The notes beneath the pieces were generated by a model. It searched no databases, had not been told where the DNA came from, and saw only the letters and a program-made list of their open reading frames with translations. Of a DNA stretch of 64,000 bases, positions 1 to 64,000 are shown piece by piece. The stretch is from Nocardia huaxiensis (GTDB lineage Bacteria > Actinomycetota > Actinomycetes > Mycobacteriales > Mycobacteriaceae). The translations under genes were made by a program, and so were the position numbers. Each line of letters opens with the position of its first letter. The first letter of the stretch is position 1. The stretch spans positions 7,316,001-7,380,000 of the forward strand of contig NZ_CP059399.1 of assembly GCF_013744875.1 (NCBI RefSeq), in the 5' to 3' direction.

Positions 1-381
1 CTCGCCGTAGAGGAAACCCTGCGCTACCAGAGCCCCGCCCAAGCCCTCCTCCGCGTGACCACGACAAACGTTGCCCTCCAAGGCATCACCATCCCCACCG
101 GCTCCCGTGTCCTCCCGCTCATCGGCTCGGCCCACCGCGACCCGCGCCACTGGCAAGCCCCGGACACCTTCGAGCTGGACCGGAAAACCAACGGCCACTT
201 GGCCTTCGGCACCGGCATCCACTACTGCATCGCCAACGCCCTGGCCCGCCTGGAAGCCCGCATCGCCCTGGAAACCCTGGCCCGCCGCACACCGGGCCTC
301 ACTCGCGCGGGTACCCCGACCCGCATCCCCAGCCCGGTCCTGCGGGGCCTGCGCACCCTGCCGGTGGCCGTCGAACCCTGA
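1..381 (+). CDS. Cytochrome P450, C-terminal part (start outside window)
   Basis: This is the last 126 residues of a cytochrome P450, a haem-thiolate monooxygenase; the gene begins upstream of the window. The K-helix ExxR motif is visible at residues 5-8 of the partial protein (E-T-L-R). The haem-binding signature FGTGIHYC follows, with the axial cysteine codon at 226-228 and then the usual ALARLEARIAL L-helix. The translation ends at TGA 379-381. The substrate cannot be told from the C-terminus. No ferredoxin gene follows directly; the next gene is convergent. Confidence 0.93.
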   Translation, partial: LAVEETLRYQSPAQALLRVTTTNVALQGITIPTGSRVLPLIGSAHRDPRHWQAPDTFELDRKTNGHLAFGTGIHYCIANALARLEARIALETLARRTPGLTRAGTPTRIPSPVLRGLRTLPVAVEP

Positions 382-394
382 CCGGACACGACCG

Positions 395-943
395 TCAGCG
401 CGGTTCGAGGTTGGCCAGTGCCTTGGCGAGCCGGGTGGCGCGGGTCTTCCCGCTGCGCGCGCGTAGGAGCTCCAGCACGATCGCGTACCGGCGGGTGCGA
501 TCGAGTTCCTCGAACGCGGCCCGGGCGGCCGGGCGCCGGTCGAGCGCTTCGGCGAGGTCCGGCGGAACGGTGAAGCTGGATTGGGAGGGGTAGGCGGCCG
601 CCCAGCGGCCGTCGGCCTTGGCCGCCGCGACTTCCGCGAGGCCGGGGGCGCGCATGCGGCCCGCCGCGGTGAGCTCGGCGACCTTGTCGACATTCACCTG
701 CGACCAGTGGCTGCGCGGGCGGCGCGGAACGTATTTCTGCAGGTAGTACTCCGAGTCCAGCCCCTTGCGCTGCCCCGAGATCCACCCCCAGCACAGGCCG
801 ACGTCGACCGCCTCGTCACTGGTCAGCGACGGGATGCCGGAGCCCGCTTTGGCCATGCGAATCCAGACTCCTTCCGGCACAGCGTGATTGGCCTCGAGCC
901 AGGTGTCGAAGGCCGCCGCGTCGGAGAAGGTCACCGGATCCAT
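395..943 (-). CDS. YdeI/OmpD-associated family protein
   Basis: This 182-residue soluble protein begins MDPVTFSDAAAFDTWLEAN and contains GVWIRMAKAGSGIPSLTSDEAVDVGLCWGWISGQRKG, followed by YLQKYVPRRPRSHWSQVN; each segment is typical of the YdeI (OmpD-associated) family, whose biochemical function is not established. The C-terminus carries the usual basic, helical YdeI tail with a run of basic residues near RRYAIVLELLRARSGKTRATR. It is read divergently from the DUF4097 gene, and the intervening region holds an 18-bp palindrome. No signal peptide or membrane segment is seen. Confidence 0.85.
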   Translation of the reverse strand: MDPVTFSDAAAFDTWLEANHAVPEGVWIRMAKAGSGIPSLTSDEAVDVGLCWGWISGQRKGLDSEYYLQKYVPRRPRSHWSQVNVDKVAELTAAGRMRAPGLAEVAAAKADGRWAAAYPSQSSFTVPPDLAEALDRRPAARAAFEELDRTRRYAIVLELLRARSGKTRATRLAKALANLEPR

Positions 944-986
944 TGGCCCAGCCTCCCAGAGACCACCGACACATCACCCTTGCGTC

Positions 987-1004
987 TACGTATACATATA
1001 CGTA
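987..1004. promoter_or_regulatory. 18-bp palindrome in divergent promoter region
   Basis: The arms TACGTATA and TATACGTA are perfect reverse complements separated by two bases. The AT-rich element lies in the 116-bp space between the divergent YdeI-like and DUF4097 genes, about 55 bp before the ATG of the latter. It looks like the operator of a dimeric regulator and may overlap a -10 hexamer (TATACAT). The cognate regulator is not identifiable here. Confidence 0.6.
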
Positions 1005-1059
1005 CAGTGGTGAGCGCAGGTGCAACAGCACTCACTTCCGAAGAAAGTCAGGGAACGAC

Positions 1060-1698
1060 ATGCCTACATTCCAGACGCCCGCGCCGATCGCCGTCACCGT
1101 CGATCTGCCCATCGCGAACGTCGTCGTCCTCGCCTCCGACCGCGCCGACACCGTCGTCGAGGTCCGGCCGGCCGATGCGACCAAGAAGGATGACGTGCGT
1201 ATCGCCGAAAAGACCCGGGTCGGGTTCACCGACGGCGAGCTGACCGTGGACATGCCGACGAGCCGTCGGCTCAGCCCGTTCGGCGGCAAGGGCGCGATCG
1301 AGGTGCGCATCGAGGTGCCCGCCGGATCCCGGTTGCGGGGCGTGGTCGCGATGGGCCGGCTCACCGGCGTGGGCGAATTCGGCGAGTGCGATCTCGAGGT
1401 CTCGGCGGGCGACATCGTCATCGAGCGCCCGCACGGTTCGGTGACCGCCAGAACCGCCAAGGGCGATATCCGCGTCGACGCGGCCGCGCGCGGCGTGCTC
1501 GATCTGGCGACCCAGATGGGTGAGCTGGAGGTGGGGATCGTGCCGGGCAGCGCGGTACAGCTGGCCTCGACCACCCTGCACGGCGCCGTGCAGAACCAGC
1601 TCGCCCCGGCGACCCGCTCGGGCGAGGAGAACACCGTGCGGGTGAACGCCCGCACCTCCTACGGCAATATCATCGTCCGCCAGGCCACCGCCGCCTGA
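1060..1698 (+). CDS. DUF4097 family beta-strand repeat protein
   Basis: This 212-residue protein begins MPTFQTPAPIAVTVDLPIANVVV. It consists of repeated short beta-strands with alternating hydrophobic residues (IEVRIEVPAGSRL, GDIVIERPHGSVTARTAKGDI, YGNIIVRQA), the pattern of DUF4097 putative adhesin-like beta-helix proteins. No signal peptide is evident, so it is probably cytoplasmic. ATG 1060 is chosen because it follows an AGGGAA ribosome-binding site by about six bases; the upstream in-frame codons lie in the palindromic promoter region. In other actinobacteria such genes often sit beside a small regulator and ABC genes, which are absent here. Function unknown. Confidence 0.85.
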   Translation: MPTFQTPAPIAVTVDLPIANVVVLASDRADTVVEVRPADATKKDDVRIAEKTRVGFTDGELTVDMPTSRRLSPFGGKGAIEVRIEVPAGSRLRGVVAMGRLTGVGEFGECDLEVSAGDIVIERPHGSVTARTAKGDIRVDAAARGVLDLATQMGELEVGIVPGSAVQLASTTLHGAVQNQLAPATRSGEENTVRVNARTSYGNIIVRQATAA

Positions 1699-1730
1699 AC
1701 CACGTCGGGAATACCGCTGCCGCACACACC

Positions 1731-1753
1731 GATCGCGTCGGGCCCACGCGATC
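1731..1753. terminator. Hairpin between convergent genes
   Basis: GATCGCGT at 1731-1738 pairs perfectly with ACGCGATC at 1746-1753 across a 7-base loop. It lies between the ends of the DUF4097 gene and the convergent kinase gene, so it may terminate both. There is no U-tract, which is common in actinobacteria. Confidence 0.5.
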
Positions 1754-1773
1754 CGCAGGCGGCACAACCGGTC

Positions 1774-3495
1774 TCACTCGCTGGCGTAGACGCTGACGAT
1801 CGTGCCGTCGAGGTTGGCGGCGAGGTAGCCGGTGCTGTTGTAGGCGTCGCTGAGGTAGACGCGAATGGTCGGCTTGTCGTCGTTGAAGGTCCAGGCGGAG
1901 TCGACGATGACGTAGCGCATGGTCGGGTTGGGGACATTGAGCTTGTCGTCGGCGGCTTTCAACAGGCCGGGGAGAATACTCCAGTCGATGTCACCCAGGC
2001 GGACGGTGCCGGTTTCGGTGCGGGTGCCGCCGGGGCCCTGGCGGGTGGCCACGCCATTGCGGTAGGTGTAGGAGTCGTATTTCTTGGTGCTGCCGGTGAC
2101 GGGAACGCTGGCGTTGGCGTACTCCGGATAGAACGTCGCCTCGGTGAATTCCTTGCCACCGCAGGCTTTCTCCAGTGCCGTGATCGCTTGACGGATGCCG
2201 TCCGCGGTCAGCAGGTCCGCGGACTTGCCGGTGGTGGCCGCGGTCGTCGTGCGGCCGGGCTGTCCGCCGCCCGGCGGCTCGATCACCAGCGATGGCTGGC
2301 CGGGGATCGTGGGCTGATTCGAATTCGCCTGTGAATCGGTCGATTTCGGCCAGAACACCACCGCGGCGACCAGGGCTGCCGCCGCGGCGAAACTTGCCAT
2401 GATCCACCACGGGGCGAAACTACGCCCCCGCTGGGGCATCGGATCCGAGGGCTGCGGGGCGAAAGGCGCCGGCTGTGGCGAGTTCGCCTGGGCGGCAAAT
2501 GGTCCCGAGGTCGCCGGACCCGGCCACGCGGCCTGCGGGGTAGCCGGTACCGAATCCAGCCGCCCCGGCTGCGATCCGATGGAGGCGGGCGCGGATCGGG
2601 GCCCGGACGGGTACCCGGGCGGTGCGGATTGCCCAGGTGCGGAATCGAATCGGGGTGGGACGAAGGATCCGGCCGCACCCATGGCCTCGGCGAGCATCCA
2701 GTCGGCCTGGTCGAGAGTGGGGCGCTGGTTGGGGTCGGGGGTCAGGAGTGCGCGCAGGACCGTATTCAGCGAGCCGGCGCGTTCGGGCGGCGGGACCTCG
2801 CCTTTCAGCACGGCGGCCAGGGTGGCGACCGTGGTGTCGCGGCGCATGGGGTGATAGCCCTCGACCGCCACGTACATGACCAGCGCCAGCGACCACAGGT
2901 CGGAGGCGGGGTGGCCCTCCTCACCCTGAAGGCGTTCGGGAGCAACGTAATCGAGGGAGCCGACGACGCTGCCAGTGGAGGTGAGGCCGTTCATGCCGTC
3001 GATGGCGGCGATGCCGAAATCGGTGAGGACCGGCGAACCGTCCTCGCGCAGCAGGACGTTCGCGGGTTTGATGTCACGGTGCAGAACGCCGACCGCGTGT
3101 GCGGCGCGCAGGGCCGCCAGCAGGCCGCGCCCGAGGTAGGCGGCGTGGGCGGGGGCGAGCGGGCCCTGGGCGAGCAGGTCGGCGAGGCTGCGCCCGCGCA
3201 CGAGTTCCATCACGATCCAGGGATGTTCGGCCGCGGGCGAATCCACGATGTGGTGGATGGCCACCACGTTCGGGTGGCCGATCCGCGCCAGCGCCCGCGC
3301 CTCGCGCAGGACCCGTTCGCGTTGCACCGCGGCCGATCCGGGCGCGCCGTCCGCGTCGGCGGCGCGCACCTCCTTCAAGGCCACTTCGCGATGCAGCATG
3401 AGGTCGTAGGCCCGCCACACCGTTCCCATACCGCCGCTGCCGAGCGGCTCGAGCAATTCGAAACGCCCGTCGACCACTGTCCGCCCGGAAATCAC
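1774..3495 (-). CDS. Membrane-anchored serine/threonine protein kinase
   Basis: This 573-residue Hanks-type kinase has its catalytic domain at residues ~11-275: glycine-rich loop GSGGMG (19-24), ATP-anchoring Lys41 in VALK, HRDIKPAN with catalytic Asp141, DFG 159-161 and APE 185-187. A proline/glycine/serine-rich juxtamembrane linker (~280-360) leads to one transmembrane helix (~363-382, WWIMASFAAAAALVAAVVFW). The ~190-residue extracytoplasmic part is not PASTA; it has a Thr-rich stretch followed by a ~150-residue globular domain that I do not recognise. Topology suggests it senses something outside the cell and phosphorylates cytoplasmic proteins. It starts with GTG and stands alone on its strand. 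Confidence 0.93.
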   Translation of the reverse strand: MISGRTVVDGRFELLEPLGSGGMGTVWRAYDLMLHREVALKEVRAADADGAPGSAAVQRERVLREARALARIGHPNVVAIHHIVDSPAAEHPWIVMELVRGRSLADLLAQGPLAPAHAAYLGRGLLAALRAAHAVGVLHRDIKPANVLLREDGSPVLTDFGIAAIDGMNGLTSTGSVVGSLDYVAPERLQGEEGHPASDLWSLALVMYVAVEGYHPMRRDTTVATLAAVLKGEVPPPERAGSLNTVLRALLTPDPNQRPTLDQADWMLAEAMGAAGSFVPPRFDSAPGQSAPPGYPSGPRSAPASIGSQPGRLDSVPATPQAAWPGPATSGPFAAQANSPQPAPFAPQPSDPMPQRGRSFAPWWIMASFAAAAALVAAVVFWPKSTDSQANSNQPTIPGQPSLVIEPPGGGQPGRTTTAATTGKSADLLTADGIRQAITALEKACGGKEFTEATFYPEYANASVPVTGSTKKYDSYTYRNGVATRQGPGGTRTETGTVRLGDIDWSILPGLLKAADDKLNVPNPTMRYVIVDSAWTFNDDKPTIRVYLSDAYNSTGYLAANLDGTIVSVYASE

Positions 3496-3537
3496 GGCGC
3501 AAGCCTATTGGTATCGCCGCGGCAAAGCGAGACGCCG

Positions 3538-4359
3538 CTACGCCTCGGCGGTGAACTCCGGATCCGGCAGGGTGTCACCGGTTTCCAGCAGGGTCTTGAG
3601 GTTGGACAGGATGGCGGGCCAGCCCTCGGTGATGCCCTGCAGCATGGTGCTGCCGGGCTGGAAGCCATCGTGCACGACGGTGAGCTTCACCATCTCGCCG
3701 CCGACGGGCTCGATCTCGAAGGCCACCTTGGAGCGCTGCTCGGCCATGAGTTTCGCGGTGTCCTCGGCGCTGAAGCCGAATTGCTCGCCGAAGGCGGTGT
3801 CCACGGTGTGCCAGGTGTAGGCGAGCCGGCGGTACGGATCGGATTCGAGGATCGTCTGTTCGGGATCCTTGCTCACCCAACCGGATTGCTCCCATGTCAT
3901 GGGGGATCCGGTTTTCCAGTCGGTGTCGAAGGTCGCGCCCCAGTACCGCTTGGTGAAGGCGGGATCGGTCAGGGCTCGCCACAGCTGCTCGGGCGTGGTG
4001 CGAATGTAGGTGGTGTAGACGAATTCGTCGCTCATGGTCGCGCTCTCCAATGCGGATTTGAGGTCCGCGAGTGCGTGCACGCGCCCGCGGTCGTATCGGC
4101 TGATCCAGCGGTCGGCGATGGCATTGACGGGTTCGGTGTTGAGAAAGTGCAGCTTCTCGCGGCCCCGGCGCAGGGTGGTCACCAGATTGGCGGCCTCCAG
4201 GAGCGCCAGATGCTTGCTGACGGCCTGGCGGGTCATGTCGAGCCCGGCGCAGAGTTCGCGCAGGGTCTGGCCGTTGCGGTCGTTGAGGCTGTCGAGCAGC
4301 CTGCGCCGGCTCGGGTCGGCCAGGGCCTTGAATACGTCGGCCTCGAACATGTCGTCCAC
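3538..4359 (-). CDS. ArsR-type regulator fused to an SRPBCC (AHSA1-like) domain
   Basis: Residues ~1-95 form an ArsR winged helix (FKALADPSRRRLLDSLN, then LDMTRQAVSKHLALLEAANLV as recognition helix). After a short linker, residues ~108-260 are an AHSA1/START-like SRPBCC domain (YTTYIRTTPEQLWRALTDPAFTKRYWG, then WEQSGWVSKDPEQTILESDPYRRLAYTWH, and C-terminal TEGWPAILSNLKTLLETG). In many bacteria these are two adjacent genes; here they are one 273-residue protein, so the SRPBCC pocket may be the ligand-sensing part. No metal-binding cysteine cluster is present. Two 16-bp palindromes upstream are the likely operators. Start GTG 4359 or ATG 4350 are both possible. Confidence 0.9.
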   Translation of the reverse strand: MDDMFEADVFKALADPSRRRLLDSLNDRNGQTLRELCAGLDMTRQAVSKHLALLEAANLVTTLRRGREKLHFLNTEPVNAIADRWISRYDRGRVHALADLKSALESATMSDEFVYTTYIRTTPEQLWRALTDPAFTKRYWGATFDTDWKTGSPMTWEQSGWVSKDPEQTILESDPYRRLAYTWHTVDTAFGEQFGFSAEDTAKLMAEQRSKVAFEIEPVGGEMVKLTVVHDGFQPGSTMLQGITEGWPAILSNLKTLLETGDTLPDPEFTAEA

Positions 4360-4392
4360 CGGGGCACCTTATCCGTGTATCCCTCTCGTCGA

Positions 4393-4438
4393 GCAACCTG
4401 GTGGTTGCATGAACGAGAATAGGCAACCATATGGTTGC
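4393..4438. promoter_or_regulatory. Two 16-bp inverted repeats, probable ArsR operator
   Basis: GCAACCATATGGTTGC (4423-4438) is a perfect palindrome. GCAACC-TGGT-GGTTGC (4393-4408) is a second copy with the same 6-bp arms, starting exactly 30 bp away (about three helical turns). Both sit just upstream of the ArsR-SRPBCC gene and 88 bp or more from the divergent AAA ATPase gene. Size and symmetry suit an ArsR dimer, implying autoregulation; that is an inference. Confidence 0.7.
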
Positions 4439-4525
4439 GCGTCAAGACACGCCCGGATCCGGCTATCGAGACTCGGATGCGTGTCCGAAAGGAGAAAGTC
4501 GCCTTTCCGGCCCGCTACCGGCAGG

Positions 4526-5779
4526 ATGTCGAGGGTGTTGCGCAGTTTTCAGGTGACCAATCACCGATCCCTCGCAGAGCCGCAGGAGTTGCGGCTCACC
4601 CGTGGCAACGGGCCGGTTGCCACCCCCGTCACCGCTGTGTACGGCGCGGCCGCCACCGGCAAGACCGGATTGGTGGATGCGCTCGAGCGGATGCGCGACG
4701 CCGTGCTCAACTCCGTCTCCGGATGGGATCCCTACTCCGGGCCGGTGCGCACCCCGCACCTCGGATTCGCGGACCGCCCAACCGAATTCGTGGCGCACTT
4801 CGTAGCGGAGGGCTGCCCGTACACCTACGGATTCCGGCTCGACAATGCCGACGTGACCGCCGAATGGCTGTGGTCGCATCCGCACAATCGCAAACGCGTC
4901 GTCTACGAACGCGACGGCGACGACATCCGCATCGGACCCCAATTCGAGGCCGCCCGTTACGGACTGGGTGCGGTGGTGCCGCTGGTGCGCCCGAACGCCC
5001 TGCTGCTCAGCCTGTCCGGGCAGCTGTACGCCGAACCGCTCGTGCCCGCCTACCGCTGGTTCCAGTCCCTGCTGGAAGTGCAATGCGGGCAAGCCGATCC
5101 GCAGGAACTCGCGCATCGCGTCGGCAGCCACATCTCCCGCTCCACCGATCACGCCGTGCGCATGCTCACCCTGCTGCGCTCGGCCGACCTCGGCATCACC
5201 GATCTGCTGCTGCCCGCCGACGACCCCATGTACGCCGACTACCTGCGCGACCTCGACAACGACATCGCGGGCACCACAAAGGAAATCGACTCCTGCACCA
5301 GCTCCGCGAGCTACGCCGAGGAACTGTTCCTGGAGCACGGTGTCACCGTCACGCTGTTGCAGCGTGAACTCACCAACCTCTACGCCGCCCGCGACGCCCT
5401 GTACTCGCGCATGGTGGCCCGGCGCGGCGTCGGCCTGGGACTCGTGCACGAAGGCATCGACACCGCCTTCGACATCACCGACGAATCCACCGCCACCCTG
5501 GCCATGCTGCGACTACTCCCGCCCATGCTCGACGCCCTCGACGCCGGTGGTGTGCTCGCCGTCGACGATATCGACGCCCACCTCACCCCCGAGGCCGCCG
5601 ACCGCCTCATCCAACTCTTCCAGAACCCCGAAACCAATACCCAAGGGGCACAACTCATCTTCACCACCGCCAACCGGCCGCTCATCGACCGCGGCAACGG
5701 GCGCTCCCAGACCAAACGCACCACCGTCTGGCAGCTGCGCCGCACACCCGAGGGAACCTCCGAGCTCACCGCACAGTGA
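4526..5779 (+). CDS. AAA ATPase (AAA_15/AAA_21, OLD-like ABC ATPase fold)
   Basis: This 417-residue protein begins MSRVLRSFQVTNHRSL, the usual beta-strand opening of RecF/OLD-like ATPases. Walker A is at residues 40-47 (GAAATGKT) and a Walker-B-like segment at ~343-351 (VLAVDDIDAHL), where DD replaces the common DE. A short TTANRPL segment after it occupies the usual sensor/His position. There is no TOPRIM, HEPN or nuclease domain. The middle is helical and may act as a coiled-coil insertion. Family members occur in phage-defence modules (PtuA, AbiL, retron ATPases), but no toxin or nuclease gene is next to it, so a defence role is only a possibility. ATG 4526 is preceded by GGCAGG. Confidence 0.8.
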   Translation: MSRVLRSFQVTNHRSLAEPQELRLTRGNGPVATPVTAVYGAAATGKTGLVDALERMRDAVLNSVSGWDPYSGPVRTPHLGFADRPTEFVAHFVAEGCPYTYGFRLDNADVTAEWLWSHPHNRKRVVYERDGDDIRIGPQFEAARYGLGAVVPLVRPNALLLSLSGQLYAEPLVPAYRWFQSLLEVQCGQADPQELAHRVGSHISRSTDHAVRMLTLLRSADLGITDLLLPADDPMYADYLRDLDNDIAGTTKEIDSCTSSASYAEELFLEHGVTVTLLQRELTNLYAARDALYSRMVARRGVGLGLVHEGIDTAFDITDESTATLAMLRLLPPMLDALDAGGVLAVDDIDAHLTPEAADRLIQLFQNPETNTQGAQLIFTTANRPLIDRGNGRSQTKRTTVWQLRRTPEGTSELTAQ

Positions 5780-5838
5780 GGTGGCCCGGCTCGCGCGCCA
5801 CACTGCGTCCGCGAGCCGGATCCGGCGAGCCGCCTAGC

Positions 5839-6237
5839 ATGGGTGACATGCTCATGCAGCTCACGTTCGTCCTGCTGATGGCCGGCACCCTGGTGGCCCT
5901 GCTCATGTACTTCCGCAAGGGCCGCGACGCGTCGTCCATGCCGCAACCGGAATCCGGGACGCTGTACGTCACCGGCGTGAGCCCCCGCCCGGACGCGACC
6001 GGCGAGCAGTACGTCACCCTCGCGGGCAGCATCTCCGGACCATCGCTGGTGGCCTACGAGGTGTACGGCCGCTTCGCCTGGGACGTGAACCAGTGGCCCT
6101 CCCCCGGCGACCAGATCCCCGTCGTCTACCCGGCCGGCAAGCCCGACCACTGGCAGATCGGCCACCCCGGCGCCCGCCCATACCTCGGCACCCGTCGGCA
6201 GAATCCACAGAAGGGCACCGAACCGGGCGGCTTGTGA
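5839..6237 (+). CDS. Small single-pass membrane protein, unknown function
   Basis: The ~132-residue product starts with a hydrophobic helix (MQLTFVLLMAGTLVALLMYF), followed by KGRDAS and a soluble part of about 100 residues containing GTLYVTGVSPRPDATGEQYVTLAGSISGPS and a conserved-looking VYGRFAWDVNQWPSPGDQIPVVYPAGKPDHWQ. The helix could be an anchor with the tail outside or an uncleaved signal. Starts at 5839, 5848 and 5854 are all in frame and none has a clear ribosome-binding site. It lies 59 bp after the AAA ATPase on the same strand and may be co-transcribed. Not recognised as a named family. Confidence 0.7.
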   Translation: MGDMLMQLTFVLLMAGTLVALLMYFRKGRDASSMPQPESGTLYVTGVSPRPDATGEQYVTLAGSISGPSLVAYEVYGRFAWDVNQWPSPGDQIPVVYPAGKPDHWQIGHPGARPYLGTRRQNPQKGTEPGGL

Positions 6238-6271
6238 CGGTTCAGCGCCCGGCGACAGCCGGTTCGTGCGC

Positions 6272-6472
6272 TCACTCCCCGCCACCGCCACCACCGCAGC
6301 CCCCGCCGCAGCCGCCACCACAGCCGCCACCCGAACCTCCGCCTCCCCCGCCGCCGTAACCGCGGCGGCGACTGCGACCGCTGCTGCTGCCGCGACCGCC
6401 GGAAGAGCGGCCGATGATGATGACGACGACCGCGATCGCGATGACAATGCCGATGATTCCCAAGGTCTCCAT
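6272..6472 (-). CDS. Mini membrane protein with Gly/Cys-rich tail
   Basis: The predicted 66-residue protein has an N-terminal transmembrane helix (METLGIIGIVIAIAVVVIIIG), a Ser/Arg/Gly linker (GRSSGGRGSSSGRSRRRG), then a tail of about 26 residues that is almost all glycine, punctuated by three cysteines in GGGC units. Similar Gly/Cys tails end some larger actinobacterial membrane proteins. An upstream GTG at 6508 would add 12 residues; ATG 6472 starts just before the helix. The coding evidence is mainly the clean helix-plus-tail architecture, so this is less certain than its neighbours. Function unknown. Confidence 0.55.
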   Translation of the reverse strand: METLGIIGIVIAIAVVVIIIGRSSGGRGSSSGRSRRRGYGGGGGGGSGGGCGGGCGGGCGGGGGGE

Positions 6473-6507
6473 GGGCAAAATGTATGGAGCGCTGGGGTTT
6501 CGCAACA

Positions 6508-6523
6508 CCTGACAGCTGTCAGG
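6508..6523. promoter_or_regulatory. Perfect 16-bp palindrome
   Basis: CCTGACAGCTGTCAGG lies 36 bp before the ATG of the Gly/Cys mini-protein and 8 bp beyond the stop of the MetE-like gene. With no loop it is a poor hairpin but a good dimer operator. Its core TGACAGCTGTCA recurs with one change (TGACAGTTGTCA) at 46305-46316. Confidence 0.45.
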
Positions 6524-6530
6524 GTCGAGC

Positions 6531-7577
6531 TCAGTCGAAGGTCAGGGCTTCCGGCTCGTCGGCGTAGGTGCGTGCGGTCTCGGCGGCGAGGCCGAGGGCC
6601 TTTCGCGCCCAGGACAGCGGTGCTCCGGCGAGCCCGCAGGCGGGGGTGACGAGGATCTGGTCGGCCAGCAGGCGTCGCCGGAAGCCCAGCCGATCCATCA
6701 GTCGCACACCGGGTTCGGCGATGTCGCGCCAGGTGATCGGCTTGGACGGCGGCTCGGCGGGAACCAGGCCCAGGGCCAGGTACTTTCCGGCGTCGAGCAG
6801 TTCGCCGACGCTGTCCAGGTCGGCGGTGCCGATGGCGGCCAGGTCGAATCCGATTGCGGCGGCGGCACTCTTGCGCAGGAATCCGAGGGCCGGCCGGTCG
6901 GCGCAGGTGTGCACGAGCACCGGGCCGGACTGCGCGGTGATCACCGTGTCCAGGACGTGCAGGGCCTCCGGCTCCGGCTTGGCGCGCACGGTGTTCATGA
7001 CGCTGGGACCCGTCAGGCTGCCCTCCAGCACCGCCGTCAGCAGCGGTTCATCCACCTGCACAAGCACTTCCGCGCCCAGCCGCTTGCCCGCCTCGGCGAC
7101 ATGATTGCGCACTCCTTCGGCCAGTGACTCCGAAAGATCCCGCAGCGCACCGGAATCGGTGAGCACGCGATGCCCGCCCGGCAGCTCCACCTCGGCGGCG
7201 AGGGTCAGCGGCCCGGTCACCTGCACCTTCACCGAGCGTCCGGCACCGGCCAGACCCGCTGTCTCCCAGGCTTCTTCGAGTGCGTCCAGATCGGTCCGCA
7301 GCAGATCGTGCGCCCGCCGCGACACCGCGCCCGGACGCTGAGCCAGCCGGTATCCCCGCGTGGTGCTGTCGAATTGCATTTCGACCAGCAGCGCCGAGGT
7401 CCGGCCGATCATGTCCGCGCCGATACCGCGCGCGGGCAACTCCACCAGATGCGGCAGCTCCCCCAGCTCGCCCACAATGGTCGCGGCGGCCTCCCGGGCA
7501 TCGGCGCCCGGCCACGATCCGACCCCGGTCGCGATCCCGCCCCGGAGCCCGGCCGCTCCGGATTCGACGTCACTCAC
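6531..7577 (-). CDS. MetE/UroD-superfamily zinc methyltransferase-like protein
   Basis: This 348-residue protein corresponds to the C-terminal catalytic half of cobalamin-independent methionine synthase (MetE is about 750 residues). The expected zinc ligands are seen: His223 and Cys225 in VHTCAD and Cys314 in TPACGLAG. The opening [13 protein letters not shown] matches the family, and DEP at ~176-178 is the usual acidic motif. M. tuberculosis has a homologue (Rv3015c) annotated as methionine synthase-like. Without the N-terminal folate-binding half, the methyl donor and acceptor are unknown. Its GTG start overlaps the mnmA stop by four bases (GTGA), implying translational coupling in one operon. 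Confidence 0.85.
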
Positions 7578-8695
7578 CGGGCGTTGTCCGCGACCAGTTC
7601 GCTTGCGTACGAGTGGGGTTCACGCTCGGTGCCGGAAATGGTGCCGCTGCCCAGCACTTCGTCGCCGTCGGCGTCGGGGCGGTACATGACCACGGCCTGA
7701 CCGCGCGCCACACCGGTGAGCGGTGCGCGCAGGCGCACCACCAGGCCGCCGTCCACGGGCTCGACGACCGCGGGCGCGAGCCCACCGTGGGCGCGCACCT
7801 GCACCACGCATTCGACAGGGCCGGAAGGGGTTTCACCCGAGGTCCAGATGGCGCGCTCGGCCAGGACCGTCCAGACCTCGAGATCCTTGGCCGGGCCGAC
7901 GCGCACGGTGCCGGAATCGGGATCGATATCGGTGACGTAGCGCGGCAGTCCGTCGGCGGCCGGGCCCGGCAGACCCAGACCCTTGCGCTGGCCGATGGTG
8001 AAGCCGTGCACGCCTTCATGATCGGCGAGCTTGGTGCCGTCGGCATCCAGCACCGCACCCGGGCGGACACCGATCTTCGCGCCCAGGAAGGCGCGGGTGT
8101 CACCGGAGGGGATGAAGCAGATGTCGTGGCTGTCGGGCTTGTTCGCCACGGCCAGACCGCGCGCCGCCGCCTCCTCGCGGATCTGCGGCTTGGGAGTGTC
8201 GCCGACCGGGAACATGGCCCGGGACAACTGATCCGCGGTGAGCACCGCGAGCACATACGACTGATCCTTGTCGGCGTCGACGGCCCGGCGCAGCACGCCG
8301 TCCTCGAGCCGCGCGTAGTGCCCGGTCACCACGGCGTCGAAGCCCAGCGCCACGGCACGATCGGCCAGCGCCGAGAACTTGATCTTCTCGTTGCAGCGCA
8401 GGCACGGGTTCGGCGTCTCCCCCGCGGCGTACGCGGCGACGAAATCGTCGATCACGTCTTCCTTGAACCGGTCCGCGAAATCCCAGACGTAGAACGGGAT
8501 TCCGAGCACATCGGCGGCACGGCGGGCGTCACCCGCGTCCTCCTTGGAGCAGCAGCCCCGCGATCCGGTGCGCAGCGTGCCCGGTGACGCGGACAGCGCC
8601 AGATGCACGCCGACCACCTCGTGCCCGGCCTCCACGGCGCGGGCGGCGGCCACCGCGGAATCCACGCCACCACTCATCGCGGCAAGTACACGCAC
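7574..8695 (-). CDS. mnmA: tRNA-specific 2-thiouridylase MnmA
   Basis: MnmA places sulfur at C2 of the wobble uridine of tRNA Lys, Glu and Gln in the cytoplasm. The 373-residue protein shows the PP-loop SGGVDS (residues 8-13) for tRNA adenylation, the first catalytic cysteine in NPC (Cys98, with CN following) and the second in HDICFIP (Cys193), plus DKDQSYVL and [11 protein letters not shown] 8695 is chosen because it follows AGGGAGG by five bases and overlaps the last base of the desulfurase stop (TAGTG). The longer open frame upstream runs back into the desulfurase gene and is non-coding in that frame. The sulfur donor is encoded immediately upstream. Confidence 0.96.
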
Positions 8696-9915
8696 TAGAA
8701 GCCTCCCTTCGCTCCGGCCAGTCCGGCCGCCTTCGCCCGCTCGACCACCTGCGGCAGCACGGCCAGCACGGCATCGATATCGGCGTCGGTCGAGTTGTGT
8801 CCCAGAGAAAATCGCAGCGACCCGCGCGCCAGCGCCGGTTCCACTCCCATGGCCAGCAGCACATGTGAGGGCCCGGCCACACCGGCATTGCAGGCCGATC
8901 CGGTCGAACATTCGATGCCGGCGGCATCGAGCAGCATGAGCAGCGAATCGCCCTCACACCCGGGGAAGGTGAAGTGCACGTTCCCCGCCAGCCGCCGCTC
9001 GCCGGTGGCGCCGTTGAGCACGGCCTCCGGCACCGCGGCCCGCACACCGTCGATGAGCCGGCCCGAAAGCCGCTCCAATTCGACTGCACGAGAAGCCAAT
9101 CCGGCAACGGTCTCGCGAACGGCGGTGGCCATCCCGACCGCGCCGGGCACATCCGAGGTCCCCGAGCGCAGATCACGCTCATGCCCGCCGCCGTGCAGCA
9201 GCGGCACCGCGGCCACCTGCCGCCCGAGCAGCAGCACGCCGACCCCGTGCGGCCCGCCGACCTTGTGCCCCGCGAAACTCGCCGCGGCCAGACCACTCCG
9301 ACCGAAATCGATCGGCAGCTGCGCCGCCGCCTGCACCGCGTCACTGTGCATGGGCACATCGAATTCCTGCGCCACCGCGGCCAATTCGGCGATCGGCTGA
9401 ATCGTGCCGACCTCGTTGTTGGCCCACATCACGCTCACCAGCGCGGCGTCCTCGGCATGCGCGGCCAGCGCCTCCCGCAGGGTGCGCGGCGAGACGACGC
9501 CCTCGGCGTCCACCTCCAGCCAGGTGACCTGCGCGCCCTCGTGCTGCTCGAGCCACTCCACGGTGTCCAGCACCGCGTGATGCTCGACCGCGCTCACCAG
9601 AATCCGGGTGCGCTTCGGGTCGGCGTCGCGCCGCGCCCAGTAGATGCCCTTGACGGCGAGATTGTCGCTCTCGGTCCCGCCCGAGGTGAAGATGACCTCC
9701 GACGGCCGCGCCCCCAGCCCGGCCGCGATCGACTCCCGCGCCTCCTCCAGCAGCCGCCGCGCCGCCCGCCCCGACCCGTGCAGCGACGACGCGTTGCCCG
9801 TCGTCCCCAGCGCAGCGCACATCGCCTCGACAGCGACCGGGAACATGGGTGTCGTGGCCGCATGATCGAGGTAGACCGTCTGGGCACCGACCGGACCCGG
9901 GAAAGCCGACTTCAT
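8695..9915 (-). CDS. iscS: Cysteine desulfurase (IscS/NifS-like)
   Basis: This PLP enzyme removes sulfur from L-cysteine as a protein persulfide. The 406-residue sequence opens [10 protein letters not shown], shows the PLP lysine Lys218 in SFAGHKVGG, the HSDAVQ motif (190-195) and the persulfide cysteine Cys342 in [10 protein letters not shown]. It matches M. tuberculosis Rv3025c in order and size. Overlap with mnmA by one base indicates that it supplies sulfur for tRNA 2-thiolation; no iscU or sufE gene is adjacent, so a broader Fe-S role is not shown here. It starts at ATG 9915 and is the first gene of the operon. Confidence 0.95.
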
Positions 9916-10068
9916 GACCGTAAGAGCCTATCCCATCCCTGACCTGCGCAACCTTCGGGTATCCACCGGCCACCTACATTTCCGCACACCACCTGCGCAA
10001 CCCGCTGACGGCGTCTCGCTATTCCCACGGATCACTCCGGGGACCGGTTCGAATCGCCGTCGATCCCC

Positions 10069-11931
10069 TCAGACGAGGCCGCGCACGTCCCACACCCACA
10101 GCCCGTCCACTCGCCGGCCGGGGATGCCCAGCAGTTCGTCCACGGTCCGGCGCAGGGCGTCCTGGTTGGCGGTGGGCGGCAGCACCAGCAGATCGGCGTT
10201 CCAGTAGCGCAGGTCCGCGCGGGCCTGGTCGCGGAGGGCCTGGTCGACGGCCGGAACCTGGTTGAGGTAACTCACCAGCCTGAGCAGGTTGCCGGTGGGC
10301 CGATGCTTGGTGCCGTAGCGGGCCGTCCCGTCCGGTTCGGGGCCGACGAAGTAGCCGCCCACGAGCGGGAAGGCGAAGTCGGAATCGATCTGCCAGTTCA
10401 GGGCGGCGGCGTCCATGGCGGTGGACGGCGGCACGATCACCACGGAGCCGTCCGAGACATACTGTCGCACAGTGCCATCGGCGAAGAACGCGGGCGTCGG
10501 GGCGCGTTCCGCCACCGGCAGCGGGGTCGGTGCGAGAGGCAGCAGCGCGCAGGCCGAGGCGGCGAACCATGCCGTCGGCCGCCAGTCGCCGATGGCGGTG
10601 CGCCGGTAGTCGATCGCCCGCTGGGTGCCCAGGACCAGGATGATCGCGATGGCCGGAATGGCCGCCATGGAGAACCGGGATTCGACGATCCCGTTCAGCG
10701 GATGGATCCCCCCGAGCACCAGCCACGGCATGGGCACACCGCCGACCATGGGCACGATGGCGAGGGTGCCGCCCACGAGCAGGCCGATGCCCAGCGACAG
10801 CGTTACGAACACCACGATGACGACCACGGCCGCCCGCACCACACGCTCCCGCCGCAGCAGGAACGCGGTCACCGCGACCAGCAGCAGCAGCGGCCATCCG
10901 AAGTAGGAGTTGTGCTCGGTCGGATTGATGCTCACATCCGGGCCGAACGAGAACATGCTGCCGGCCGACTCCGAGGAGAACTGGAACAGCGCCAGCAGGT
11001 CATTGCCCACTCGGCCGTGACCGACGAACGTGTACGACTGCGGTCCGAAGAACTGCCACCACAGCAGAACCCCGGTGAGCGCCAGCGTGATCAGCGCCGC
11101 CAGCAGCACCGACGGCGCGGTCACCCGCGCCGTGCGCAGGATGTCGCGCGGTGCCCGGACGTAGGCGAGCACGAACAATGCGAAGGCCAGCGCGAAGATC
11201 AGCAACGGCTCTTCGCCCAGCACGAGCTGCAATGCGACCAGCAGACCCAGCACGGCCGCGGCACGCGGTTGCCATGCCGGTCGCGTCGCGAGCTCCGCGC
11301 GCCGCGCCATCGTGATCACCTGCCGCGCGATCAGCGGAAGCAGCAGCAGGAAAACGAAATTCGGATGCCCGTTGGAATGCGAGACCATCGCCGGAGCGAA
11401 GCCGCAGAACAAACCACCGATGGCCGCAGCGAATCTGGAGGTCACCAGCTCCCGGGAGAACAGCCAGTACCAGGCGAAGGCCGTGCCGCTCAGACCGACG
11501 GTCAATGCCAGTACGAAGGTGACCGTGGGCCCGAACAGCAGGGTGACCGGCGTGAGCGGTACACCCCAGCCGTACATGAGCGTATTGGCCGCCAGGTTCA
11601 CCCCATCGGGATAGTTCTGCAGCTGCGAGCTGAGCATGCTGTCGCCGTGGGTGACCGTTCGCGCCGTGACCGAGAAGTACCACTCGTACAACGTCTGGTC
11701 CTGATCGCTGTCGATCAGGTAACCGCTGCGGGGCTTGCGCCACAGCCCGCCGAGCACGAATACCGCGAGCGCCAGATAACCCCCGCCGACGAGCAGGTCG
11801 ATGCGGGCCGAACGCCACCACCGCCGAGTCTGCTCGGCGGGCACCGTCTCCGGTGCGGCCCGCTCCGCAACTGCAACCGCCGATCGGTCCGCTTCGGTCC
11901 CGTCGGCAACCCACCCCAGTGTCACGCGCAC
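10069..11931 (-). CDS. Polytopic membrane protein, GT-C glycosyltransferase-like
   Basis: The 620-residue protein has a ~45-residue cytoplasmic N-terminus, about 11-12 hydrophobic helices between residues ~48 and 470, and a soluble C-terminal domain of ~150 residues ending WVWDVRGLV. The first long loop after helix 1 carries an acidic cluster (YLIDSDQDQTLYEWYF), as expected for the catalytic loop of lipid-phosphosugar-dependent GT-C enzymes. Further loop motifs are QNYPDGVNLAANTLMYGWG and SHSNGHPNF. It could be a cell-wall arabinosyl- or mannosyltransferase-like protein, but the sugar is unknown. It lies 153 bp downstream of the desulfurase start on the same strand and is probably transcribed separately. 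Confidence 0.8.
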   Translation of the reverse strand: MRVTLGWVADGTEADRSAVAVAERAAPETVPAEQTRRWWRSARIDLLVGGGYLALAVFVLGGLWRKPRSGYLIDSDQDQTLYEWYFSVTARTVTHGDSMLSSQLQNYPDGVNLAANTLMYGWGVPLTPVTLLFGPTVTFVLALTVGLSGTAFAWYWLFSRELVTSRFAAAIGGLFCGFAPAMVSHSNGHPNFVFLLLLPLIARQVITMARRAELATRPAWQPRAAAVLGLLVALQLVLGEEPLLIFALAFALFVLAYVRAPRDILRTARVTAPSVLLAALITLALTGVLLWWQFFGPQSYTFVGHGRVGNDLLALFQFSSESAGSMFSFGPDVSINPTEHNSYFGWPLLLLVAVTAFLLRRERVVRAAVVVIVVFVTLSLGIGLLVGGTLAIVPMVGGVPMPWLVLGGIHPLNGIVESRFSMAAIPAIAIILVLGTQRAIDYRRTAIGDWRPTAWFAASACALLPLAPTPLPVAERAPTPAFFADGTVRQYVSDGSVVIVPPSTAMDAAALNWQIDSDFAFPLVGGYFVGPEPDGTARYGTKHRPTGNLLRLVSYLNQVPAVDQALRDQARADLRYWNADLLVLPPTANQDALRRTVDELLGIPGRRVDGLWVWDVRGLV

Positions 11932-12065
11932 TTCCCTCTAACTGTCACAGCCGTAATCAGCCGCTCACGATACCGCCACGGTTGCCGGATGACGGACACG
12001 AAGATCGTGGCCGATCCCGCGAAGTGCGCCTCGCTCCAGCTACCGGTTACTTAGCATTCACAAGT

Positions 12066-12932
12066 ATGTACGGAATCGGTGAACTTGCTCATCTGATCAG
12101 GCACAGCCTGGATACGCAGGTGAGCGTGGCGCGGCTACGGCGGCGGCACACGCTGGAGGAACAGGTGGCGGGGCGCACGGTGCTGATCACCGGCGCCTCG
12201 TCGGGGATCGGGCGGGCGGCCGCGCTGCGCATCGGGGCCGCCGGGGGCACGGTGGCGCTGGTGGCGCGGCGGGCGGACGAACTGCGGGACGTCGCGGCGG
12301 AAATCGCGGGGTGCGGCGGGAAGGCCGACGTATACCCTTGTGATCTCAGCGATTTCGATGCTCTCGATGCGATGGTGGCGCAGGTGCTCGCCGACCACGG
12401 CGGGGTGGACATCCTGGTCAACAATGCGGGGCGGTCCATTCGCCGGCGGGTCGACGAATCCTATGAGCGCTTCCATGATTACGAGCGCACCATGCGTTTG
12501 AACTACTTCGCGGCGACCCGGCTCATACTCGCGCTGCTGCCCGGGATGCGGGAACGGCGGTACGGTCAGATCGTCACCGTGCTGTCACTGGCCAATCAGT
12601 TCGGCGGTCCCGGCTACAGCGCCTACGTCGCGTCCAAGGCCGCACTGGATTCGCTGACCTCGAACCTGCACATCGAAACCCTCACGGACAATGTGCGATT
12701 CACCTCGATCTACATGCCGCTGGTTCGCACCGCCATGGTCGCCCCGAACCTGGAATATCGGAACACCCCCGCGCTCACCCCGGAGCAGGGCGCGGAAACC
12801 ATCTGCGATGCCATCATCGACCGTCCGCGCCACATCGGCCCCCTCATGGGGCGTCTCGCGCTCCTGCTGGACAATTTCGTCCCCGACCGTTTCGACGAGG
12901 TCCGCAACGAACGCTTCCGGCGGGGCATGTGA
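12066..12932 (+). CDS. Short-chain dehydrogenase/reductase
   Basis: This 288-residue SDR has the cofactor motif TGASSGIG (42-49), NNAG (119-122) and the catalytic Ser174, Tyr187 and Lys191 (YVASK). A ~35-residue N-terminal extension rich in Arg precedes the Rossmann fold. The sequence resembles the reductase half of mycobacterial fatty acyl-CoA reductases and related SDRs (ITGASSGIGRAAALRI, then YSAYVASKAALDSLTSNL, and MPLVRTAMVAP), so a lipid-like carbonyl substrate is likely. NADPH preference is suggested by VARRADEL. It is divergent from the GT-C-like gene, with 134 bp between. Confidence 0.9.
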   Translation: MYGIGELAHLIRHSLDTQVSVARLRRRHTLEEQVAGRTVLITGASSGIGRAAALRIGAAGGTVALVARRADELRDVAAEIAGCGGKADVYPCDLSDFDALDAMVAQVLADHGGVDILVNNAGRSIRRRVDESYERFHDYERTMRLNYFAATRLILALLPGMRERRYGQIVTVLSLANQFGGPGYSAYVASKAALDSLTSNLHIETLTDNVRFTSIYMPLVRTAMVAPNLEYRNTPALTPEQGAETICDAIIDRPRHIGPLMGRLALLLDNFVPDRFDEVRNERFRRGM

Positions 12933-12995
12933 TCAGGCGTTCGTTCCCGGAAAATGGTTCGCCGCAACGGTATCCATGTCCGTAGGCTTCCCGGC

Positions 12996-13397
12996 ATGTG
13001 CTACTACCCCAGCCGTGCGCACTACGTCTGCCTGAACTGCCGGGTGTCGCACAAGGACATTCGCGCCCGCGAGGGCCGTCATTGCCCGCGGTGCCGCGGC
13101 GAACTCGTCAATGCCGGTGCGCACCTGGCGGTTCCCCGCAAACACGACACGGCGGGCTGGCGCGCCCTGGAAGCCGTCCTCCGCTCCGGCCTCACCTTCC
13201 ACGGCGGCTGCTGCGGCGAAGGCCCCGGCTACCGCCCCCGCACCCCGCGCGAGATCCGCGACCGCCTGCGCTTCGCCGACCGCATGAACATCCCCGTGGC
13301 CGTGGCCCTGGCCACCCCCGATCCCACCGACGCCGACCGGCCCGCCGGCGCCCGCCGCCGCGAGATCACCTACCGGCCGGGCGCCCGCAAACGCTGA
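12996..13397 (+). CDS. Zinc-ribbon-containing small protein
   Basis: The 133-residue protein opens with a classic zinc ribbon of two knuckles: Cys12-x-x-Cys15 (YVCLNCRVSHK) and Cys30-x-x-Cys33 (HCPRCRGELV). A basic, structured remainder includes HDTAGWRALEAVL and a second cysteine pair in GGCCGEG. The arginine-rich tail and zinc ribbon suggest nucleic-acid or ribosome association, but no named family is recognised. ATG 12996 puts the ribbon near the N-terminus; an in-frame ATG at 12954 would add 14 residues. The very long frame in +2 over the same DNA is a shadow. Confidence 0.75.
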   Translation: MCYYPSRAHYVCLNCRVSHKDIRAREGRHCPRCRGELVNAGAHLAVPRKHDTAGWRALEAVLRSGLTFHGGCCGEGPGYRPRTPREIRDRLRFADRMNIPVAVALATPDPTDADRPAGARRREITYRPGARKR

Positions 13398-13469
13398 GCC
13401 ACCACCAGCCGCGCATACTGGTCAGATCCGTAGTTCCCGAGCAGGACCCCACGACCCGGAGGTGCCTCG

Positions 13470-13745
13470 ATGGAGCATGACCAGAACCTGTCCCAGGACG
13501 CCCGCCGCAAAGCCGGTGACGAGCAGGCCGCCGCACGACGGTCCGAACGCCACGACCAGATGACGGATATGAACCGCGTCCGCGCCGAATCCGGCGGCGA
13601 CTACGAGCCCGCGAAACGCTCGGACCTGCGCGGCGAAATCGACCGCGACCGCGACATCACCCCGCGCGAGGACCGCCACGCCGCCAAATCCGCCGCCCAC
13701 GACGCCGCCCGCCTGGCCAATGAGGAATTCAGCAGCGGCCACTGA
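13470..13745 (+). CDS. Small hydrophilic protein, unknown function
   Basis: The 91-residue product is strongly charged (about one third Asp/Glu and Arg/Lys), with no hydrophobic core or cysteines and a repeated RxE/DRD pattern (GEIDRDRDITPREDRHAAKSAAHDAARLANEEF), suggesting a largely helical or disordered cytoplasmic protein. A strong GGAGG ribosome-binding site precedes ATG 13470 at good spacing, supporting expression. The LapA-like gene follows 20 bp downstream in the same direction, so the two are probably co-transcribed. No family is recognised. Confidence 0.7.
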   Translation: MEHDQNLSQDARRKAGDEQAAARRSERHDQMTDMNRVRAESGGDYEPAKRSDLRGEIDRDRDITPREDRHAAKSAAHDAARLANEEFSSGH

Positions 13746-13765
13746 CCCGAGGCGAGGAGTGGTTC

Positions 13766-13996
13766 ATGAGCAGCCCGGAGAAACCGTCCCTTCTGTCCCG
13801 CGTGACGCCGACCCAGTGGATCGCCCTGGCTCTCACAGTGCTCGCGGTGCTCTTCATCGCCGCGAACCGTAAACGGGTGTCGATCGAATTCCTGCTGTTC
13901 GACATCAGCTCACCGCTCTGGCTGATCCTGCTGGCCATGTTCGTGATCGGCTGGCTCGCCGGAGTGCTGACCGCACGGCGGCGGCGCAACCGGTGA
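13766..13996 (+). CDS. LapA-domain (DUF1049) membrane protein
   Basis: This 76-residue protein has two transmembrane helices (WIALALTVLAVLFIAANR and PLWLILLAMFVIGWLAGVL) joined by RKRVSIEFLLFDISS, followed by a basic tail RRRRNR: the layout of the lipopolysaccharide assembly protein A (LapA/DUF1049) domain. In Gram-negatives LapA acts in LPS assembly; in actinobacteria its role is unknown. A GAGGAG ribosome-binding site precedes ATG 13766, and the small hydrophilic gene lies 20 bp upstream, suggesting a two-gene unit. Confidence 0.88.
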   Translation: MSSPEKPSLLSRVTPTQWIALALTVLAVLFIAANRKRVSIEFLLFDISSPLWLILLAMFVIGWLAGVLTARRRRNR

Positions 13997-14116
13997 ACAC
14001 TCCGCTGCCCGGAATCCGCCGCCCCGCGCTATGCGGGTTCGGTGTGCGCCTCGACCACGATTCGCGTCGGATTGTCACCGGATGGCATCCGGCGAGATGC
14101 CATCCGGTGTGGACGG

Positions 14117-15070
14117 TCAGGCGTGGACGGGGTGGGTGACGGGGGTGGGGCGGCGGTGGGCGCCGGTGCCGATGGCTTCGACTTCGTCGGCGCCGTGGAT
14201 GACGTCGGTGAAGGCGCGGTCCATGAGGTCGCCCTCGATGGACCGGCGGCAGCGGCTGGCCAGGTCGTGGCGGTCGGTGCCGGGGAGTTGCAGGGGCTGG
14301 AGGGTGATTTCGGCGGTGACGCCCTTGGAACGCAGGACGCGGCCGATGGAGTCGGTGAGGGCGTCGACGCCGACGAAGCCTGGGACGGTGGAGATTTCGC
14401 CGTGGCGGTCCAGGTAGCGCAGGCGGATCGGCTGGACGGGGGTGCCGGAGTCGACGGCGGCCTGGTAGAGGGCGGGACGGAGGCGGCCGTGGGCGCGACC
14501 GCACCAGGTGGTGCCCTCGGGGAAGAACGCGACACGTTCGCCGGCGGCCAAGCGTTCGGTCATGGTGGCGATGACGGTGGGCAGGGTGCGGAGGCGTTCG
14601 CGTTCGATGGGGATCACGCGGACCTTGCGAGCCACATCGCCGAGCATGGGCCAGTCGACCAGGTCGGCGCGGGCGACGAAGCTCATGGGGCCGATCGCGG
14701 ACAGGGCGACGACGTCGGTCCAGCCGATGTGGTGGGCGGCCAGGAGGACGCCGCCTTCGGATTCGGCTGTCGCGCCGCGGTTGTCGATGACACGGATGCG
14801 AATTCCGCAGCAGGCCAGCAGGGCTCGGGCGTAACCGCGCTGGATCACCGGGCGGCGATGACGCGGGGTCAGCAGGTAGGCGAGCGGGAAACTGCCCAGC
14901 ACACCGGCGACGCCGAGCAGGCGGGCGGCGACCCGCAGGGCGCCGGCCGCGGCGGGCGAGTCGACACACGAAGCGTCACAGGGGCTGTGCGGCATCCAGG
15001 CGTGAGCGGTGGCGGGAGCCTGCGGGCACTCCAGGGCGGACGAGCCCGGGGAAAGGAAGGCGGGCAACAT
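14117..15070 (-). CDS. PlsC-family O-acyltransferase (OlsA-like)
   Basis: The ~317-residue protein carries the acyltransferase motifs Hx4D (His114-Asp119 in HHIGWTD), which activates the acceptor hydroxyl, and FPEGT (183-187), which binds the acceptor phosphate or head group. One hydrophobic N-terminal helix (VAARLLGVAGVLGSFPLAYLL) suggests membrane association. It starts 6 bp after the stop of the GNAT-type acyltransferase gene. The pair matches M. tuberculosis Rv3026c-Rv3027c and resembles olsA-olsB of ornithine-lipid synthesis, where OlsA acylates lyso-ornithine lipid. A generic lysophosphatidate acyltransferase is the alternative. The first ~40 residues look non-conserved, so the true start could be internal. 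Confidence 0.88.
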   Translation of the reverse strand: MLPAFLSPGSSALECPQAPATAHAWMPHSPCDASCVDSPAAAGALRVAARLLGVAGVLGSFPLAYLLTPRHRRPVIQRGYARALLACCGIRIRVIDNRGATAESEGGVLLAAHHIGWTDVVALSAIGPMSFVARADLVDWPMLGDVARKVRVIPIERERLRTLPTVIATMTERLAAGERVAFFPEGTTWCGRAHGRLRPALYQAAVDSGTPVQPIRLRYLDRHGEISTVPGFVGVDALTDSIGRVLRSKGVTAEITLQPLQLPGTDRHDLASRCRRSIEGDLMDRAFTDVIHGADEVEAIGTGAHRRPTPVTHPVHA

Positions 15071-15076
15071 GATTCA

Positions 15077-15949
15077 TCACCGTGCGTCGAAGGTCGCGGC
15101 CGCGCCCCGGAGACGCTCCAGGTAGCGGGTGTTGATGGTTTCCAGGCCCAGCAGGGCCACGAAATCGGCGACACCGAAATCGGGGTCGTGCGCGGGCTCC
15201 CCGCAGATCTGGGCGCCCAGGCGCAGGTAGCCGTTGAGCAGCGGCGGCAGCTTCGGGCGTGCCGGTGGCTGCATGTCGTCGAGGGTGCGGCCGTCCACGA
15301 CCACCGGGGCGAACGGGCGGACGTGCCGTTCCGGCTCGAGACCATGCTTGGCCAGCAACAGATCTCGGACGCCGCGCACATTCACACCCGGCTGATCCTG
15401 CGGCGTCATCTGCATGGGCACCGAGCAGCAGCCCATGACCCACTCGTAGCCGGTGAGCTGGATGTAGTGCAGGATGCCCGCCCACATGAGGGTGAGGGTG
15501 GAACCGTTGCGGTGCTCGGGCACCACGCACGCGCGCCCCATCTCCACGATGCGGTGCCGCTCGGGTTCCAGTGCGGTGAGGTCGAATTCGGTGGCGGTGT
15601 AGTAGCCGCCGGCGGCGGTCACCTTGTCCGGCGGCAGCATGCGGTAGCAGCCGACGAACTGGTCGGTGAGATCGTCACGGACCAGCAGGTGGTCGCAGTG
15701 GTCGTCGAACCGGTCCGCGTCCAGCCCGTCGGTGTTCTCGGGGATGCGGAAGCCGGGCTCGTTGCGGAACACCTGATAGCGCAGGCGTTGTGCGGCCTCG
15801 CGATGTTCGGCGTCGGAGGAGACGACCAGGGAGTACTGGGACCGGCCGGAGGTGTGCACCGGCGCGGGGGTCCGACATGACTGCGGGAGCAGGGCGGGAT
15901 TCGATCCAGCTGCGAGCAGGCTGGCGTTCGACGCTGCCATGGTGGTCAT
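15077..15949 (-). CDS. GNAT-fold N-acyltransferase (OlsB-like)
   Basis: This ~290-residue protein has the acetyltransferase fold of OlsB/haemolysin-like acyl-ACP N-acyltransferases: RYQVFRNEPGFRIPENTDGLDADRFDDHCDHLLVRD, then VGCYRMLPPDKV and MGRACVVPEHRNGSTLTLMWAGILHYI. OlsB transfers a 3-hydroxyacyl chain to the alpha-amino group of ornithine, and the PlsC-type gene lies directly downstream, which supports an amino-acid-containing lipid pathway. An autoinducer-synthase-like function is less likely because no regulator is paired. ATG 15949 is chosen; an in-frame TTG at 15961 and ATG 15940 are alternatives. The ~275 bp upstream contain only a weak CCCCC-GGGGG hairpin near 16165. Confidence 0.87.
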   Translation of the reverse strand: MTTMAASNASLLAAGSNPALLPQSCRTPAPVHTSGRSQYSLVVSSDAEHREAAQRLRYQVFRNEPGFRIPENTDGLDADRFDDHCDHLLVRDDLTDQFVGCYRMLPPDKVTAAGGYYTATEFDLTALEPERHRIVEMGRACVVPEHRNGSTLTLMWAGILHYIQLTGYEWVMGCCSVPMQMTPQDQPGVNVRGVRDLLLAKHGLEPERHVRPFAPVVVDGRTLDDMQPPARPKLPPLLNGYLRLGAQICGEPAHDPDFGVADFVALLGLETINTRYLERLRGAAATFDAR

Positions 15950-16224
15950 AGCGATGATCAAGCCAGTCCCAGACGGCGCTGGAGCGACCGCGAGATTGCC
16001 TCTCGATGCCAGTCCGGTGAACGGGGCGCAGACCGCACCCGGCGTTCATCGAAGAGCCTTCGAACGTTCTCTACCAGGACAAACGCTGGAAACTTCGGTG
16101 GGTACCGAGGGCTCCGGCGGGCCTTCGAACAGCCTCGGACAGCTGCCGCCGGACACCGGCAACAACCCCCGCGAAGGGGGAAGGCTGCAGCCTACGCCGC
16201 GTCCCGCAGGCCCGCCACAGCGGG

Positions 16225-17412
16225 TCAGCTCCGGAACAGCAATGCGGTGTCACCGAATTCGTGCCAGAGGTACCCGGTGTCGAGCGCGGCGCGGTAGGCG
16301 GCACGGACGACATCCGCTCCCGCAACCGATTCCAGCAGCTGAAGGTGGGAGGCACCCGCCTCGTGCCAGCCGGTAATCAGCCCGTCCACGGCCCGCGCGG
16401 GACGGCAGCCGTCGAGTACCAGATCCGTCCACCCGGCCCGAGGACGCACCGATCCGCCTGTGTCCGTGGCGGATTCCAGCGCACGGGTAACCGTGGTCCC
16501 CACCGCCACCACCCGCCCACCCGCGGCATGCGTCGCATTCACCAACCGCGCGGTGATCTCCGGAACCGTGAACCGCTCCGGACTCGGCGGTTCCCCCGCC
16601 TCCGGCGACGACACCCCGGCATGCAGCGTGATCGGCGCGAGCCCCACCCCGCTCGCCACCAGCTCGGTCACCAGCGCCTCGGTGAAAGGACGCCCGGCAC
16701 TGGGCATTTCAGCGCTGCCGGGCTCCCTCCCGAACACCGTCCGGTAGTACGACGCCGACCACCGCTCGCACACATACGAATACGTGATCGGCCGCCCGTA
16801 CCGCGCCAGCAGAGCGGGCACGTCGGTATCGACCTCAGCGACCCACAACCGTCCCGACCCCGGCAACCAGGGTGCCAGTAGCAGCGCACTGTGCCCACCC
16901 GCGAGCCCGACCCGCACGCCCGGCTCCACCGCCGTGCGCGCATGCTCGGCAGCACCGCTCCCCGGTCTCGCGCCGTCCGCTCGCGCGCCGAGACTCGTCC
17001 GATCGGCATCGAGGGCAGCGGATGCGGTCGCGCCACGATGCGATTCCCGACCCTCGGACCTGATGTCACGCGGATCCGGCACACTGCCTGCCGACCACGG
17101 AGTGCCGCGCGGGTCGCGGAGCTCGAGCACCCAGCGGCCGTCGTCGAGGCGGGTGGAGAAGTGCACGACTGCTGGGGCGCCGCCCAGACGTGCGTCCACG
17201 GCGGCGGGAATCATGGCCGAATTGTTCACGACCACAAGGTCTCCGGGGCGTAGGAAGGACGGGAGTTCGCGGAAGCGGGCGTGCGTGATGGTGCCGCCGT
17301 CGCTCAGCAGTAGGCGGACTTCGTCGCGGGCGAGGCCACGCACCTCGGGTGGGCTGGTGGCCGTCAGTTCGGCAGGCACGACGAACTCGTGGCGCGCCAA
17401 GTCGACCGTCAT
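16225..17412 (-). CDS. queA: S-adenosylmethionine:tRNA ribosyltransferase-isomerase (QueA family)
   Basis: QueA transfers ribose from SAM to 7-aminomethyl-7-deazaguanine in tRNA, giving epoxyqueuosine. The 395-residue protein retains family landmarks: RPGDLVVVNNSAMIPA (substrate loop), ITYSYV, SYYRTVFGREPGSAEMPSAGRPFT, LHAG, VAVGTTVTRALES and LLESVAGADVVRAAYRAAL. An Arg/Ala/Gly-rich insertion of about 55 residues (~105-160) is unusual. The TGA of the upstream SDR gene overlaps its ATG (ATGA). No tgt, queC-F or queG gene is present nearby, so whether it works on queuosine precursors in this organism is open. Confidence 0.88.
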   Translation of the reverse strand: MTVDLARHEFVVPAELTATSPPEVRGLARDEVRLLLSDGGTITHARFRELPSFLRPGDLVVVNNSAMIPAAVDARLGGAPAVVHFSTRLDDGRWVLELRDPRGTPWSAGSVPDPRDIRSEGRESHRGATASAALDADRTSLGARADGARPGSGAAEHARTAVEPGVRVGLAGGHSALLLAPWLPGSGRLWVAEVDTDVPALLARYGRPITYSYVCERWSASYYRTVFGREPGSAEMPSAGRPFTEALVTELVASGVGLAPITLHAGVSSPEAGEPPSPERFTVPEITARLVNATHAAGGRVVAVGTTVTRALESATDTGGSVRPRAGWTDLVLDGCRPARAVDGLITGWHEAGASHLQLLESVAGADVVRAAYRAALDTGYLWHEFGDTALLFRS

Positions 17413-18095
17413 GACGCCACCGATAAGTCCGCGGCCACGTATCTGCCGCTGGCGGGGCGGGTTTCCAGGAGCCGGAACAGTGCGGGCACAACGGTTTCCG
17501 GTTCCGGACGGTCGGAGATGTCTTCGCCGGGGAAGGCGGCCTGATGCATCTCGGTGCGCATCTCGCCGGGGTCGAAGCCGTAGATCCGCAGGCTCGGATT
17601 CTCCAGGGCGAGAACGGAAGTGAGGTGGTCCAGCGCCGCCTTGGACGCCCCGTATCCACCCCAGCCTTCATAGGGGGCTACCGACGCGTCGGAGCTGACG
17701 TTCACGACGATGCCGTTCGCGGCCCGCAGGGCGGGCAGGGTGAGTTGCAGAACCGCCAGGGGCGCAATCACATTGGTGTCCAGGACCGAGGCCAGCTCGC
17801 CGAGCGGGTAGTGCTCCAGTTTCGGCAGCGGGCTCGGCCCGAGCGCACTGGCGTTGTTGACGACCAGGTCCAGCCGCCCGTCACCGATCACCTCCGCAAG
17901 CCGCGCGCGATGTACGGGATCGGCGATATCCCCCGCTACCGCCGTCGCCCCGGTCGCCGCGGCGACCTTCTCCAGGCGTTCGGCCCCGCGCGCGGTGATG
18001 ATCGATTGCCAGCCTCGAGCGGCGAGGGCCAGCGCGACCGCGCGCCCGAATCCGGCCGAGGCTCCCGTGACGAGGGCTGTCTTGTTCTCTGCCAT
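17409..18095 (-). CDS. Short-chain dehydrogenase/reductase coupled to queA
   Basis: This ~228-residue SDR has TGASAGFG (cofactor), NNAS, a catalytic Ser in VVNVSSDASV and YGASK (Tyr, Lys). ATG 18095 (MAENKTALVTG) is favoured over an upstream TTG that adds seven residues. The protein ends four bases into queA (ATGA overlap), so both are translated as a unit. The sequence lacks the C-terminal extension of quinone reductases. The substrate is unknown, and queuosine synthesis has no known SDR step, so the linkage may reflect a different small-molecule pathway. Confidence 0.88.
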   Translation of the reverse strand: MAENKTALVTGASAGFGRAVALALAARGWQSIITARGAERLEKVAAATGATAVAGDIADPVHRARLAEVIGDGRLDLVVNNASALGPSPLPKLEHYPLGELASVLDTNVIAPLAVLQLTLPALRAANGIVVNVSSDASVAPYEGWGGYGASKAALDHLTSVLALENPSLRIYGFDPGEMRTEMHQAAFPGEDISDRPEPETVVPALFRLLETRPASGRYVAADLSVAS

Positions 18096-18212
18096 ACCGC
18101 CAGCGTCCAACCTCAACCCGACTCGAGGTCAACCGGTTTTCACCCGCAGCGGAACCGCCGCCGCGTCACCGCGATCCACGGGCTTCGGTCATGAAGGTGC
18201 CGGAATGACGAA

Positions 18213-18242
18213 GGGGCTCTCCGGCCAATACCGGAGAGCCCC
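18213..18242 (-). terminator. Strong hairpin terminator of ndh
   Basis: A 12-bp perfect stem (18213-18224 with 18231-18242, arms GGGGCTCTCCGG and CCGGAGAGCCCC) with loop CCAATA lies 14 bp past the ndh stop on the minus strand and before the SDR gene. This should separate ndh from the SDR-queA operon. Confidence 0.8.
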
Positions 18243-18255
18243 TCGTGTTACGTCG

Positions 18256-19548
18256 TTACGCAGCCCGTCGCTGCTCGTAAGCCGTTGGCGCGGCGGTCTT
18301 CTCGACCTCCTGGAACCCGGGCCGTCCGTGCCCGATGAACGCCACCAGCCAGGAGAACACCGCGGCGAACCGGTTGCGGAAGCCCACCAGGTAGAACAGG
18401 TGCACCGCCAGCCAGGTGAACCAGGCCAGCGTGCCGGTGAACTTGATCTGGTCGTTGATCTTGGTGACCGCGCTGAACCGGCTGATCACCGCCATGCTGC
18501 CCTTGTCCCAGTACTCGAACTCGCTGCCGGCCGGGCGCTTGCCGCGAATGATGTCGGCGACGAAGCGGCCCTCCTGCATGGCGACCGGCGACTGTCCCGG
18601 GTAGCCCTTCAGCGAGGTCATATCGCCGATGGCGAAGATGTCGGCGTGCCCGCCGACGGTGCAGTCCTGATTGATGAGCAGCCGTCCGGCGCGGTCGGTC
18701 TCACAGCCGGTCGCCTCGGCCAGGATCTTGGCGAATCCGCCGGCCTGCACGCCCGCCGACCACACCACGGTCTCGGCGGCAATGCCGCGCTCCATGCCGT
18801 CCTTGCTCTTGACGGTCACCTTGCCGACCTGGATATCGGTGACGAAGGTGTCCAGCAGCACGTCCACTCCGGACTTGCTGAGCGATTGCTTCGCGTACTC
18901 CGACAGCCCACCGCCGAAGGGCGGCAGCACCGCGCCCGCACCCTCGACCAGGGTCACCGAGATCTCCTGGTGGTAGTGCCGCTTGGAGAGTTCCTTCAAC
19001 TGCCCGGCCACCTCGACGCCGGTCGCGCCCGCGCCCACGACGACGAAACTCAGCAGGCGACGGCGGGTTTCGAGGTCGACGGTGCGCGCCTGCTCGAAGA
19101 CGTGCTCGATCTGCGCGCGCAGCCGCTTGGCGTCGTCGACGGTCTTGAGCGAGTAGGTCTTGTCGGCGAAATCGTCACGGCCGAAATAGGACTGGCTGGC
19201 ACCGGTGGCGGCGATCAGCTTGCCGTATCGAATCTTGTGCTGCCCCTGAGCATCTTCGTAGGTCACAACCGCGGCGTCGGCGTCGATGGCGACGACCTTG
19301 CCCACGCGGGTCTGACCGTTCTTGTGGTGACGCAGGATGTTCGCGATCGGAGGAGCGATCTCCTCCGAGGCCAGCACACCCGTCGCTACCTGGTAGAGCA
19401 GCGGCTGGAACAGGTGTTCCGGCGTGCTCGAAATAAGGACGTACGGAACGCCGGACTTGTTCAACTGCTTCGCGGCCGCGAGACCGCCGAAGCCCGATCC
19501 GACGATGACGACATCTGTGGCTTCGATCCCCGAACCCGAGTACTGCAT
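18256..19548 (-). CDS. ndh: Type II NADH dehydrogenase (NDH-2)
   Basis: NDH-2 is a membrane-associated, non-proton-pumping enzyme passing electrons from NADH through FAD to menaquinone. The 430-residue sequence has two Rossmann dinucleotide motifs: GSGFGG (17-22) for FAD and GAGATG (~172-177) for NADH. It also has FQPLLYQVATG, the quinone-side motif, and AIGDMTSL near the FAD. The C-terminus has the amphipathic membrane-anchoring helices (WFTWLAVHLFYLVGF). The start ATG lies inside a hairpin whose loop is the ribosome-binding site (separate entry). A divergent LysR gene begins 113 bp away and may control it. Confidence 0.96.
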   Translation of the reverse strand: MQYSGSGIEATDVVIVGSGFGGLAAAKQLNKSGVPYVLISSTPEHLFQPLLYQVATGVLASEEIAPPIANILRHHKNGQTRVGKVVAIDADAAVVTYEDAQGQHKIRYGKLIAATGASQSYFGRDDFADKTYSLKTVDDAKRLRAQIEHVFEQARTVDLETRRRLLSFVVVGAGATGVEVAGQLKELSKRHYHQEISVTLVEGAGAVLPPFGGGLSEYAKQSLSKSGVDVLLDTFVTDIQVGKVTVKSKDGMERGIAAETVVWSAGVQAGGFAKILAEATGCETDRAGRLLINQDCTVGGHADIFAIGDMTSLKGYPGQSPVAMQEGRFVADIIRGKRPAGSEFEYWDKGSMAVISRFSAVTKINDQIKFTGTLAWFTWLAVHLFYLVGFRNRFAAVFSWLVAFIGHGRPGFQEVEKTAAPTAYEQRRAA

Positions 19549-19568
19549 GACAGCTCCCTTCTGTCATG
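19546..19568 (-). promoter_or_regulatory. Hairpin sequestering the ndh translation start
   Basis: Read on the minus strand, CATGACAG pairs perfectly with CTGTCATG across the 7-base loop AAGGGAG. The loop is the ribosome-binding site, and the last three bases of the right arm are the ndh start codon. In mRNA this would close the start codon in an 8-bp stem while exposing the ribosome-binding site. It is equally readable as a DNA operator. No experiment supports either role. Confidence 0.55.
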
Positions 19569-19617
19569 ACTAACCGTGATTCGGAATGGGAATGTTCCAG
19601 GGGTCAGGGCGCATAAT

Positions 19618-19631
19618 TAAGATGACTCTTA
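19618..19631. promoter_or_regulatory. Candidate LysR-type box
   Basis: TAAGA-TGAC-TCTTA is an AT-rich dyad between ndh and the divergent LysR gene, 30 bp before the LysR GTG. Location and symmetry fit autoregulation and possible control of ndh. The spacing T-N12-A differs by one from the usual T-N11-A box, so confidence is low. Confidence 0.35.
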
Positions 19632-19661
19632 TCTACATTGATCATGAATTGGAGAGGTGCC

Positions 19662-20519
19662 GTGGAGCTGCGACAACTGGCCTACTTCGTGGCCGTCTGC
19701 GAGGAGCTCAGCTTCAGCCGCGCCGCGACCCGGAGCTTCATCTCGCAGTCGGCGATCAGCCATCAGATCGCCCGGCTGGAGAAAGATCTTGGCGTCCCCC
19801 TCTTCGAACGCTCGACAAGATCGGTCGTACCCACCGACGCGACCACTCGGCTACTTCCCCTTGCGAAGCAAATGCTGAGCCTGGAATCCGCCATTCGCGC
19901 AGCTGTACGGGCTTCCGGGCCGCGCATTCGCCTCGCAGCCAATATGTCTTTCGCAACAAGATCACTGTCGGCCATCGCCGGAGCGCGCGAGGCGCATCCC
20001 GGGGCGGAGATCGAATTCGTCATCAAGCCATTCCGGCAGCGCATCCAGGCCGTCGCCGACGGGGACTGTGACCTTGCTCTCATCCGGGGCAGCGTGGACC
20101 AGCCGGGCCTCGAGGTGCGCAAGCTCTGGGTCGAGGATCTGGTCCTCGCCACCTCCACCTCGCACCCGCTCGCCGGGCGCGCGGAGGTGACGCTCACCGA
20201 CCTGGCCGCCTATCCACTGCTGCTGCCACCGGAGTCGGATCAGGTGCTGCTGCACAATGTGGTGCGCGCGGCCTTCGCCGATCTGCCCACCGGGCCGGCC
20301 TACGGTCCACCCATCCCGCCGGACCACACCGCCACCATGGAACTCATCAATCGGCCCGACGCCTGGACCATTCTGTACGCGGACAGTCAGACCGAGGGCA
20401 TCGCGACCCTGCGGCTCACCGGACATCCGCTGCGCGTACCGGTGTCGGCCGTGGTGCGCAGCGATCTCCGGCAGTCGCCGATCCTCACCACGCTGCTGGC
20501 GGCCCTGCACTCGGCGTAA
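19662..20519 (+). CDS. LysR-family transcriptional regulator
   Basis: This 285-residue LTTR has an N-terminal winged helix (ELRQLAYFVAVCEELSFSRAATRSFISQSAISHQIARLEKDLG) and a two-lobed substrate-binding domain. GTG 19662 is chosen because it gives the canonical LysR opening and follows GGAGAGG by four bases; the earlier ATG 19638 would add eight residues. It is transcribed divergently from ndh, the standard arrangement for an LTTR and its target, so redox or respiratory control of ndh is a reasonable inference. The effector is unknown. Confidence 0.93.
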   Translation: MELRQLAYFVAVCEELSFSRAATRSFISQSAISHQIARLEKDLGVPLFERSTRSVVPTDATTRLLPLAKQMLSLESAIRAAVRASGPRIRLAANMSFATRSLSAIAGAREAHPGAEIEFVIKPFRQRIQAVADGDCDLALIRGSVDQPGLEVRKLWVEDLVLATSTSHPLAGRAEVTLTDLAAYPLLLPPESDQVLLHNVVRAAFADLPTGPAYGPPIPPDHTATMELINRPDAWTILYADSQTEGIATLRLTGHPLRVPVSAVVRSDLRQSPILTTLLAALHSA

Positions 20520-20581
20520 CCGGGCCCGCGCCTGCACAATTGGGCGGGCACGGCGGCTGCCGCCGACCTACGCTGGGCAGC

Positions 20582-21019
20582 GTGAGCCAGGAAGAAATGC
20601 GGGCCTCCGACGCCGACCGCGAGCAGATCGTCGCCCGGCTGAAAACGGCCATGGACGAGGGCAGGCTGACCCTGCACGAATTCGATGAGCGGCTGCAGCG
20701 GGTGTACTCGGCCCGGACCTACGGCGAACTCGCGCCGGTGCTGTCCGACCTGCCCGCGCAACGGGTTTCGCCGCCACCGGTCACCAAACCCAAGGGCTTC
20801 CCCACCTGGGTGAAGATCATGTGGACGCCGTGGGTGTTCGTGAACGCGCTGTGCCTGGTGATCTGGGCGGTCACCGGGGCCGGATACTTCTGGCCGATCT
20901 GGGTGGCCGCGCCGTGGGGTCTGGCGCTGCTCATCCCGACCACCATCGGCAGGCTGGTGGAGAACGACAATCACCGCAAACGCCAAGAGCGGCAGCGGAA
21001 ACAGCTCGAACGGGGCTGA
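20582..21019 (+). CDS. DUF1707 SHOCT-like domain membrane protein
   Basis: The ~145-residue protein has an N-terminal DUF1707 domain with the hallmark RASDADREQIVARLKTAMDEGRLTLHEFDERLQRVYSARTYGEL (~5-50). A linker rich in Pro follows (LPAQRVSPPPV), then two hydrophobic helices (WVFVNALCLVIWAVTGAGYFW and WVAAPWGLALLIPTTIG) and a basic tail RKRQERQRKQLERG. Such proteins are common in actinobacteria; the SHOCT-like part may oligomerise. GTG 20582 is used; ATG 20597 would begin exactly at the DUF1707 motif and is also plausible. Its function is not known. Confidence 0.87.
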   Translation: MSQEEMRASDADREQIVARLKTAMDEGRLTLHEFDERLQRVYSARTYGELAPVLSDLPAQRVSPPPVTKPKGFPTWVKIMWTPWVFVNALCLVIWAVTGAGYFWPIWVAAPWGLALLIPTTIGRLVENDNHRKRQERQRKQLERG

Positions 21020-21044
21020 TCGGGCCGAATTCCGGCCGAGCCGG

Positions 21045-21986
21045 TCAGACCAGGGCCTGCGCCACCGCCAGGTGCAGGCGCAGGTCCTCGGGCTCCTCGT
21101 CCTCGACGGCCCAGGAGATCTCCTCCATGGCGCGCATGAAAGCCCAGCCGCGCGCCCGCTCCGGATCGACGTCGAGCGCGGTCGCCGTGCGGTCGAGCAC
21201 CGCGCGGGCGTGTTCGGGGGTGGGCCAGCTCTGCACCTGGATCATGGCGAGGAAACCGGCGTCGAAGGCCGCCTCGCCCAGGTACGCCTTGGGATCGATG
21301 AGCAGCCACGGTTCCCGTTCGGCCGCAACGATATTGCCCAGATGGGTATCACGATTGACCACCAGCAGCGGGCCGTCGGGCACCGCCAGCCGGACACACC
21401 ACTGCGCCGCCCGGTCCAGCAGCCGGGACGGAATCACCTCCGCGAGTGCGGGTTCCGGGTCGACGAAGGTCATGGTCCAGTCGAGCACCATGTCCACCGC
21501 CTTCGGGAGCGGCGGAAAGTGCTGGGGCACAGCGACCGGTGCGCGGCGTAGTCGCCGGTACAGCCGGCACGCGAACTCGACCTTCTCGATATTGCGGGAT
21601 TCGCCTTCGAGACTGGGGAATCCGGGCTGAGCCACCAGTTCGGTGCCGGGCCGCGCCCATTCGAGCAGCATGGCCCCGCTCGCGGGATCGTATTCGTACA
21701 GTTCGACCGCGCCGTCACCCGCATAGCAGTGCAGTCCGGTCGGCTCCGCCCGGTTCTCCGCGTCGACAATCGGAACCTTCAGCACCGCAACGGATTCGTC
21801 GGCCCGCCGCACCGGGGCCACATACGAGTGCGTGCCGCCGCCGAAGCCGTCGCCGATGATCGTCGATCCCCAAGCCGCGCAACGCTCCTCCACGAGAGCG
21901 GGCAACTCCTCCAGCCAGCGCTTTCCCCGCTCCCCGAATGCCCGCTCGATGATGTCGGCGACATTGCGCGGTAGTGAGATCGTCAC
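21045..21986 (-). CDS. Aminoglycoside/hydroxyurea-type phosphotransferase (APH(6)-like)
   Basis: This ~313-residue protein has the protein-kinase-like APH fold. The catalytic loop reads NRDTHLGNI, matching the HGDxHxGN motif with Asn in place of the first His but Asp kept as base. The metal-binding segment is IDPKAYLGE, as in the streptomycin 6-kinase/hydroxyurea phosphotransferase family. SVAVLKVPIVDAEN supplies the ATP-binding Lys. Such genes can confer antibiotic resistance, but most chromosomal copies have unknown substrates. GTG 21986 (VTISLPRNVADII) is taken by family similarity, although GGGAGG directly abuts it; an upstream start is possible. Confidence 0.8.
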   Translation of the reverse strand: MTISLPRNVADIIERAFGERGKRWLEELPALVEERCAAWGSTIIGDGFGGGTHSYVAPVRRADESVAVLKVPIVDAENRAEPTGLHCYAGDGAVELYEYDPASGAMLLEWARPGTELVAQPGFPSLEGESRNIEKVEFACRLYRRLRRAPVAVPQHFPPLPKAVDMVLDWTMTFVDPEPALAEVIPSRLLDRAAQWCVRLAVPDGPLLVVNRDTHLGNIVAAEREPWLLIDPKAYLGEAAFDAGFLAMIQVQSWPTPEHARAVLDRTATALDVDPERARGWAFMRAMEEISWAVEDEEPEDLRLHLAVAQALV

Positions 21987-22051
21987 CCTCCCAGCGTGCC
22001 CCACAGCAAACCGGACCGGCAACCCGGTATCTACGACACGCCCAGGGCAAT

Positions 22052-22513
22052 TCAGCTCGCGGCCGGCTCCGGCGTTTCGTGCACCGTCCGCCACTGATAG
22101 GTGCGGCCGTCGGTGACCAGCACGCCGGTAACCCAACGCCGCGTGCGGATCTCACCGAGCCGGTTCTCCGCCGCGAACCGCACCACCAGCAGATTCCCGC
22201 TCCGCGCGATCTCCACCACCTCCGAAACCTCGATATCCAGCCCCGGCTGCAGATTCCGCGCCGACCACAATCCCGCCAGCAGCGTCTCCCGATCCACCGC
22301 CTGCCCCGTCGTCACCACCGACGTGAATCTCTCGTCCAGCGCAGCGGAAATCCGATCGAACACCTTCGGCAGCGCATCCGAACCCAGCCACTCGGCCAGA
22401 TCCGAATGAAACGCCGCCACCACCCCCGCCAGATCGATCTCCAGCACCGCCTCGGCGGGCTCCGGCTCGACCGGCTCGGCCTGCCTGCGCCGCGGATCGA
22501 ATCGACCACGCAC
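22052..22513 (-). CDS. NTF2/SnoaL-like small protein
   Basis: The ~153-residue protein has a disordered Arg/Glu/Pro-rich start, followed by a region with the alpha-beta pattern of the NTF2-like fold (AFHSDLAEWLGSDALPKVFDRISAALDERFTSVV, then ARSGNLLVVRFAAENRLGEIRTRRWVTGVLVTDGRTYQWRTVHETP). Active-site residues cannot be assigned. It has no signal peptide. It lies 65 bp upstream of the phosphotransferase on the same strand. Function unknown; the fold call is by pattern only. Confidence 0.6.
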   Translation of the reverse strand: MRGRFDPRRRQAEPVEPEPAEAVLEIDLAGVVAAFHSDLAEWLGSDALPKVFDRISAALDERFTSVVTTGQAVDRETLLAGLWSARNLQPGLDIEVSEVVEIARSGNLLVVRFAAENRLGEIRTRRWVTGVLVTDGRTYQWRTVHETPEPAAS

Positions 22514-22604
22514 CGCGCTACTCCCCTACCCCGCACAACACGCTCAGCACCGGCACAGCCTGCCCGAGCCCAGGCAGCACCGCAACCGGCTCGCGCACAC
22601 CGGG

Positions 22605-23051
22605 TTACCGTCGGCGGCCCGCCACAGCGACGACGAGTGCGGCGACGGCGGCGACGGCGAAGAGGACGATGGAGACCGTGGCGGTGGTCGCGTAGATGGC
22701 CTGTTCGGTGCCGGAGACATGATTGTCACCGGTGAGCAGCAGGGCGAGCGGGACCAACTGCTCACTTGCGGAATCGTAGATGTTGCCGGTATCGGCTGCG
22801 CACCAGGCGAAGACGAGCAGGCCGGCATCGGCAAGCGCCAGCAGCCACCACGTACACCGTCGCCACCGGACCGGGCCCTGAGCCGTGGACAGCACCGCCG
22901 CTGTCATCAGCACCGTGATGATCACGGCCGCGCAGGCCCAGCCGTACGGCGTCAGCACCAGAATGATCAGTACCCAGCCAAAGCCCAGAAGCCGGATCCC
23001 CAGCGCCAGCAGCAGTACCAGAATCTGGCTGATGATCAGTCGTTTTCGCAT
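22605..23051 (-). CDS. Four-helix integral membrane protein, unknown
   Basis: The 148-residue product begins MRKRLIISQILVLLLALGIRLLG and shows four hydrophobic helices, with a more polar loop (WCAADTGNIYDSASEQLVPLALLLTGDNHVSGTEQAIY) between helices 3 and 4, and ends with a basic AGRRR. ATG 23051 follows the ribosome-binding site GGGGGGA at good spacing; an upstream in-frame start would add 15 non-hydrophobic residues. No family recognised. It stands between two minus-strand genes with 91 and 123 bp gaps and is probably its own transcription unit. Confidence 0.7.
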   Translation of the reverse strand: MRKRLIISQILVLLLALGIRLLGFGWVLIILVLTPYGWACAAVIITVLMTAAVLSTAQGPVRWRRCTWWLLALADAGLLVFAWCAADTGNIYDSASEQLVPLALLLTGDNHVSGTEQAIYATTATVSIVLFAVAAVAALVVAVAGRRR

Positions 23052-23174
23052 GGTTTCCCCCCGGTTGCCCGCACCAGGTTTTCTGGCGCGCAACAACTCT
23101 CGCGAACCGCGAGGTCGGGGGGATGAGCCGAGACCCCCGGAAAACCGAGTAGTCCTACCGATAACGAACGTTCG

Positions 23175-24410
23175 CTACCGAGGCGGTTCCCAGGTCAGGG
23201 CCGAACGCAGGCTGTCCAGCATGGCGCTCGACGGGGTGCAGCGGATGATGGTGTCGCGCAGCAGGGTTGCGGGCGGAAAGGACCACTGGGCGACCTGACC
23301 AATCAGGTGCGAGCGGCGAGCGATGGCCTGGGTGCGCGGTCGGCGCAGAAGGTCGTACTCGGTCAGGGCCGCATCGAGTGAGCGGCCGTCGAGGACAGCG
23401 GCGAGGGTGACGGCATCCTCCAGAGCCTGATTGGCGCCCTGGCCCATATTCGGGGTCATGGCGTGGGCGGCATCGCCGAGGAGGGCGGCGCGCGGACGGA
23501 TGAAGCTGTCCAGCGGAGGGAGGTCGTAGATGTCATGGCGGAGCACGGCATTCGGGGAGACGGCGGCCAGCAGGGCGGGGACGGGATCCGGCCAGTGCGC
23601 GAATCTGCGTTGCACCTCGGCGAATTCGTCGGCCGCGGTCCGTATGGCCATGCCGGTGTCGGTGGATTCCTGCCCGCCGGTGGCGGCTTCGACATCCGCG
23701 TGCTGGCCGGTCGCGGCCGCCGATCGGGAGCGCCGCTCGGCCGCGGGCACACTGGCGACGCCGAAGAGGTAGGCGCTGCCGTCCGCGAGCGGGGCTATGC
23801 CGAAACGTTCGCCGCGGCCCCAGATTTCGCCGCCGGCGGGGACGAAGTCGAGCGGTGCGGTGATCATGCGCCAGGCGGTGTAGCCGGCGTAGCGCGGGGC
23901 CTTCGCATCCGGCCACAGGGTGGCGCGGACCATACTGCGGATGCCGTCCGCGCCGATGATCAGGTCGGCCTCGGAGGTTCCGGCGGTGTGCTCGACTTTC
24001 ACTGTGGCGGTGCGGGTGTCGATGCCGGTGACCGTGGTGGCGGCGCGCAGGCTGTCGGCGGGCAGCGCACCGGCCAGGATGGCGAACAGGTCGGCGCGGC
24101 GGACCACCACCACCGGGCCGTAGCGGCGGGCGAGCTCGGCGGTGTCGGTCTTGGACAGCCAGCGGCCGGAGCGATCACGGATGCCGGCCTCGGTCTCGAT
24201 GTGCCCGGCGGCGCGGACCTTGTCGCCGACGCCCAGCGCGTCCAGGGCGCGCAGACCGTTGGTCCACAGGGAGATGCCCGAGCCGGACTCGCCGAATTCG
24301 GCGGCGCGTTCCAGCACCTCGACGTGGTGTCCACGCCGGGTCAGGGCGATGGCCGTCGCCAGGCCGCCGATGCCTCCGCCCACCACGATGGCCTTGCGGA
24401 ATTCGCTCAC
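23175..24410 (-). CDS. FAD-dependent monooxygenase (PHBH/UbiH class)
   Basis: This 411-residue class A flavoprotein monooxygenase binds FAD through GGGIGG near the N-terminus, has the DG motif (LIIGADGIRS) that contacts FAD and NADPH, and the GD motif GDAAHAMTPNMGQGANQALEDA. These enzymes hydroxylate aromatic or polyketide substrates with NAD(P)H and oxygen. A ~30-residue low-complexity stretch (SRSAAATGQHADVEAATGGQ) interrupts the mid-domain. GTG 24410 follows GGAGGA. It is divergent from a TetR gene with two operators in between, so that TetR probably represses it until a ligand is present. The substrate is unknown. Confidence 0.92.
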   Translation of the reverse strand: MSEFRKAIVVGGGIGGLATAIALTRRGHHVEVLERAAEFGESGSGISLWTNGLRALDALGVGDKVRAAGHIETEAGIRDRSGRWLSKTDTAELARRYGPVVVVRRADLFAILAGALPADSLRAATTVTGIDTRTATVKVEHTAGTSEADLIIGADGIRSMVRATLWPDAKAPRYAGYTAWRMITAPLDFVPAGGEIWGRGERFGIAPLADGSAYLFGVASVPAAERRSRSAAATGQHADVEAATGGQESTDTGMAIRTAADEFAEVQRRFAHWPDPVPALLAAVSPNAVLRHDIYDLPPLDSFIRPRAALLGDAAHAMTPNMGQGANQALEDAVTLAAVLDGRSLDAALTEYDLLRRPRTQAIARRSHLIGQVAQWSFPPATLLRDTIIRCTPSSAMLDSLRSALTWEPPR

Positions 24411-24420
24411 GGTATCCTCC

Positions 24421-24457
24421 ACTACAGCTGTAGTTCGTTGCTCACTACAGTTGTAGT
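24421..24457. promoter_or_regulatory. Two TetR-type operators
   Basis: ACTACAGCTGTAGT (24421-24434) is a perfect 14-bp palindrome, and ACTACA-GT-TGTAGT (24444-24457) is a near-identical second copy, 23 bp start to start. Both lie in the 74-bp divergent space between the monooxygenase and TetR genes. The second overlaps the likely core promoter. They would let one TetR-family protein control both genes. Confidence 0.8.
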
Positions 24458-24484
24458 TGACAAGGCCCGAGGAAGGAAGACCCT

Positions 24485-25057
24485 GTGACCGATGCCATCG
24501 ACCGGCGGACGGTACTGGCCGACGCGGCCATCTCAGTCCTGGCCCGCACCGGACAGCGCGGCCTCACCCACCGGGCCGTCGATCAGGCCGCGGGACTACC
24601 GGAAGGCTCCTGCTCCAACCACTTCCGCACCCGCGAAGCCCTGCTCACCGCCGCCGTCGACCGCCTCACCGAAAGCGACCTCGCCGAACTCCCCACCGGC
24701 ACAGCCGATCTCGACAATCCGGAACAAGTCGTCGAGCTGCTGTGCACCCTCCTGATGCACTGGCTCACCGTCGACCGCGACCACATGCTGGCCCGCTATG
24801 AACTCGCCCTGGAATCCACCCGACGCCCGGAGCTGCGAAAAACCCTGAGCGAGGCCGGATCCCGCTTCCGCGCCCTGGCCGCGAGCATCCTGGGACGCCT
24901 GGGCGCACCGAACCCGGAACAGCGCGCGCTCGCGTTCGTCGGTTGCCTGGACGGCCTGATCTTCGATCAACTGGCCGGCGCGGGTGCCCGCACCCCTGAC
25001 GTCCAGGAACTCCGCGAAACTCTCGCCATCCTGCTCAACGGCTTCACCAGCCGCTGA
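24485..25057 (+). CDS. TetR-family regulator of the FAD monooxygenase
   Basis: The 190-residue protein has an N-terminal TetR helix-turn-helix (VLADAAISVLARTGQRGLTHRAVDQAAGLPEGSCSNHFRTREALL) and a helical ligand-binding half (DGLIFDQLAGAGARTP near the end). GTG 24485 follows an AGGAAG ribosome-binding site. The divergent placement and the paired operators make local repression of the monooxygenase, and autoregulation, the expected role. The ligand is probably the monooxygenase substrate; this is inference from layout. Confidence 0.92.
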   Translation: MTDAIDRRTVLADAAISVLARTGQRGLTHRAVDQAAGLPEGSCSNHFRTREALLTAAVDRLTESDLAELPTGTADLDNPEQVVELLCTLLMHWLTVDRDHMLARYELALESTRRPELRKTLSEAGSRFRALAASILGRLGAPNPEQRALAFVGCLDGLIFDQLAGAGARTPDVQELRETLAILLNGFTSR

Positions 25058-25118
25058 ATCAGCCCTGACGTCCGGGGCGGCTACTGGACTCGCGCGGCAA
25101 TGTCGCCGACCCCACCCT

Positions 25119-25206
25119 CGTCATCCCGGCGCGCTTTTAGCCGGGATCGACACGGATAGCGTGCGTCGCCCTGTGGATCCCGGCCAAAAGCATGCCGGGA
25201 TGACGG
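25119..25206. repeat. 88-bp palindromic interspersed repeat, copy A
   Basis: The element begins CGTCATCCCGGC and ends GCCGGGATGACGG. Its ~30-base ends (through GCTTTT-GCCGGGATC and GATCCCGGCCAAAAGC) are inverted copies flanking an asymmetric centre of about 28 bp. The reverse complement of 58272-58359 matches it at all but a few positions (near 25139, 25168 and 25171). It fills the gap between the convergent TetR gene and the TfoX-C-like gene. No open frame lies within it. It resembles REP/MITE-type non-autonomous repeats. Confidence 0.85.
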
Positions 25207-25261
25207 CGTGCCGCCGCTGATTTCGGCGGGCTGCCACTGCTTTCGGCTGGGCTGCCGCTGG

Positions 25262-26407
25262 TCAGCTCATGCGGGTGGGCTGCTGTCGGCCGCGCGGGCT
25301 GCGGCGAACGGGTGCTCGGTAGCGGGGGCGGTGGGCTGGGGGTTCGGCGGGCGCTTCGCCGAGTTGGGCGCGGAGTTCGCGGCGGCGCTCGGGGTCGATG
25401 AGGTGACGACTGCGGCGGGTGAGGGCGGCTTCCATCGCCCACAGCATGTCGAGGGTCAGGCCCTTCACCGACTCGTCGCGCATGCGGCGGTATGCCTCCA
25501 CCGAACCGAGGGCGGCCAGGTCGTCGAGGGTGAACACCTCGGCGTGGGCCAGCATGGCGGCGGCCTCGGGGCCGAGTTCGTAGCCGGCGCCGGTCCATAC
25601 GCGGACGTGCAGATGGGCGTCACCCCTGACCTTTTCGGCCTCTCGCCAGACGGCCTGACGCAGCGCGTCCGGATCGGCCGGGAGGCCGGAGCGGCCGAGC
25701 ACCTGGGCGCGGGCCTGCCCGGCAACGCTCACCATCGGACGGAAACGCCGGAAGATCTGGATCTCGCCGTCGTGCCCGTAATCCCAGCGATCGAGGTAGG
25801 TGTAGTCGTTGCCGAACGGATTGCCGGTATCGAGCCGGGCCGCCTGCAATGCCCAGGCGCGGGCTTCATTCGGAGTGCTGGGAGTGAGGAAGAGCAGACC
25901 GCTGCGACGATCGATGCGGCCGCGATCCTCTCGTCGCGTGTGGTGGCCCTGCCACCAGCTGTCGAGCGCCTCGGGTTCCAGCGTGCGGTCCAGGCCGAAG
26001 GTGTGCCAGCGCACCGTGCCATCCGAATGCGACAGTGGCAGACGGGTTTTCAGCTGCCGGGCGAGGCGGTCGTCGACCGGGGTGCACCAGCCGGGCACCA
26101 GCACGATCGGATCGGCCGGGTCGGCGTCGAACGGGGTCGGGGTGAGGAACGGGCGGTCGATGAGCACCATGGTGCCCGGCCGCGCCTGATACGACAGCCC
26201 CCACAGCAGTCGCGAAAGCAGTTGCGCGCCACGATCATCCGACAGCACGTGCCAGGTGTCGTGAAAACGATTGGTGCTGAAGCGGGCGTCGGTCCCCGGG
26301 CGCAGGGTGATCACGGTGTGGACGCGACCGGGCGTCCGCACCAGGTGCCGGTGCAGTTTGAGGTTGTTGTCGATCGACCGCGCGGTGGCGGGGCGCTGTT
26401 GCTTCAT
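25262..26407 (-). CDS. Uncharacterised protein with a TfoX C-terminal-like domain
   Basis: The ~381-residue protein opens MKQQRPATARSIDNNLKLHRHL and has a large N-terminal part I do not recognise (VHTVITLRPGTDARFSTNRFHDTWHV, LLWGLSYQARPGTMVLIDRPFL, VLVPGWCTPVDD). Residues ~285-340 follow the TfoX_C pattern: ELGPEAAAMLAHAEVFTLDDLAALGSVEAYRRMRDESVKGLTLDMLWAMEAAL. That pattern is a small helix-hairpin-helix-like module usually attached to the TfoX N-domain or standing alone. An Arg/Pro-rich tail follows. The combination is unusual; a nucleic-acid-related role is possible. ATG 26407 is preferred over 26425. Confidence 0.65.
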   Translation of the reverse strand: MKQQRPATARSIDNNLKLHRHLVRTPGRVHTVITLRPGTDARFSTNRFHDTWHVLSDDRGAQLLSRLLWGLSYQARPGTMVLIDRPFLTPTPFDADPADPIVLVPGWCTPVDDRLARQLKTRLPLSHSDGTVRWHTFGLDRTLEPEALDSWWQGHHTRREDRGRIDRRSGLLFLTPSTPNEARAWALQAARLDTGNPFGNDYTYLDRWDYGHDGEIQIFRRFRPMVSVAGQARAQVLGRSGLPADPDALRQAVWREAEKVRGDAHLHVRVWTGAGYELGPEAAAMLAHAEVFTLDDLAALGSVEAYRRMRDESVKGLTLDMLWAMEAALTRRSRHLIDPERRRELRAQLGEAPAEPPAHRPRYRAPVRRSPRGRQQPTRMS

Positions 26408-26533
26408 CGCGTTCCATGACGCCACAGCGGGCTACCCGCCGACAACCGATTTTCCGGGCCCGCGGCGATCCGAACCACCTCGGGCTCGACCGCCTGCCCG
26501 GAAACCCATGGCCCACAATGCCGTTCGCCCCGG

Positions 26534-27154
26534 CTACGCAGACAGGCGCAGCGCCTCGGGGACGGCCGCGAAGGATTCGTGCAGACGCCTGACCAGCTCG
26601 GCGCGGCCGCCCTTGCCGTCACTGGCCACCCAGCCGCGCCCGGCGATGCTCCAGGCGGTGGTAGCCGTTTCGGCAAGGATGCGGGGGCGCAGATCACCGT
26701 CGGGGAGGGCGAGCTTGCGGGAAAGCTGTTCGACGACTTGCGCTTCCACGCCGGAGCGCGCGTAGGAGAGGTGTCCGAGCAGGCTGGGCGCGGTGATGAC
26801 CAGCCGCCGGGTGGCGATGTAGCGCTCGTCCCAATCGGCGGGCAGTTCGGTGGCGGTGTCGACGAGGACGTCCCGCAGCGCCGCCAGGATGGATCCGGTG
26901 AACTCCCGCTCGGCCAGGGTGTCGAGATAGCCGGTCCAGAGCTCGGTTTCGGCCTCGATGGCCACGGCCTCCTTGGTGGCGAAGGCCCGGAAGAAGGTGC
27001 TGCGCGACACCTCGGCCGCGTCCACCAGTTCCTCCACAGTCGTTGCGGCGAAACCCTTCTCGGTGAACAGCCGGAGCGCGGCGTCGGCCAGAGCACGCCG
27101 GGTGCGGATCCGCTTGCGTTCGCGCAGTGGTAGCGCGCGGTCGTCGGTGGGCAT
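26534..27154 (-). CDS. TetR-family transcriptional regulator
   Basis: The 206-residue protein carries a TetR DNA-binding domain (RKRIRTRRALADAALRLFTEKGFAATTVEELVDAAEVSRSTFFRAFATKEAV) and a helical C-terminal domain. It is divergent from a winged-helix gene at 27287 with 132 bp between, which contains two direct 8-bp repeats. Such an arrangement suggests it controls that neighbour, or is controlled by it. The inducer is not known. Confidence 0.9.
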   Translation of the reverse strand: MPTDDRALPLRERKRIRTRRALADAALRLFTEKGFAATTVEELVDAAEVSRSTFFRAFATKEAVAIEAETELWTGYLDTLAEREFTGSILAALRDVLVDTATELPADWDERYIATRRLVITAPSLLGHLSYARSGVEAQVVEQLSRKLALPDGDLRPRILAETATTAWSIAGRGWVASDGKGGRAELVRRLHESFAAVPEALRLSA

Positions 27155-27207
27155 GCCGGAATCCTAACGCGGGCTGAGCCTGAGACACGAAAGAACCTCG
27201 GTCGAAA

Positions 27208-27232
27208 TTGGTACTTGCGTATTTTTGGTACT
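27208..27232. promoter_or_regulatory. Direct repeat TTGGTACT x2
   Basis: TTGGTACT occurs at 27208-27215 and 27225-27232, 17 bp apart, in the AT-rich space between the divergent TetR and MarR-like genes. The spacing could place two monomers or half-sites on neighbouring faces, or serve as a -35/-10 region. Candidate operator only. Confidence 0.4.
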
Positions 27233-27286
27233 CAGTGTCAGTATTGTTCACATCACCGAGCACCACCTGATCGAGGAGAGATCGAC

Positions 27287-27730
27287 ATGAGCACCACCGC
27301 CCCCACCACCCTGAACCCGTCGATCGTCGGCCGCGCCGAGAAGCACCACAACGCCATCCTGAACCGCGCCCTGGCCGGGACCACCGTCGACGAAACCCAG
27401 TGGATCGTCCTGAACCAGGCGCTGGCCGCCGGCGCGCCGATCGACCCGGCCGCCCACATCACCCGCGTCGCGGCCATGACCCAGTGGAACCACGCCGATG
27501 TCGAAGCCGGCCTGGCAGCCTTGCTCGCCACCGGCCTCCTGCGCTCCCTGCCCACCGGCCAGGCCGAACCCACCGAAGCCGGCCGCGCGCTCGCCGCCCG
27601 CGTCCGCACCGAATCCACCGCGATCCTGCAGGCCGCCTACGGCACCGTCACCCCCGAGGACCTGGCCACCGCGGGCCGCGTCCTGGACACCATCACCGCC
27701 CGCATGGCCGAGGAATTGGCCCGCGCCTGA
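27287..27730 (+). CDS. MarR-like winged-helix protein
   Basis: The 147-residue protein shows a helical N-terminus with an HH motif (RAEKHHNAILNRALAGTTVDETQWIVLNQAL) and a winged-helix segment (ITRVAAMTQWNHADVEAGLAALLATGLLRSLPTGQAEPTEAGRAL), which fits MarR-family regulators or a degenerate version. Strong ribosome-binding site GAGGAGAG before ATG 27287. It lies between a divergent TetR gene and a downstream NTF2-like gene, and may regulate the latter. The conserved beta-wing is weak, so the family call is moderate. Confidence 0.75.
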   Translation: MSTTAPTTLNPSIVGRAEKHHNAILNRALAGTTVDETQWIVLNQALAAGAPIDPAAHITRVAAMTQWNHADVEAGLAALLATGLLRSLPTGQAEPTEAGRALAARVRTESTAILQAAYGTVTPEDLATAGRVLDTITARMAEELARA

Positions 27731-27810
27731 ACACCGTTCGCCACCCCACTCCGGAAACCACCTGTGGCCCTGCGCATCTCCCGCAGGGCCACACACAGAG
27801 AGCGCCAACC

Positions 27811-28221
27811 ATGTCGACGAACACCCAGACCACCGACCACCTGGAAATCACCAACCTGTTCGCCCGCTACGCGCACCTGCTCGACGAAAAGCGCTGGGAC
27901 GACATCCACACCGTCTTCGCCCCCGACATTCGGGTCCACTCCCCCCGCACCCGAACCCAGGGCCTCGCCGATGTCACCGACTTCATCCGCCGCACCGAAG
28001 TCGACGGCGAACACACCCAGCACACCACCACCGACCTCCTGATCACCGTGACCGGCGACCAGGCCACCACCGCCGCCAACTCCCTCGTCTACTTCTTCCG
28101 CGCAGGCGAATCCCCCCACCAAACCAGCGGCCTCCGCCAAACCAGCACCCTCACCCGCACCCCGGAAGGCTGGCGCATCAACGAAATCCGAATCCACCTC
28201 GCCTGGACCCGCAAGGATTGA
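27811..28221 (+). CDS. SnoaL/NTF2-like protein
   Basis: The 136-residue protein starts MSTNTQTTDHLEITNLFARYAHLLDEKRWDDIHTVFAPDIRVHS, which is the standard opening of SnoaL-like ketosteroid-isomerase/dehydratase fold proteins, and ends with WRINEIRIHLAWTR. These enzymes isomerise or dehydrate small molecules in a hydrophobic cavity, often aromatic polyketides or steroids. ATG 27811 follows an AGAGAG ribosome-binding site; 80 bp separates it from the MarR-like gene, so co-transcription is likely. A large terminator follows. Substrate unknown. Confidence 0.87.
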   Translation: MSTNTQTTDHLEITNLFARYAHLLDEKRWDDIHTVFAPDIRVHSPRTRTQGLADVTDFIRRTEVDGEHTQHTTTDLLITVTGDQATTAANSLVYFFRAGESPHQTSGLRQTSTLTRTPEGWRINEIRIHLAWTRKD

Positions 28222-28233
28222 CACCACCACAGC

Positions 28234-28298
28234 ATGATCATCGGGACCTGGTGGCGGCATCGCCCGAGTGGCCTCCGCCATCAGGTCCCGGTGATCAT
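28234..28298. terminator. Large hairpin between convergent genes
   Basis: Bases 28234-28257 pair with 28275-28298 (24-bp arms with two mismatches) around a 17-base loop. The arms start ATGATCATCGGGACC and end GGTCCCGGTGATCAT. It separates the converging SnoaL-like and OsmC genes and probably terminates both. Confidence 0.75.
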
Positions 28299-28320
28299 CT
28301 GTCCAATCCCGGCCCGCGGG

Positions 28321-28824
28321 TCAGGGGCGGCGGATGCGGATTGTGGGTGGGGTGGCCAGGGATTGCCCCACCACGCAGTAGCGGTCGGTGGCCGTCGCGA
28401 GCTTGGACAGGGTGGCGTCGTCGGCATCGGTGTCGACGGTGAAGGTGAGGACCAGGTCCTGGACGCCGATCGGGGCCGCGCGGTCGACGCCCAGGGTTCC
28501 TCGGGCGTCGAAGAAGCCCTCGGCTATTCCGTCGACCGAACGCAGGTGGATGCCGAATGCTGTTGCGACCGAATGCAATGTGACGCCCGCGCAGGCGAGT
28601 AGCGCCTCGAGCAGCATGTCGCCGGAACAGGCGTCCGAGCCGTCACCGCCGGTGGCGCGGTGCAGGCCCGCGCGGCTCACGCCGGCGAACTGGTCCACGT
28701 CGAAGGTGAGGCCCGGTGACGCGATTCGACCGGTCGCCCGCAGCGGGGTGCGTGCGGACTCGGGGTGGTGGCGGTACTGCTCCTTCAGCGGCGCCTGGGC
28801 GGCGCGCAATTCGGTCGCGTCCAT
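28321..28824 (-). CDS. OsmC-family peroxiredoxin
   Basis: OsmC/Ohr proteins reduce organic hydroperoxides using two reactive cysteines. The 167-residue sequence contains DACSGDMLLEALLACAGVTLHSVA, with the helix cysteine in LLACAGV, and RYCVVGQSL with the second cysteine. The arginine that activates the peroxidatic cysteine is not securely placed. It is soluble and alone on its strand; a 24-bp hairpin terminates it. Osmotic or oxidative induction is typical of the family, but no OhrR-type regulator is adjacent. Confidence 0.9.
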   Translation of the reverse strand: MDATELRAAQAPLKEQYRHHPESARTPLRATGRIASPGLTFDVDQFAGVSRAGLHRATGGDGSDACSGDMLLEALLACAGVTLHSVATAFGIHLRSVDGIAEGFFDARGTLGVDRAAPIGVQDLVLTFTVDTDADDATLSKLATATDRYCVVGQSLATPPTIRIRRP

Positions 28825-28881
28825 GACCTGACGTTAGTCCAGTGCGGTTTCAACCACCGTTCCCGGGGATATGCTGAACGT

Positions 28882-29202
28882 ATGCCTCCCACTCCAGGAT
28901 GGGTCAGGCTGAACCGCTTTGCCGCCTGGTCAGCCTACCTTTGCGCACTGGTTGCTTCGGCAACGCTGGCAATGGCCCTCACGGCCGTCGGCTCCGGACA
29001 TACGCAGCACGCCGTGATTGCCGGGATCATCTGCGCTGTGACCGCCTTCGCCGGGTTCACGATCATGATCGCCACCTGGCACCACGACACCCACATTCAC
29101 CACAATGTCCCCAGTCTGCTCAATGACACCTGGGAACGCACGCCGCCCTTCGCCCGCAGACGGGGCAGGCCGGTCGGTATCGAAACCGCTCGCAGACACT
29201 GA
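28882..29202 (+). CDS. Two-helix membrane protein, unknown
   Basis: The 106-residue protein starts MPPTPGWVRLNRFAAWSAYLCALVASATLAMAL and has a second hydrophobic helix (AVIAGIICAVTAFAGFTIMIATW). The loop HHDTHIHHNVP contains five histidines within ten residues and might bind a metal, then comes a basic tail. No recognised family. A ribosome-binding site is weak (GGGGAT 14 bases before ATG 28882). It is on the same strand as the downstream PepSY gene (85 bp later). Confidence 0.6.
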   Translation: MPPTPGWVRLNRFAAWSAYLCALVASATLAMALTAVGSGHTQHAVIAGIICAVTAFAGFTIMIATWHHDTHIHHNVPSLLNDTWERTPPFARRRGRPVGIETARRH

Positions 29203-29286
29203 CTTCCCGGCGCCGCGCATAGTGCGGCGAATCGGTGGTAATGCCTGGCAAAAGATCAGCACCACCGAACGGGAAGGAGCACCACC

Positions 29287-29604
29287 ATGACGGTCCACAG
29301 CCATCGCGGCACACGGACCCTGCGCCGCTTCGCCTTCGGCGCGTTCTTCGCCGCCGCCACCGCCACGGGCGCTGCCGCGCCGGTCCTCGCCGCGCCCACC
29401 GTGCAGGCCGCGGTCGACGAGCAGGAGGCCATGGAAGCCGCGCGGCACGCCCTCCAGGGCGCCACCGTGCAGTCGGTCGAACTCGAGATGTCCAGCGGCT
29501 CCCCGAAGTGGGAGGTCGAAGTCGCCACCCGCACCGGCGGTGAGTACGAGGTCGAGGTGGATGCCATGAACGGCATGATCCTGTCCATCGAGCAGAGCGC
29601 GTGA
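29287..29604 (+). CDS. Secreted PepSY-domain protein
   Basis: The 105-residue protein has a signal peptide (RRFAFGAFFAAATATGAAAPVLA, cleavage near AAP) and one PepSY domain: EQEAMEAARHALQGATVQSVELEMSSGSPKWEVEVATRTGGEYEVEVDAMNGMILSIEQ. PepSY domains occur as propeptides or as small secreted proteins thought to inhibit peptidases. A GAAGGAG ribosome-binding site precedes ATG 29287. A perfect terminator follows 33 bases after the stop. No metallopeptidase is adjacent, so the partner is unknown. Confidence 0.85.
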   Translation: MTVHSHRGTRTLRRFAFGAFFAAATATGAAAPVLAAPTVQAAVDEQEAMEAARHALQGATVQSVELEMSSGSPKWEVEVATRTGGEYEVEVDAMNGMILSIEQSA

Positions 29605-29637
29605 CCCCGGCCGAAGAATTCGTAACCCCGAAAAGCA

Positions 29638-29669
29638 GTGACCCCCGGCCGTTTCCGGCCGGGGGTCAC
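29638..29669. terminator. Bidirectional hairpin terminator
   Basis: A 14-bp perfect stem (29638-29651 with 29656-29669, arms GTGACCCCCGGCCG and CGGCCGGGGGTCAC) with loop TTTC stands between the PepSY gene (plus) and etfA (minus) ends. It is the strongest hairpin in the window and should stop transcription from both directions. Confidence 0.88.
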
Positions 29670-29695
29670 CGAATTGCGCTCAGCGCGAGGGGTTT

Positions 29696-30655
29696 CTAGC
29701 CCTTGTGGGCCTTGACCGCCTCGGTCAGCTGCGGGGCGACATTGAACAGGTCGCCGACGATGCCGTAGTCGCTGATCTCGAAGATCGGGGCCTCTTCGTC
29801 CTTGTTGACGGCCACGATGGTCTTCGAGGTCTGCATGCCGGCGCGGTGCTGGATGGCGCCGGAGATGCCGAGGGCGATGTACAGCTGCGGGGAGACCGTC
29901 TTACCGGTCTGACCGACCTGGAACTGGCCCGGGTAGTAGCCCGAGTCGACGGCGGCGCGGGAAGCGCCGACGGCGGCACCGAGGGCGTCGGCCAGCGGCT
30001 CGACGACCTTGCCGAAGTTCTCGGCCGAGCCGACGCCGCGGCCACCGGAGACCACGATCGCGGCCTCGGTGAGCTCGGGGCGGTCGCCACCGACATTGGG
30101 CTCACGGGAGACGACCTTGACGACGCCCTCTTCCTGAGCCGGGACCTCGACGGCGACCTTCTCGCCGGCGCCGGCGGCCGGGGCGGCCTCGATGGCGCCG
30201 GGGCGCACCGAGATCACCGGCACGTCGCCGGTGGCCTTGGCGGCCACGGTGAACGCGCCACCGAAGATGGAGTGCTGCACCGAGCCGTCGGCGTCGACCG
30301 CGATGGCGTCGACCAGCAGGCCGGAGCCGATGCGGGCGGCGAGGCGGCCCGACACCTCCTTGCCCTCGGCGGTGGCGGCGACCAGGATCGCGGCCGGGGA
30401 GGCGGACTCGGACAGGCCGGCCAGGACGTCGACCTTGGGGGTCACGAGGAAGCCCTCGGCGTCGTCGGACTCGGCGACGTAGATCTTCTCGGCGCCGGCG
30501 GCGGCCAGCGCGTCACCCAGCTTGTCGGCGGTGCCGGGGGCGGCGACCACGACGGCGGCCGGGGTGCCCAGCGCGCGAGCGGCGGTGAGGAGTTCGGTGG
30601 TGACCTTCTTGGGCGCACCTTCTGCGTGCTCGACGAGCACCAGTACTTCAGCCAT
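29696..30655 (-). CDS. etfA: Electron transfer flavoprotein alpha subunit
   Basis: EtfA carries the FAD of the heterodimeric electron transfer flavoprotein, which takes electrons from acyl-CoA dehydrogenases to the respiratory chain. The 319-residue sequence has the FAD-domain motifs [50 protein letters not shown] and the C-terminal [22 protein letters not shown]. It corresponds to FixB (Rv3028c). The etfB stop lies 38 bp upstream, so the two form an operon. Confidence 0.97.
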
Positions 30656-30693
30656 TGTTTTCTTCTCCTGAAAGTCGTTGGGCCCGAGGCGAA

Positions 30694-31479
30694 TTAGATG
30701 ATCTTCTGACCGACCAGGTAGGTGGCGATCTGGTTGCCGCCCTCACCCTCGTCGACGATCTTCTCGCCCGCGGTGCGCGCCGGCTTCGGGGTCACGCCGG
30801 TCACCTGGGTGCCGGCGTTCGCAACACCCACGGTGTCCGGGTCGACGCCCAGGTCCGCGAGGGTGAAGGTCTGAACTTCCTTCTTCTTGGCGGCCATGAT
30901 GCCCTTGAAGGAGGGGAAGCGCGGCTCGTTGATCTTCTCGGTAACCGAGACGATGGCCGGCAGCGAGGCCTCGAGCTTGAACACGCCTTCGTCGGTCTCG
31001 CGCTCGCCGGAGATGCGGTCGCCGTCGACGGTCAGCTTGCGCAGGTGGGTCAGCTGCGGCAGGCCCAGGTACTCGGCGACGATGGCCGGCACGGCGCCCG
31101 CGCGACCGTCGGTGGCCTCGTTGCCCGCGATGACCAGCTCGACGCCCTCGATCTGGCCGAGAGCGGCGGCCAGGATGTAGGCGGTCTGGACGGCGTCGGA
31201 GCCGTGGATGGCGTCATCCTGGATGTGGATGGCCTTGTCGGCGCCCATGGACAGCGCCTTGCGGATGGCCTCAGTGGTACGCGCCGGGCCCGCGGCCAGG
31301 ACGGTGACCTCGCCGCCCTGCGCCTCCTTGATCAGCAGCGCTTCTTCGACGGCGCGCTCGTTGATCTCATCGAGGATGGCGTCGGCGGCCTCGCGGTCGA
31401 GGGTGTAGTCCCCATCGGACAGCTTGCGCTCGGACCAGGTGTCCGGGACCTGCTTGATCAGTACGACGATGTTCGGCAT
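30694..31479 (-). CDS. etfB: Electron transfer flavoprotein beta subunit
   Basis: EtfB binds AMP and forms the heterodimer with EtfA. The 261-residue sequence begins MPNIVVLIKQVPDTWSERKL, has DEINERAVEEALLIKEAQGGEVTVLAAGP (nucleotide-binding pocket) and AGNEATDGRAGAVPAIVAEYLGLPQLT, and ends in VGQKII. It is the FixA homologue (Rv3029c) and is first in the operon. A 22-bp palindrome sits about 100 bp before its start, between it and the divergent methyltransferase gene, and may couple expression to lipid metabolism. Confidence 0.97.
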   Translation of the reverse strand: MPNIVVLIKQVPDTWSERKLSDGDYTLDREAADAILDEINERAVEEALLIKEAQGGEVTVLAAGPARTTEAIRKALSMGADKAIHIQDDAIHGSDAVQTAYILAAALGQIEGVELVIAGNEATDGRAGAVPAIVAEYLGLPQLTHLRKLTVDGDRISGERETDEGVFKLEASLPAIVSVTEKINEPRFPSFKGIMAAKKKEVQTFTLADLGVDPDTVGVANAGTQVTGVTPKPARTAGEKIVDEGEGGNQIATYLVGQKII

Positions 31480-31580
31480 GGGTCTTCGTCGACCTCCTGT
31501 TCTGGTGGCACGTGGGTGGCGGTCGCACGATCGGTTGGCCGTACGTCCACAAGTAGCTCGCGCTGGAGATTACCCTACGT

Positions 31581-31602
31581 TAAGTTACTCATGGGTAACT
31601 TA
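31581..31602. promoter_or_regulatory. 22-bp palindrome in the etfB/methyltransferase divergent promoter
   Basis: TAAGTTAC and GTAACTTA are perfect 8-bp arms around TCATGG (whose core CATG is also self-complementary). It is centred between etfB and the methyltransferase operon. Size and symmetry suit a TetR- or GntR-type regulator; the regulator is not encoded next to it. Confidence 0.7.
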
Positions 31603-31670
31603 GGCTGTGATGTTCTCCATCACCCGATCCGGCTGCCGCTGTGATATTGGCAACCGCTAACGTCGATGCG

Positions 31671-32453
31671 GTGAGCGATGCCGTCTTTGCCCCCGAAAAC
31701 CACACCGATCCCCTGCCGTTGACCGGTGAGCGCACGGTGCCCGGTATCGCCGAGGAGAACTACTGGTTCCGGCGTCACGAAATCGCTTACGCGCGATTGC
31801 TGGAACTGTGCGAAGGCAAGACCGTGCTGGAGGCCGGTTCCGGAGAGGGCTACGGGGCCAACATGATCGCGGGCGTGGCCGAGCGCGTGATCGGACTGGA
31901 CTACGACGATTCCGCCGTCGCCCATGTGCGCGCCAAGTACCCGCGCGTGGAAATGGTGCAGGGCAATCTGGCCGACCTGCCGCTGGAGGACAACTCCGTC
32001 GATGTGGTCGTGAATTTCCAGGTGATCGAACACCTTTGGGATCAGGCGCAGTTCCTGCGGGAGTGCCTGCGGGTGCTGAAGCCGGGCGGGAAGCTGCTGA
32101 TCAGCACGCCCAACCGGATCACCTTCTCTCCCGGGCGGGACACGCCGCTGAACCCCTTCCACACGCGTGAGCTCAATGCCGCGGAGATGGATGAGCTGCT
32201 CGTCGAGGCCGGGTTCGCGGTCGAGGTCATGAGCGGTGTCTTCCATGGCGCGAATCTCGTTGCGCTGGACGAGAAGTGGGGCGGGTCCATCATCGACGCG
32301 CAGATCGCGCGGGCCATCGCCGGTGAGCCGTGGCCCGCCGACCTGGCCGCCGATGTGGCCGCGGTGAGCATCGACGACTTCGATCTGTTGAATGCCGCCG
32401 AGAAGGACATCGACGCCAGCCTCGATCTGGTGGCCATCGCGGTGAAGCCGTGA
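31671..32453 (+). CDS. SAM-dependent methyltransferase of the MGLP locus (Rv3030-like)
   Basis: The ~260-residue class I methyltransferase has motif I VLEAGSGEGYGA, a further SAM-pocket motif VIGLDYDDS, and VDVVVNFQVIEHLWDQ and VLKPGGKLLISTPNRITFSPGRDTP. Strong identity to my memory of M. tuberculosis Rv3030, including GERTVPG-ENYWFRRHE and NPFHTREL, points to 6-O-methylation in methylglucose lipopolysaccharide synthesis. The stop overlaps the next gene's GTG by four bases (GTGA). Start GTG 31671 is chosen; an earlier in-frame GTG at 31641 lacks a better ribosome-binding site. Confidence 0.93.
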   Translation: MSDAVFAPENHTDPLPLTGERTVPGIAEENYWFRRHEIAYARLLELCEGKTVLEAGSGEGYGANMIAGVAERVIGLDYDDSAVAHVRAKYPRVEMVQGNLADLPLEDNSVDVVVNFQVIEHLWDQAQFLRECLRVLKPGGKLLISTPNRITFSPGRDTPLNPFHTRELNAAEMDELLVEAGFAVEVMSGVFHGANLVALDEKWGGSIIDAQIARAIAGEPWPADLAADVAAVSIDDFDLLNAAEKDIDASLDLVAIAVKP

Positions 32454-33979
32454 GCGAGAAGTCCACTGTGCCAGGCCAGTTCACGCTGGTCCTGCATTCG
32501 CATCTGCCGTGGCTGGCGCATCACGGGCGCTGGCCGGTCGGTGAGGAATGGCTCTACCAGTCGTGGGCCGCGTCCTACCTGCCCGTCGCCAAGGTGCTGA
32601 GAACCCTTGCGGCCGAAGGGCGGACGAACCTGCTCAGCCTGGGCATCACGCCCGTGCTGGCGGCGCAGCTGGATGATCCGCACTGCCTCGAGGGCATGCA
32701 TCACTGGCTGGGCAACTGGAAACTGCGCGCCGACGAAGCCTCGATGGCGGGCAATGTGGCGCTGGGCAGCCACGAACATCGGCTCGCCACAGCGGCTTTG
32801 GCGGATTTCGAACAGCGCTGGATGCACGGCGCGTCGCCGGTGTGGCGGGAGCTCATCGACGCGCAGGCCATCGAACTGCTGGGCGGGCCGCTCGCGCATC
32901 CGTTCCAGCCGCTCACCGATGCGCGCATGCGCGGCTACCAGCTGAGCGAGGGACTCGCCGATGCCCGGCATCGCTGGGGCAACACGCCCGGCGGCATCTG
33001 GGCGCCCGAATGCGGCTTCACGCCCGGCATGGAGCGGACCTACGACACGGTCGGCATCACGCATTTCATGTGCGACGGCCCCGCGCTGCGCGGCGACACC
33101 ACCCTCGGACGACCCGTGTGGGACTCCGATGTCGTGGTGTTCGGACGCGATCTGCACGTGAGTTACCGGGTGTGGTCGCCGAAATCCGGGTATCCGGGGC
33201 AGCCCTACTACCGTGATTTCCATCACTATGATCACGCCACCGGGCTCAAACCGGCGCGCGTCACAGGCAAAACCGTTGCCGGTCCCGACAAGGCCCCTTA
33301 CGACCCGGCACTGGCCGCGGCGGCCGTCGAGAAGGATGTCGCCGACTTCGTGGCGACCGTGCGGGAACGGCTCATCAGCGAGTCCGAGCGCATCGGCCGG
33401 CCCGCCCTGGTGGTGGCCGCCTTCGACACCGAACTGTTCGGCCACTGGTGGCACGAGGGCCCGCAATGGCTCGAGCAGGTGCTGCGCGCCCTGCCCGAGG
33501 CCGGGGTCACCGTGGGCACGCTCGCCGACGCTCGCGCCCGCGGCTACGTGGGCGAACGCGTCGAACTGGCCGACTCGTCCTGGGGCTCGGGCAAGGACTG
33601 GCGGGTGTGGGCCGGGGATCAGGTCGCGGATCTGGTCGAGCTCAATGCCGATATCGTGCGGCTCGCGCTGGACACCCTCGACAAGATGCGCACCGATGCG
33701 GACGGGCTGCGCGATCCGGTCGCCGACCAGCTGCTGCGCGAGGCCATCCTGACCATTTCCAGCGACTGGGCGTTCATGGTGTCCAAGGATTCGGCCGCCG
33801 GATACGCGCGTGACCGAGCCCATGAACACGCGCACGCCGTGCGCGAGATCGCCGCGGCGATCTCCGGCGGGCAACTCGCCAAAGCACGGCAGTTGGCGGC
33901 AGGATGGAACGCGGCCGACGGACTCTTCCCCGCGCTCGACGCGCGCAGGCTCGGCCCCGCTTCAGAAGGACCCCAATGA
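32450..33979 (+). CDS. GH57 alpha-glucan branching enzyme-like protein (Rv3031-like)
   Basis: The 509-residue protein belongs to glycoside hydrolase family 57: HSHLPWLAHHG near the N-terminus, the catalytic nucleophile Glu187 in GIWAPECGF, and the acid/base Asp326 in AFDTELFGHWWHEGP. GH57 members include 1,4-alpha-glucan branching enzymes; Rv3031 has been assigned such a role in mycobacterial methylglucose lipopolysaccharide. A long helical C-terminus (from ~380) is typical of branching enzymes. It overlaps the methyltransferase stop (GTGA) and the glycosyltransferase start (ATGA), making a tight three-gene operon. Confidence 0.94.
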   Translation: MSEKSTVPGQFTLVLHSHLPWLAHHGRWPVGEEWLYQSWAASYLPVAKVLRTLAAEGRTNLLSLGITPVLAAQLDDPHCLEGMHHWLGNWKLRADEASMAGNVALGSHEHRLATAALADFEQRWMHGASPVWRELIDAQAIELLGGPLAHPFQPLTDARMRGYQLSEGLADARHRWGNTPGGIWAPECGFTPGMERTYDTVGITHFMCDGPALRGDTTLGRPVWDSDVVVFGRDLHVSYRVWSPKSGYPGQPYYRDFHHYDHATGLKPARVTGKTVAGPDKAPYDPALAAAAVEKDVADFVATVRERLISESERIGRPALVVAAFDTELFGHWWHEGPQWLEQVLRALPEAGVTVGTLADARARGYVGERVELADSSWGSGKDWRVWAGDQVADLVELNADIVRLALDTLDKMRTDADGLRDPVADQLLREAILTISSDWAFMVSKDSAAGYARDRAHEHAHAVREIAAAISGGQLAKARQLAAGWNAADGLFPALDARRLGPASEGPQ

Positions 33980-35238
33980 AGATTTTGATGGTGTCGTGGG
34001 AGTACCCACCCGTCGTGGTCGGCGGGCTGGGCCGCCATGTCCATCACCTGGCCACCGAACTGGCCGCGGCCGGCCACGAAGTCGTGGTGCTCGCGCGACG
34101 GCCCATGGGCACCGACGCCAGCACACATCCGACGCATTCGTTCGTCGAGGACGGCGTGCTCGTGGTCGCCGTCGCCGAGGACGCGCCCTGCTTCGACTTC
34201 GGCGAGGACATGCTGGCGTGGACCCTCGCCATGGGCCACGCCATGGTGCGCGCCGGAATCGCGCTGGCCAAGCCCGGAATCGGCGAAGGCTGGACGCCGG
34301 ATGTGGTGCACGCCCACGACTGGCTGGTCGCGCACCCGGGCATCGCGCTGGCCGAGTTCTACGATGTGCCACTGGTTTCCACCATTCACGCCACCGAGGC
34401 CGGACGGCACAGCGGCTGGGTGTCGGGCCGGGTGAACAAGCAGGTGCACTCGGTCGAATGGTGGCTGGCGCACGAATCCGATGCGCTCATCACCTGCTCG
34501 GAATCGATGAAGGACGAGGTCGAGCGGCTCTACCAGCCCGACCGAACGCCGATCACGGTGATCCGCAATGGCATCGATGTCGGCTCGTGGACCTTCCGCG
34601 AGCGCGCGCCGCGCTCCGGGCCGCCGCGGCTGCTGTATGTCGGGCGGCTGGAATACGAGAAGGGCATCCAGGACGCCATCGCCGCGCTGCCGCGAATCCG
34701 CAAGGCGCATCCGGGAACCACGCTCACCGTCGCGGGCATCGGCACCCAATTCGATTGGCTGCGTGAGCGGGCCCGCACGCACCGGGTCGCGCGCGCCGTG
34801 AATTTCGTCGGCCGCCTGGACCATACGGATCTGCTGGGCTGGCTGCACAGCGCCGACGCCGTGGTGCTGCCCAGCCGCTACGAGCCGTTCGGCATCGTGG
34901 CACTGGAAGCGGCGGCCGCGGGCACGCCGCTGGTCACCTCGAATGCCGGTGGCCTCGGCGATCTGGTCACCGATGGCGTCACCGGGGCGTCCTTCGAACC
35001 CGCCGACGTGAACGGGATCGTGGACGCCGTCTGCTCGGTGCTCGATGATCCGGCCGCCGCGCAGGAGCGTGCGTGGGCCGCCCGCGAGCGGCTGACCGCC
35101 GACTTCGCGTGGGATGTGGTGGCGCAGGAGACCGCGCTGGTCTACCAGCAGGCCAAGCGGCGGGTGCGCAATCCGCTGGGCCGTCCGGTCATCGTGGAAC
35201 GCCCACTGCCGGAACGGGATCCGAACCAGCCGTACTGA
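33976..35238 (+). CDS. GT4 glycosyltransferase (Rv3032-like)
   Basis: This 420-residue GT-B enzyme shows WEYPPVVVGGLGRHVHHLA (N-terminal UDP/acceptor loop), VVHAHDWLVAHPG, STIHATEAGRHSGW, ITCSESMKDE, VIRNGID, LLYVGRLEYEKGI, and the EX7E donor motif SRYEPFGIVALEA. Rv3032 is an alpha-1,4-glucosyltransferase needed for mycobacterial methylglucose lipopolysaccharide and contributes to glycogen and capsular glucan. ATG 33976 follows AAGGA and overlaps the GH57 stop. With its two upstream partners it would elongate, branch and methylate an alpha-glucan. Confidence 0.95.
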   Translation: MKILMVSWEYPPVVVGGLGRHVHHLATELAAAGHEVVVLARRPMGTDASTHPTHSFVEDGVLVVAVAEDAPCFDFGEDMLAWTLAMGHAMVRAGIALAKPGIGEGWTPDVVHAHDWLVAHPGIALAEFYDVPLVSTIHATEAGRHSGWVSGRVNKQVHSVEWWLAHESDALITCSESMKDEVERLYQPDRTPITVIRNGIDVGSWTFRERAPRSGPPRLLYVGRLEYEKGIQDAIAALPRIRKAHPGTTLTVAGIGTQFDWLRERARTHRVARAVNFVGRLDHTDLLGWLHSADAVVLPSRYEPFGIVALEAAAAGTPLVTSNAGGLGDLVTDGVTGASFEPADVNGIVDAVCSVLDDPAAAQERAWAARERLTADFAWDVVAQETALVYQQAKRRVRNPLGRPVIVERPLPERDPNQPY

Positions 35239-35284
35239 CCCCGGGGTCGGAAGATCTTTTTCACGCAATCCTTGGGCCCCGAAT

Positions 35285-35298
35285 TGGAACGTGTTCTA
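35285..35298 (+). promoter_or_regulatory. KstR-type operator (TnnAACnnGTTnnA)
   Basis: TGGAACGTGTTCTA matches the published KstR consensus TnnAACnnGTTnnA at every fixed position and starts 23 bp before the esterase ATG. KstR is the TetR-family repressor of sterol and lipid catabolism genes in Mycobacterium and Rhodococcus. This suggests the esterase is sterol- or lipid-responsive. No kstR gene lies in the window. Confidence 0.6.
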
Positions 35299-35307
35299 AT
35301 TCAGGGC

Positions 35308-36462
35308 ATGAGTTCCGTGGTGGAGGGTCGGGCGGATCCGGCGTTCCGGGGAGTCCGGGACGTCTTCGAAGCGAGCCTGGCCGCCGGTGACGACATCGGC
35401 GGCGGGGTCGCGGTATTCGTCGGCGGACGACCCGTGGTGGACCTGTGGGGCGGCATCGCCGACCCGCGCACGGGGCGGGCGTGGGTGAAAGACACACCGT
35501 GCGTGGTCTTTTCATCCACGAAGGGGATCACGGCGACGGCGGCGCTGATGGTGCTCGAACGGTGCGGACTGGATCCCGGGCAGCCGGTGACCGACTGGTG
35601 GCCCGAATACGGTGCGGCCGGAAAGGAATCCACCACCACGGCGGATCTGTTCACGCACCGCGCCGGTCTGCCCCTGTTCGATCGGCCGGTCAGCGCCGCC
35701 GAGGCGGCAGACCCGTGGCGCATGGCGGAACTGCTCGCCGCGCAGGCGCCGGTCTGGCAGCCCGGCGCCCAGCACGGCTATCACGCACTGACTTTCGGCT
35801 GGCTGCTCGCCGAACTCGTCCGCCGCCACACCGGCATGACCGTGGGCGACTTCATCCGCCGCGAAATCGGCGCCGACCTCCACATCGGCGCGCCCGCACC
35901 GATGATCGCGGCCGCCGCCCGACTCCTCTGGCCCCCGGCAGCGGAACGGCGGTGGGCCGCCGCAGCGCCCCCGCTCGATGCCACCACGGTCGCGGGAATG
36001 GCTGCGGCATACCGGGATCCGTCGTCCCTGGTAATGCGCGCGTCCACCAATCCCGCGGGTTCCTACCACGATCCGGAGGTGCTCGCCGGCGGCTGGCCCG
36101 CCACCGGAGCGGTGACCACACCGCGCGCCCTGGCCGCCTGCTACCGCGATCTGGTCGGCGGCTCCCTGATCACCCCGCAACTGCTGCGCGAAGCCACCCG
36201 CGAGCACGTCCGCGGCACCGACACGGTGCTCCTGCTCGAAAGCGCCTTCGGCCTCGGCTACACGCTCCCCGCACAGAACATGGTCGTCCCGAATACGGCC
36301 CGCCCCTTCGTCTTCGGCCACCCGGGCGCGGGCGGATCGATCGGCCTGGGGGATGTCGAGAACCAGGTGGCCATCGGCTACATCCCCAATATGCGCCGCG
36401 ACTGGCTCTCCGGCGACCGCCGCGCCTACCGGCTCATCGAGGCCGTCTACGCCGCGCTCTGA
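35308..36462 (+). CDS. Serine beta-lactamase-fold esterase
   Basis: This 384-residue member of the class C beta-lactamase/EstB family has the nucleophile motif SxxK at residues 69-72 (SSTK in VVFSSTKGITATAAL). A tyrosine in HGYHALTFGW (~162) takes the YxN-like position, and GHPGAGGSIGLGD is the third motif with HxG. Most such proteins are esterases or lipases; mycobacterial Lip proteins of this type hydrolyse short-chain esters. No signal peptide is seen, so it acts in the cytoplasm. A KstR-type box overlaps the expected promoter. ATG 35308 is chosen; a TTG at 35272 would add 12 residues across the KstR box. Confidence 0.9.
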   Translation: MSSVVEGRADPAFRGVRDVFEASLAAGDDIGGGVAVFVGGRPVVDLWGGIADPRTGRAWVKDTPCVVFSSTKGITATAALMVLERCGLDPGQPVTDWWPEYGAAGKESTTTADLFTHRAGLPLFDRPVSAAEAADPWRMAELLAAQAPVWQPGAQHGYHALTFGWLLAELVRRHTGMTVGDFIRREIGADLHIGAPAPMIAAAARLLWPPAAERRWAAAAPPLDATTVAGMAAAYRDPSSLVMRASTNPAGSYHDPEVLAGGWPATGAVTTPRALAACYRDLVGGSLITPQLLREATREHVRGTDTVLLLESAFGLGYTLPAQNMVVPNTARPFVFGHPGAGGSIGLGDVENQVAIGYIPNMRRDWLSGDRRAYRLIEAVYAAL

Positions 36463-36493
36463 GCAGTCACGAGATCAACTGCCCGTCACGAAA

Positions 36494-37261
36494 TCAGTTG
36501 GCGGTCAGTCGAAGTTGCAGACCGTCGAGGATGCGCTCCAGCCCGTACTCGAATTTCGCGTCGCGGATGGCTTCGGGCGCTACCTCCGCTCGAGCCGCAA
36601 TCGATTCCGCGAGCCGCGGATGCTCGTGGGCGAGGCGGTCGAGGTGGGGCCACAGCTCGGCCGTCCATTCGCGTTCGCCGCGCCCACTTTGCGCGACCTT
36701 GCCGAGCCACGCCGCCTCACCGACCCCCATGCCGACCACGTAACCGATCACGGCGGCCAGGGCGGAGTCGGTCTCCGCGCGCGGGTACCCGGCGATGTCG
36801 AACGCCTGGATCAGACTCTCCTTGAACCGCAGCACATTCGGGCCGAGATAGAGCAGCCCGACGCTGGGCAGGGCCGCCGACACCCAGCGGTGCCGCAGAA
36901 TCATGGCCCGCATGCTCTGTGCGCTCGCGGCCACCGCGTCACGCCAGCCCTCCGGGTCGAGACAGTAGGGCACCTCGATCTCCCGATAGACCTCGTCCAC
37001 CGCCAGCTCGATGAGTTCCTCCCGGCTGGCCACATGCCGGTACACGGAAGTGGCACCGGCTTGCAGCCGCAGCCCCAGCGCCCGCATGCTCAGCGCCTCG
37101 ATGCCCTCCGCATCCATGAGCAGGATCGCCTCGGTCACAATGCGTCCCAGGGTCAGGGCGGGTCGTTCACGACGCTGCCGGGGCCGAGTCCACACCGACA
37201 GACTCGGTTCGGACAAGCTCGGCTTCTCCCCCGGATCGCCACGACGCCCCACTGTGCTCAC
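36494..37261 (-). CDS. TetR-family regulator (TetR_C class), end of regulator operon
   Basis: The 255-residue protein has a ~40-residue basic N-terminal extension, then a TetR HTH (TLGRIVTEAILLMDAEGIEALSMRALGLRLQAGATSVYRHVASREELI) and the TetR/AcrR C-terminal domain typical of actinobacterial tetracycline-type repressors (MILRHRWVSAALPSVGLLYLGPNVLRFKESLIQAFDIAGYP). Its GTG start overlaps the stop of the preceding LysR gene (GTGA). It therefore belongs with two LysR genes in one transcription unit facing two efflux pumps, so control of those pumps is likely. Confidence 0.92.
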   Translation of the reverse strand: MSTVGRRGDPGEKPSLSEPSLSVWTRPRQRRERPALTLGRIVTEAILLMDAEGIEALSMRALGLRLQAGATSVYRHVASREELIELAVDEVYREIEVPYCLDPEGWRDAVAASAQSMRAMILRHRWVSAALPSVGLLYLGPNVLRFKESLIQAFDIAGYPRAETDSALAAVIGYVVGMGVGEAAWLGKVAQSGRGEREWTAELWPHLDRLAHEHPRLAESIAARAEVAPEAIRDAKFEYGLERILDGLQLRLTAN

Positions 37262-38148
37262 AGCTCCATAATGCCCAACTCGCGAATCACGTTCGCCAGG
37301 CCCCGGATCCGTTCGTCCTCGGCGTCCGAACGCCAGACCAGACCCCAGTGCAATCGGGAGTTGTCCGCGATGGGCAGGCGGACGATGTCCGGGCGAACGG
37401 CGAATCGGCTGACATGCATACCGATCGGGTGCACCGCTTCTCCGGAGCCCACGGCCGTGAGGATGTCCTCGATATTCCCGATCGAGACGAGCCGCTCCAC
37501 CTGACGGCCCGACGGCGTGCGGGACGGTTGGAAGGCGTGCTCCCAGTAATCGGGAACGAAACCGGCCGCCGTGGTCGTGGGATAGTCGCCGATGGCCTCG
37601 CCGGAAACCCACTTCTCCTCGGCGAGTGGATGATCGGCGGACACCTGCAACACGCGCCCCTCGCTGAACAGCACCGGCCCGGTGGTCAGGTCCGGTTCCT
37701 CGATGGGGAGCCAGGCCACCAGGGCGTCGATCTCGCCACGACGCACCGGGCCGAACGGGTCGATGAAGTTGTTGTGCCGAATCTGCAAGCCCCACTGCGG
37801 ATATCGGGCTCGAAACGCCTCCCAGAACGGCCGCAGCTCATACCCGTTCAGTGAGACCATGCCGATCCGCAGCACGGAGGTCTTGCCCTGGGCCGTCATT
37901 CGGGCCCGGGCGATGCTCTGGTGCAGGCTGCGGTAGACGGGCCGGAGATCGTCGCGCAGTTGCTCGCCGACCGGGGTCAGTCTCACCGTGCGGCTGGTCC
38001 GTTCGAACAGGTCCGTGCCGACATTGCGCTCCTGCTTCTTGATCGCCTGCGAGATCCGCGCCGGGGAGACGTGCAGCCGTTCGGCGGTGCGGCCGAAATG
38101 CAGTTCCTCGGCCAGCGTCAGGAAGATCTCGATATCGCGGAGCTCCAC
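37258..38148 (-). CDS. LysR-family regulator, duplicate 1
   Basis: The 296-residue LTTR begins VELRDIEIFLTLAEELHFGRTAERLHVSPARISQAIKKQER and has the two-domain effector-binding core. Its GTG overlaps the TAG of the other LysR gene by one base (TAGTG) and its own TGA overlaps the TetR start. The first 41 residues are identical to duplicate 2 and overall identity is about 70% by eye, so the two arose by tandem duplication. Because the recognition helices are the same, both should bind the same DNA site but respond to different ligands. Confidence 0.93.
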   Translation of the reverse strand: MELRDIEIFLTLAEELHFGRTAERLHVSPARISQAIKKQERNVGTDLFERTSRTVRLTPVGEQLRDDLRPVYRSLHQSIARARMTAQGKTSVLRIGMVSLNGYELRPFWEAFRARYPQWGLQIRHNNFIDPFGPVRRGEIDALVAWLPIEEPDLTTGPVLFSEGRVLQVSADHPLAEEKWVSGEAIGDYPTTTAAGFVPDYWEHAFQPSRTPSGRQVERLVSIGNIEDILTAVGSGEAVHPIGMHVSRFAVRPDIVRLPIADNSRLHWGLVWRSDAEDERIRGLANVIRELGIMEL

Positions 38149-39038
38149 TACAGCGCCGCCGGTCCAAGCTCCCGGATGATGTCGGCGAGCGCGCGAATGC
38201 GGGCGTCCTCGGCCTCGGAGCGCCAGACCATCGCCCAGTGCAGCAGCGGGCCGTCGTGGATCGGGATGTGGGTGATGTCGGGGCGGACCTGGAAGCGGCC
38301 GGCGTGCTCGCCGAACGGATTCACGATGTCGCCGACGCTGACCGCGGTGAGGATGTCGTCGAGATTGGTGACCAGGACGCTCTTGTCGACGGGACGGCCG
38401 GACGGGGTCTGGCCCGGTACGCACTCGTCCTCCCAGTAGTCGGGGATGGCGTCACCCGCCGTCACCGTCGAGTAGTTGCCCAGTGTCTCCCAGGACACCC
38501 ACTTCTCCTGGGCGAGTTCGTGATCGACGGAGACCTGGAGGATTCGGGGTTCGCTGAACAGCACCGGTCCCACGGTCAGGTCGGGCTCCTGCACCGGCAG
38601 CCAGGCGACCAGGCCGTCGATCTCGCCACGACGCAGCGAGGTGAACGGCTCCAGGAAGTTGCTGTACCGAATTTGCAAGCCCCACTGGGGATATCGGGCA
38701 CGAAAGGCTTCCCAGAACGGCCGCATCTCGTAGGCGTTGATCGAGATCATCCCGATCTTCAGGACATCGGTCTTGCCCTGCGCCGCCAACCGCGCCCGGG
38801 CGATGCCCTGATGCAGATTCTGATAGACCGGGGCGAGGTCGTTGCGCAGCTGTTCGCCGACCAACGTCAATTTCACTGCGCGACTGGTGCGTTCGAAGAG
38901 CTCCGCGCCTACCGTGCGCTCCTGCTTCTTGATCGCCTGCGAGATTCGCGCCGGGGAGACATGCAGGCGTTCGGCCGTGCGCCCGAAATGCAGTTCCTCC
39001 GCGAGCGTCAGGAAGATCTCGATATCCCGTAACTCCAC
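38148..39038 (-). CDS. LysR-family regulator, duplicate 2
   Basis: This is the first gene of the regulator operon and encodes a 296-residue LTTR of the same length as its neighbour. GTG 39038 follows GGAGGAAG by seven bases; an upstream GTG 39053 would add five residues. The effector domain differs from duplicate 1 mainly after residue 180 (DAIPDYWEDECVPGQTPSGR versus GFVPDYWEHAFQPSRTPSGR). The divergent operator at 39078-39092 is 40 bp upstream and lies between it and the VOC gene. Confidence 0.94.
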   Translation of the reverse strand: MELRDIEIFLTLAEELHFGRTAERLHVSPARISQAIKKQERTVGAELFERTSRAVKLTLVGEQLRNDLAPVYQNLHQGIARARLAAQGKTDVLKIGMISINAYEMRPFWEAFRARYPQWGLQIRYSNFLEPFTSLRRGEIDGLVAWLPVQEPDLTVGPVLFSEPRILQVSVDHELAQEKWVSWETLGNYSTVTAGDAIPDYWEDECVPGQTPSGRPVDKSVLVTNLDDILTAVSVGDIVNPFGEHAGRFQVRPDITHIPIHDGPLLHWAMVWRSEAEDARIRALADIIRELGPAAL

Positions 39039-39077
39039 GCCGTCTTCCTCCACGCCTCACACAACCGGACGAGATTA

Positions 39078-39092
39078 GCGCACAGTGTGCGC
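39078..39092. promoter_or_regulatory. 15-bp palindrome, likely LysR operator
   Basis: GCGCACA-G-TGTGCGC is a perfect palindrome, followed at 39104-39113 by a half-site-like GTGAGCGCAC. It lies 40 bp upstream of LysR duplicate 2 in the 235-bp gap to the VOC gene. The rest of the gap holds only the promoter region and a small GACACC-GGGGTC dyad. Candidate binding site for one or both LysR duplicates. Confidence 0.65.
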
Positions 39093-39273
39093 ATGTGCGA
39101 ACGGTGAGCGCACCAGGGTTCGTGAAGCGATTCGTAAACCTCTGGGTTAACCGGCGTTTCGATCTTCGCCATTGTTCCTACCTGCACGAATACCGATGCT
39201 TATTACAGCGCCGACACCGGGGTCGGCGGATTTCGGACACAGATCACAGTTCCTACCGGGAGGGCATGATGGC

Positions 39274-39657
39274 ATGAATGTTGTCGCCTCGGCGATCACG
39301 CTGAGCGTCACCGACGCCGCGGCGTCCAGCAAGTTCTTCTGCACCCATCTGGGTTATCGCGAGGCCGTGACGGGCGAGGACTTCGTCTGCCTGGAACGCG
39401 ATGACGCGGGGGTGGAAATCGTTCTGGTGCAGAGGAACCCGGAGTATCCCCCCGCCCCGGCGCCCGGCCCGACCGGATTGCGGGTGTCGTTCAGCGTCAC
39501 CGATATCGCGCGCATCGATCAGCGGCTCCGTGATGAGGGGGCTCCGCTGACCGGCTCGCTGCACCGCGCACCCGACGGGCACTGGCTGCTCGAACTCACC
39601 GACCCCAACGGGGTCGAGGTCCACCTCACGCAATGGGCGCCGCCATCCGGCGCCTGA
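39274..39657 (+). CDS. VOC (glyoxalase/bleomycin-resistance-fold) protein
   Basis: The 127-residue single-domain VOC protein starts MNVVASAITLSVTDAAASSKFFCTHLGY and ends FHWLLELTDPNGVEVHL-like (HWLLELTDPNGVEVHLTQW). The final Glu in NGVEVHL is a usual metal ligand position, and other ligand positions are less clear. Such proteins act as dioxygenases, epoxide-opening enzymes or antibiotic-binding proteins. GGGAGGG precedes ATG 39274. It is followed 30 bp later by an MFS drug transporter and an MMPL pump, so a sequestration or modification role with those pumps is plausible. Confidence 0.88.
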   Translation: MNVVASAITLSVTDAAASSKFFCTHLGYREAVTGEDFVCLERDDAGVEIVLVQRNPEYPPAPAPGPTGLRVSFSVTDIARIDQRLRDEGAPLTGSLHRAPDGHWLLELTDPNGVEVHLTQWAPPSGA

Positions 39658-39687
39658 CGAAAACTATTACCGAAGAAGAGATTTCAC

Positions 39688-41268
39688 GTGGAAACAAAGC
39701 AAGAAGCCGGTGCGGGCAGGCATCCCGCACGCTGGTGGATTCTGATCGTGCTCTGCCTGAGCACCCTGATTCTGGTCATCGACAATATGGCGCTCGGCGT
39801 CGCGATCCCGGCCCTGGCCGAGGATCTGGAGGCCGACGCGCAGGACATCCAGTGGATCCTGGACTCCTACATGCTGGTGTTCGCGGGACTGCTGCTCACC
39901 TCGGGCAGTCTCTCGGATCGGTTCGGGCGCAAGCGCATCATGATGATCGGCCTGACGCTGTTCGGCGCCGCGTCGGCGGTGGCCACGATCGCGGGCGATC
40001 CGGTGCAGCTGATCGTCGCACGGATCGTGATGGGAGTCGGTGCGGCCCTGCTCATGCCGGCCTGCCTGTCGATTCTGCTGAACCTCTTCGACGAGGATGA
40101 ACGACACAAGGCCATGTCCGCCATGGGCGGGGTGAACGTGCTCGGCCTGGTCGGCTCGCCGATCATCGGCGGCGTGCTCATCGACCAGTTCTGGTGGGGC
40201 GCGGTCTTTCTCATCAATATTCCGATCGTGCTGATCGCGCTGGCCGCCACCGTGACCTTGGTGCCGGAATCGAAGGGCCCGTGGCAGCGGCCGGATCCGG
40301 TGGGTGCGGTGCTGTCGGCGCTGGGTATGACCGCGCTGGTGTGGGCGATCATCGAACTGCCCAAGAACGGGCTGGGCGACTCGGGAACCCTTGCGGCATT
40401 CGGGATCTCGGCGGCTAGCCTGATCGGCTTCCTGGTGTGGGAATCGCGCATCGACCATCCGATGGTGCCGCTGCAGCTGTTCCGGGATCGCGACTTCGCC
40501 GGCGGCAGCGTCTCGCTCACGCTGGTGCAGGTCGGCAATGGCGGTCTGCTGCTGGTGATCACGCAGTATCTGCAGTTCGGGCTGGGCTACTCGCCGCTGA
40601 AAGCGGGAATGGCGTTCGTGCCCATGGCTTTCGCGGCACTGGTGGGCAGTGGCGTGGGCGCGGGACTGGGCTCGAAGGTCGGCAACCGGGCGCTGGTGGT
40701 GTCGGGCCTGATCGTGATGGCGCTCGGCGCGCTGCTGCTCACCACACTGTCGGCCGACAGCGGATTCGGCATGGTGGCCGTGGGCCTGGTGGCCATGGGC
40801 ATCGGCGGCGGGCTGGCCATGCCGGCGGCGATCGCGGCCATCATGGGCGCGGTGCCGACCGAGCAGGCGGGCGTGGGGTCGGCGCTCAACGACACCATTC
40901 AGCAGGCGGGTGCGGCGCTCGGCGTCGCCGTGCTCGGCAGCGCGCTGACCGGCGTCTTCGCCAACCGGATGCCGGAATCGGCGCCGGAGGCGGCACGGCA
41001 GTCGATCGCCGACGCGCTCGCGGTGGCGGCACAGGCCGGTGACAGCGAGCTGGCGCGCTCGGCGCGGGAAGCCTTCGCGGCAGCCATGTCGGTGAGCTTC
41101 GGCGTCAGCGCGCTGGGCATTCTGGCCGCCGGCGTGCTCGCCATCGTGATGCTGCGCGGACGGCCGGATACACCGGCGGGTGCGCATACCGACGGCGACG
41201 CGGTGACGGCTGTGGGCGAGGGCAACGCAGCCGCGGAGCGCATGTCCGACCTCGCCCCTGCCAGGTAG
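39688..41268 (+). CDS. MFS drug transporter (DHA2, 14 helices)
   Basis: The 526-residue protein has 14 transmembrane helices. The drug:H+ antiporter motif in loop 2-3 reads LSDRFGRKRIMMIG, motif C in TM5 is GGVNVLGLVGSPIIGG, and TM1 has IVLCLSTLILVIDNMALGVAIP. Members of this family (EmrB/QacA-like) export antibiotics and hydrophobic cations. A soluble ~45-residue tail follows. GTG 39688 is the start, with an AAGAAGAG ribosome-binding site. It is placed between the VOC and MMPL genes and faces the LysR-LysR-TetR operon. Confidence 0.94.
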   Translation: METKQEAGAGRHPARWWILIVLCLSTLILVIDNMALGVAIPALAEDLEADAQDIQWILDSYMLVFAGLLLTSGSLSDRFGRKRIMMIGLTLFGAASAVATIAGDPVQLIVARIVMGVGAALLMPACLSILLNLFDEDERHKAMSAMGGVNVLGLVGSPIIGGVLIDQFWWGAVFLINIPIVLIALAATVTLVPESKGPWQRPDPVGAVLSALGMTALVWAIIELPKNGLGDSGTLAAFGISAASLIGFLVWESRIDHPMVPLQLFRDRDFAGGSVSLTLVQVGNGGLLLVITQYLQFGLGYSPLKAGMAFVPMAFAALVGSGVGAGLGSKVGNRALVVSGLIVMALGALLLTTLSADSGFGMVAVGLVAMGIGGGLAMPAAIAAIMGAVPTEQAGVGSALNDTIQQAGAALGVAVLGSALTGVFANRMPESAPEAARQSIADALAVAAQAGDSELARSAREAFAAAMSVSFGVSALGILAAGVLAIVMLRGRPDTPAGAHTDGDAVTAVGEGNAAAERMSDLAPAR

Positions 41269-41407
41269 TACACAGCGCGGCAAGCACTCTCATCGCAGCG
41301 TGCCGCACCAGGGCCGGACGGCAGCCTCCCGACCGCTGTCCGGCCCGCACTCCCCAGCTTCGAGCCGCCGGGCTGTCTCGCCCGGCGCTGTGAAAGGACT
41401 TCTCCGA

Positions 41408-43558
41408 ATGTTCGCGCTACTCGGGCGGATCGCGGTCCGCCATCCATGGAAGGTGATCGCCGCGTGGCTGATCGCCGCCGTGGCCGTGGTGCTCTGTGCA
41501 CCCACCCTCACCCCGACCACCGACCAATCCGAGTTCCTGCCTTCACATTACGAATCGGTGCAGGCCATGGAACTGCAACGGCAGGGCTTCGCCGACGATT
41601 CGACCCCGGCCGCGCTCATCGTGGTGGCGCGGGCCGACGAGGCCGCGCTCAGCGCCGCGGACTCGGCCGCGGTGACCGCACTGGCCGCCGAGCTGTCCGG
41701 CCGGAACATCAAGGGCGTCACCGGGATTCAGGCCACTCCGGCGTCGGAGAACCGGCTCGTCCAGGTGATCGCGGTGCAGATGGTCAAGGTCACCGACCCG
41801 ACCGACAAGACGCAGAGCGACGCGGTGACCGCCTTGCGGGACGCACTGCACGAGCGGGTGGACGGCACCGGCCTGAAGGCCGGTATCACCGGTACCGCGG
41901 CGCAGGTGCTGGACCAGACCGAATCCGGTGAGAAGGCCATGGCCATCATCGGCGCGGCCACCGTCGCGCTGATCCTGGTGCTGCTGCTGATCATCTTCCG
42001 CAGCCCGGTCATCGCGCTGCTGCCGATCGTGACCATCGCCGCCATCTCCCCCACCGTGGGCGGGCTCATCGGCATGGTGAACGAGGCGTTCGATCTGAAG
42101 GCCGACAGCTCGGTCAGTTCGCTGCTGACGGTCGTACTGTTCGGCGTCGGAACCGATTACATCCTGTTCCTGATGTTCCGGTATCGGGAGCGGCTGCGCG
42201 CCGGGGAGGACCCGAAGACCGCCATGATCAGTGCGGTCGCCCGGGTCGGCGAGGCCATCACCTCGGCGGCCGGTGCGGTCATCATCGCGTTCATGGCGCT
42301 GGCGCTGTCCAGCCTCGGCATGTTCCGTTCGCTCGGCCCGGCGCTGGCCATTGCCGTGGCGGTCACTCTGCTCGCGGGACTGACGCTGGTTCCGGCCATG
42401 GTCTCGCTGTTGGGCACCAAGGTTTTCTGGCCGTCCAAGGCGTGGCAGCGCGAGCCCAAGGGCGCGGTGTTCGCGGCGCTCGGCGGTGCGCTGGGCCGCA
42501 AGCCGGGGCTGTTCGCCGTCGCGTCGGGTGCGGTGCTGGTGGCGCTCAGCATTGCGGCGCTGGGGTTTCATCCGACCTTCGACATGAGCTCGGGATCCAC
42601 CTCCGACTCGGCCGAATCCGCTGTGTACGGCAAGGAATTGCTGAAGGGCATGCCGGCGGGCGCCACCCAGCCGTCGCTGGTCTATCTGCGCGGTGACGCG
42701 CCCCTGAGCCCCGCCCAGCTCGACACCTACCGGAGCGCGCTGGCCGCGGTGCCGGGCGTCGGACAGGTGGGCGCGCCGCGACTGTCGAGCGCGTCGGACA
42801 TTGCCGAATATCAGGTGACGCTCGCGGCGCTGCCGGAATCCGATGATGCGCTCGCGACCGTCCGCGGGCCGCTGCGGGAGACCGCGCACGCCGCCGCACC
42901 GGCGGGCACCCAAGCCTATGTCGGCGGCATGACCTCGGTGTTCGTCGATTTCAAGGCGGCGATGAATCGGGATTACGCCATTGTCTTCCCGGTGGCGGCC
43001 GTGCTCATCGCGCTCGTGCTGGCGGTCCTGCTGCGCAGTGTGGTCGCACCGTGGTACCTGATGGCCTCGGTGGGTCTCGGATTCGCGGCCACCCTCGGTG
43101 CGACGGTGCTGGTTTTCCAGAAACTGCAGGGCAATTCGGGTCTGATGTTCTCGCTGCCGGTGATCATGTACATGTTCGTGGTGGCCCTGGGCACCGACTA
43201 CAACATCCTGATGGTGGCCCGGCTGCGCGAGGAATCGGCCGAGGGGCACGCGCCTCGGGAAGCCGCGGCGCTGGCCGTGCGGCACACCGGTCCGGCCGTT
43301 GCGGCGGCGGGCATCATCCTGGCGGGCACCTTCGCCTCGATGCTGCTGGCGGGCAATACGGTGATGTCGCAGATGGGCTTCGCCATCTCGCTGGGTATCG
43401 GGATCTCCGCCTTCGTCATGGCCATGTTCTTCACCCCCGCCGTGACGGCGCTCATCGGCCGCCGCGCCTGGTGGCCGAGCCGCACCGGGACGGCCGGGCG
43501 GAACGACGAATCCGTGTGGCAGGCGCGTGAATACGACTACTCCGGCAGTAACCGGTAG
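41408..43558 (+). CDS. MMPL-family RND transporter
   Basis: The 716-residue protein has the two-fold repeat of MMPL proteins: TM1, a large loop (residues ~30-195), a TM2-6 bundle, then TM7, a second loop and TM8-12. The proton-relay Asp-Tyr pairs typical of MmpL proteins appear in FGVGTDYILFLMFRYRE and ALGTDYNILMVARLREE. MmpL proteins export lipids or siderophores; the smaller MMPL proteins of this size are often linked to MFS drug pumps. ATG 41408 follows AAAGGA. A 13-bp terminator follows the stop. Probably in operon with the MFS gene despite a 139-bp gap. Confidence 0.93.
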   Translation: MFALLGRIAVRHPWKVIAAWLIAAVAVVLCAPTLTPTTDQSEFLPSHYESVQAMELQRQGFADDSTPAALIVVARADEAALSAADSAAVTALAAELSGRNIKGVTGIQATPASENRLVQVIAVQMVKVTDPTDKTQSDAVTALRDALHERVDGTGLKAGITGTAAQVLDQTESGEKAMAIIGAATVALILVLLLIIFRSPVIALLPIVTIAAISPTVGGLIGMVNEAFDLKADSSVSSLLTVVLFGVGTDYILFLMFRYRERLRAGEDPKTAMISAVARVGEAITSAAGAVIIAFMALALSSLGMFRSLGPALAIAVAVTLLAGLTLVPAMVSLLGTKVFWPSKAWQREPKGAVFAALGGALGRKPGLFAVASGAVLVALSIAALGFHPTFDMSSGSTSDSAESAVYGKELLKGMPAGATQPSLVYLRGDAPLSPAQLDTYRSALAAVPGVGQVGAPRLSSASDIAEYQVTLAALPESDDALATVRGPLRETAHAAAPAGTQAYVGGMTSVFVDFKAAMNRDYAIVFPVAAVLIALVLAVLLRSVVAPWYLMASVGLGFAATLGATVLVFQKLQGNSGLMFSLPVIMYMFVVALGTDYNILMVARLREESAEGHAPREAAALAVRHTGPAVAAAGIILAGTFASMLLAGNTVMSQMGFAISLGIGISAFVMAMFFTPAVTALIGRRAWWPSRTGTAGRNDESVWQAREYDYSGSNR

Positions 43559-43575
43559 CCGATATCGGCGTCGTT

Positions 43576-43607
43576 GATCCGTGCGCGGTCGTGGCCGCGC
43601 ACGGATC
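43576..43607. terminator. Bidirectional hairpin terminator
   Basis: Stem of 13 bp (43576-43588 with 43595-43607, arms GATCCGTGCGCGG and CCGCGCACGGATC) with a TCGTGG loop sits between the MMPL gene (plus) and the NACHT gene (minus). No T-tract. Confidence 0.85.
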
Positions 43608-43625
43608 GCGCGTATGCGCGCGGCG

Positions 43626-46187
43626 TCAGCCGGTCGGGGCCGGCTCGCGGTCCGGTTCGGCGAGATCCGGGTGGATGACCGAGCTTTCGTGGTCCGACAG
43701 CCAGTCGCGGAAGGATTCGTCGCGGAATTGGTAGGCGGTGCCGGTGACGCGGAGCAGGCCGTGGCGGTGCGCCCAGTCGAGGAATTCGGCGGGGCGGCAG
43801 GCGAAGCGGACGCCACAGCGGAACACGATGCGGGCGCACAGCGAGCGCAGCGCCCGGGCCGCGATGGCGCCGCCGCCGAGCACCACCACGGCCGCGACGC
43901 CGGCGAAGAGGCCGAAACGCAGGCTCACGCGCCCGCTCCATAGTTCTTCCCAGACGTGGTAGGCGGCGAAACACCCTGCGGCGGCAGCCAAGAGCAGCCA
44001 GCCGCGCAGGCCGATCGGGGCGGGGCGGCGCTCGTCGGAGACCGGGTGCATACGACTCGATTCGACGACGCCGGACAGCGCCACCAGGGCCGCGAGCAAA
44101 GCGGCGACCGGCCAGATGGCCACCGTGCCCACAATGCCCTCCCGCACCAGCGCGGAGAAGTGCGCCGCCAGGGTGGGGCGTGGTTCCAGCGCAACGATTT
44201 TCGCGGCCCCCGCCACCGCGACCACCGCCCCGGCCACGAACCCGGCGGCGGCCACCCGGGTGGCCTGCTCCATGGCGTGCGACATGCGGGGGCGCCACGC
44301 CCGCCAGGCGATCACACCGGCCGCCGTCGCCGAAAGCCCCAGCAGCACAGCCAATTCCAAGGCTCGATCCGGCCCCCGCGCATCCCAGCTCGCCACATCG
44401 ACCTCGAAGGCGGCAGCCAACCCCGCGAACAACGCCGTCGCCCCGAACCGCGCGGCCATCGTCACCGCGGGCGACGACTCCCGGCTCACCGACCGGAACG
44501 CAGCCACCCCACCACCGATCAACGCGAGCAGAACCATGATCAGATCGAGCCGGAACGCCAGTGCGGTGCACCGCCATTCATCGGGCGGCCCGAACCGCCG
44601 ATGCTCCGCTCGAGCCACCCCGAACCCGGCCGCCCCACCCTGAACGACCACTGGACCCCGCCCCCGCTCGAACAGCACGTTCGCCCCGTGCCCACGCGCG
44701 GCATTCGCACCCGGGCTGGACACAACGGCCCCGCTCCGGCCGGGCACGGGGTTCGAGCCCGGCGCGACCTGGCCGGACGCGGGGTTCACCCCCTGACCGG
44801 ACACGGTCGCGGTTCCCGCACCGGGCGCGGAATCCGCCCACGCGCACTGGAATCCGGGAGACAGCATCCCGTTCACGAAGCCGAGTACGAGGAGGGCTGC
44901 CGCGACAACGAGAATCCCGTGCAGCACCCGCGTCCGGCGCGACGCCAGCCGCCACAGATCGTCGAGGCCGACACCGGCATCCACGCCGCCGCTCCGCGCG
45001 CGCCGGTCGGTGTGCAGGGCGAGGGTCCGCAGCCATCGGTGCACCTGGTCGTGCGTGTAGGGACGGTCGCCGCCACGGCCCCGCGGTGTGCCGCGCACCG
45101 CGGCCGGAATAGCCGCGGAGTGCAGGAGCCGCAGTATTTCCGCCTCGGTTCCGGCGCTCGCGAGCTTGGCCGCCGCATGGGAACAGCCTCGGCCCAAATA
45201 CATTTCGGCCAGCGCCAGCCGGGCGGGCGCACTCAGCGTGCGGGCCAGCACCCCGTCCGGCTCGCTGCCGAGCCGGGCGATCACCGGACTCCACCCGCCG
45301 GGGACACGCTCGTGCCCGGCGCGATCACCCCGGCTGTTCACCCCGATGTCTGCCGCCGCCGTCGCGGCATCGCGGGCCGGATCCGCCGCGGTGACTGCGC
45401 CCGGATCGGCTGTGGTGTCCCGCACCCGGGTATCCGCTGCGGCCGAGATCAGGTGGTCCGTGATGGCGCGGGTGGTCAAGGGGCGCAGGGTTACTCGGGT
45501 GGCGCCGGAAAGACCGCGGTAGGGGCTGTGGGAAGTGCAGAGGCGGTCGTAGACGTGGGCGTCGCAGAGGACGACGACGGGCATGTCCTGAAGTTCGTTG
45601 AGATGTTCCAGGGCCAGCCAGGCGGCCACCAGATCGCCGTCGGGGGTGGTCATGGTGTCGAGGCGGTCCAGGATGGGGCGGATGCGACCGGCCGTGATGA
45701 GAGCGGCGGCCACGGGGAGGGGGAGGCGGTAGTCGCGGGCGAGGCGGTCGGCCAGCCAGGCGGGGAAGTCGCGGAGGGCGGGGTTCCAGTTGGCGGCATT
45801 GACGCGCACGGGGACGGGATCGGTGTCGGCGCGGTGGTCGAGGAGGCCGAGGAGGAGATGGATGGCGGTGAGCGATTTGCCGGATCCGGGGCCGCCGAGG
45901 ACCACCAATCTGCCGGTGGGGCAATGCCGGTGGTAGAAGTCGTGGATTCGGGTGATGGGCGCCGAATCGGCGGTGGGGTCCGGGGGCCAGGGGCCGTGGT
46001 GGATGTCGGGGCAGCGGTGGGCCGCGCCGGTGAGGCGCTCGAGATTGTCGCGCTCGCGGCGCTGGATCGCGGCCGCCAGGGCGCGCTGGTGGGCGGCGAG
46101 GGCGGCTGCCGAGATATCCGGGCGGGCCGCCTGCCACAGGCGGCGGGCGCGCAGCACCGTCCAGCGGCCGAATGACTGTGGCTCCAC
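43626..46187 (-). CDS. Membrane NACHT-domain NTPase
   Basis: The ~853-residue protein has an N-terminal NACHT ATPase (Walker A GGPGSGKS at 98-105 and a Walker-B-like PILDRLDTM at ~171-179), where the usual DE pair is D-R-L-D. A Val-Leu-rich Winged-helix-like region follows. Then come about ten transmembrane helices from ~400, interrupted by an external Gly/Ser/Pro-rich loop (~445-510). It ends with YQFRDESFRDWLSDH, the same motif at the end of many actinobacterial NACHT proteins. Such STAND NTPases include anti-phage sensors, but membrane types are uncharacterised. GTG 46187 follows AAGGGG; a TTG at 46220 is an alternative. Confidence 0.8.
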   Translation of the reverse strand: MEPQSFGRWTVLRARRLWQAARPDISAAALAAHQRALAAAIQRRERDNLERLTGAAHRCPDIHHGPWPPDPTADSAPITRIHDFYHRHCPTGRLVVLGGPGSGKSLTAIHLLLGLLDHRADTDPVPVRVNAANWNPALRDFPAWLADRLARDYRLPLPVAAALITAGRIRPILDRLDTMTTPDGDLVAAWLALEHLNELQDMPVVVLCDAHVYDRLCTSHSPYRGLSGATRVTLRPLTTRAITDHLISAAADTRVRDTTADPGAVTAADPARDAATAAADIGVNSRGDRAGHERVPGGWSPVIARLGSEPDGVLARTLSAPARLALAEMYLGRGCSHAAAKLASAGTEAEILRLLHSAAIPAAVRGTPRGRGGDRPYTHDQVHRWLRTLALHTDRRARSGGVDAGVGLDDLWRLASRRTRVLHGILVVAAALLVLGFVNGMLSPGFQCAWADSAPGAGTATVSGQGVNPASGQVAPGSNPVPGRSGAVVSSPGANAARGHGANVLFERGRGPVVVQGGAAGFGVARAEHRRFGPPDEWRCTALAFRLDLIMVLLALIGGGVAAFRSVSRESSPAVTMAARFGATALFAGLAAAFEVDVASWDARGPDRALELAVLLGLSATAAGVIAWRAWRPRMSHAMEQATRVAAAGFVAGAVVAVAGAAKIVALEPRPTLAAHFSALVREGIVGTVAIWPVAALLAALVALSGVVESSRMHPVSDERRPAPIGLRGWLLLAAAAGCFAAYHVWEELWSGRVSLRFGLFAGVAAVVVLGGGAIAARALRSLCARIVFRCGVRFACRPAEFLDWAHRHGLLRVTGTAYQFRDESFRDWLSDHESSVIHPDLAEPDREPAPTG

Positions 46188-46304
46188 GCGAGACCCCTTG
46201 CTCCGGAACAAACCTCCCAACTTGCACCGATCGCGAAGAGCATCCCACAGGCTACGGTCTTATGACCAGCGAATCACGAATCAATAACACGTTTTTCGTT
46301 GCAG

Positions 46305-46316
46305 TGACAGTTGTCA
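46305..46316. promoter_or_regulatory. TGACA-GT-TGTCA dyad upstream of the NACHT gene
   Basis: TGACAGTTGTCA has 5-bp inverted arms and lies in a relatively AT-rich 118-bp gap upstream of the NACHT gene, just after the DUF1697 stop. It matches the core of the palindrome at 6508-6523 except for one base. Candidate operator. Confidence 0.4.
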
Positions 46317-46338
46317 GTTACGAATTGCGGCCAACTGG

Positions 46339-46884
46339 TCAGGAATTCAGCTTTTTCAGAGTTTTCTGGACGGTCAGGAAAGTCCGCGTGGTGATGTCCT
46401 TGCCGTACACCTTCTCCAGCCACGCCATGAAGCTCGGCGTACCGGGATCACTGTTGTCGATGACCGAGAGCACCGCGCCCGCACCCTGGTCGTAGCCGAC
46501 CAGCTCCACCGCGGATTCGATACCACCCGAGGGCAATTCGGGCAGCTGCGCGGGCGCTTCCCGCACGAAGGTGACGGTCAGATACGTTTCCCGGCAGTGT
46601 GTCAGCCCGGGGAACGGATCCGCATCCACCATGGCCCGCAACTGCTCCCGGCTCCGGACCAGCGTCCCGCCGGGGATACCCAGTTCCGCATGCAGCGCCT
46701 GTTGAATACGCGATTCCAATGCGGCGGTGTCGGTTTCCTCGCTATGGAAGACGATATTGCCACTGGTCAACAGCGAAGCCACCTGCTCGAATCCCAGCCC
46801 CTCGAATACTGCCCGCAACTTCTCGTTACGCATATTCGGGTTGGTCGGCATGATCCCGCGGATGAAGGCGGCATAGCGATTCAT
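46339..46884 (-). CDS. DUF1697 family protein
   Basis: The 181-residue protein starts MNRYAAFIRGIMPTNPNMRNEKLRAVFEGLGFEQVASLLTSGNIVFHSEE, the recognisable opening of DUF1697, with a ferredoxin-like alpha-beta fold of two similar halves. It ends FMAWLEKVYGKDITTRTFLTVQKTLKKLNS. The family is widespread but has no assigned function. ATG 46884 starts at the conserved sequence; an extended reading upstream would run into the TerD-like gene. It has a 16-bp gap to that gene and may be the last gene of its transcript. Confidence 0.92.
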   Translation of the reverse strand: MNRYAAFIRGIMPTNPNMRNEKLRAVFEGLGFEQVASLLTSGNIVFHSEETDTAALESRIQQALHAELGIPGGTLVRSREQLRAMVDADPFPGLTHCRETYLTVTFVREAPAQLPELPSGGIESAVELVGYDQGAGAVLSVIDNSDPGTPSFMAWLEKVYGKDITTRTFLTVQKTLKKLNS

Positions 46885-46900
46885 GATCTCGACGCTACCG

Positions 46901-48148
46901 TCAGCGCAGCACTCCGGCCGCGCGGGCGGCTCGCACCCAGGACGGGAATTCCCCGAGCAGCCGCGTGTACAGCTCGGCGTCGGACAGCTCGTCGATATCG
47001 TCGACGGCGAAGAAACCCGCATTGTCGACCAGCCGGCCCTCCAGCTCATCCAGATTGCGCAGCACCCCGAACTTGGCCTTCCCCAAGCCGATGAACTGCC
47101 AGAAGGCAGGCAGCGCGGCGGCCTGACCCATGAGCCGCGCGATCTTCTGCTTCTCCGAGAAGCCGCCATCGGTGAAGAACAGCACCAGCGTGGGCCCGGC
47201 CTCGGGACGCAGGGTCGAGATGATCTCCTGCATGATCGGGATCTCGGCATTCGACTGCCCGATGGCATTGTGGTCGAGCCCGGCGTGCGTGCCGGTCAGA
47301 TGCAGGTGGGTGGCACACCACTGCTCGACCCGCTCGACGGTGACATCGGGCAGGCGCAGAAAGGATCTCGCGTACAGGTAGGGCTCGAGCACGCCGTCCT
47401 CGTCGAGCTGGATGGCGACCGGGACCATGCGCTGCACCACCCGGTGCACGACCTTGTCCTGGTAGAGCCGCTGCATGCTGCCGGTCTTGTCGATCACCAG
47501 CACCACGCGGGCGCGCACGGTGTCGGCGCCCTTGGTGAGCAGAACCTTCGCGACCTCACGCTTGCGCATATCGAGCGTGGCGCGATGCTCGGGCGGCAAC
47601 TGCTGCTCCCCCGCCACCGAGCGGATCACCGGCTCCCCGGCGGCGGGCGCTGCCTCGGCCGGAGAATCGTCCACGCGCACACCATGATCGGTGACCAGAT
47701 CCGCGAAACCGCCCGCATACCCCTGGCCGACCGCGCGCACCTTCCAGTCCGTCCCGCGCCGGTAGAACTCCAGCGCGATGACCACCGACTCGCTGCTCAA
47801 CCCCTCGATCACGTACTCGTACAACGGGTTTCCCCGCTCATCGGTGACCGCGGCCACCGGCGGTGCATGACGGCCGAACGTATCGCCGTCCAGGGTGAGC
47901 ACGGTGCGCACGGCATCGATATCGGCGGGCACCTGCGCCAGGGAGAAGGCCAGCGCCCCAGCGTCTTCCAGCAGCACGCCCGCACCTCGCGGCTGATTGA
48001 AGAAGATGAAATCCGCGTCCGAGCGCACCTTGCCGGCGGCGGTCACCAGCAGCGCCGACAGATCGACCGTGCTCGCGGCACGGACGGCGACCCGCAGCTC
48101 GGTCCCGGGAAGCGGCGAATTCTGCCCCTTGGCAAGCGATGTCGTCAT
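46901..48148 (-). CDS. TerF-like protein: TerD domain plus von Willebrand A domain
   Basis: Residues ~1-165 form a TerD-like domain (MTTSLAKGQNSPLPGTELRVAV, DFIFFNQPRGAGV, VIALEFYRRGTDWKVRAVGQGYAGGFADLVTDHGV). Residues ~195-405 are a vWA domain with the metal-ion site DKTGS (VLVIDKTGSM) and a downstream FFTDGG. This matches TerF, part of tellurite/stress resistance operons that include TerB, TerC, TerD and TerZ. None of those is adjacent here, so it acts alone or with distant Ter proteins. Calcium binding by the TerD part is likely from the family. Confidence 0.92.
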   Translation of the reverse strand: MTTSLAKGQNSPLPGTELRVAVRAASTVDLSALLVTAAGKVRSDADFIFFNQPRGAGVLLEDAGALAFSLAQVPADIDAVRTVLTLDGDTFGRHAPPVAAVTDERGNPLYEYVIEGLSSESVVIALEFYRRGTDWKVRAVGQGYAGGFADLVTDHGVRVDDSPAEAAPAAGEPVIRSVAGEQQLPPEHRATLDMRKREVAKVLLTKGADTVRARVVLVIDKTGSMQRLYQDKVVHRVVQRMVPVAIQLDEDGVLEPYLYARSFLRLPDVTVERVEQWCATHLHLTGTHAGLDHNAIGQSNAEIPIMQEIISTLRPEAGPTLVLFFTDGGFSEKQKIARLMGQAAALPAFWQFIGLGKAKFGVLRNLDELEGRLVDNAGFFAVDDIDELSDAELYTRLLGEFPSWVRAARAAGVLR

Positions 48149-48244
48149 GCCCGGCGGACCTCTCAGTGCAGCGAAAACGAATCGCGGCCGAACACTACCA
48201 GTGCCCGGCCGCGATCACTCGGCAATGCGTCAGGAGGCCCTGCC

Positions 48245-48991
48245 TCAGGAAGCCACCGCACCGTTCTTCTTGCGCTCGATATCTTCCAGCGCGGCAAGAT
48301 ATTCGGCGCGCTTGTCGGCGGCGGCATCCCAGGCGTCCTTGCGGTTCTTCACGACCTTGGCGGGTGCGCCCACGGCAATGCTGTAATCCGGGATCTCACC
48401 CTTCACCACCGCATGCGCGCCCAGCACACACCCGCGGCCGACGAGCGTGGAGCGCAGCACGGTCACCTTGGCGGCGATCCAGGTGTCGGGGCCGATGCGC
48501 ACCGGCGACTTCACGATGCCCTGATCCTTGATCGGCATATTGATGTCGTCGGTGACATGGTCGAAGTCGCAGATGTAGCACCAGTCGGCGACCAGCGTGG
48601 ACTCACCGATCTCGATATCGATGTAGGTGTTGACCACATTGTCCTTGCCGAACACCACCTTGTCGCCGATGCGCAGCGAACCCTCGTGGCAGCGCAGCGC
48701 GTTGCCGTCGCCGATGTGCACCCAGCGGCCGATCTCCATGCGCGCCAATTCCGGCGTGGCGTGGATCTCCACATTGCGGCCGAGGAAGACCATGCCGCGC
48801 AGCACGATGTGCGGGTTGGCCATCTTGAACTTCCACAACCGGTAATAGCGCACCAGATACCAGGGCGTATAGGCGCGATTGGCGAGCACCCATTTCAGGG
48901 AGGCCACGGTCAGAAAGCGCGCCTGCTCCGGATCCCGGCGACGCGACCCCGCCCAACGCGAGCGCAGCGGTGCGCCCCACATGCTCGTCAC
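48245..48991 (-). CDS. Left-handed beta-helix acyltransferase (Rv3034c-like)
   Basis: The ~248-residue protein has the hexapeptide repeats of LbH acyltransferases in its C-terminal half (VEIHATPELARMEIGRWVHIGDGNALRCHEGSLRIGDKVVFGKD, then IGPDTWIAAKVTVLRSTLVGRGCVLGAHAVVKGEIPDYSIAVGAPAKVVK). A conserved histidine in CDFDHVTDD is a probable catalytic residue. A helical ~55-residue N-terminus precedes it. Position and size match M. tuberculosis Rv3034c, a putative transferase of sugar- or lipid-linked substrates. GTG 48991 follows AGGAG. The acceptor is unknown. Confidence 0.9.
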   Translation of the reverse strand: MTSMWGAPLRSRWAGSRRRDPEQARFLTVASLKWVLANRAYTPWYLVRYYRLWKFKMANPHIVLRGMVFLGRNVEIHATPELARMEIGRWVHIGDGNALRCHEGSLRIGDKVVFGKDNVVNTYIDIEIGESTLVADWCYICDFDHVTDDINMPIKDQGIVKSPVRIGPDTWIAAKVTVLRSTLVGRGCVLGAHAVVKGEIPDYSIAVGAPAKVVKNRKDAWDAAADKRAEYLAALEDIERKKNGAVAS

Positions 48992-49131
48992 GAACTTGCT
49001 CCTACATGTCCATCGGCCGTTTAGACGAGGGTATCGGTCCCCTCTTCGAGGCACGAAAGTAGGCTGTGCTCCGGCTCAGCAGCCCACAGTGGGAACAACA
49101 GACTCCGTACTGGCAGAAGGGACACCCGCAG

Positions 49132-50526
49132 GTGCGAATCGGCAGGCGGCAGACCGGAAGTGACGAGCAGCGACCGCGCAGCGGTGCATCCGCACCCGAA
49201 CGCCGCACGCCCGCATGGGCGACAGGCGGTGCGCTGGCAGCGGCCGCGGCGGGCTTGCTGACCCTCACCGCCTGCGGCAGCACCACTGTCGACGACATCA
49301 AGGTCGGACCCGGCAAGGGCTGGCCGGCCGCCTTCCACGACGCCCGCAACAGCGGGGCCAGCCCGGTCACCGGCTCCCGCAACCTGACGCTGAGCTGGGC
49401 GCGGCCCATCGGCGGACCGGTCGGCGCGCCCGTGGTGATCGGTGCGGACGGGCAGCTGTTCGTCACCACCCGCACACCCACCTGCGCGCTGTTCTCCTTC
49501 CAGATGGAGACCGGCCGCAAGCGGTTCTGCAATCCCATGGGACCCGGCGGCAATTCCAGCGCGGCCAGCGCCGTCGATGCGGGCGCGGCGGTGGACGGTT
49601 CGGCCAACATCTATGTGGGCGACGACGGCGGCGTGTACTCCTTCAACGCGCTCGGGCAGCCGCGCTGGCGCACGCCCGTCGCCGGGGTGCCGGTGTCGGT
49701 GCAGTTCACCGGGGACGGGAATGTGCTGTCGGTGACCCAGTTCGGGCAGGTGGACGTGCTCAGCCGGCAGACCGGCGACCGCGAGGTGTCCACCCTGCAA
49801 CTGCTGGGGGAACCCGATTTCCTGAAGTTCCCGAACCTGAACCGGCCGCCGGACGGCACCGGCCTCGAGGACTGCGCGACGGGCGGGCCGCTGTGCTCGG
49901 TCGCGAACGTGTCCGCGGTGGACGGGAAGTCGGGGCGGTTCTTCGTCACCGTGTGGCAGCCGGGCCAGGCCGCGGCATCGCTGGAGGCGATGCGCTACGA
50001 CGGCAAGGAGATCCATCGCGAGTGGAGCGCGGAGATCCTCAATGGCGGCAGCGGCGCCAGCCCGGCGCTGTCCGCGGACGGGTCCACGGTGTACGTGGGC
50101 GACAACGAGAATCGGCTGATCGCGGTCGACACCACCGACGGGCACACCAAATGGGTGCAGAATCTCGGCTTCCCGGTGCGCGGGGGCGTCTCGATCGCGG
50201 ACGGGCTGCTCATTCCATCCGGGGACGACGGGCATCTGATGGCGCTTCGCGACAAGGGCGATCATGCCGAGATCGCCTGGGAGCGCAAGGATCTCAACCT
50301 GCGCGGGCGGCCGGTGCAGACGGCGGGCGGCACCGGGTACACGGTCGCGCCGATCGGCGACGGGCTCACGCTGGTCACCTTCGACACCACAACCGGTGAC
50401 ACGGTGGACTCCGATCAGCTACCGGATGCGCAGGGCAGCACCATCGGGACCTCCATCGGGGCCGAGGGTGAGGTCGTGGTGGCGACGCGCATCGGCGAAC
50501 TGTTCGTGTTCAAGCCCGAGAAGTAG
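49132..50526 (+). CDS. PQQ-like beta-propeller lipoprotein (Rv3035-like)
   Basis: The ~464-residue protein has an Arg-rich N-region, a hydrophobic signal (GGALAAAAAGLLTLTAC) with lipobox LTAC, then PQQ-like beta-propeller blades (APVVIGADGQLFVTT, YVGDDGGVYSFNALGQPRWRTPV, YVGDNENRLIAVDTTDGHTKWVQ). The M. tuberculosis homologue is Rv3035. Propellers of this kind act as scaffolds; enzymatic PQQ binding is not evident. GTG 49132 follows AGAAGGGA and gives a compact signal peptide; a GTG at 49066 would give a longer N-terminus. The stop is only one base from the convergent TetR stop. Confidence 0.88.
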   Translation: MRIGRRQTGSDEQRPRSGASAPERRTPAWATGGALAAAAAGLLTLTACGSTTVDDIKVGPGKGWPAAFHDARNSGASPVTGSRNLTLSWARPIGGPVGAPVVIGADGQLFVTTRTPTCALFSFQMETGRKRFCNPMGPGGNSSAASAVDAGAAVDGSANIYVGDDGGVYSFNALGQPRWRTPVAGVPVSVQFTGDGNVLSVTQFGQVDVLSRQTGDREVSTLQLLGEPDFLKFPNLNRPPDGTGLEDCATGGPLCSVANVSAVDGKSGRFFVTVWQPGQAAASLEAMRYDGKEIHREWSAEILNGGSGASPALSADGSTVYVGDNENRLIAVDTTDGHTKWVQNLGFPVRGGVSIADGLLIPSGDDGHLMALRDKGDHAEIAWERKDLNLRGRPVQTAGGTGYTVAPIGDGLTLVTFDTTTGDTVDSDQLPDAQGSTIGTSIGAEGEVVVATRIGELFVFKPEK

Positions 50527-50527
50527 T

Positions 50528-51115
50528 TCAGCGACAGGTGCCGAGGCCCGCGATCAAACGGTCGACATGATCGGCGGCCTCGGCCGGAGCCAGCGGCGCG
50601 TGACCGGCGAGCAGGCGATACCAGAACGGACCGAACACCAGGTCCACGGCGTAGTCCACGTCGAGGCCCGCGTCGAGTTCGCCGCGGTCCAGGCCGCGCC
50701 GCAGCAACTCGGCCACCACCGCGCGGCGCGTCTCGACCCAGCCCCGGAATGCCTCGCGGAAGTCCGGGTCGAGTTGTGCGTCGGCCATCATGCCGCGCAG
50801 TGAGCGCACCCGCACCGGGTGGTCGACGACGCTGTAGAGCCGCTGCACGAATTCGGTGAGATCGCCTGCGACGGAACCGGTGTCGGGTTCCGGCATGCGC
50901 TGCGCGACCGCCCGCGCGTACGCCTCCATGACCAGCTCGGGCCGCGAGCGCCACCACCGGTAGATGGTGCTCTTGGCGACACCCGAACGCGCGGCGATCT
51001 TCTCGATGGTCAGATCGCGATACCCCTGCTCCTCCAACAGCTCCGCGGCCGCGGTGAGGACGGCGTCGTGGGCTTCGGGACTGCGGGTGCGGCCGCCGCG
51101 GCGCTCGGTTGACAT
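50528..51115 (-). CDS. TetR-family regulator of the adjacent hydrolase
   Basis: The 195-residue TetR protein has the HTH HDAVLTAAAELLEEQGYRDLTIEKIAARSGVAKSTIYRWWRSRPELV, followed by a regulatory domain resembling TetR_C_16 (FVQRLYSVVDHPVRVRSLRGMMADAQLDPDFREAFRGWV). ATG 51115 is chosen over 51124. It is divergent from the alpha/beta hydrolase at 51178 with a dyad in the 62-bp gap, so it probably controls that gene. Confidence 0.92.
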   Translation of the reverse strand: MSTERRGGRTRSPEAHDAVLTAAAELLEEQGYRDLTIEKIAARSGVAKSTIYRWWRSRPELVMEAYARAVAQRMPEPDTGSVAGDLTEFVQRLYSVVDHPVRVRSLRGMMADAQLDPDFREAFRGWVETRRAVVAELLRRGLDRGELDAGLDVDYAVDLVFGPFWYRLLAGHAPLAPAEAADHVDRLIAGLGTCR

Positions 51116-51139
51116 GCCGGTCACGGTAGCCTACTTTTC

Positions 51140-51162
51140 AATCGAAACGCAACGTATCGATT
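51140..51162. promoter_or_regulatory. Dyad AATCGA-N11-TCGATT
   Basis: The 6-bp arms at 51140-51145 and 51157-51162 are perfect inverted copies, centred between the TetR and alpha/beta hydrolase genes. The size is right for a TetR-family dimer. Candidate only. Confidence 0.45.
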
Positions 51163-51177
51163 CGCTTGGAGCAGTAC

Positions 51178-51729
51178 ATGAGCACCGTCGTCATCTCGCA
51201 CGAATACGCCAGCAGCCCCGACCAGGCCTGGTACGAACACCTCGCCGCCACCCTCGACGCCCACGACGTGCGCACCCCGCAGATGCCCGATCCCGAAGCG
51301 CCGCAACCCGAACCGTGGCTGCGCGCCGTCGCCGAGCAGATCACCGACCCCGCCGACACCGTCCTGGTCGGCCACAGCCTCGGCGGCGTCAACCTGCTCC
51401 GCCTGCTCCAGCGCCACGAGGGCGAACCGTTCGCCGGCGTCGTACTGGTCGCCGCCATGGCGCACGAGGTGGGCTACGACCAGCTGGCCGCCTTCTTCGA
51501 GGATGGCTTCGACTGGGCCCGAATCCGCAATGCCGCCAAGCAGTTCCGCGTCCTGGCGGCCATCGACGACCCGGTCCTCACCCCCGATCCCCTGGACCAC
51601 GTCCGCCTGTTCACCACCCACCTCGGCGCGAAGTCCATCGTCACCGCCGATGGCATCCACTTCAGCCGCCACCAGAATCGACGTGAGCTCCGGGAGGCCA
51701 TCGACCTGGTGACCGAGCTGCTGCCCTGA
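51178..51729 (+). CDS. Small alpha/beta hydrolase (RBBP9/YdeN family)
   Basis: The 183-residue protein is a compact serine hydrolase: an opening VVISHEYASSPDQAWYEHLAATLDAHDV, nucleophile Ser in VGHSLGG, Asp in IDDPVLTPDP and His in GIHFSRH. Its short length and lack of a lid match the RBBP9/YdeN family. The substrate is unknown. ATG 51178 follows GGAG by six bases. The downstream SDR-hydrolase fusion gene is convergent, with stops 13 bp apart. Confidence 0.9.
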   Translation: MSTVVISHEYASSPDQAWYEHLAATLDAHDVRTPQMPDPEAPQPEPWLRAVAEQITDPADTVLVGHSLGGVNLLRLLQRHEGEPFAGVVLVAAMAHEVGYDQLAAFFEDGFDWARIRNAAKQFRVLAAIDDPVLTPDPLDHVRLFTTHLGAKSIVTADGIHFSRHQNRRELREAIDLVTELLP

Positions 51730-51742
51730 CGCCGCTACCGAG

Positions 51743-53524
51743 TCAGCGCGACACCGGCTCGCCGGTTCTCTCGCGAACCAGCAGATCGGCGAGCAGAGCC
51801 GAGTGCGTCAGCTGCGGGTAGTGGCCCGCGCCCTCGACCGTGGTGACAGGGTGGGTGGTCGAGACAACCAGCGGGTCGGCCGAACCGACCACGATGTGTA
51901 CCGGAACCCGCACTCGCGCAAGCTTGTCGGCGAGTTCCGCACGGTGCGCCGAGGTCGAGACGGCGGCCAGTGCGGCAATGGTCCGATGGGCGACACCGGG
52001 GCGGCCGAGGTCGGCGGCAGCGCTGACCACCGCCGGTCCGTCCGGCACTCCCAGCTGCTCAGCGAGTTTCGCGGAGGACAGCCATTTCAGCGCGACCGCC
52101 GCCAGCGGCGAACGCCGCACCCACGACGGCCGCTGCTGGAGGAAGTACGGCGCGATCAGGACCAGGCGGGCAAGACGATCGGGATGCCGCAGGGCGTACT
52201 CGACCGCCGCCTGCGTGCCGAGCGAATGCCCGACGAGGATCGGGCGGCTGCGGACCGGAGTCATGAGCTGTTCCGTCCACTCCCCCAGAGCCGCCGAGCG
52301 ACCCGGGTCGGGCAGATCGGCAGTGCCGGACCGGGGCGCGGAGCGGCCGACACCGGGAAGATCGGCTGCCAGCACCGAGGCATCCAGGGCGGCCGTTATT
52401 TCCGACCAGCCCGCACTGTTGAGCGGAAGTCCGTGCAGGAGAACGTACTCGGGTGTCTCACGGTCGCCTTCGAGCCAGGTGCCATCGTGAAATCCGGGCG
52501 CGGGCACAGACTTCCGATCCGAATGGCGTGTCGATGCCGTCGAGGCGGCTCCGTTGCGGGTGGCGACGACCCCATCGGCGTAGGCGCGCAAGAGATCTCC
52601 GACCGGTGGATGTTCGATGCCCAGCTCGCGGGCCACGACATCGGTCGCCGTCGTGTCGTAGCGGTCGCCGGCGATGAAGGCCAGGGACTCCGGGTCGGCG
52701 TTGGTCAGTGCGCGCGGCAGCGCCCGCACGATCCCCACCGGGATGGTGAATCGTGGTGCGGGAACACGGAGATGGGTCGCCACCAGCCGGACCAGTTCGG
52801 GGAGGTTGGGGGTTGCCGGGTCGAGCAGGGTGTAGGCCCGATCGGCGGTGCCCGGCAGAGCGGGAACCCGTGCCAGAAACTGTGCCACATAGTCGATTCC
52901 GACAATGGGGACGAAGGTGTCGCGGTCGCCGGGGAGGACGGGGAGCTTGCCGAGCCACAGGTTGTGAATGAGGTCCGACAGGCCGAAGTACTGGCCCGGC
53001 CCGATGACCGACGCGGGGTTCGCGATCGTCAGGGGAACATCCAATTCCTTTGCCAGCGTGCGCAATGCGCTGTCGGCTTCGGTCTTCGACGCTTCGTAGG
53101 CGCCGGCGCGATAGTCGACGCCGCCCCCGCCGCCGACGGTGGTGCGATAGCCGCTGATGTGGACGAGTCGGCGCAGCTGCGGCTGCCCGCTCGCCCACCG
53201 CGCGACCTCCAGCGCGCCGGTGAGGTTGACGCTGCGGGCCTGCTCCGCCCCGAGCCCGAACTGCATGAGGGCGGCGGTGTTGTAGACATCGCGGATGCCG
53301 TCGAATTCCTCGGCGAGACCCAGATTCGGCTGGGTGATGTCGACGGTGGTGAGGCGCAGTCCGGACTGGTCGACATCCTGCGCGGCGAGCCAGGAGGTCA
53401 GCCGGCCCGGGCTGCCCGCCCGCACTCCGGCGACGACGGTCCGGCCGTCACGCAGCAGTTCGGCGACGACAGCGCGGCCGATGAACCCGGCGGCCCCGAA
53501 AACTATCGAGTCGGCAGTGGTCAT
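51743..53524 (-). CDS. SDR (extended) - alpha/beta hydrolase fusion protein
   Basis: Residues ~1-325 form an NAD(P)-dependent epimerase/dehydratase-type SDR: GAAGFIG (10-16), then YEASK for the catalytic Tyr and Lys. Residues ~355-593 form an alpha/beta hydrolase: LLHGLPLNSAGW oxyanion region, nucleophile Ser in VGHSLGTQ, Asp in VGSADPLV and His in GAGHYPQL. A linker of ~25 residues (ASTASTRHSDRKSVPAP) joins them. Both catalytic sets are complete, so it may reduce and then hydrolyse the same compound. It starts 73 bp past the TetR stop, and its promoter carries a TetR operator. Confidence 0.9.
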   Translation of the reverse strand: MTTADSIVFGAAGFIGRAVVAELLRDGRTVVAGVRAGSPGRLTSWLAAQDVDQSGLRLTTVDITQPNLGLAEEFDGIRDVYNTAALMQFGLGAEQARSVNLTGALEVARWASGQPQLRRLVHISGYRTTVGGGGGVDYRAGAYEASKTEADSALRTLAKELDVPLTIANPASVIGPGQYFGLSDLIHNLWLGKLPVLPGDRDTFVPIVGIDYVAQFLARVPALPGTADRAYTLLDPATPNLPELVRLVATHLRVPAPRFTIPVGIVRALPRALTNADPESLAFIAGDRYDTTATDVVARELGIEHPPVGDLLRAYADGVVATRNGAASTASTRHSDRKSVPAPGFHDGTWLEGDRETPEYVLLHGLPLNSAGWSEITAALDASVLAADLPGVGRSAPRSGTADLPDPGRSAALGEWTEQLMTPVRSRPILVGHSLGTQAAVEYALRHPDRLARLVLIAPYFLQQRPSWVRRSPLAAVALKWLSSAKLAEQLGVPDGPAVVSAAADLGRPGVAHRTIAALAAVSTSAHRAELADKLARVRVPVHIVVGSADPLVVSTTHPVTTVEGAGHYPQLTHSALLADLLVRERTGEPVSR

Positions 53525-53537
53525 GATCCCCTACTTT

Positions 53538-53560
53538 CAGTAGACCGATTTACATATTCT
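53538..53560. promoter_or_regulatory. Operator, copy 1 (before the fusion gene)
   Basis: CAGTAGACCG followed by CATATTCT at the same spacing occurs here and at 54161-54183. Nineteen of 23 positions are the same. It lies 14-36 bp before the SDR-hydrolase start on the minus strand. Confidence 0.7.
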
Positions 53561-53597
53561 GTGGTCGAAGAGAAGGCCGCCAGGCAGGCGGCCGAAT

Positions 53598-54152
53598 TCA
53601 GACGAGCGTTTCGATGGTGGACGCCACCCGCCGCAGCGGCGTGCGATCGCGATGCGCGCGGGACAGCACGAGCCCGCCTTCCAGCAGGGCCAGCGCGGTG
53701 GTCGCCAGCCGCTCCGGCTCGGGGTGACCGTAGGCCGTCAGACGTTCCCGCAAGGCGGCCTCCCAGGAGGCGTAGGCGGCCGAACATGCCTGCTGCACAG
53801 TGTCATTGGTGGCCGAGGCATCCAGGGTGACACCGGCGATCGGGCAGCCCTTGGTCCAGCCCGACGCCTCCAGCCGCTCCCCGAGCATGTCCACGAGCAG
53901 TTCGAGATAGCCGCGCGCGTCATCGGCCTCGGCGGTCGCGATAATGCCCGCGATCTCCGCGCCCGCCTGCTCGATGGCCTCGGCGACGAGCTGGTCCTTG
54001 CCCCCGGGAAAGTGGAAGTACAGCGAACCCCGTGGCGCACTGCTGGTTTCGAGGATCTGATTGAGCCCGGTACCGAAGTATCCGCGCGCCTCGAGCAGCG
54101 ACCGCGCACCCGCGATCAACCGGCAGCGAGTGTCCGCACCCTTCTTTCCCAT
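53598..54152 (-). CDS. TetR-family regulator (LmrA/YxaF-like)
   Basis: This 184-residue protein begins MGKKGADTRCRLIAGARSLLEARGYFGTGLNQILETSSAPRGSLYFHFPGGKDQLVAEAI. Its C-terminal domain reads GCPIAGVTLDASATNDTVQQACSAAYASWEAALRERL, as in LmrA/YxaF-type regulators that sense flavonoid-like compounds or drugs. The same 23-bp element lies before its own start and before the fusion gene downstream, so it likely represses both. ATG 54152 is the start. The ligand could be the fusion enzyme's substrate. Confidence 0.92.
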   Translation of the reverse strand: MGKKGADTRCRLIAGARSLLEARGYFGTGLNQILETSSAPRGSLYFHFPGGKDQLVAEAIEQAGAEIAGIIATAEADDARGYLELLVDMLGERLEASGWTKGCPIAGVTLDASATNDTVQQACSAAYASWEAALRERLTAYGHPEPERLATTALALLEGGLVLSRAHRDRTPLRRVASTIETLV

Positions 54153-54160
54153 GCCCGAAA

Positions 54161-54183
54161 CAGTAGACCGGTCGTCATATTCT
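54161..54183. promoter_or_regulatory. Operator, copy 2 (before the TetR gene)
   Basis: Same element as 53538-53560 with GACCGGTC as an internal perfect palindrome. It starts 9 bp upstream of the TetR ATG, so it would overlap the ribosome-binding region and support autoregulation. Confidence 0.7.
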
Positions 54184-54219
54184 TGCAACCGGGCCTGCCC
54201 CACCAGGTGCCGCGGAGAA

Positions 54220-55467
54220 CTACGGGGTGGCGCAGAGGAACACGGTCGGAGTTCGCCCGATACGCGTAATGACCAGCGTATGCGGCTGCGAGCCACGGGG
54301 TTTGAGCGTCTTGCGCAGCGCATCGGGATCGACGTCGACCCCACGCGTGAGAATCTCCAGCGGGCCGCAATCCCGCCGATGCAGCTCGGCCCGCAGCGGC
54401 TTCTCCTTGAAGTCCATGCGATGCAGAATCCGGAATCCCCGGACCCCCTCCGGCACGGTATCGCCGGTGAGATAGGCAATCCGCGGATCCAGTTGCCACA
54501 AACCATGTTTCGCCGCGTAATGCCGGACCAGCCCGGCGCGCACCACCGCACCGTCGGGATCGACGATCCACTCGCCGGGCTCCCGCTCGGGAATGTCATC
54601 CGGATCGGCATCGGTCATGCTCCACCCCGGCCCGGTGGACGAGAGCACGGTGGCCCGCCGCGTGACCCCCTCCTCCGCGAGCCCCGAGGACCACAGGCAC
54701 GCCTCGCGCACGGCGCCGTCGAGCGAGACCACCTCGATCTCGCCGTCCCACTCCAGACGATCGAAATCCAGTCCGGGAGCACACTTCACGGCGAGATCAC
54801 GCCCCGCATAGGCGGTCAGCAGATCCGGCAACGGCGGCTGCAACTTGGCCGGATCATGCGTCCTCCGCCCATCCGCCCGGCGCGCGGGATCAGCGATCAC
54901 CACCTCGGCGGTGCTGCACGGCTCGAGCGCATCAGCCTTGGCCAGCAACACATTCCGCACCCGCCCGACCACCGTGGCGCTCGTACCGAGCGCGAAGATG
55001 CCATCGGCCGGTGAATCATCCTGTACGGCAACCTGTTCCAGCGTGGCGCGCAGGTTGTGGGCCGCGATGTCGAGTCTGACCTCGTCGAGGTCGCTGCCGA
55101 TGACGGCCGGGCACACGCGGGCCAGTTCGATGAGTTCCGCCCCGATGGAGCAGGTGACGTCGTGAACCGTGCGGCCCGCCAGGCGCTTCGCGCGGTGGCG
55201 GGCCACCGCCGAAGGCGTGGCCTGCTGGAGGGCGTCGTCGGTGAAGAGCCACTCCCCCGCCCCGTCGAGTTTGGCGACGGCGCGGCGGCGCAGGCGCGCG
55301 GTTTCCACCAGTGCGGCCGCGCGGTCACCGAATGCGCGGCGGAGCTGTTCCAGGTCCTTGAGCAGAGACTTGGGGGTCAGCTCCAGCCGGTCGGTCGCGG
55401 CGAGCGCGGCCAGGCCGGCCGCGCTGCCGAGGTAGGCGACATCGTCGCGGGTGAAGGCGTAGCCCAC
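54220..55467 (-). CDS. Class I SAM-dependent methyltransferase, THUMP-like (Rv3037c-like)
   Basis: The 415-residue protein has a helical N-terminus (~1-95), a Rossmann core with a motif-I-like sequence VHDVTCSIGAELIEL, then VIGSDLDEVRLDIAAHNL as the SAM-pocket acidic motif, AEVVIADPARR as motif IV (DPxR), and a C-terminal THUMP-like domain (RILHRMDFKEKPLRAELHRRDCGPLEILTRGVDVDPDALRKTLKPRG). The DPxR motif resembles N6-adenine or guanine RNA methyltransferases, so an RNA target is plausible. It begins 3 bp after the stop of the next methyltransferase gene. Confidence 0.87.
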   Translation of the reverse strand: MGYAFTRDDVAYLGSAAGLAALAATDRLELTPKSLLKDLEQLRRAFGDRAAALVETARLRRRAVAKLDGAGEWLFTDDALQQATPSAVARHRAKRLAGRTVHDVTCSIGAELIELARVCPAVIGSDLDEVRLDIAAHNLRATLEQVAVQDDSPADGIFALGTSATVVGRVRNVLLAKADALEPCSTAEVVIADPARRADGRRTHDPAKLQPPLPDLLTAYAGRDLAVKCAPGLDFDRLEWDGEIEVVSLDGAVREACLWSSGLAEEGVTRRATVLSSTGPGWSMTDADPDDIPEREPGEWIVDPDGAVVRAGLVRHYAAKHGLWQLDPRIAYLTGDTVPEGVRGFRILHRMDFKEKPLRAELHRRDCGPLEILTRGVDVDPDALRKTLKPRGSQPHTLVITRIGRTPTVFLCATP

Positions 55468-55470
55468 CGG

Positions 55471-56448
55471 CTACTTGGCCGCCGCACCGGGCTTCACGCC
55501 GGTGATCATCACGTTGTAGAAGAACTGGCGCGGGACCACGTGCCGCAGCACCTTCTCGTCCAGCTTGGACAGGCCCAGCCAGGCCTTGTACTGGGCGAGG
55601 CGGTAGCCCATGGTGAGCTTCTCGTCCGGCACGGCGGCCTCGAAGGTGCGGACCGGCCAGCCCCACAGGGCGGCGGCGAACTCTTCGGTCTTGGCCAGCG
55701 CGTCGACCGCGCCCGCGCGGCGGGCGATCTCCTCCAGCTCGGAGGGGTCGAAGGTGTGCAGGTCGACGACCGCTTCGAGGGCGGCGGCGCGGGAGGACTC
55801 GTCCAGTTCCGCCTGCGGGCGACGCCAATCCTTGAGGAACGGCAGCTTGGTGACGTTGGTGGTGATCTTCCAGGTGACCTGGCCGAGCTTGCGGGCGTAG
55901 AAGTTGCCGATGGTGGTCGGCTCACCCGCGAAGACGAAACGCCCGCCCGGCTTGAGCACGCGCAGGCACTCCTTGAGCGCCAGCTCCACATCCGGAATGT
56001 GGTGCAGCACAGCGTGTCCCACGACCAGGTCGAAGGTGTCGTCCTCGTACGGGATGGTCTCGGCGTCGGCGACGCGGCCGTCGACGTCCAGGCCCAGGTT
56101 CTTGCCGTTGCGGGTGGCGACCTTGACCATGCCCGGCGACAGGTCGGTGACCGAACCGGACTTGGCGATGCCCGACTGCATCAGGTTCAGCAGGAAGAAG
56201 CCGGTGCCGCACCCCAGTTCGAGGGCCCGCTCGTAGGGCAGCTGGGCGTCGGGGACCACGGCGTCGAACCGGCCGCGCGCGTACTCGATACACCGCTCGT
56301 CATACGAGATCGACCACTTGTCGTCGTAGGTCTCGGCTTCCCAGTCGTGATACAGGACCTGGGCGAGCTTGTTGTCGGTGAGCGCAGCCTGGACTTCCGC
56401 CTCGGTGGCATGCGGGTTCGGCGCGGGATCTTCCGGACGAGCAGTCAT
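55471..56448 (-). CDS. Class I SAM-dependent methyltransferase (Rv3038c-like)
   Basis: The 325-residue enzyme has a family opening (LAQVLYHDWEAETYDDKWSISYDERCIEYARGRF), motif I LELGCGTGFFLLNLM, LSPGMVKVATRN, LVVGHAVLHHIPD, and LRVLKPGGRFVFAGEPTTIGN. The C-terminal ~110 residues are family-specific (FHNVMITG-like end, QFFYNVMITGVKP). It corresponds to M. tuberculosis Rv3038c. The substrate is unknown. ATG 56448 starts the conserved part. It is three bases from the THUMP-like gene, so the two form one translational block. Confidence 0.92.
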   Translation of the reverse strand: MTARPEDPAPNPHATEAEVQAALTDNKLAQVLYHDWEAETYDDKWSISYDERCIEYARGRFDAVVPDAQLPYERALELGCGTGFFLLNLMQSGIAKSGSVTDLSPGMVKVATRNGKNLGLDVDGRVADAETIPYEDDTFDLVVGHAVLHHIPDVELALKECLRVLKPGGRFVFAGEPTTIGNFYARKLGQVTWKITTNVTKLPFLKDWRRPQAELDESSRAAALEAVVDLHTFDPSELEEIARRAGAVDALAKTEEFAAALWGWPVRTFEAAVPDEKLTMGYRLAQYKAWLGLSKLDEKVLRHVVPRQFFYNVMITGVKPGAAAK

Positions 56449-56495
56449 GCAGGGCAGCCTAATGAATGCCCCGGTGAGCCCGCGTATCGGGCTGG

Positions 56496-57257
56496 TTATC
56501 CGCCGGTGAAACCCACGGTTCCCGGACCGTCGACCAAATAGGAACGTGTTCCAACCTGCTGATCTTCGGTGCCGAACAACCCGGCCCACTCGGTGCGCGC
56601 CCGATCGTGGCCGTGCGTGCCCGCCTCGAACACCCGCTTGGCCGCGGCCAGCGCCATGGTCGGCGCCGCGGTGAACTGCCGCGCCCAGCGCAGCGCCGCC
56701 TCGAACACGTCATCGGGGGCGACGACCTCGTCGACCAGACCGATCGCCTCGGCCTCCTTCGGATCCACGAAGCGGCCGGTGTACACCAGATCCTTGGCCT
56801 TGGACGGGCCGATCAGCAGGCTCAGCCGCCGGATGCCCGACACCGGGATCAGGCCCGCCTTGATCTGCGGCAGACCCAGCTTCACGTTGTCGCCGATGAT
56901 CCGCCGATCCGCGCCCAGCGCCAGTTCGAGACCGGCTCCGAGCGCGTAACCGCTGATCGCCGCGACCGTCGGCTGCGGCAGCCGGGACAGGCAGCCCAGC
57001 GCGTTCTGCAAATCCTTGACCACGGCCTCGGCCTGCTCGGGCGTCCAGCGCGCCAGCTCGGCCATCTCGTCGCCGGCCGAGAACACGCGCGCGTCCCCGT
57101 AGACCACCACGGCCCGCACCCCCGGATCCGCCCCGATCTCCTCGGCAGCCGCGGCGATCTCCCATGCCGTCTGCAGATCGATCAGATTCAACGGCGGGCG
57201 TGCGATCCGAAGCACGGCAATGCCGTCATTACGGTCCACGGTCACGAATTCGGCCAC
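56496..57257 (-). CDS. Enoyl-CoA hydratase/isomerase family protein with altered active site
   Basis: The 253-residue crotonase-fold protein has VFSAGDEMAELARW (CoA/oxyanion loop), AAISGYALGAGLELALGADRRI (second oxyanion, with Glu in GLEL) and LGLPQIKAGLIPVSGIRRL. In the last motif the second catalytic glutamate of true hydratases (as in PE-I) is Gln (PQI). It corresponds by position to EchA17 (Rv3039c), where I recall TEI. The change argues against normal hydratase activity; isomerase, hydrolase or decarboxylase chemistry, or loss of activity, are alternatives. GTG 57257 fits the family start (VAEFVTV). Confidence 0.9.
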   Translation of the reverse strand: MAEFVTVDRNDGIAVLRIARPPLNLIDLQTAWEIAAAAEEIGADPGVRAVVVYGDARVFSAGDEMAELARWTPEQAEAVVKDLQNALGCLSRLPQPTVAAISGYALGAGLELALGADRRIIGDNVKLGLPQIKAGLIPVSGIRRLSLLIGPSKAKDLVYTGRFVDPKEAEAIGLVDEVVAPDDVFEAALRWARQFTAAPTMALAAAKRVFEAGTHGHDRARTEWAGLFGTEDQQVGTRSYLVDGPGTVGFTGG

Positions 57258-57291
57258 AGCGGACCAGGGTACTGGCGGGTGGAGGGCCATC

Positions 57292-58134
57292 TCAGTTCGG
57301 CCGCTGCGAACCCAGCAGCCGGGAGCCGTCCGGGAGATCGGCGAAGTAGCGGTCGGCGCCGTCGAAGGCCAGCGTGGGCTTGCCGCCCGCCTTGTCGTAG
57401 ACCGGCATGATCGGCTCGATCACCGGGGTGGCGGCGAGAATGTCGGCGGTGGAGGCGAATTCGCCGAGGGCGTCCAGCTGCGACCAGGTCGGCGGCAGCA
57501 GCACGTCCAGGCCGTCCTTCCACCGGGTGATGGCCTCGGCGGGCGTGCACCAGGTGACCACATCGGCCTCGGAGGTCGCGCCGTCGGCCAGCTGACCCTC
57601 AGGGAGCACGGCCACGAAGAACCGGGTGTCGTAGCGGCGCTGCTCGATCGCCGGGGTGATCCAGTTGGCCCACGGGCGCAGCAGATCGGCGCGCAGCACC
57701 AGGTTCTCGCGGGTGAGGAAGGCGGCGAAGGAGAGCTCGCGGCGCTCCAGCTGCCCGCGCGCCTCGGCGTAGACCGAGGTGTCGGAGACGACGGTGTCGG
57801 CGGTCGGCCCGGCCAGCAGGACGCCGCACTCCTCGAAGGTCTCGCGCACGGCCGCGCACACCAGCGCCTGGGCGCGTGGGCCGTCGGTGCCGAAACGCTC
57901 TGCCCACCAAGCCGGTTCGGGCCCGGCCCAGTCGAGGTCGGCGGACGCGTCGGAGAGGTCGACGCCGCCGCCGGGGAACACCGTCATGCCCGCGGCGAAG
58001 GCCATGCCGCTCACACGACGCTGCAGGAACACCTCGGGCCCGTTCACGCCGTCACGCACCAGCATCACCGTGGACGCGTCCTTGATGGGCGCGGCGGCGG
58101 GCTGAGAGTCGGGCTGGGCAACTGTCTCGCTCAC
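57292..58134 (-). CDS. NUDIX hydrolase (NUDT19-like)
   Basis: The 280-residue protein has a Nudix box whose second half RETFEECG (~98-105) is intact. The first Gly-rich part (FPGGGVDL) is separated from it by a ~40-residue insertion, the layout of NUDT19/RP2-type CoA or nucleoside diphosphatases. It has VMLVRDGVNGPEVFLQRRVSGMAFAAGMTVFPGGGVD at the N-terminal side. Likely substrate: a CoA derivative or nucleotide-sugar. Matches Rv3040c. ATG 58134 is the start. It lies 34 bp upstream of the crotonase gene and is probably in the same operon. Confidence 0.92.
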   Translation of the reverse strand: MSETVAQPDSQPAAAPIKDASTVMLVRDGVNGPEVFLQRRVSGMAFAAGMTVFPGGGVDLSDASADLDWAGPEPAWWAERFGTDGPRAQALVCAAVRETFEECGVLLAGPTADTVVSDTSVYAEARGQLERRELSFAAFLTRENLVLRADLLRPWANWITPAIEQRRYDTRFFVAVLPEGQLADGATSEADVVTWCTPAEAITRWKDGLDVLLPPTWSQLDALGEFASTADILAATPVIEPIMPVYDKAGGKPTLAFDGADRYFADLPDGSRLLGSQRPN

Positions 58135-58214
58135 ATTCGCACCCTAACGTTTGCTCGGGAGCCGGTACAGGGCGGGCAGGACGCGGCGGAATGATCGCGC
58201 CCCCGAGCCCTGCG

Positions 58215-58283
58215 ATGCCGCCGCTCGTCATCCCGGCATGCCGCCACTCGTCATCCCGGCATGCCGCCACTCGTCATCCCGGC
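58215..58283. repeat. Three tandem 23-bp units
   Basis: Three copies at 58215-58237, 58238-58260 and 58261-58283 follow each other without spacers. Each begins ATGCCGCC and ends CATCCCGGC; the first has G and the others A at position 9. The third runs into the 88-bp repeat copy B. It looks like expansion of one end of that repeat. Confidence 0.9.
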
Positions 58284-58359
58284 ATGCTTTTGGCCGGGAT
58301 CCACAGAGCAACGCACGCTATCCGTGTCGATCCCGGCCAAAAGCGCGCCGGGATGACGG
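58272..58359. repeat. 88-bp palindromic interspersed repeat, copy B (inverted)
   Basis: The reverse complement of copy A (25119-25206). Its ends, CGTCATCCCGGC and GCCGGGATGACGG, are inverted copies and the ~28-bp middle is unique. It fills the gap between the hypothetical gene at 58403 and the NUDIX gene start. No coding frame inside. Two near-identical copies 33 kb apart imply recent mobility or transposition in trans. Confidence 0.85.
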
Positions 58360-58402
58360 AGGGCTGGGTAGACGACATCGCCGCACGAGCGTCAGCAGTC
58401 CC

Positions 58403-58963
58403 TCAGTGCGCGAGCAGCAGCAGCGTCGCGATGTCGAACGCCGCCACCGGATCTCCCGGCAACTCCACTCCGCCCAGGCCGCTCGTGCGCACCGCGCCGT
58501 CCCCGTAGCGAAACCAGCGGCACCAGGAGGTTTCGCGAATGTCGCTGTAGGCGACCACCAGTCGGTGATTCGGGCAGCGGCGGGCGTTCTCCACCGATTC
58601 GGACAGCGTGCGGCAGGCTTCGAACATGCGGCGCACGCGGGCGGCGGCGACCCGGTCGTCCATGTACGCGCCGCCGAATCCGGTCTGCGCGAACAGTGTC
58701 AGCGAACCCCAGACCAGGTGATAGTTCACCGCATAGGAATTCGCGCCGTGCCCGGAGTGGCTCACCGCGACCTGGTCGGGGAGCCAGTGGCGCATGGCGT
58801 CGTGCGGGTAGCCGAACTGGTACATGAGCGCCGGCGAGATGTCGCCGGTGGCGTACGCCCACGGTTGCGCCTGCCGCAGCAGCGGCTGGAACGGTGGCGG
58901 GATCGGCGGCTCGCCGAGGTCGTGATCCTCGAACAGCGCGCACATCTCCTGGAACACGTGCAT
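58403..58963 (-). CDS. Hypothetical protein
   Basis: The 186-residue product starts MHVFQEMCALFEDHDLGEPPIPPPFQPLLRQAQPWAYATGDISPALMYQFGYPHDAMRHWLPDQVAV. It has many aromatic residues and no transmembrane helix or signal. GHGANSYAVNYHLVWGSLTLFAQTGFGGAYMDD could be a hydrophobic core. I do not recognise a family. A start at ATG 58963 gives a coherent reading with the normal codon-position GC pattern; coding is therefore likely. It is upstream of the repeat and NUDIX gene on the same strand. Confidence 0.65.
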   Translation of the reverse strand: MHVFQEMCALFEDHDLGEPPIPPPFQPLLRQAQPWAYATGDISPALMYQFGYPHDAMRHWLPDQVAVSHSGHGANSYAVNYHLVWGSLTLFAQTGFGGAYMDDRVAAARVRRMFEACRTLSESVENARRCPNHRLVVAYSDIRETSWCRWFRYGDGAVRTSGLGGVELPGDPVAAFDIATLLLLAH

Positions 58964-59083
58964 GGTTCAAGATCGCAGGGCGCGAGGCCGCTGTGAACGG
59001 CGGGGGTGATCCAAGCCGGGGCAGTCGGATCGGGAACCGGATCGGCGCGGGCTGCGTCGCCCGGCGCGGCGGTCGATCGCGGC

Positions 59084-59536
59084 TCAGTCGGTGAGACTCA
59101 CAGAGCCCGTTCGGGTTTGGATGGTGAACGGCCCGGAGCCCTCCGCGCGCCGCGACCAGGTGCCCGTGACCTGCCCGGTGCGGTAGTCCTGCACCTGGCT
59201 GATCACCACGCCGCTGTCCTCGTCGGCCCAGGTCACCAGGAACGAACCCGCGCCGATGGATTCGATGGCGGCCGGTGCGACGGTCTTGCGTCCGCTGTCG
59301 GCGGCGACGTAGGTCAGCGACCTGCCGTCCGCGGCGAAGGTGAGGGTGCCGCCCGCCCCGCTGTCATAGGTGAGCTGGACGGTGCGGCCGTGCAGATCGT
59401 CCGGCAGGGTCGCCCGACCCAGGCTCGCGACCGATTCGGAGACCGAAACCTTCTGCGGCGCGGGCGGATTCGCGACACAGCCGACGGCGCCCAGGGCGGC
59501 CGCGGCGAATAGGAGTGAACCGACCGTTCGACGCAC
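59084..59536 (-). CDS. Lipoprotein with MoaF-like domain
   Basis: The ~150-residue protein starts with a lipoprotein signal (RRTVGSLLFAAAALGAVGC, lipobox LGAVGC). The remaining ~125 residues (GRTVQLTYDSGAGGTLTFAADGRSLTYVA, then SFLVTWADEDSGVVISQVQDYRTGQVTGTWS) follow a lipocalin/MoaF-like beta-barrel pattern. GTG 59536 follows GGAGGGAG. MoaF-type proteins bind small ligands; the ligand here is unknown. The long upstream reading frame shows no conserved sequence. The 235 bases before the next gene hold nothing recognisable. Confidence 0.75.
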   Translation of the reverse strand: MRRTVGSLLFAAAALGAVGCVANPPAPQKVSVSESVASLGRATLPDDLHGRTVQLTYDSGAGGTLTFAADGRSLTYVAADSGRKTVAPAAIESIGAGSFLVTWADEDSGVVISQVQDYRTGQVTGTWSRRAEGSGPFTIQTRTGSVSLTD

Positions 59537-59771
59537 TTCCGCTCCCTCCGTCCGCGGCCCGCTACTGCTTCGCCCACAGTTCGCCATCGAATGACAAACG
59601 AGTGCGATTGCAGCTGAATGCCGGTCATTGCTCGATCGGCGATGTTGCGGACAGTTTGCCCGCCGGAGGCGAAGTGCGCAATAGCAGCACGCCGCCCGGA
59701 TCGACCGGATTCGGCGTGCGCGAGAAAGATTCAGCGGCGGCGCGGAGACTCCGCGCATGCTATGGCTCGGC

Positions 59772-60605
59772 TCAGCGCGTGCGATGCCGCCCGAAACGCT
59801 GACTGCGGCGCGCGAAATACCGGCCGTCGATGCGATCGAGGGTGATCGACTGCCGGAACGCCTCACTCAGATTCTCCGAGGTGAGCACATCGGTGAGCAG
59901 GCCCTGCGCCACCACACTGCCCTCGTTGAGCAGCATGCCGTGCGTGAAGCCGGGCGGAATCTCCTCCACGTGATGGGTGACCAGCACGGTCGCCGGAGCG
60001 TCCGGATCGGCGGCCAGATCGCCGAGCCGCTCCACCAGTTCCTCGCGGCCGCCCAGGTCCAGGCCCGCGGCGGGCTCGTCGAGCAGCAGCAGTTCCGGAT
60101 CGGTCATGAGCGCCCGCGCGATGAGCACGCGCTTGCGCTCACCCTCGGACAGGGTGCCGTAGGTGCGGTCGGAAAGGTGTTCCGCGCCCAGGCTTTCCAG
60201 CACATCCACCGCGCGGTCGGTATCCAGGTCGTCGTAGCGTTCCCGCCAGCGGCCCATCACCGCGTAACCGGCCGACACGACCAGATCCGAGACCTTCTCG
60301 TCCACCGGCACGCGGCTGGCGATGGCCGCCGAGGACAATCCGATGCGCGGGCGTAGCTCGTTGATGTCGACCTTGCCGAGTGTCTCGCCGAGCAGGTTGG
60401 CCGAACCCGAGGTGGGATACATCTCGGCGGCGGCCATCCGGAGCAGCGAGGTTTTCCCGGCTCCATTGGGGCCGAGTACAACCCAGCGTTCGTCCAGTTC
60501 CACCTGCCAGGTGACAGGCCCCACCAGGGTATGGCCCGAGCGTCGGACGGTGACATCGGTGAAATCGATGAGCAGATCGGGATCCGGTTGCGGCACGGGG
60601 TCCAT
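59772..60605 (-). CDS. ABC transporter ATP-binding protein (Rv3041c-like)
   Basis: The 277-residue ABC ATPase has Walker A GPNGAGKTSLL, Q-loop region, signature LSEGERKRVLIARAL, Walker B LLLLDEPAAGLDL and switch H in VTHHVEE. No permease gene is adjacent. In M. tuberculosis the homologue Rv3041c also has no partner next to it. The sequence resembles ATPases of the ModF/YbiT type, so it may be cytoplasmic rather than part of a transporter. Start ATG 60605. Confidence 0.93.
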   Translation of the reverse strand: MDPVPQPDPDLLIDFTDVTVRRSGHTLVGPVTWQVELDERWVVLGPNGAGKTSLLRMAAAEMYPTSGSANLLGETLGKVDINELRPRIGLSSAAIASRVPVDEKVSDLVVSAGYAVMGRWRERYDDLDTDRAVDVLESLGAEHLSDRTYGTLSEGERKRVLIARALMTDPELLLLDEPAAGLDLGGREELVERLGDLAADPDAPATVLVTHHVEEIPPGFTHGMLLNEGSVVAQGLLTDVLTSENLSEAFRQSITLDRIDGRYFARRSQRFGRHRTR

Positions 60606-60630
60606 CTTGGCTCACCGCCCTGGACGCTCG

Positions 60631-60852
60631 TCAACGTGGGGGAAAAACTCGATTCGTGTCATCTTTCCCGGCGGCGGTTCCGGGGGTCAATTCCTCAGCG
60701 GTGCGGTCGAATTCGGGGTTGTTGTCGCGGGCGGCGCCTAGCTCGTCCCGGTCGTGGTTGCCGGCGTTCGATCGGAACAGGCGTGCCAGGACCAGAGCCG
60801 CCGGAACCGAGAGCGCCACCCACGCGATGAGTATCACCACAAGTGTCGTCAT
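60631..60852 (-). CDS. Small single-helix membrane protein
   Basis: The 73-residue protein starts MTTLVVILIAWVALSVPAALVLARLF, one hydrophobic helix, followed by a charged tail (NHDRDELGAARDNNPEFDRTAEELTPG). Possible GGAAA ribosome-binding site before ATG 60852. The remainder of the longer frame has no hydrophobic start. The stop lies 25 bp before the ABC ATPase start on the same strand. Function unknown. Confidence 0.65.
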   Translation of the reverse strand: MTTLVVILIAWVALSVPAALVLARLFRSNAGNHDRDELGAARDNNPEFDRTAEELTPGTAAGKDDTNRVFPPR

Positions 60853-60979
60853 TTCCGTTGGTTTCCTTTCGAGGAAACTCGTGAACCGATCCTTGCCCAC
60901 CGGTTCGGCGAAGTCGATACGCCAGCACATATATGCCAGCAAGGCGACCATCCGGTCTGCGGGTGAGACACGGGCACCC

Positions 60980-61003
60980 GGCGGGCAACCTCGGTTGCCC
61001 GCC
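60980..61003 (-). terminator. Hairpin after the Pth2-like gene
   Basis: GGCGGGCAACC (60980-60990) pairs with GGTTGCCCGCC (60993-61003) over a two-base loop, giving an 11-bp stem. It is 28-51 bp past the Pth2-like stop on the minus strand and before the small membrane protein gene. Confidence 0.75.
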
Positions 61004-61030
61004 GTGCCCACACCGCACTATCGGGGCCGA

Positions 61031-61786
61031 TCAGGGCACCGCGATCACAGTCATGGACCCCGGAGCCACCTCGGTGAAACCGGCGTCACGCACCGCGACC
61101 GCGGAACCCTCGGCCACTCGCCGCCGCAACGACTCCCAGCGTTCGGGATCCGCCTCGGCGACACCACATCGGAAACCGCGCGCAGCCCAGGCAAACGCCT
61201 GCTCCACCGGCATGGCGCCGGCCAGCAGCATGCTCGCATGCCCGACCTGCGCGGCGGCCTTACCAACAGTCATACCCAAATCCGAGTTGACCCATAACAC
61301 CGGATACTCGGGATCACTTTGTGCCGGTTCATCGAAAGGTAGTTCGGTGCCGCCGATCTGGAGGCGTTTGATCCGCGGATCGATATCGCCGACGGGTCCG
61401 GGAACCAGGGCGCGAGCCTGAGCGCCGTCGAATTCAATGGTGACACCGGGGACTTCCTGCGCGGCCAGCCAATGCGCGCCGCGCGCTCTGCGCGCGACTT
61501 TGCGAATGCGGGAACGCTTCCAGGCGAGATAGGGGTCTTCCCATTCGCCGCCCGGACCGACCCGTTCGTCCAGGCAGAGCGCGACTGCCGAGGCCGCCGC
61601 GGCAGCGAGCAGCGCACTGCGTTTCGGCGGCTCGTCCTTGGGGATGTGCAGCACCATCTGCATGGCTTGGACCTGCGCGGGGTCGTCCGGGTCACCCGCG
61701 CCGCCGTAACCCTGTGCCAATTCCGCGTGCCTGACGGTGAAATCGGCGAATTCGGACAATTCGATGCTGTCTAGCCCTTCGGTCAC
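61031..61786 (-). CDS. Peptidyl-tRNA hydrolase 2-like protein
   Basis: The 251-residue protein ends with a Pth2 domain: VLWVNSDLGMTVGKAAAQVGHASMLLAG (helix-rich active-site region with the conserved Gly-Lys and His), and DAGFTEVAPGSMTVIAVP at the C-terminus. Pth2 enzymes release peptidyl-tRNA. An N-terminal part (QMVLHIPKDEPPKRSALLAAAAASAVALCL, ~42-70) has the look of a second, degenerate Pth2-like opening. The full length is roughly twice that of a typical Pth2. Actinobacteria have Pth1 for the essential function, so this could be redundant or act on other substrates. Confidence 0.8.
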   Translation of the reverse strand: MTEGLDSIELSEFADFTVRHAELAQGYGGAGDPDDPAQVQAMQMVLHIPKDEPPKRSALLAAAAASAVALCLDERVGPGGEWEDPYLAWKRSRIRKVARRARGAHWLAAQEVPGVTIEFDGAQARALVPGPVGDIDPRIKRLQIGGTELPFDEPAQSDPEYPVLWVNSDLGMTVGKAAAQVGHASMLLAGAMPVEQAFAWAARGFRCGVAEADPERWESLRRRVAEGSAVAVRDAGFTEVAPGSMTVIAVP

Positions 61787-61847
61787 AACTCCACCTAGAT
61801 CGACGACAAAGCAGCCTCCACTGATAGCCGATGGAGGTGGTTGTTCG

Positions 61848-62336
61848 CTACTGCACCTTCACGGTGAGCGCAAACTTCTGGTTGGCATCGGAGGCGGGCT
61901 CCCACGGGCGGGCGTACACCATCTCCAGGGTGGTGGTTCCGGCCGTGATGGCGCGGAAAGCCCACACCGCCGTCCCGCCCTTGCCCGGCATGGACGGACC
62001 CGGATCCTGCTCGTAACCGGGCTCGCCGTCCTGCATCAGAATGCTCTGATCCTCGGACTGGATGCCCCACGAATACCCGGTCGACGGATTCGACTTCAAC
62101 CGCACCACGAGGCGCTGCCCCGGAACCATTTGCAGCTCAGTGCCATTGGCCGATTCATCGACCGTGACGGCCGCCGCCGGCTCGGGCGGGCTGGTCGTCC
62201 CCGAGGAGGTTGCCGCCTGCGAGGTGTTCGCGGCCGCTGTCGAACTCGTCGTCGCGTCGGACGCCTTGTCCTCGGACTTCCCACACGCCGTCACGAGTAC
62301 GAGTCCGAGCACCAGAACCGGCAGGATCTTTCGCAC
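61848..62336 (-). CDS. Chagasin-type (I42) protease-inhibitor lipoprotein
   Basis: The ~162-residue protein has a lipoprotein signal (VRKILPVLVLGLVLVTAC, lipobox LVTAC), a Thr/Ser/Ala-rich linker, then an I42 inhibitor domain with its three loops: NPSTGYSW, GKGGTAVWAFRA and YARPWEP. Such domains block papain-like cysteine proteases, here exposed on the outer face of the membrane. GTG 62336 follows GGAGGG. No protease is encoded nearby. A dyad CCTCCA-TGGAGG past the stop (61812-61834) may end the transcript. Confidence 0.9.
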   Translation of the reverse strand: MRKILPVLVLGLVLVTACGKSEDKASDATTSSTAAANTSQAATSSGTTSPPEPAAAVTVDESANGTELQMVPGQRLVVRLKSNPSTGYSWGIQSEDQSILMQDGEPGYEQDPGPSMPGKGGTAVWAFRAITAGTTTLEMVYARPWEPASDANQKFALTVKVQ

Positions 62337-62402
62337 GCAGCCCTCCATCAACCGGGATCGAGTAATGCGGCCAGCCTACTGGCGAATCCCCAGCACACTG
62401 TG

Positions 62403-63155
62403 TCAGTGCAGGTAGGACGCGCCGTTCACATCCAGCACCGCACCCGAACTCCAGATTGCCTCCGGTGAGGCGAGATAGCGGACCGCCGCGGCGATCTCGG
62501 CGGGTCGCGCCACCCGGCCGAACGGGCTCTGCCTTTCGACCGCCTCGGTGACCCGATCCTTGACGCGTTCGGTGGCAACGAAGCCCGGTGCCACCGACGC
62601 GACAGCAATCCCGAAGGGCGCCAGCGAAACCGCCAGCGACTGTCCCATCGCCTGCACCGCCGCCTTGGTCGCGCCGTACGCCGGATGATCGGGTTCACCG
62701 CGCGACGCGCCCCGCGAGCCGATATTGACGATGCGTCCCGGGATGCCGTGCTCGATCATGTGCCGAGCGACGGTGTACGACATATTCGCCGTACCGAGCA
62801 GATTCACATCCGTCGTCAACCGCCAAACCCGCTGCCACTCTTCATAATCGGTGGTAGGCAACGGCTGCGGCAGATTCACCGCCGCATTGTTGACCAGCAC
62901 ATGCACGGTCCCGAGCGCCTCGACCGCCGCGTCTACGATCCCGGTGACCTCGTCCGCCTTCGAGATATCCCCGGCAACGATCACATGCCCGTCCCCGCTC
63001 AGGCTGCGCAAGGTTTCCTCGGCGTCCGCCCGCCGCGACGAATAATGCACGGCCACACGATCTCCCGCATCGGCGAAAACCTGCGCGACAGCGCGGCCGA
63101 TCCCCCGGGACGCACCGGTCACCAGGACGCCCCGGCTCATTTCATGATCACCCAT
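62403..63155 (-). CDS. SDR, 3-oxoacyl-ACP reductase-like
   Basis: The 250-residue SDR has TGASRGIG, NNAA, Ser in IVNIGSRGASRG and YGATK with the catalytic Tyr and Lys, plus the C-terminal SSGAVLDVNGASYLH typical of FabG-like 3-oxoacyl-ACP or sugar reductases. It has no pathway-specific neighbours; it lies between serB and the chagasin-like gene. ATG 63155 is used, with ATG 63140 (MSRG) as alternative. Cofactor preference appears NADPH-like (SSRRADA). Confidence 0.9.
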   Translation of the reverse strand: MGDHEMSRGVLVTGASRGIGRAVAQVFADAGDRVAVHYSSRRADAEETLRSLSGDGHVIVAGDISKADEVTGIVDAAVEALGTVHVLVNNAAVNLPQPLPTTDYEEWQRVWRLTTDVNLLGTANMSYTVARHMIEHGIPGRIVNIGSRGASRGEPDHPAYGATKAAVQAMGQSLAVSLAPFGIAVASVAPGFVATERVKDRVTEAVERQSPFGRVARPAEIAAAVRYLASPEAIWSSGAVLDVNGASYLH

Positions 63156-63190
63156 GCATCGAGCATGCCCGCCGCGCCGGACGCTGGGGA

Positions 63191-64000
<810 letters not shown>

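Follow-up and report, generated by a model that had tools for sequence, protein, structure and literature searches.

CGTC-tagged hairpin dimers with two unlike arms in Nocardia, probably a REP family outside those described

Among repeats built of short hairpins, REPINs are the best understood analogue of the element considered here; like it, they and other GTAG-tagged REPs consist of short hairpins in inverted pairs, reach a high copy number and are mainly intergenic. The CGTC-tagged REP superfamily has been reported from five phyla, which do not include Actinobacteria, and its members "apparently lack a dedicated transposase" (PMC3733652). Four families have been described within it, CGTC-1 to CGTC-4 (Di Nocera et al. 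2013), with dRS3 of Neisseria and RPE-4/6 of Rickettsia among its members; its criteria are an unpaired CGTC (or TGTC, CCTC) tag, a stem of 8-9 bp with AT at positions 1-2, a CCA tail and a prevalence of head-to-head dimers, and odd loops are noted in some CGTC-1 and CGTC-3 repeats (PMC3733652). Here, we describe a repeat of Nocardia that is probably a head-to-head dimer of CGTC-tagged REPs, belonging to a family outside those described and found in a minority of the genus, non-coding and non-autonomous, copied by machinery other than a RAYT and leaving ladders behind.

The 64-kb window, the whole stretch of Nocardia huaxiensis DNA that was analysed, contains two dimers, which form its longest inverted pair (25119-25205 against 58272-58358, 87 nt, 97% complementary). 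The near-identical inverted copies at 25119-25206 and 58272-58359 given in the preliminary description are thus real and 97% alike, and their homology is longer than stated there, reaching ~118 bp (25089-25206 against 58272-58389) by running ~30 bp past one arm, with the added part ~80% alike. The same description gave each copy ~30-bp terminal inverted ends; the ends do pair within each copy, over 37 nt (86%) in one and 34 nt (91%) in the other, but each end is itself a complete hairpin. Each dimer is made up of two hairpins of ~30 nt, set head to head with the CGTC tag outside and the CCA tail inside. The folds of both copies are much more stable than those of dinucleotide-shuffled sequences (z of -8.7 to -9.4 as DNA, equalled by 0 of 200 shuffles).

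Copy 1 (25119..25206, plus strand), delimited by inverted-repeat search, family pattern and folding, as was copy 2, consists of arm B (tag CGTC, stem ATCCCGGC/GCCGGGAT, loop GCGCTTTTA), a spacer and an inverted arm A (loop ATGCTTTTG). Sequence and unit pattern place its arm B, read as GTC, an 8-bp stem and a 9-nt loop, at 25120..25147 (plus) and its arm A at 25177..25204 (minus); sequence comparison places the homology extension past arm B at 25089..25118 (plus). Copy 2 (58272..58359, minus) is inverted relative to copy 1 and carries arm A at 58273..58300 (plus, loop ATGCTTTTG), arm B at 58330..58357 (minus, loop GCGCTTTTG) and the extension past arm B at 58360..58389 (minus), assigned in the same ways. 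Copy 1 lies between the ends of two convergent genes, encoding a TetR-type regulator (24485..25057, plus, Pfam TetR_C_31), which ends before it, and a protein with a TfoX C-terminal domain (25262..26425, minus, Pfam TfoX_C), which ends after it. Copy 2 has a gene for a NUDIX-domain protein downstream (57292..58134, minus, Pfam NUDIX) and adjoins the stop of an open reading frame without a Pfam match (58403..58963, minus, from the list of open reading frames and Pfam).

The description of the repeat as a REP-like, multicopy, non-coding and interspersed element holds: many copies are found in other Nocardia genomes, and the converse, that only two copies exist and sister genomes hold no relatives, was checked and fails. 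Arms occur in 35 of 150 Nocardia genomes, with up to 225 per genome, and the remaining 115 have none; the reversed pattern, run over the Nocardia genomes as a control, had no match. In an order-wide sample, 3 of 397 genomes gave matches, all three of them Nocardia. An Rfam search with the repeat returned nothing, viral contigs and phage records held no match to it, and we found no literature tying Nocardia to such repeats.

In architecture, the stem has 8 bp with AT pairs at positions 1-2, ATCCCGGC/GCCGGGAT or ATTCCGGC/GCCGGAAT, and among 141 strict arms from 111 Nocardia loci the loop measures 9 nt in 139, the CCA tail is present in 122 and a C stands ahead of GTC in 131, as in both window copies; the search pattern for arms fixes GTC, and the AT and the 8-bp stem are partly built into the patterns. 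Neighbouring arms have their tags outside in 97 of 99 pairs, so head-to-head dimers predominate. The unpaired CGTC tag at one end, the 8-bp stem starting with paired AT, the CCA tail, the prevalence of head-to-head dimers and the absence of an associated transposase are all shared with the CGTC superfamily. CGTC-1 to CGTC-4, in contrast, have loops of 4-5 nt; given the odd loops of some CGTC-1 and CGTC-3 repeats, the 9-nt loop sets the repeat apart from these four families but does not remove it from the superfamily. Further differences from the described CGTC REPs are the phylum, which lies outside the reported five, the obligate difference between arms A and B, the mostly diverged spacers and the half-arm ladders. 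Spacers in genome G002 are near random (35% identity against 29% from composition), which prompted a reading of the spacer as captured target DNA. This was dropped, the longer dimers of five species having a common spacer family that occurs in either orientation with respect to the arms.

The element is polar, its two arms being nearly always unlike. Arm A has a C-type stem and a loop that is usually ATG or GTG, and arm B has either a T-type stem or a C-type stem with a GCG loop. Stem heterodimers make up 47 of 48 dimers in G002 (24.2 expected; the highest of 2000 re-pairings was 35) and 20 of 21 in G006 (10.7 expected), and identical loop triplets occur in none of 60 dimers, compared with 24.1 expected and a lowest value of 12 in 5000 re-pairings. 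The variable stem pair is matched inside its own arm in 96 of 96 arms of G002 and 41 of 42 of G006. Across 23 aligned dimers, in-arm pairing reaches 99.7%; double-changed cells number 15, compared with 5.0 in shuffles, and pairing between arms is below that of all 500 shuffles. Since the arms of a dimer are almost never alike, differing either in a compensated stem pair or in the loop, each arm folds alone and the element has two types of end. As DNA, a single arm is far less stable than the long hairpin between arms (~-9 against ~-38 kcal/mol), so that the long hairpin should form as well. The polarity could stem from one founder per lineage.

It is possible, although we do not favour it, that the asymmetry reflects mere avoidance of long perfect palindromes, which are open to SbcCD-type cleavage, instead of two functional ends. 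At least one mismatch between arms is present in every examined dimer (identical arms in 0 of 48 and 0 of 21), and such protection is proposed for heterodimers in PMC3733652. However, the mismatches are not scattered: two solutions recur, ATG with GCG in 58 of the 75 listed C/C dimers and the C/T pairing of those 47 dimers in G002, and the hairpin between arms remains very stable.

With two functional ends as the preferred reading, the question is what might move the dimers. The preliminary description looked to an enzyme elsewhere, a TnpA-REP or another transposase, and dimer architecture and placement at gene 3′ ends do resemble those of REPINs moved by RAYTs, as GTAG-tagged REPs are. Yet none of 148 Nocardia genomes exceeds the REP_Tyr_transpos cut-off, 9 weak matches lying below it, whereas 1 of 14 control genomes does. 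Y1_Tnp domains occur in 28 of the 148 and are absent from five of the ten repeat-richest genomes (G004, G006, G125, G128 and G140); the one Nocardia Y1 protein that was classified belongs to IS200/IS605 (146 bits, cut-off 55; RAYT score 19.7, cut-off 80), and the 1.5-kb flanks of 20 Y1 loci contain no CGTCATCCCGGC. The tag, moreover, is CGTC and not of the GTAG type, and PMC6006769 assigns to Actinobacteridae subclass 1.1 only. Movement by a RAYT is highly improbable on these grounds.

The TnpA of IS200-type elements recognises hairpins in single-stranded DNA, at two ends that differ from each other, and derivatives of IS200/IS605 leave no target duplication. Movement of the dimers in trans by the IS200/IS605 TnpA of certain strains would fit their unequal arms, which recall the two unequal subterminal hairpins of non-autonomous IS200/IS605 derivatives, and the enzyme is present in the other five of the ten richest genomes. 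We consider it unlikely: half of the richest genomes lack the enzyme, and arms were not found beside the Y1 genes of the same 20 loci. In Nocardia, unlike in such derivatives, the hairpins are inverted and make up nearly the whole element.

Equally unlikely, in our judgement, is a MITE of a DDE-type insertion sequence with terminal repeats matching the arms. The dimers share with MITEs and BIMEs their non-coding, short, interspersed inverted-repeat form, and the inverted ends, the multicopy and patchy distribution and a preference for C-rich flanks on both sides would suit this origin. Nevertheless, the MITE-like flanking duplication that was to be expected is lacking in 123 dimers (lengths 2-6, 8 and 9, offsets 0-6), although old copies could have lost it, and no parent transposon with matching ends was found in ~2.9 Mb, which is less than whole genomes. 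Plain terminal repeats would not be expected to show the paired changes seen within each arm, and among the first 40 of 319 matches the flanks of single arms repeat through the arms alone. In the ~2.9 Mb, only two pairs of arms with tags outside are separated by 60-4000 bp (in G003 and G005). The G003 pair encloses open frames that by eye look unlike a transposase and seem to resemble an acyl-CoA dehydrogenase, and a larger CGTC-flanked parent element was rejected as a candidate within this sample.

Comparison of shared sites shows both stability and movement. In seven orthologous dimers, substitutions affect 7 of 224 stem positions (3%), compared with 18 of 124 in loops and 36 of 211 in spacers (15-17%; p 3e-7); in one orthologous pair (L310/L331), the spacer is wholly unchanged (0 of 33). 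The recent spread inferred in the preliminary description is not borne out by a 140-kb comparison in which two species at ~92-93% identity have four of five dimer loci in common; yet two loci of another species carry insertions missing from relatives. A dimer is present in G001 and G004 at sites where 7-16 bp separate the flanking matches in G128, G125 and G005; inserts at the two loci measure ~150-320 bp, larger than the dimer. Exact empty sites were sought at five loci (L041, L068, L087, L032 and L040) against relatives, and absences were found with flanks too diverged to mark the ends.

The constrained stems and the shared loci would also suit static 3′-end elements, terminators or mRNA stabilisers, under selection and now immobile. 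Convergent gene pairs, moreover, hold 13 of 31 intergenic dimers against 145 of all 981 intervals, with gene contexts taken from a crude gene caller that missed one gene of the window. We regard this explanation as distinctly improbable, since 115 of the 150 congeners do without a single arm, insertions are missing from near relatives, and no T-run terminator was called at copy 1.

Copies of the dimer may carry adjacent sequence with them. An extension on the B side was seen in 5 of 27 related pairs and on the A side in 1 of 27; three of the five belong to a single trio and another (L301/L291) is in part a ladder, so that extension beyond the arm comprises two independent B-side cases and one A-side case. 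A motif near ATGTCGCCGACC was considered as a B-side feature; in 163 dimers it is present at 7 B ends but also at 3 A ends, with seven of the ten lying at a distance of 18-21 bp from the tag, and it was set aside as too rare.

The 23-bp units reported as stacked at one end of copy 2 were confirmed by Tandem Repeats Finder (58215..58287, plus; 3.2 units, 98% matches) and form a half-arm ladder on the arm-A side. Two additional 16-nt pieces, CGTCATCCCGGCATGC, at 58226-58241 and 58249-58264, terminate within the loop of the copied arm. This is more than the local expansion first supposed: ladders recur across the Nocardia dimers, on 57 of 338 ends against 3 in the control. The copied arm piece measures 12-17 nt in 55 of the 57, corresponding to a cut near the hairpin apex, with detection requiring 12 nt of arm, shorter copies being invisible and 20 of the 57 sitting at that limit. 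Flank identity in ladders is 0.62 against 0.40, and one orthologous dimer has a ladder in G125 that is missing on that side in G005. Judged from its sequence, the tandem looks like the scar of a hairpin forming in living DNA.

We infer the following course of events. The dimer, at times with 30-40 bp past one arm, would be copied to new sites by non-RAYT machinery that reads the hairpins separately and handles the two ends differently. In place, a hairpin may extrude from single-stranded DNA during replication; synthesis or cleavage would then halt close to its apex, and a new start of synthesis on the upstream flank would duplicate the flank and half an arm. Ladders of the kind seen in the 23-bp tandem would result. 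The slow change of stems and the sites near gene 3′ ends may reflect tolerance and some use as 3′-end RNA or DNA structures. More speculatively, and as a tentative proposal that we would not expect to hold in full, CGTC dimers may be polar mobile elements whose A and B ends differ functionally and whose spread in a genus free of RAYTs depends on a hairpin-reading system not yet recognised, with a precise end at the A tag and a possible read-through of 30-40 bp at B, while extrusion writes half-arm ladders into the flanks as replication repeatedly breaks or pauses at the apex.

How CGTC-tagged REPs spread is a question that has stood at least since 2013 (PMC3733652). Nocardia offers a RAYT-free setting for it, in which some species have numerous copies and most have none. 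Closely related species that have individual copies in common, or differ in them, allow a comparative search for the mover. The obligate difference between the arms points to a mechanism with two unlike ends, and the half-arm ladders would constitute a sequence record of chromosomal hairpin formation, which is usually hard to show.

A repeat search of the window bore out the preliminary description of an 88-bp inverted pair: 25119-25206 (copy 1) and 58272-58359 (copy 2) match over 87-88 bp and are 97% alike, with homology extending about 30 bp past one arm, as far as 25089 and 58389, at ~80% identity. Each copy is a dimer of two hairpin arms placed head to head, reading C-GTC, stem ATCCCGGC, a 9-nt loop, stem GCCGGGAT, a CCA tail, a spacer and then the reversed series, and both fold far better than shuffled sequences. 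Copy 1 is flanked by two genes converging on it, one TetR-type and one with a TfoX domain. The end of an unnamed frame precedes copy 2 by 43 bp, and copy 2 itself is upstream of a NUDIX gene. Elsewhere in the window, two 300-nt direct repeats at 37274-37573 and 38164-38463 (66% alike, 890 bp apart) resemble a tandem gene duplication that has diverged, and short tandem repeats with periods of 9, 12 and 24 occur at 6277-6331.

This architecture recurs in other Nocardia. Among 141 strict arms from 111 Nocardia loci, the loop measures 9 nt in 139, the tail starts with CCA in 122 and GTC is preceded by C in 131; the tag faces outwards in 97 of 99 pairs of neighbouring arms. A pyrimidine-rich flank lies upstream of the tag, and spacers between arms fall into length classes centred on 15-19 and 25-32 bp.

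The arms of a dimer are of two kinds: A, with a C-type stem and usually an ATG or GTG loop, and B, with a T-type stem or a C-type stem with a GCG loop. In N. concava (genome G002), 47 of the 48 complete dimers listed combine an ATCCC with an ATTCC arm, compared to a mean of 24.2 and a maximum of 35 in 2000 trials of random re-pairing; in N. inohanensis (G006), 20 of 21 do so, versus 10.7 by re-pairing and at most 18. Whole-genome counts of strict dimers agree with this excess: T/T dimers number 4/149 in G002, 2/92 in G003, 1/44 in G006 and 0/27, 0/32 and 0/33 in the sampled genomes G001, G005 and G128, with C/C dimers at 2/149, 0/92, 1/44, 24/27, 20/32 and 30/33, respectively. Both window copies are of the C/C type with differing loops. 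None of 60 C/C dimers examined (of 96) carried the same loop triplet in both arms, while re-pairing predicted 24.1 such dimers and never fewer than 12 in 5000 trials; 49 of the 60 combined ATG with GCG. By eye, the loops were unequal in all 75 listed C/C dimers, 58 of them ATG plus GCG. At one intergenic place, a dimer is found in three species (G003a 74504 and loci L066 and L101), its right arm being C/G-type in G001 and G004 and T/A-type in G003; provided that all three represent one insertion, the stem has undergone a paired change.

The stem pair distinguishing the arms is matched within its own arm in 96/96 and 41/42 arms of G002 and G006, collected with a pattern that allowed mismatches. 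Across 23 aligned 73-bp dimers, in-arm pairing reaches 99.7%, with 15 double-changed cells versus 5.0 in shuffles, and between-arm pairing, at 92.8%, is lower than in all 500 shuffles. These matches and alignments indicate that each arm folds independently, although in silico the long between-arm hairpin is far more stable than one arm alone, which counts against a simple separate-folding reading. In seven orthologous dimers, changed sites amount to 7/224 in stems, 18/124 in loops, 36/211 in spacers and 0/42 in tags (p 3e-7), one of the seven pairs having no spacer changes. The slow change of stems speaks for constraint on them or for conversion among copies.

The stacked 23-bp units previously described at copy 2 correspond to a tandem of 3.2 units (58215-58287), which is not unique, since a same-orientation outside copy of the tag and 5′ half stem occurs at 57 of 338 dimer ends (54 of 169 dimers); the opposite-orientation control gave three in 338 ends. 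The copied piece spans 12-17 nt, reaching at most mid-loop, in 55 of the 57 ladders, 20 of which sit at the 12-nt limit below which pieces are undetectable, and the period is 20-24 bp in 40. The 8 bp preceding the half-arm piece are similar to the flank of the dimer itself (0.62 vs 0.40), and side-specific stem letters follow the adjacent arm, with GTCATTC in nine B flanks and no A flank. At a locus common to G005 and G125, the half-arm copy on that side is present only in G125 and therefore arose in place. Such ladders are inferred to form when a hairpin is extruded in single-stranded DNA and synthesis or cleavage stops near its apex, followed by re-annealing upstream. A 20-bp tandem at 25204-25260 (2.8 copies, 83% matches) adjoins the A arm of copy 1 and is no evident half-arm ladder; with that at 58215-58287, each window copy is therefore bordered by a tandem array at its A arm.

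The L079 dimer is common to G001 and G004, with 7-16 bp between the flanking matches in G128, G125 and G005, and the L037 locus measures ~320 bp in G001 versus 4-25 bp in G004, G128 and G125. A 140-kb comparison of G005 with G125, for the most part 89-96% identical, shows four dimer loci in both genomes and one in G005 only. Insertion therefore occurs on the scale of species, and the recent spread proposed in the preliminary description was not supported, none of these insertions being visibly recent. By a crude gene caller, 33 dimers comprise 13 between convergent genes, 15 between co-directional and three between divergent ones, and two inside called genes.

Dimers of G002 have arms that are 95% alike and spacer cores 35% alike, close to the 29% from composition. 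A spacer family around CCACACCGGCTGCGCTCCAGCAGGTTTCGGTGG, recognisable in C/C dimers of G001, G004, G005, G125 and G128, is found running either way with respect to arms A and B; loci L296 and L302 of G001 carry almost the same spacer in opposite directions. Dimers therefore travel as units, and the spacer is able to invert between arms. When the most closely matching dimer pairs are compared outside their arms, 5 of 27 on the B side and 1 of 27 on the A side score above the 99th percentile for unrelated pairs; because only two B-side cases, the L030/L037/L047 trio and the pair in the window, are independent and not ladders, a one-ended process is no more than a lead. Seven ends in three species (window 25089-25118 and 58360-58389; loci L030, L037, L047, L025 and L093) have, 18-21 bp beyond the tag, a rare motif near ATGTCGCCGACC, perhaps the trace of a longer parent element.

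The TnpA-REP (RAYT) transposase previously suggested as mover is rejected: none of 148 Nocardia genomes exceeded the family cut-off, nine weak matches falling below it. This agrees with PMC6006769, the part consulted of which gives Actinobacteridae only one Y1 subclass. Y1 domains were found in 28 of the 148 genomes and are missing from five of the ten arm-richest; the one Nocardia Y1 protein classified is IS200/IS605, and no arms were detected near 20 Y1 loci. No target duplication of 2-6, 8 or 9 bp was found in the flanks of 123 dimers, where the earlier description had proposed looking for one, and no larger element with such arm ends in ~2.9 Mb.

By its tag, stem, tail and dimer orientation, we assign the repeat, from sequence features, to the CGTC-tagged REP superfamily (PMC3733652). 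The portions of that paper drawn on here list five phyla, Actinobacteria not among them, do not mention Nocardia, and describe a dedicated transposase as absent for CGTC REPs; its Table 1 gives loops of 4-5 nt, whereas the 9-nt loop places the Nocardia repeat outside the four CGTC families described there. No description of repeats of this type from Nocardia emerged from a literature search whose coverage leaves out most subscription journals.

Of 150 Nocardia genomes, 35 contain arms fitting GTCATCCCGGC-N3-12-GCCGGGAT and the other 115 contain none, the richest carrying 225, 179, 161, 145 and 141; a reversed-pattern control matched nothing in the 150. The window's species lies outside the 148 Nocardia genomes searched, the best match at one locus being at most 86%. 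In 397 genomes of the order, at least 10 of them Nocardia and others possibly so, a similar arm pattern was found in three, all Nocardia (G001, G004 and G128). Loci L010, L019, L050 and L073, in gammaproteobacterial and Desulfobulbaceae assemblies, show the same arm consensus, L050 and L073 with a second, inverted arm close by. A Nocardia plasmid, NZ_CP108384.1, contains one 31-bp arm match (219927-219957), and the element can therefore also reside on plasmids. The public-genome scan yielded at least 115 matching stretches; Nocardia accounts for 111 of those listed, and gammaproteobacterial and Desulfobulbaceae assemblies for the other four. Together with the plasmid match, the scan points to Nocardia.
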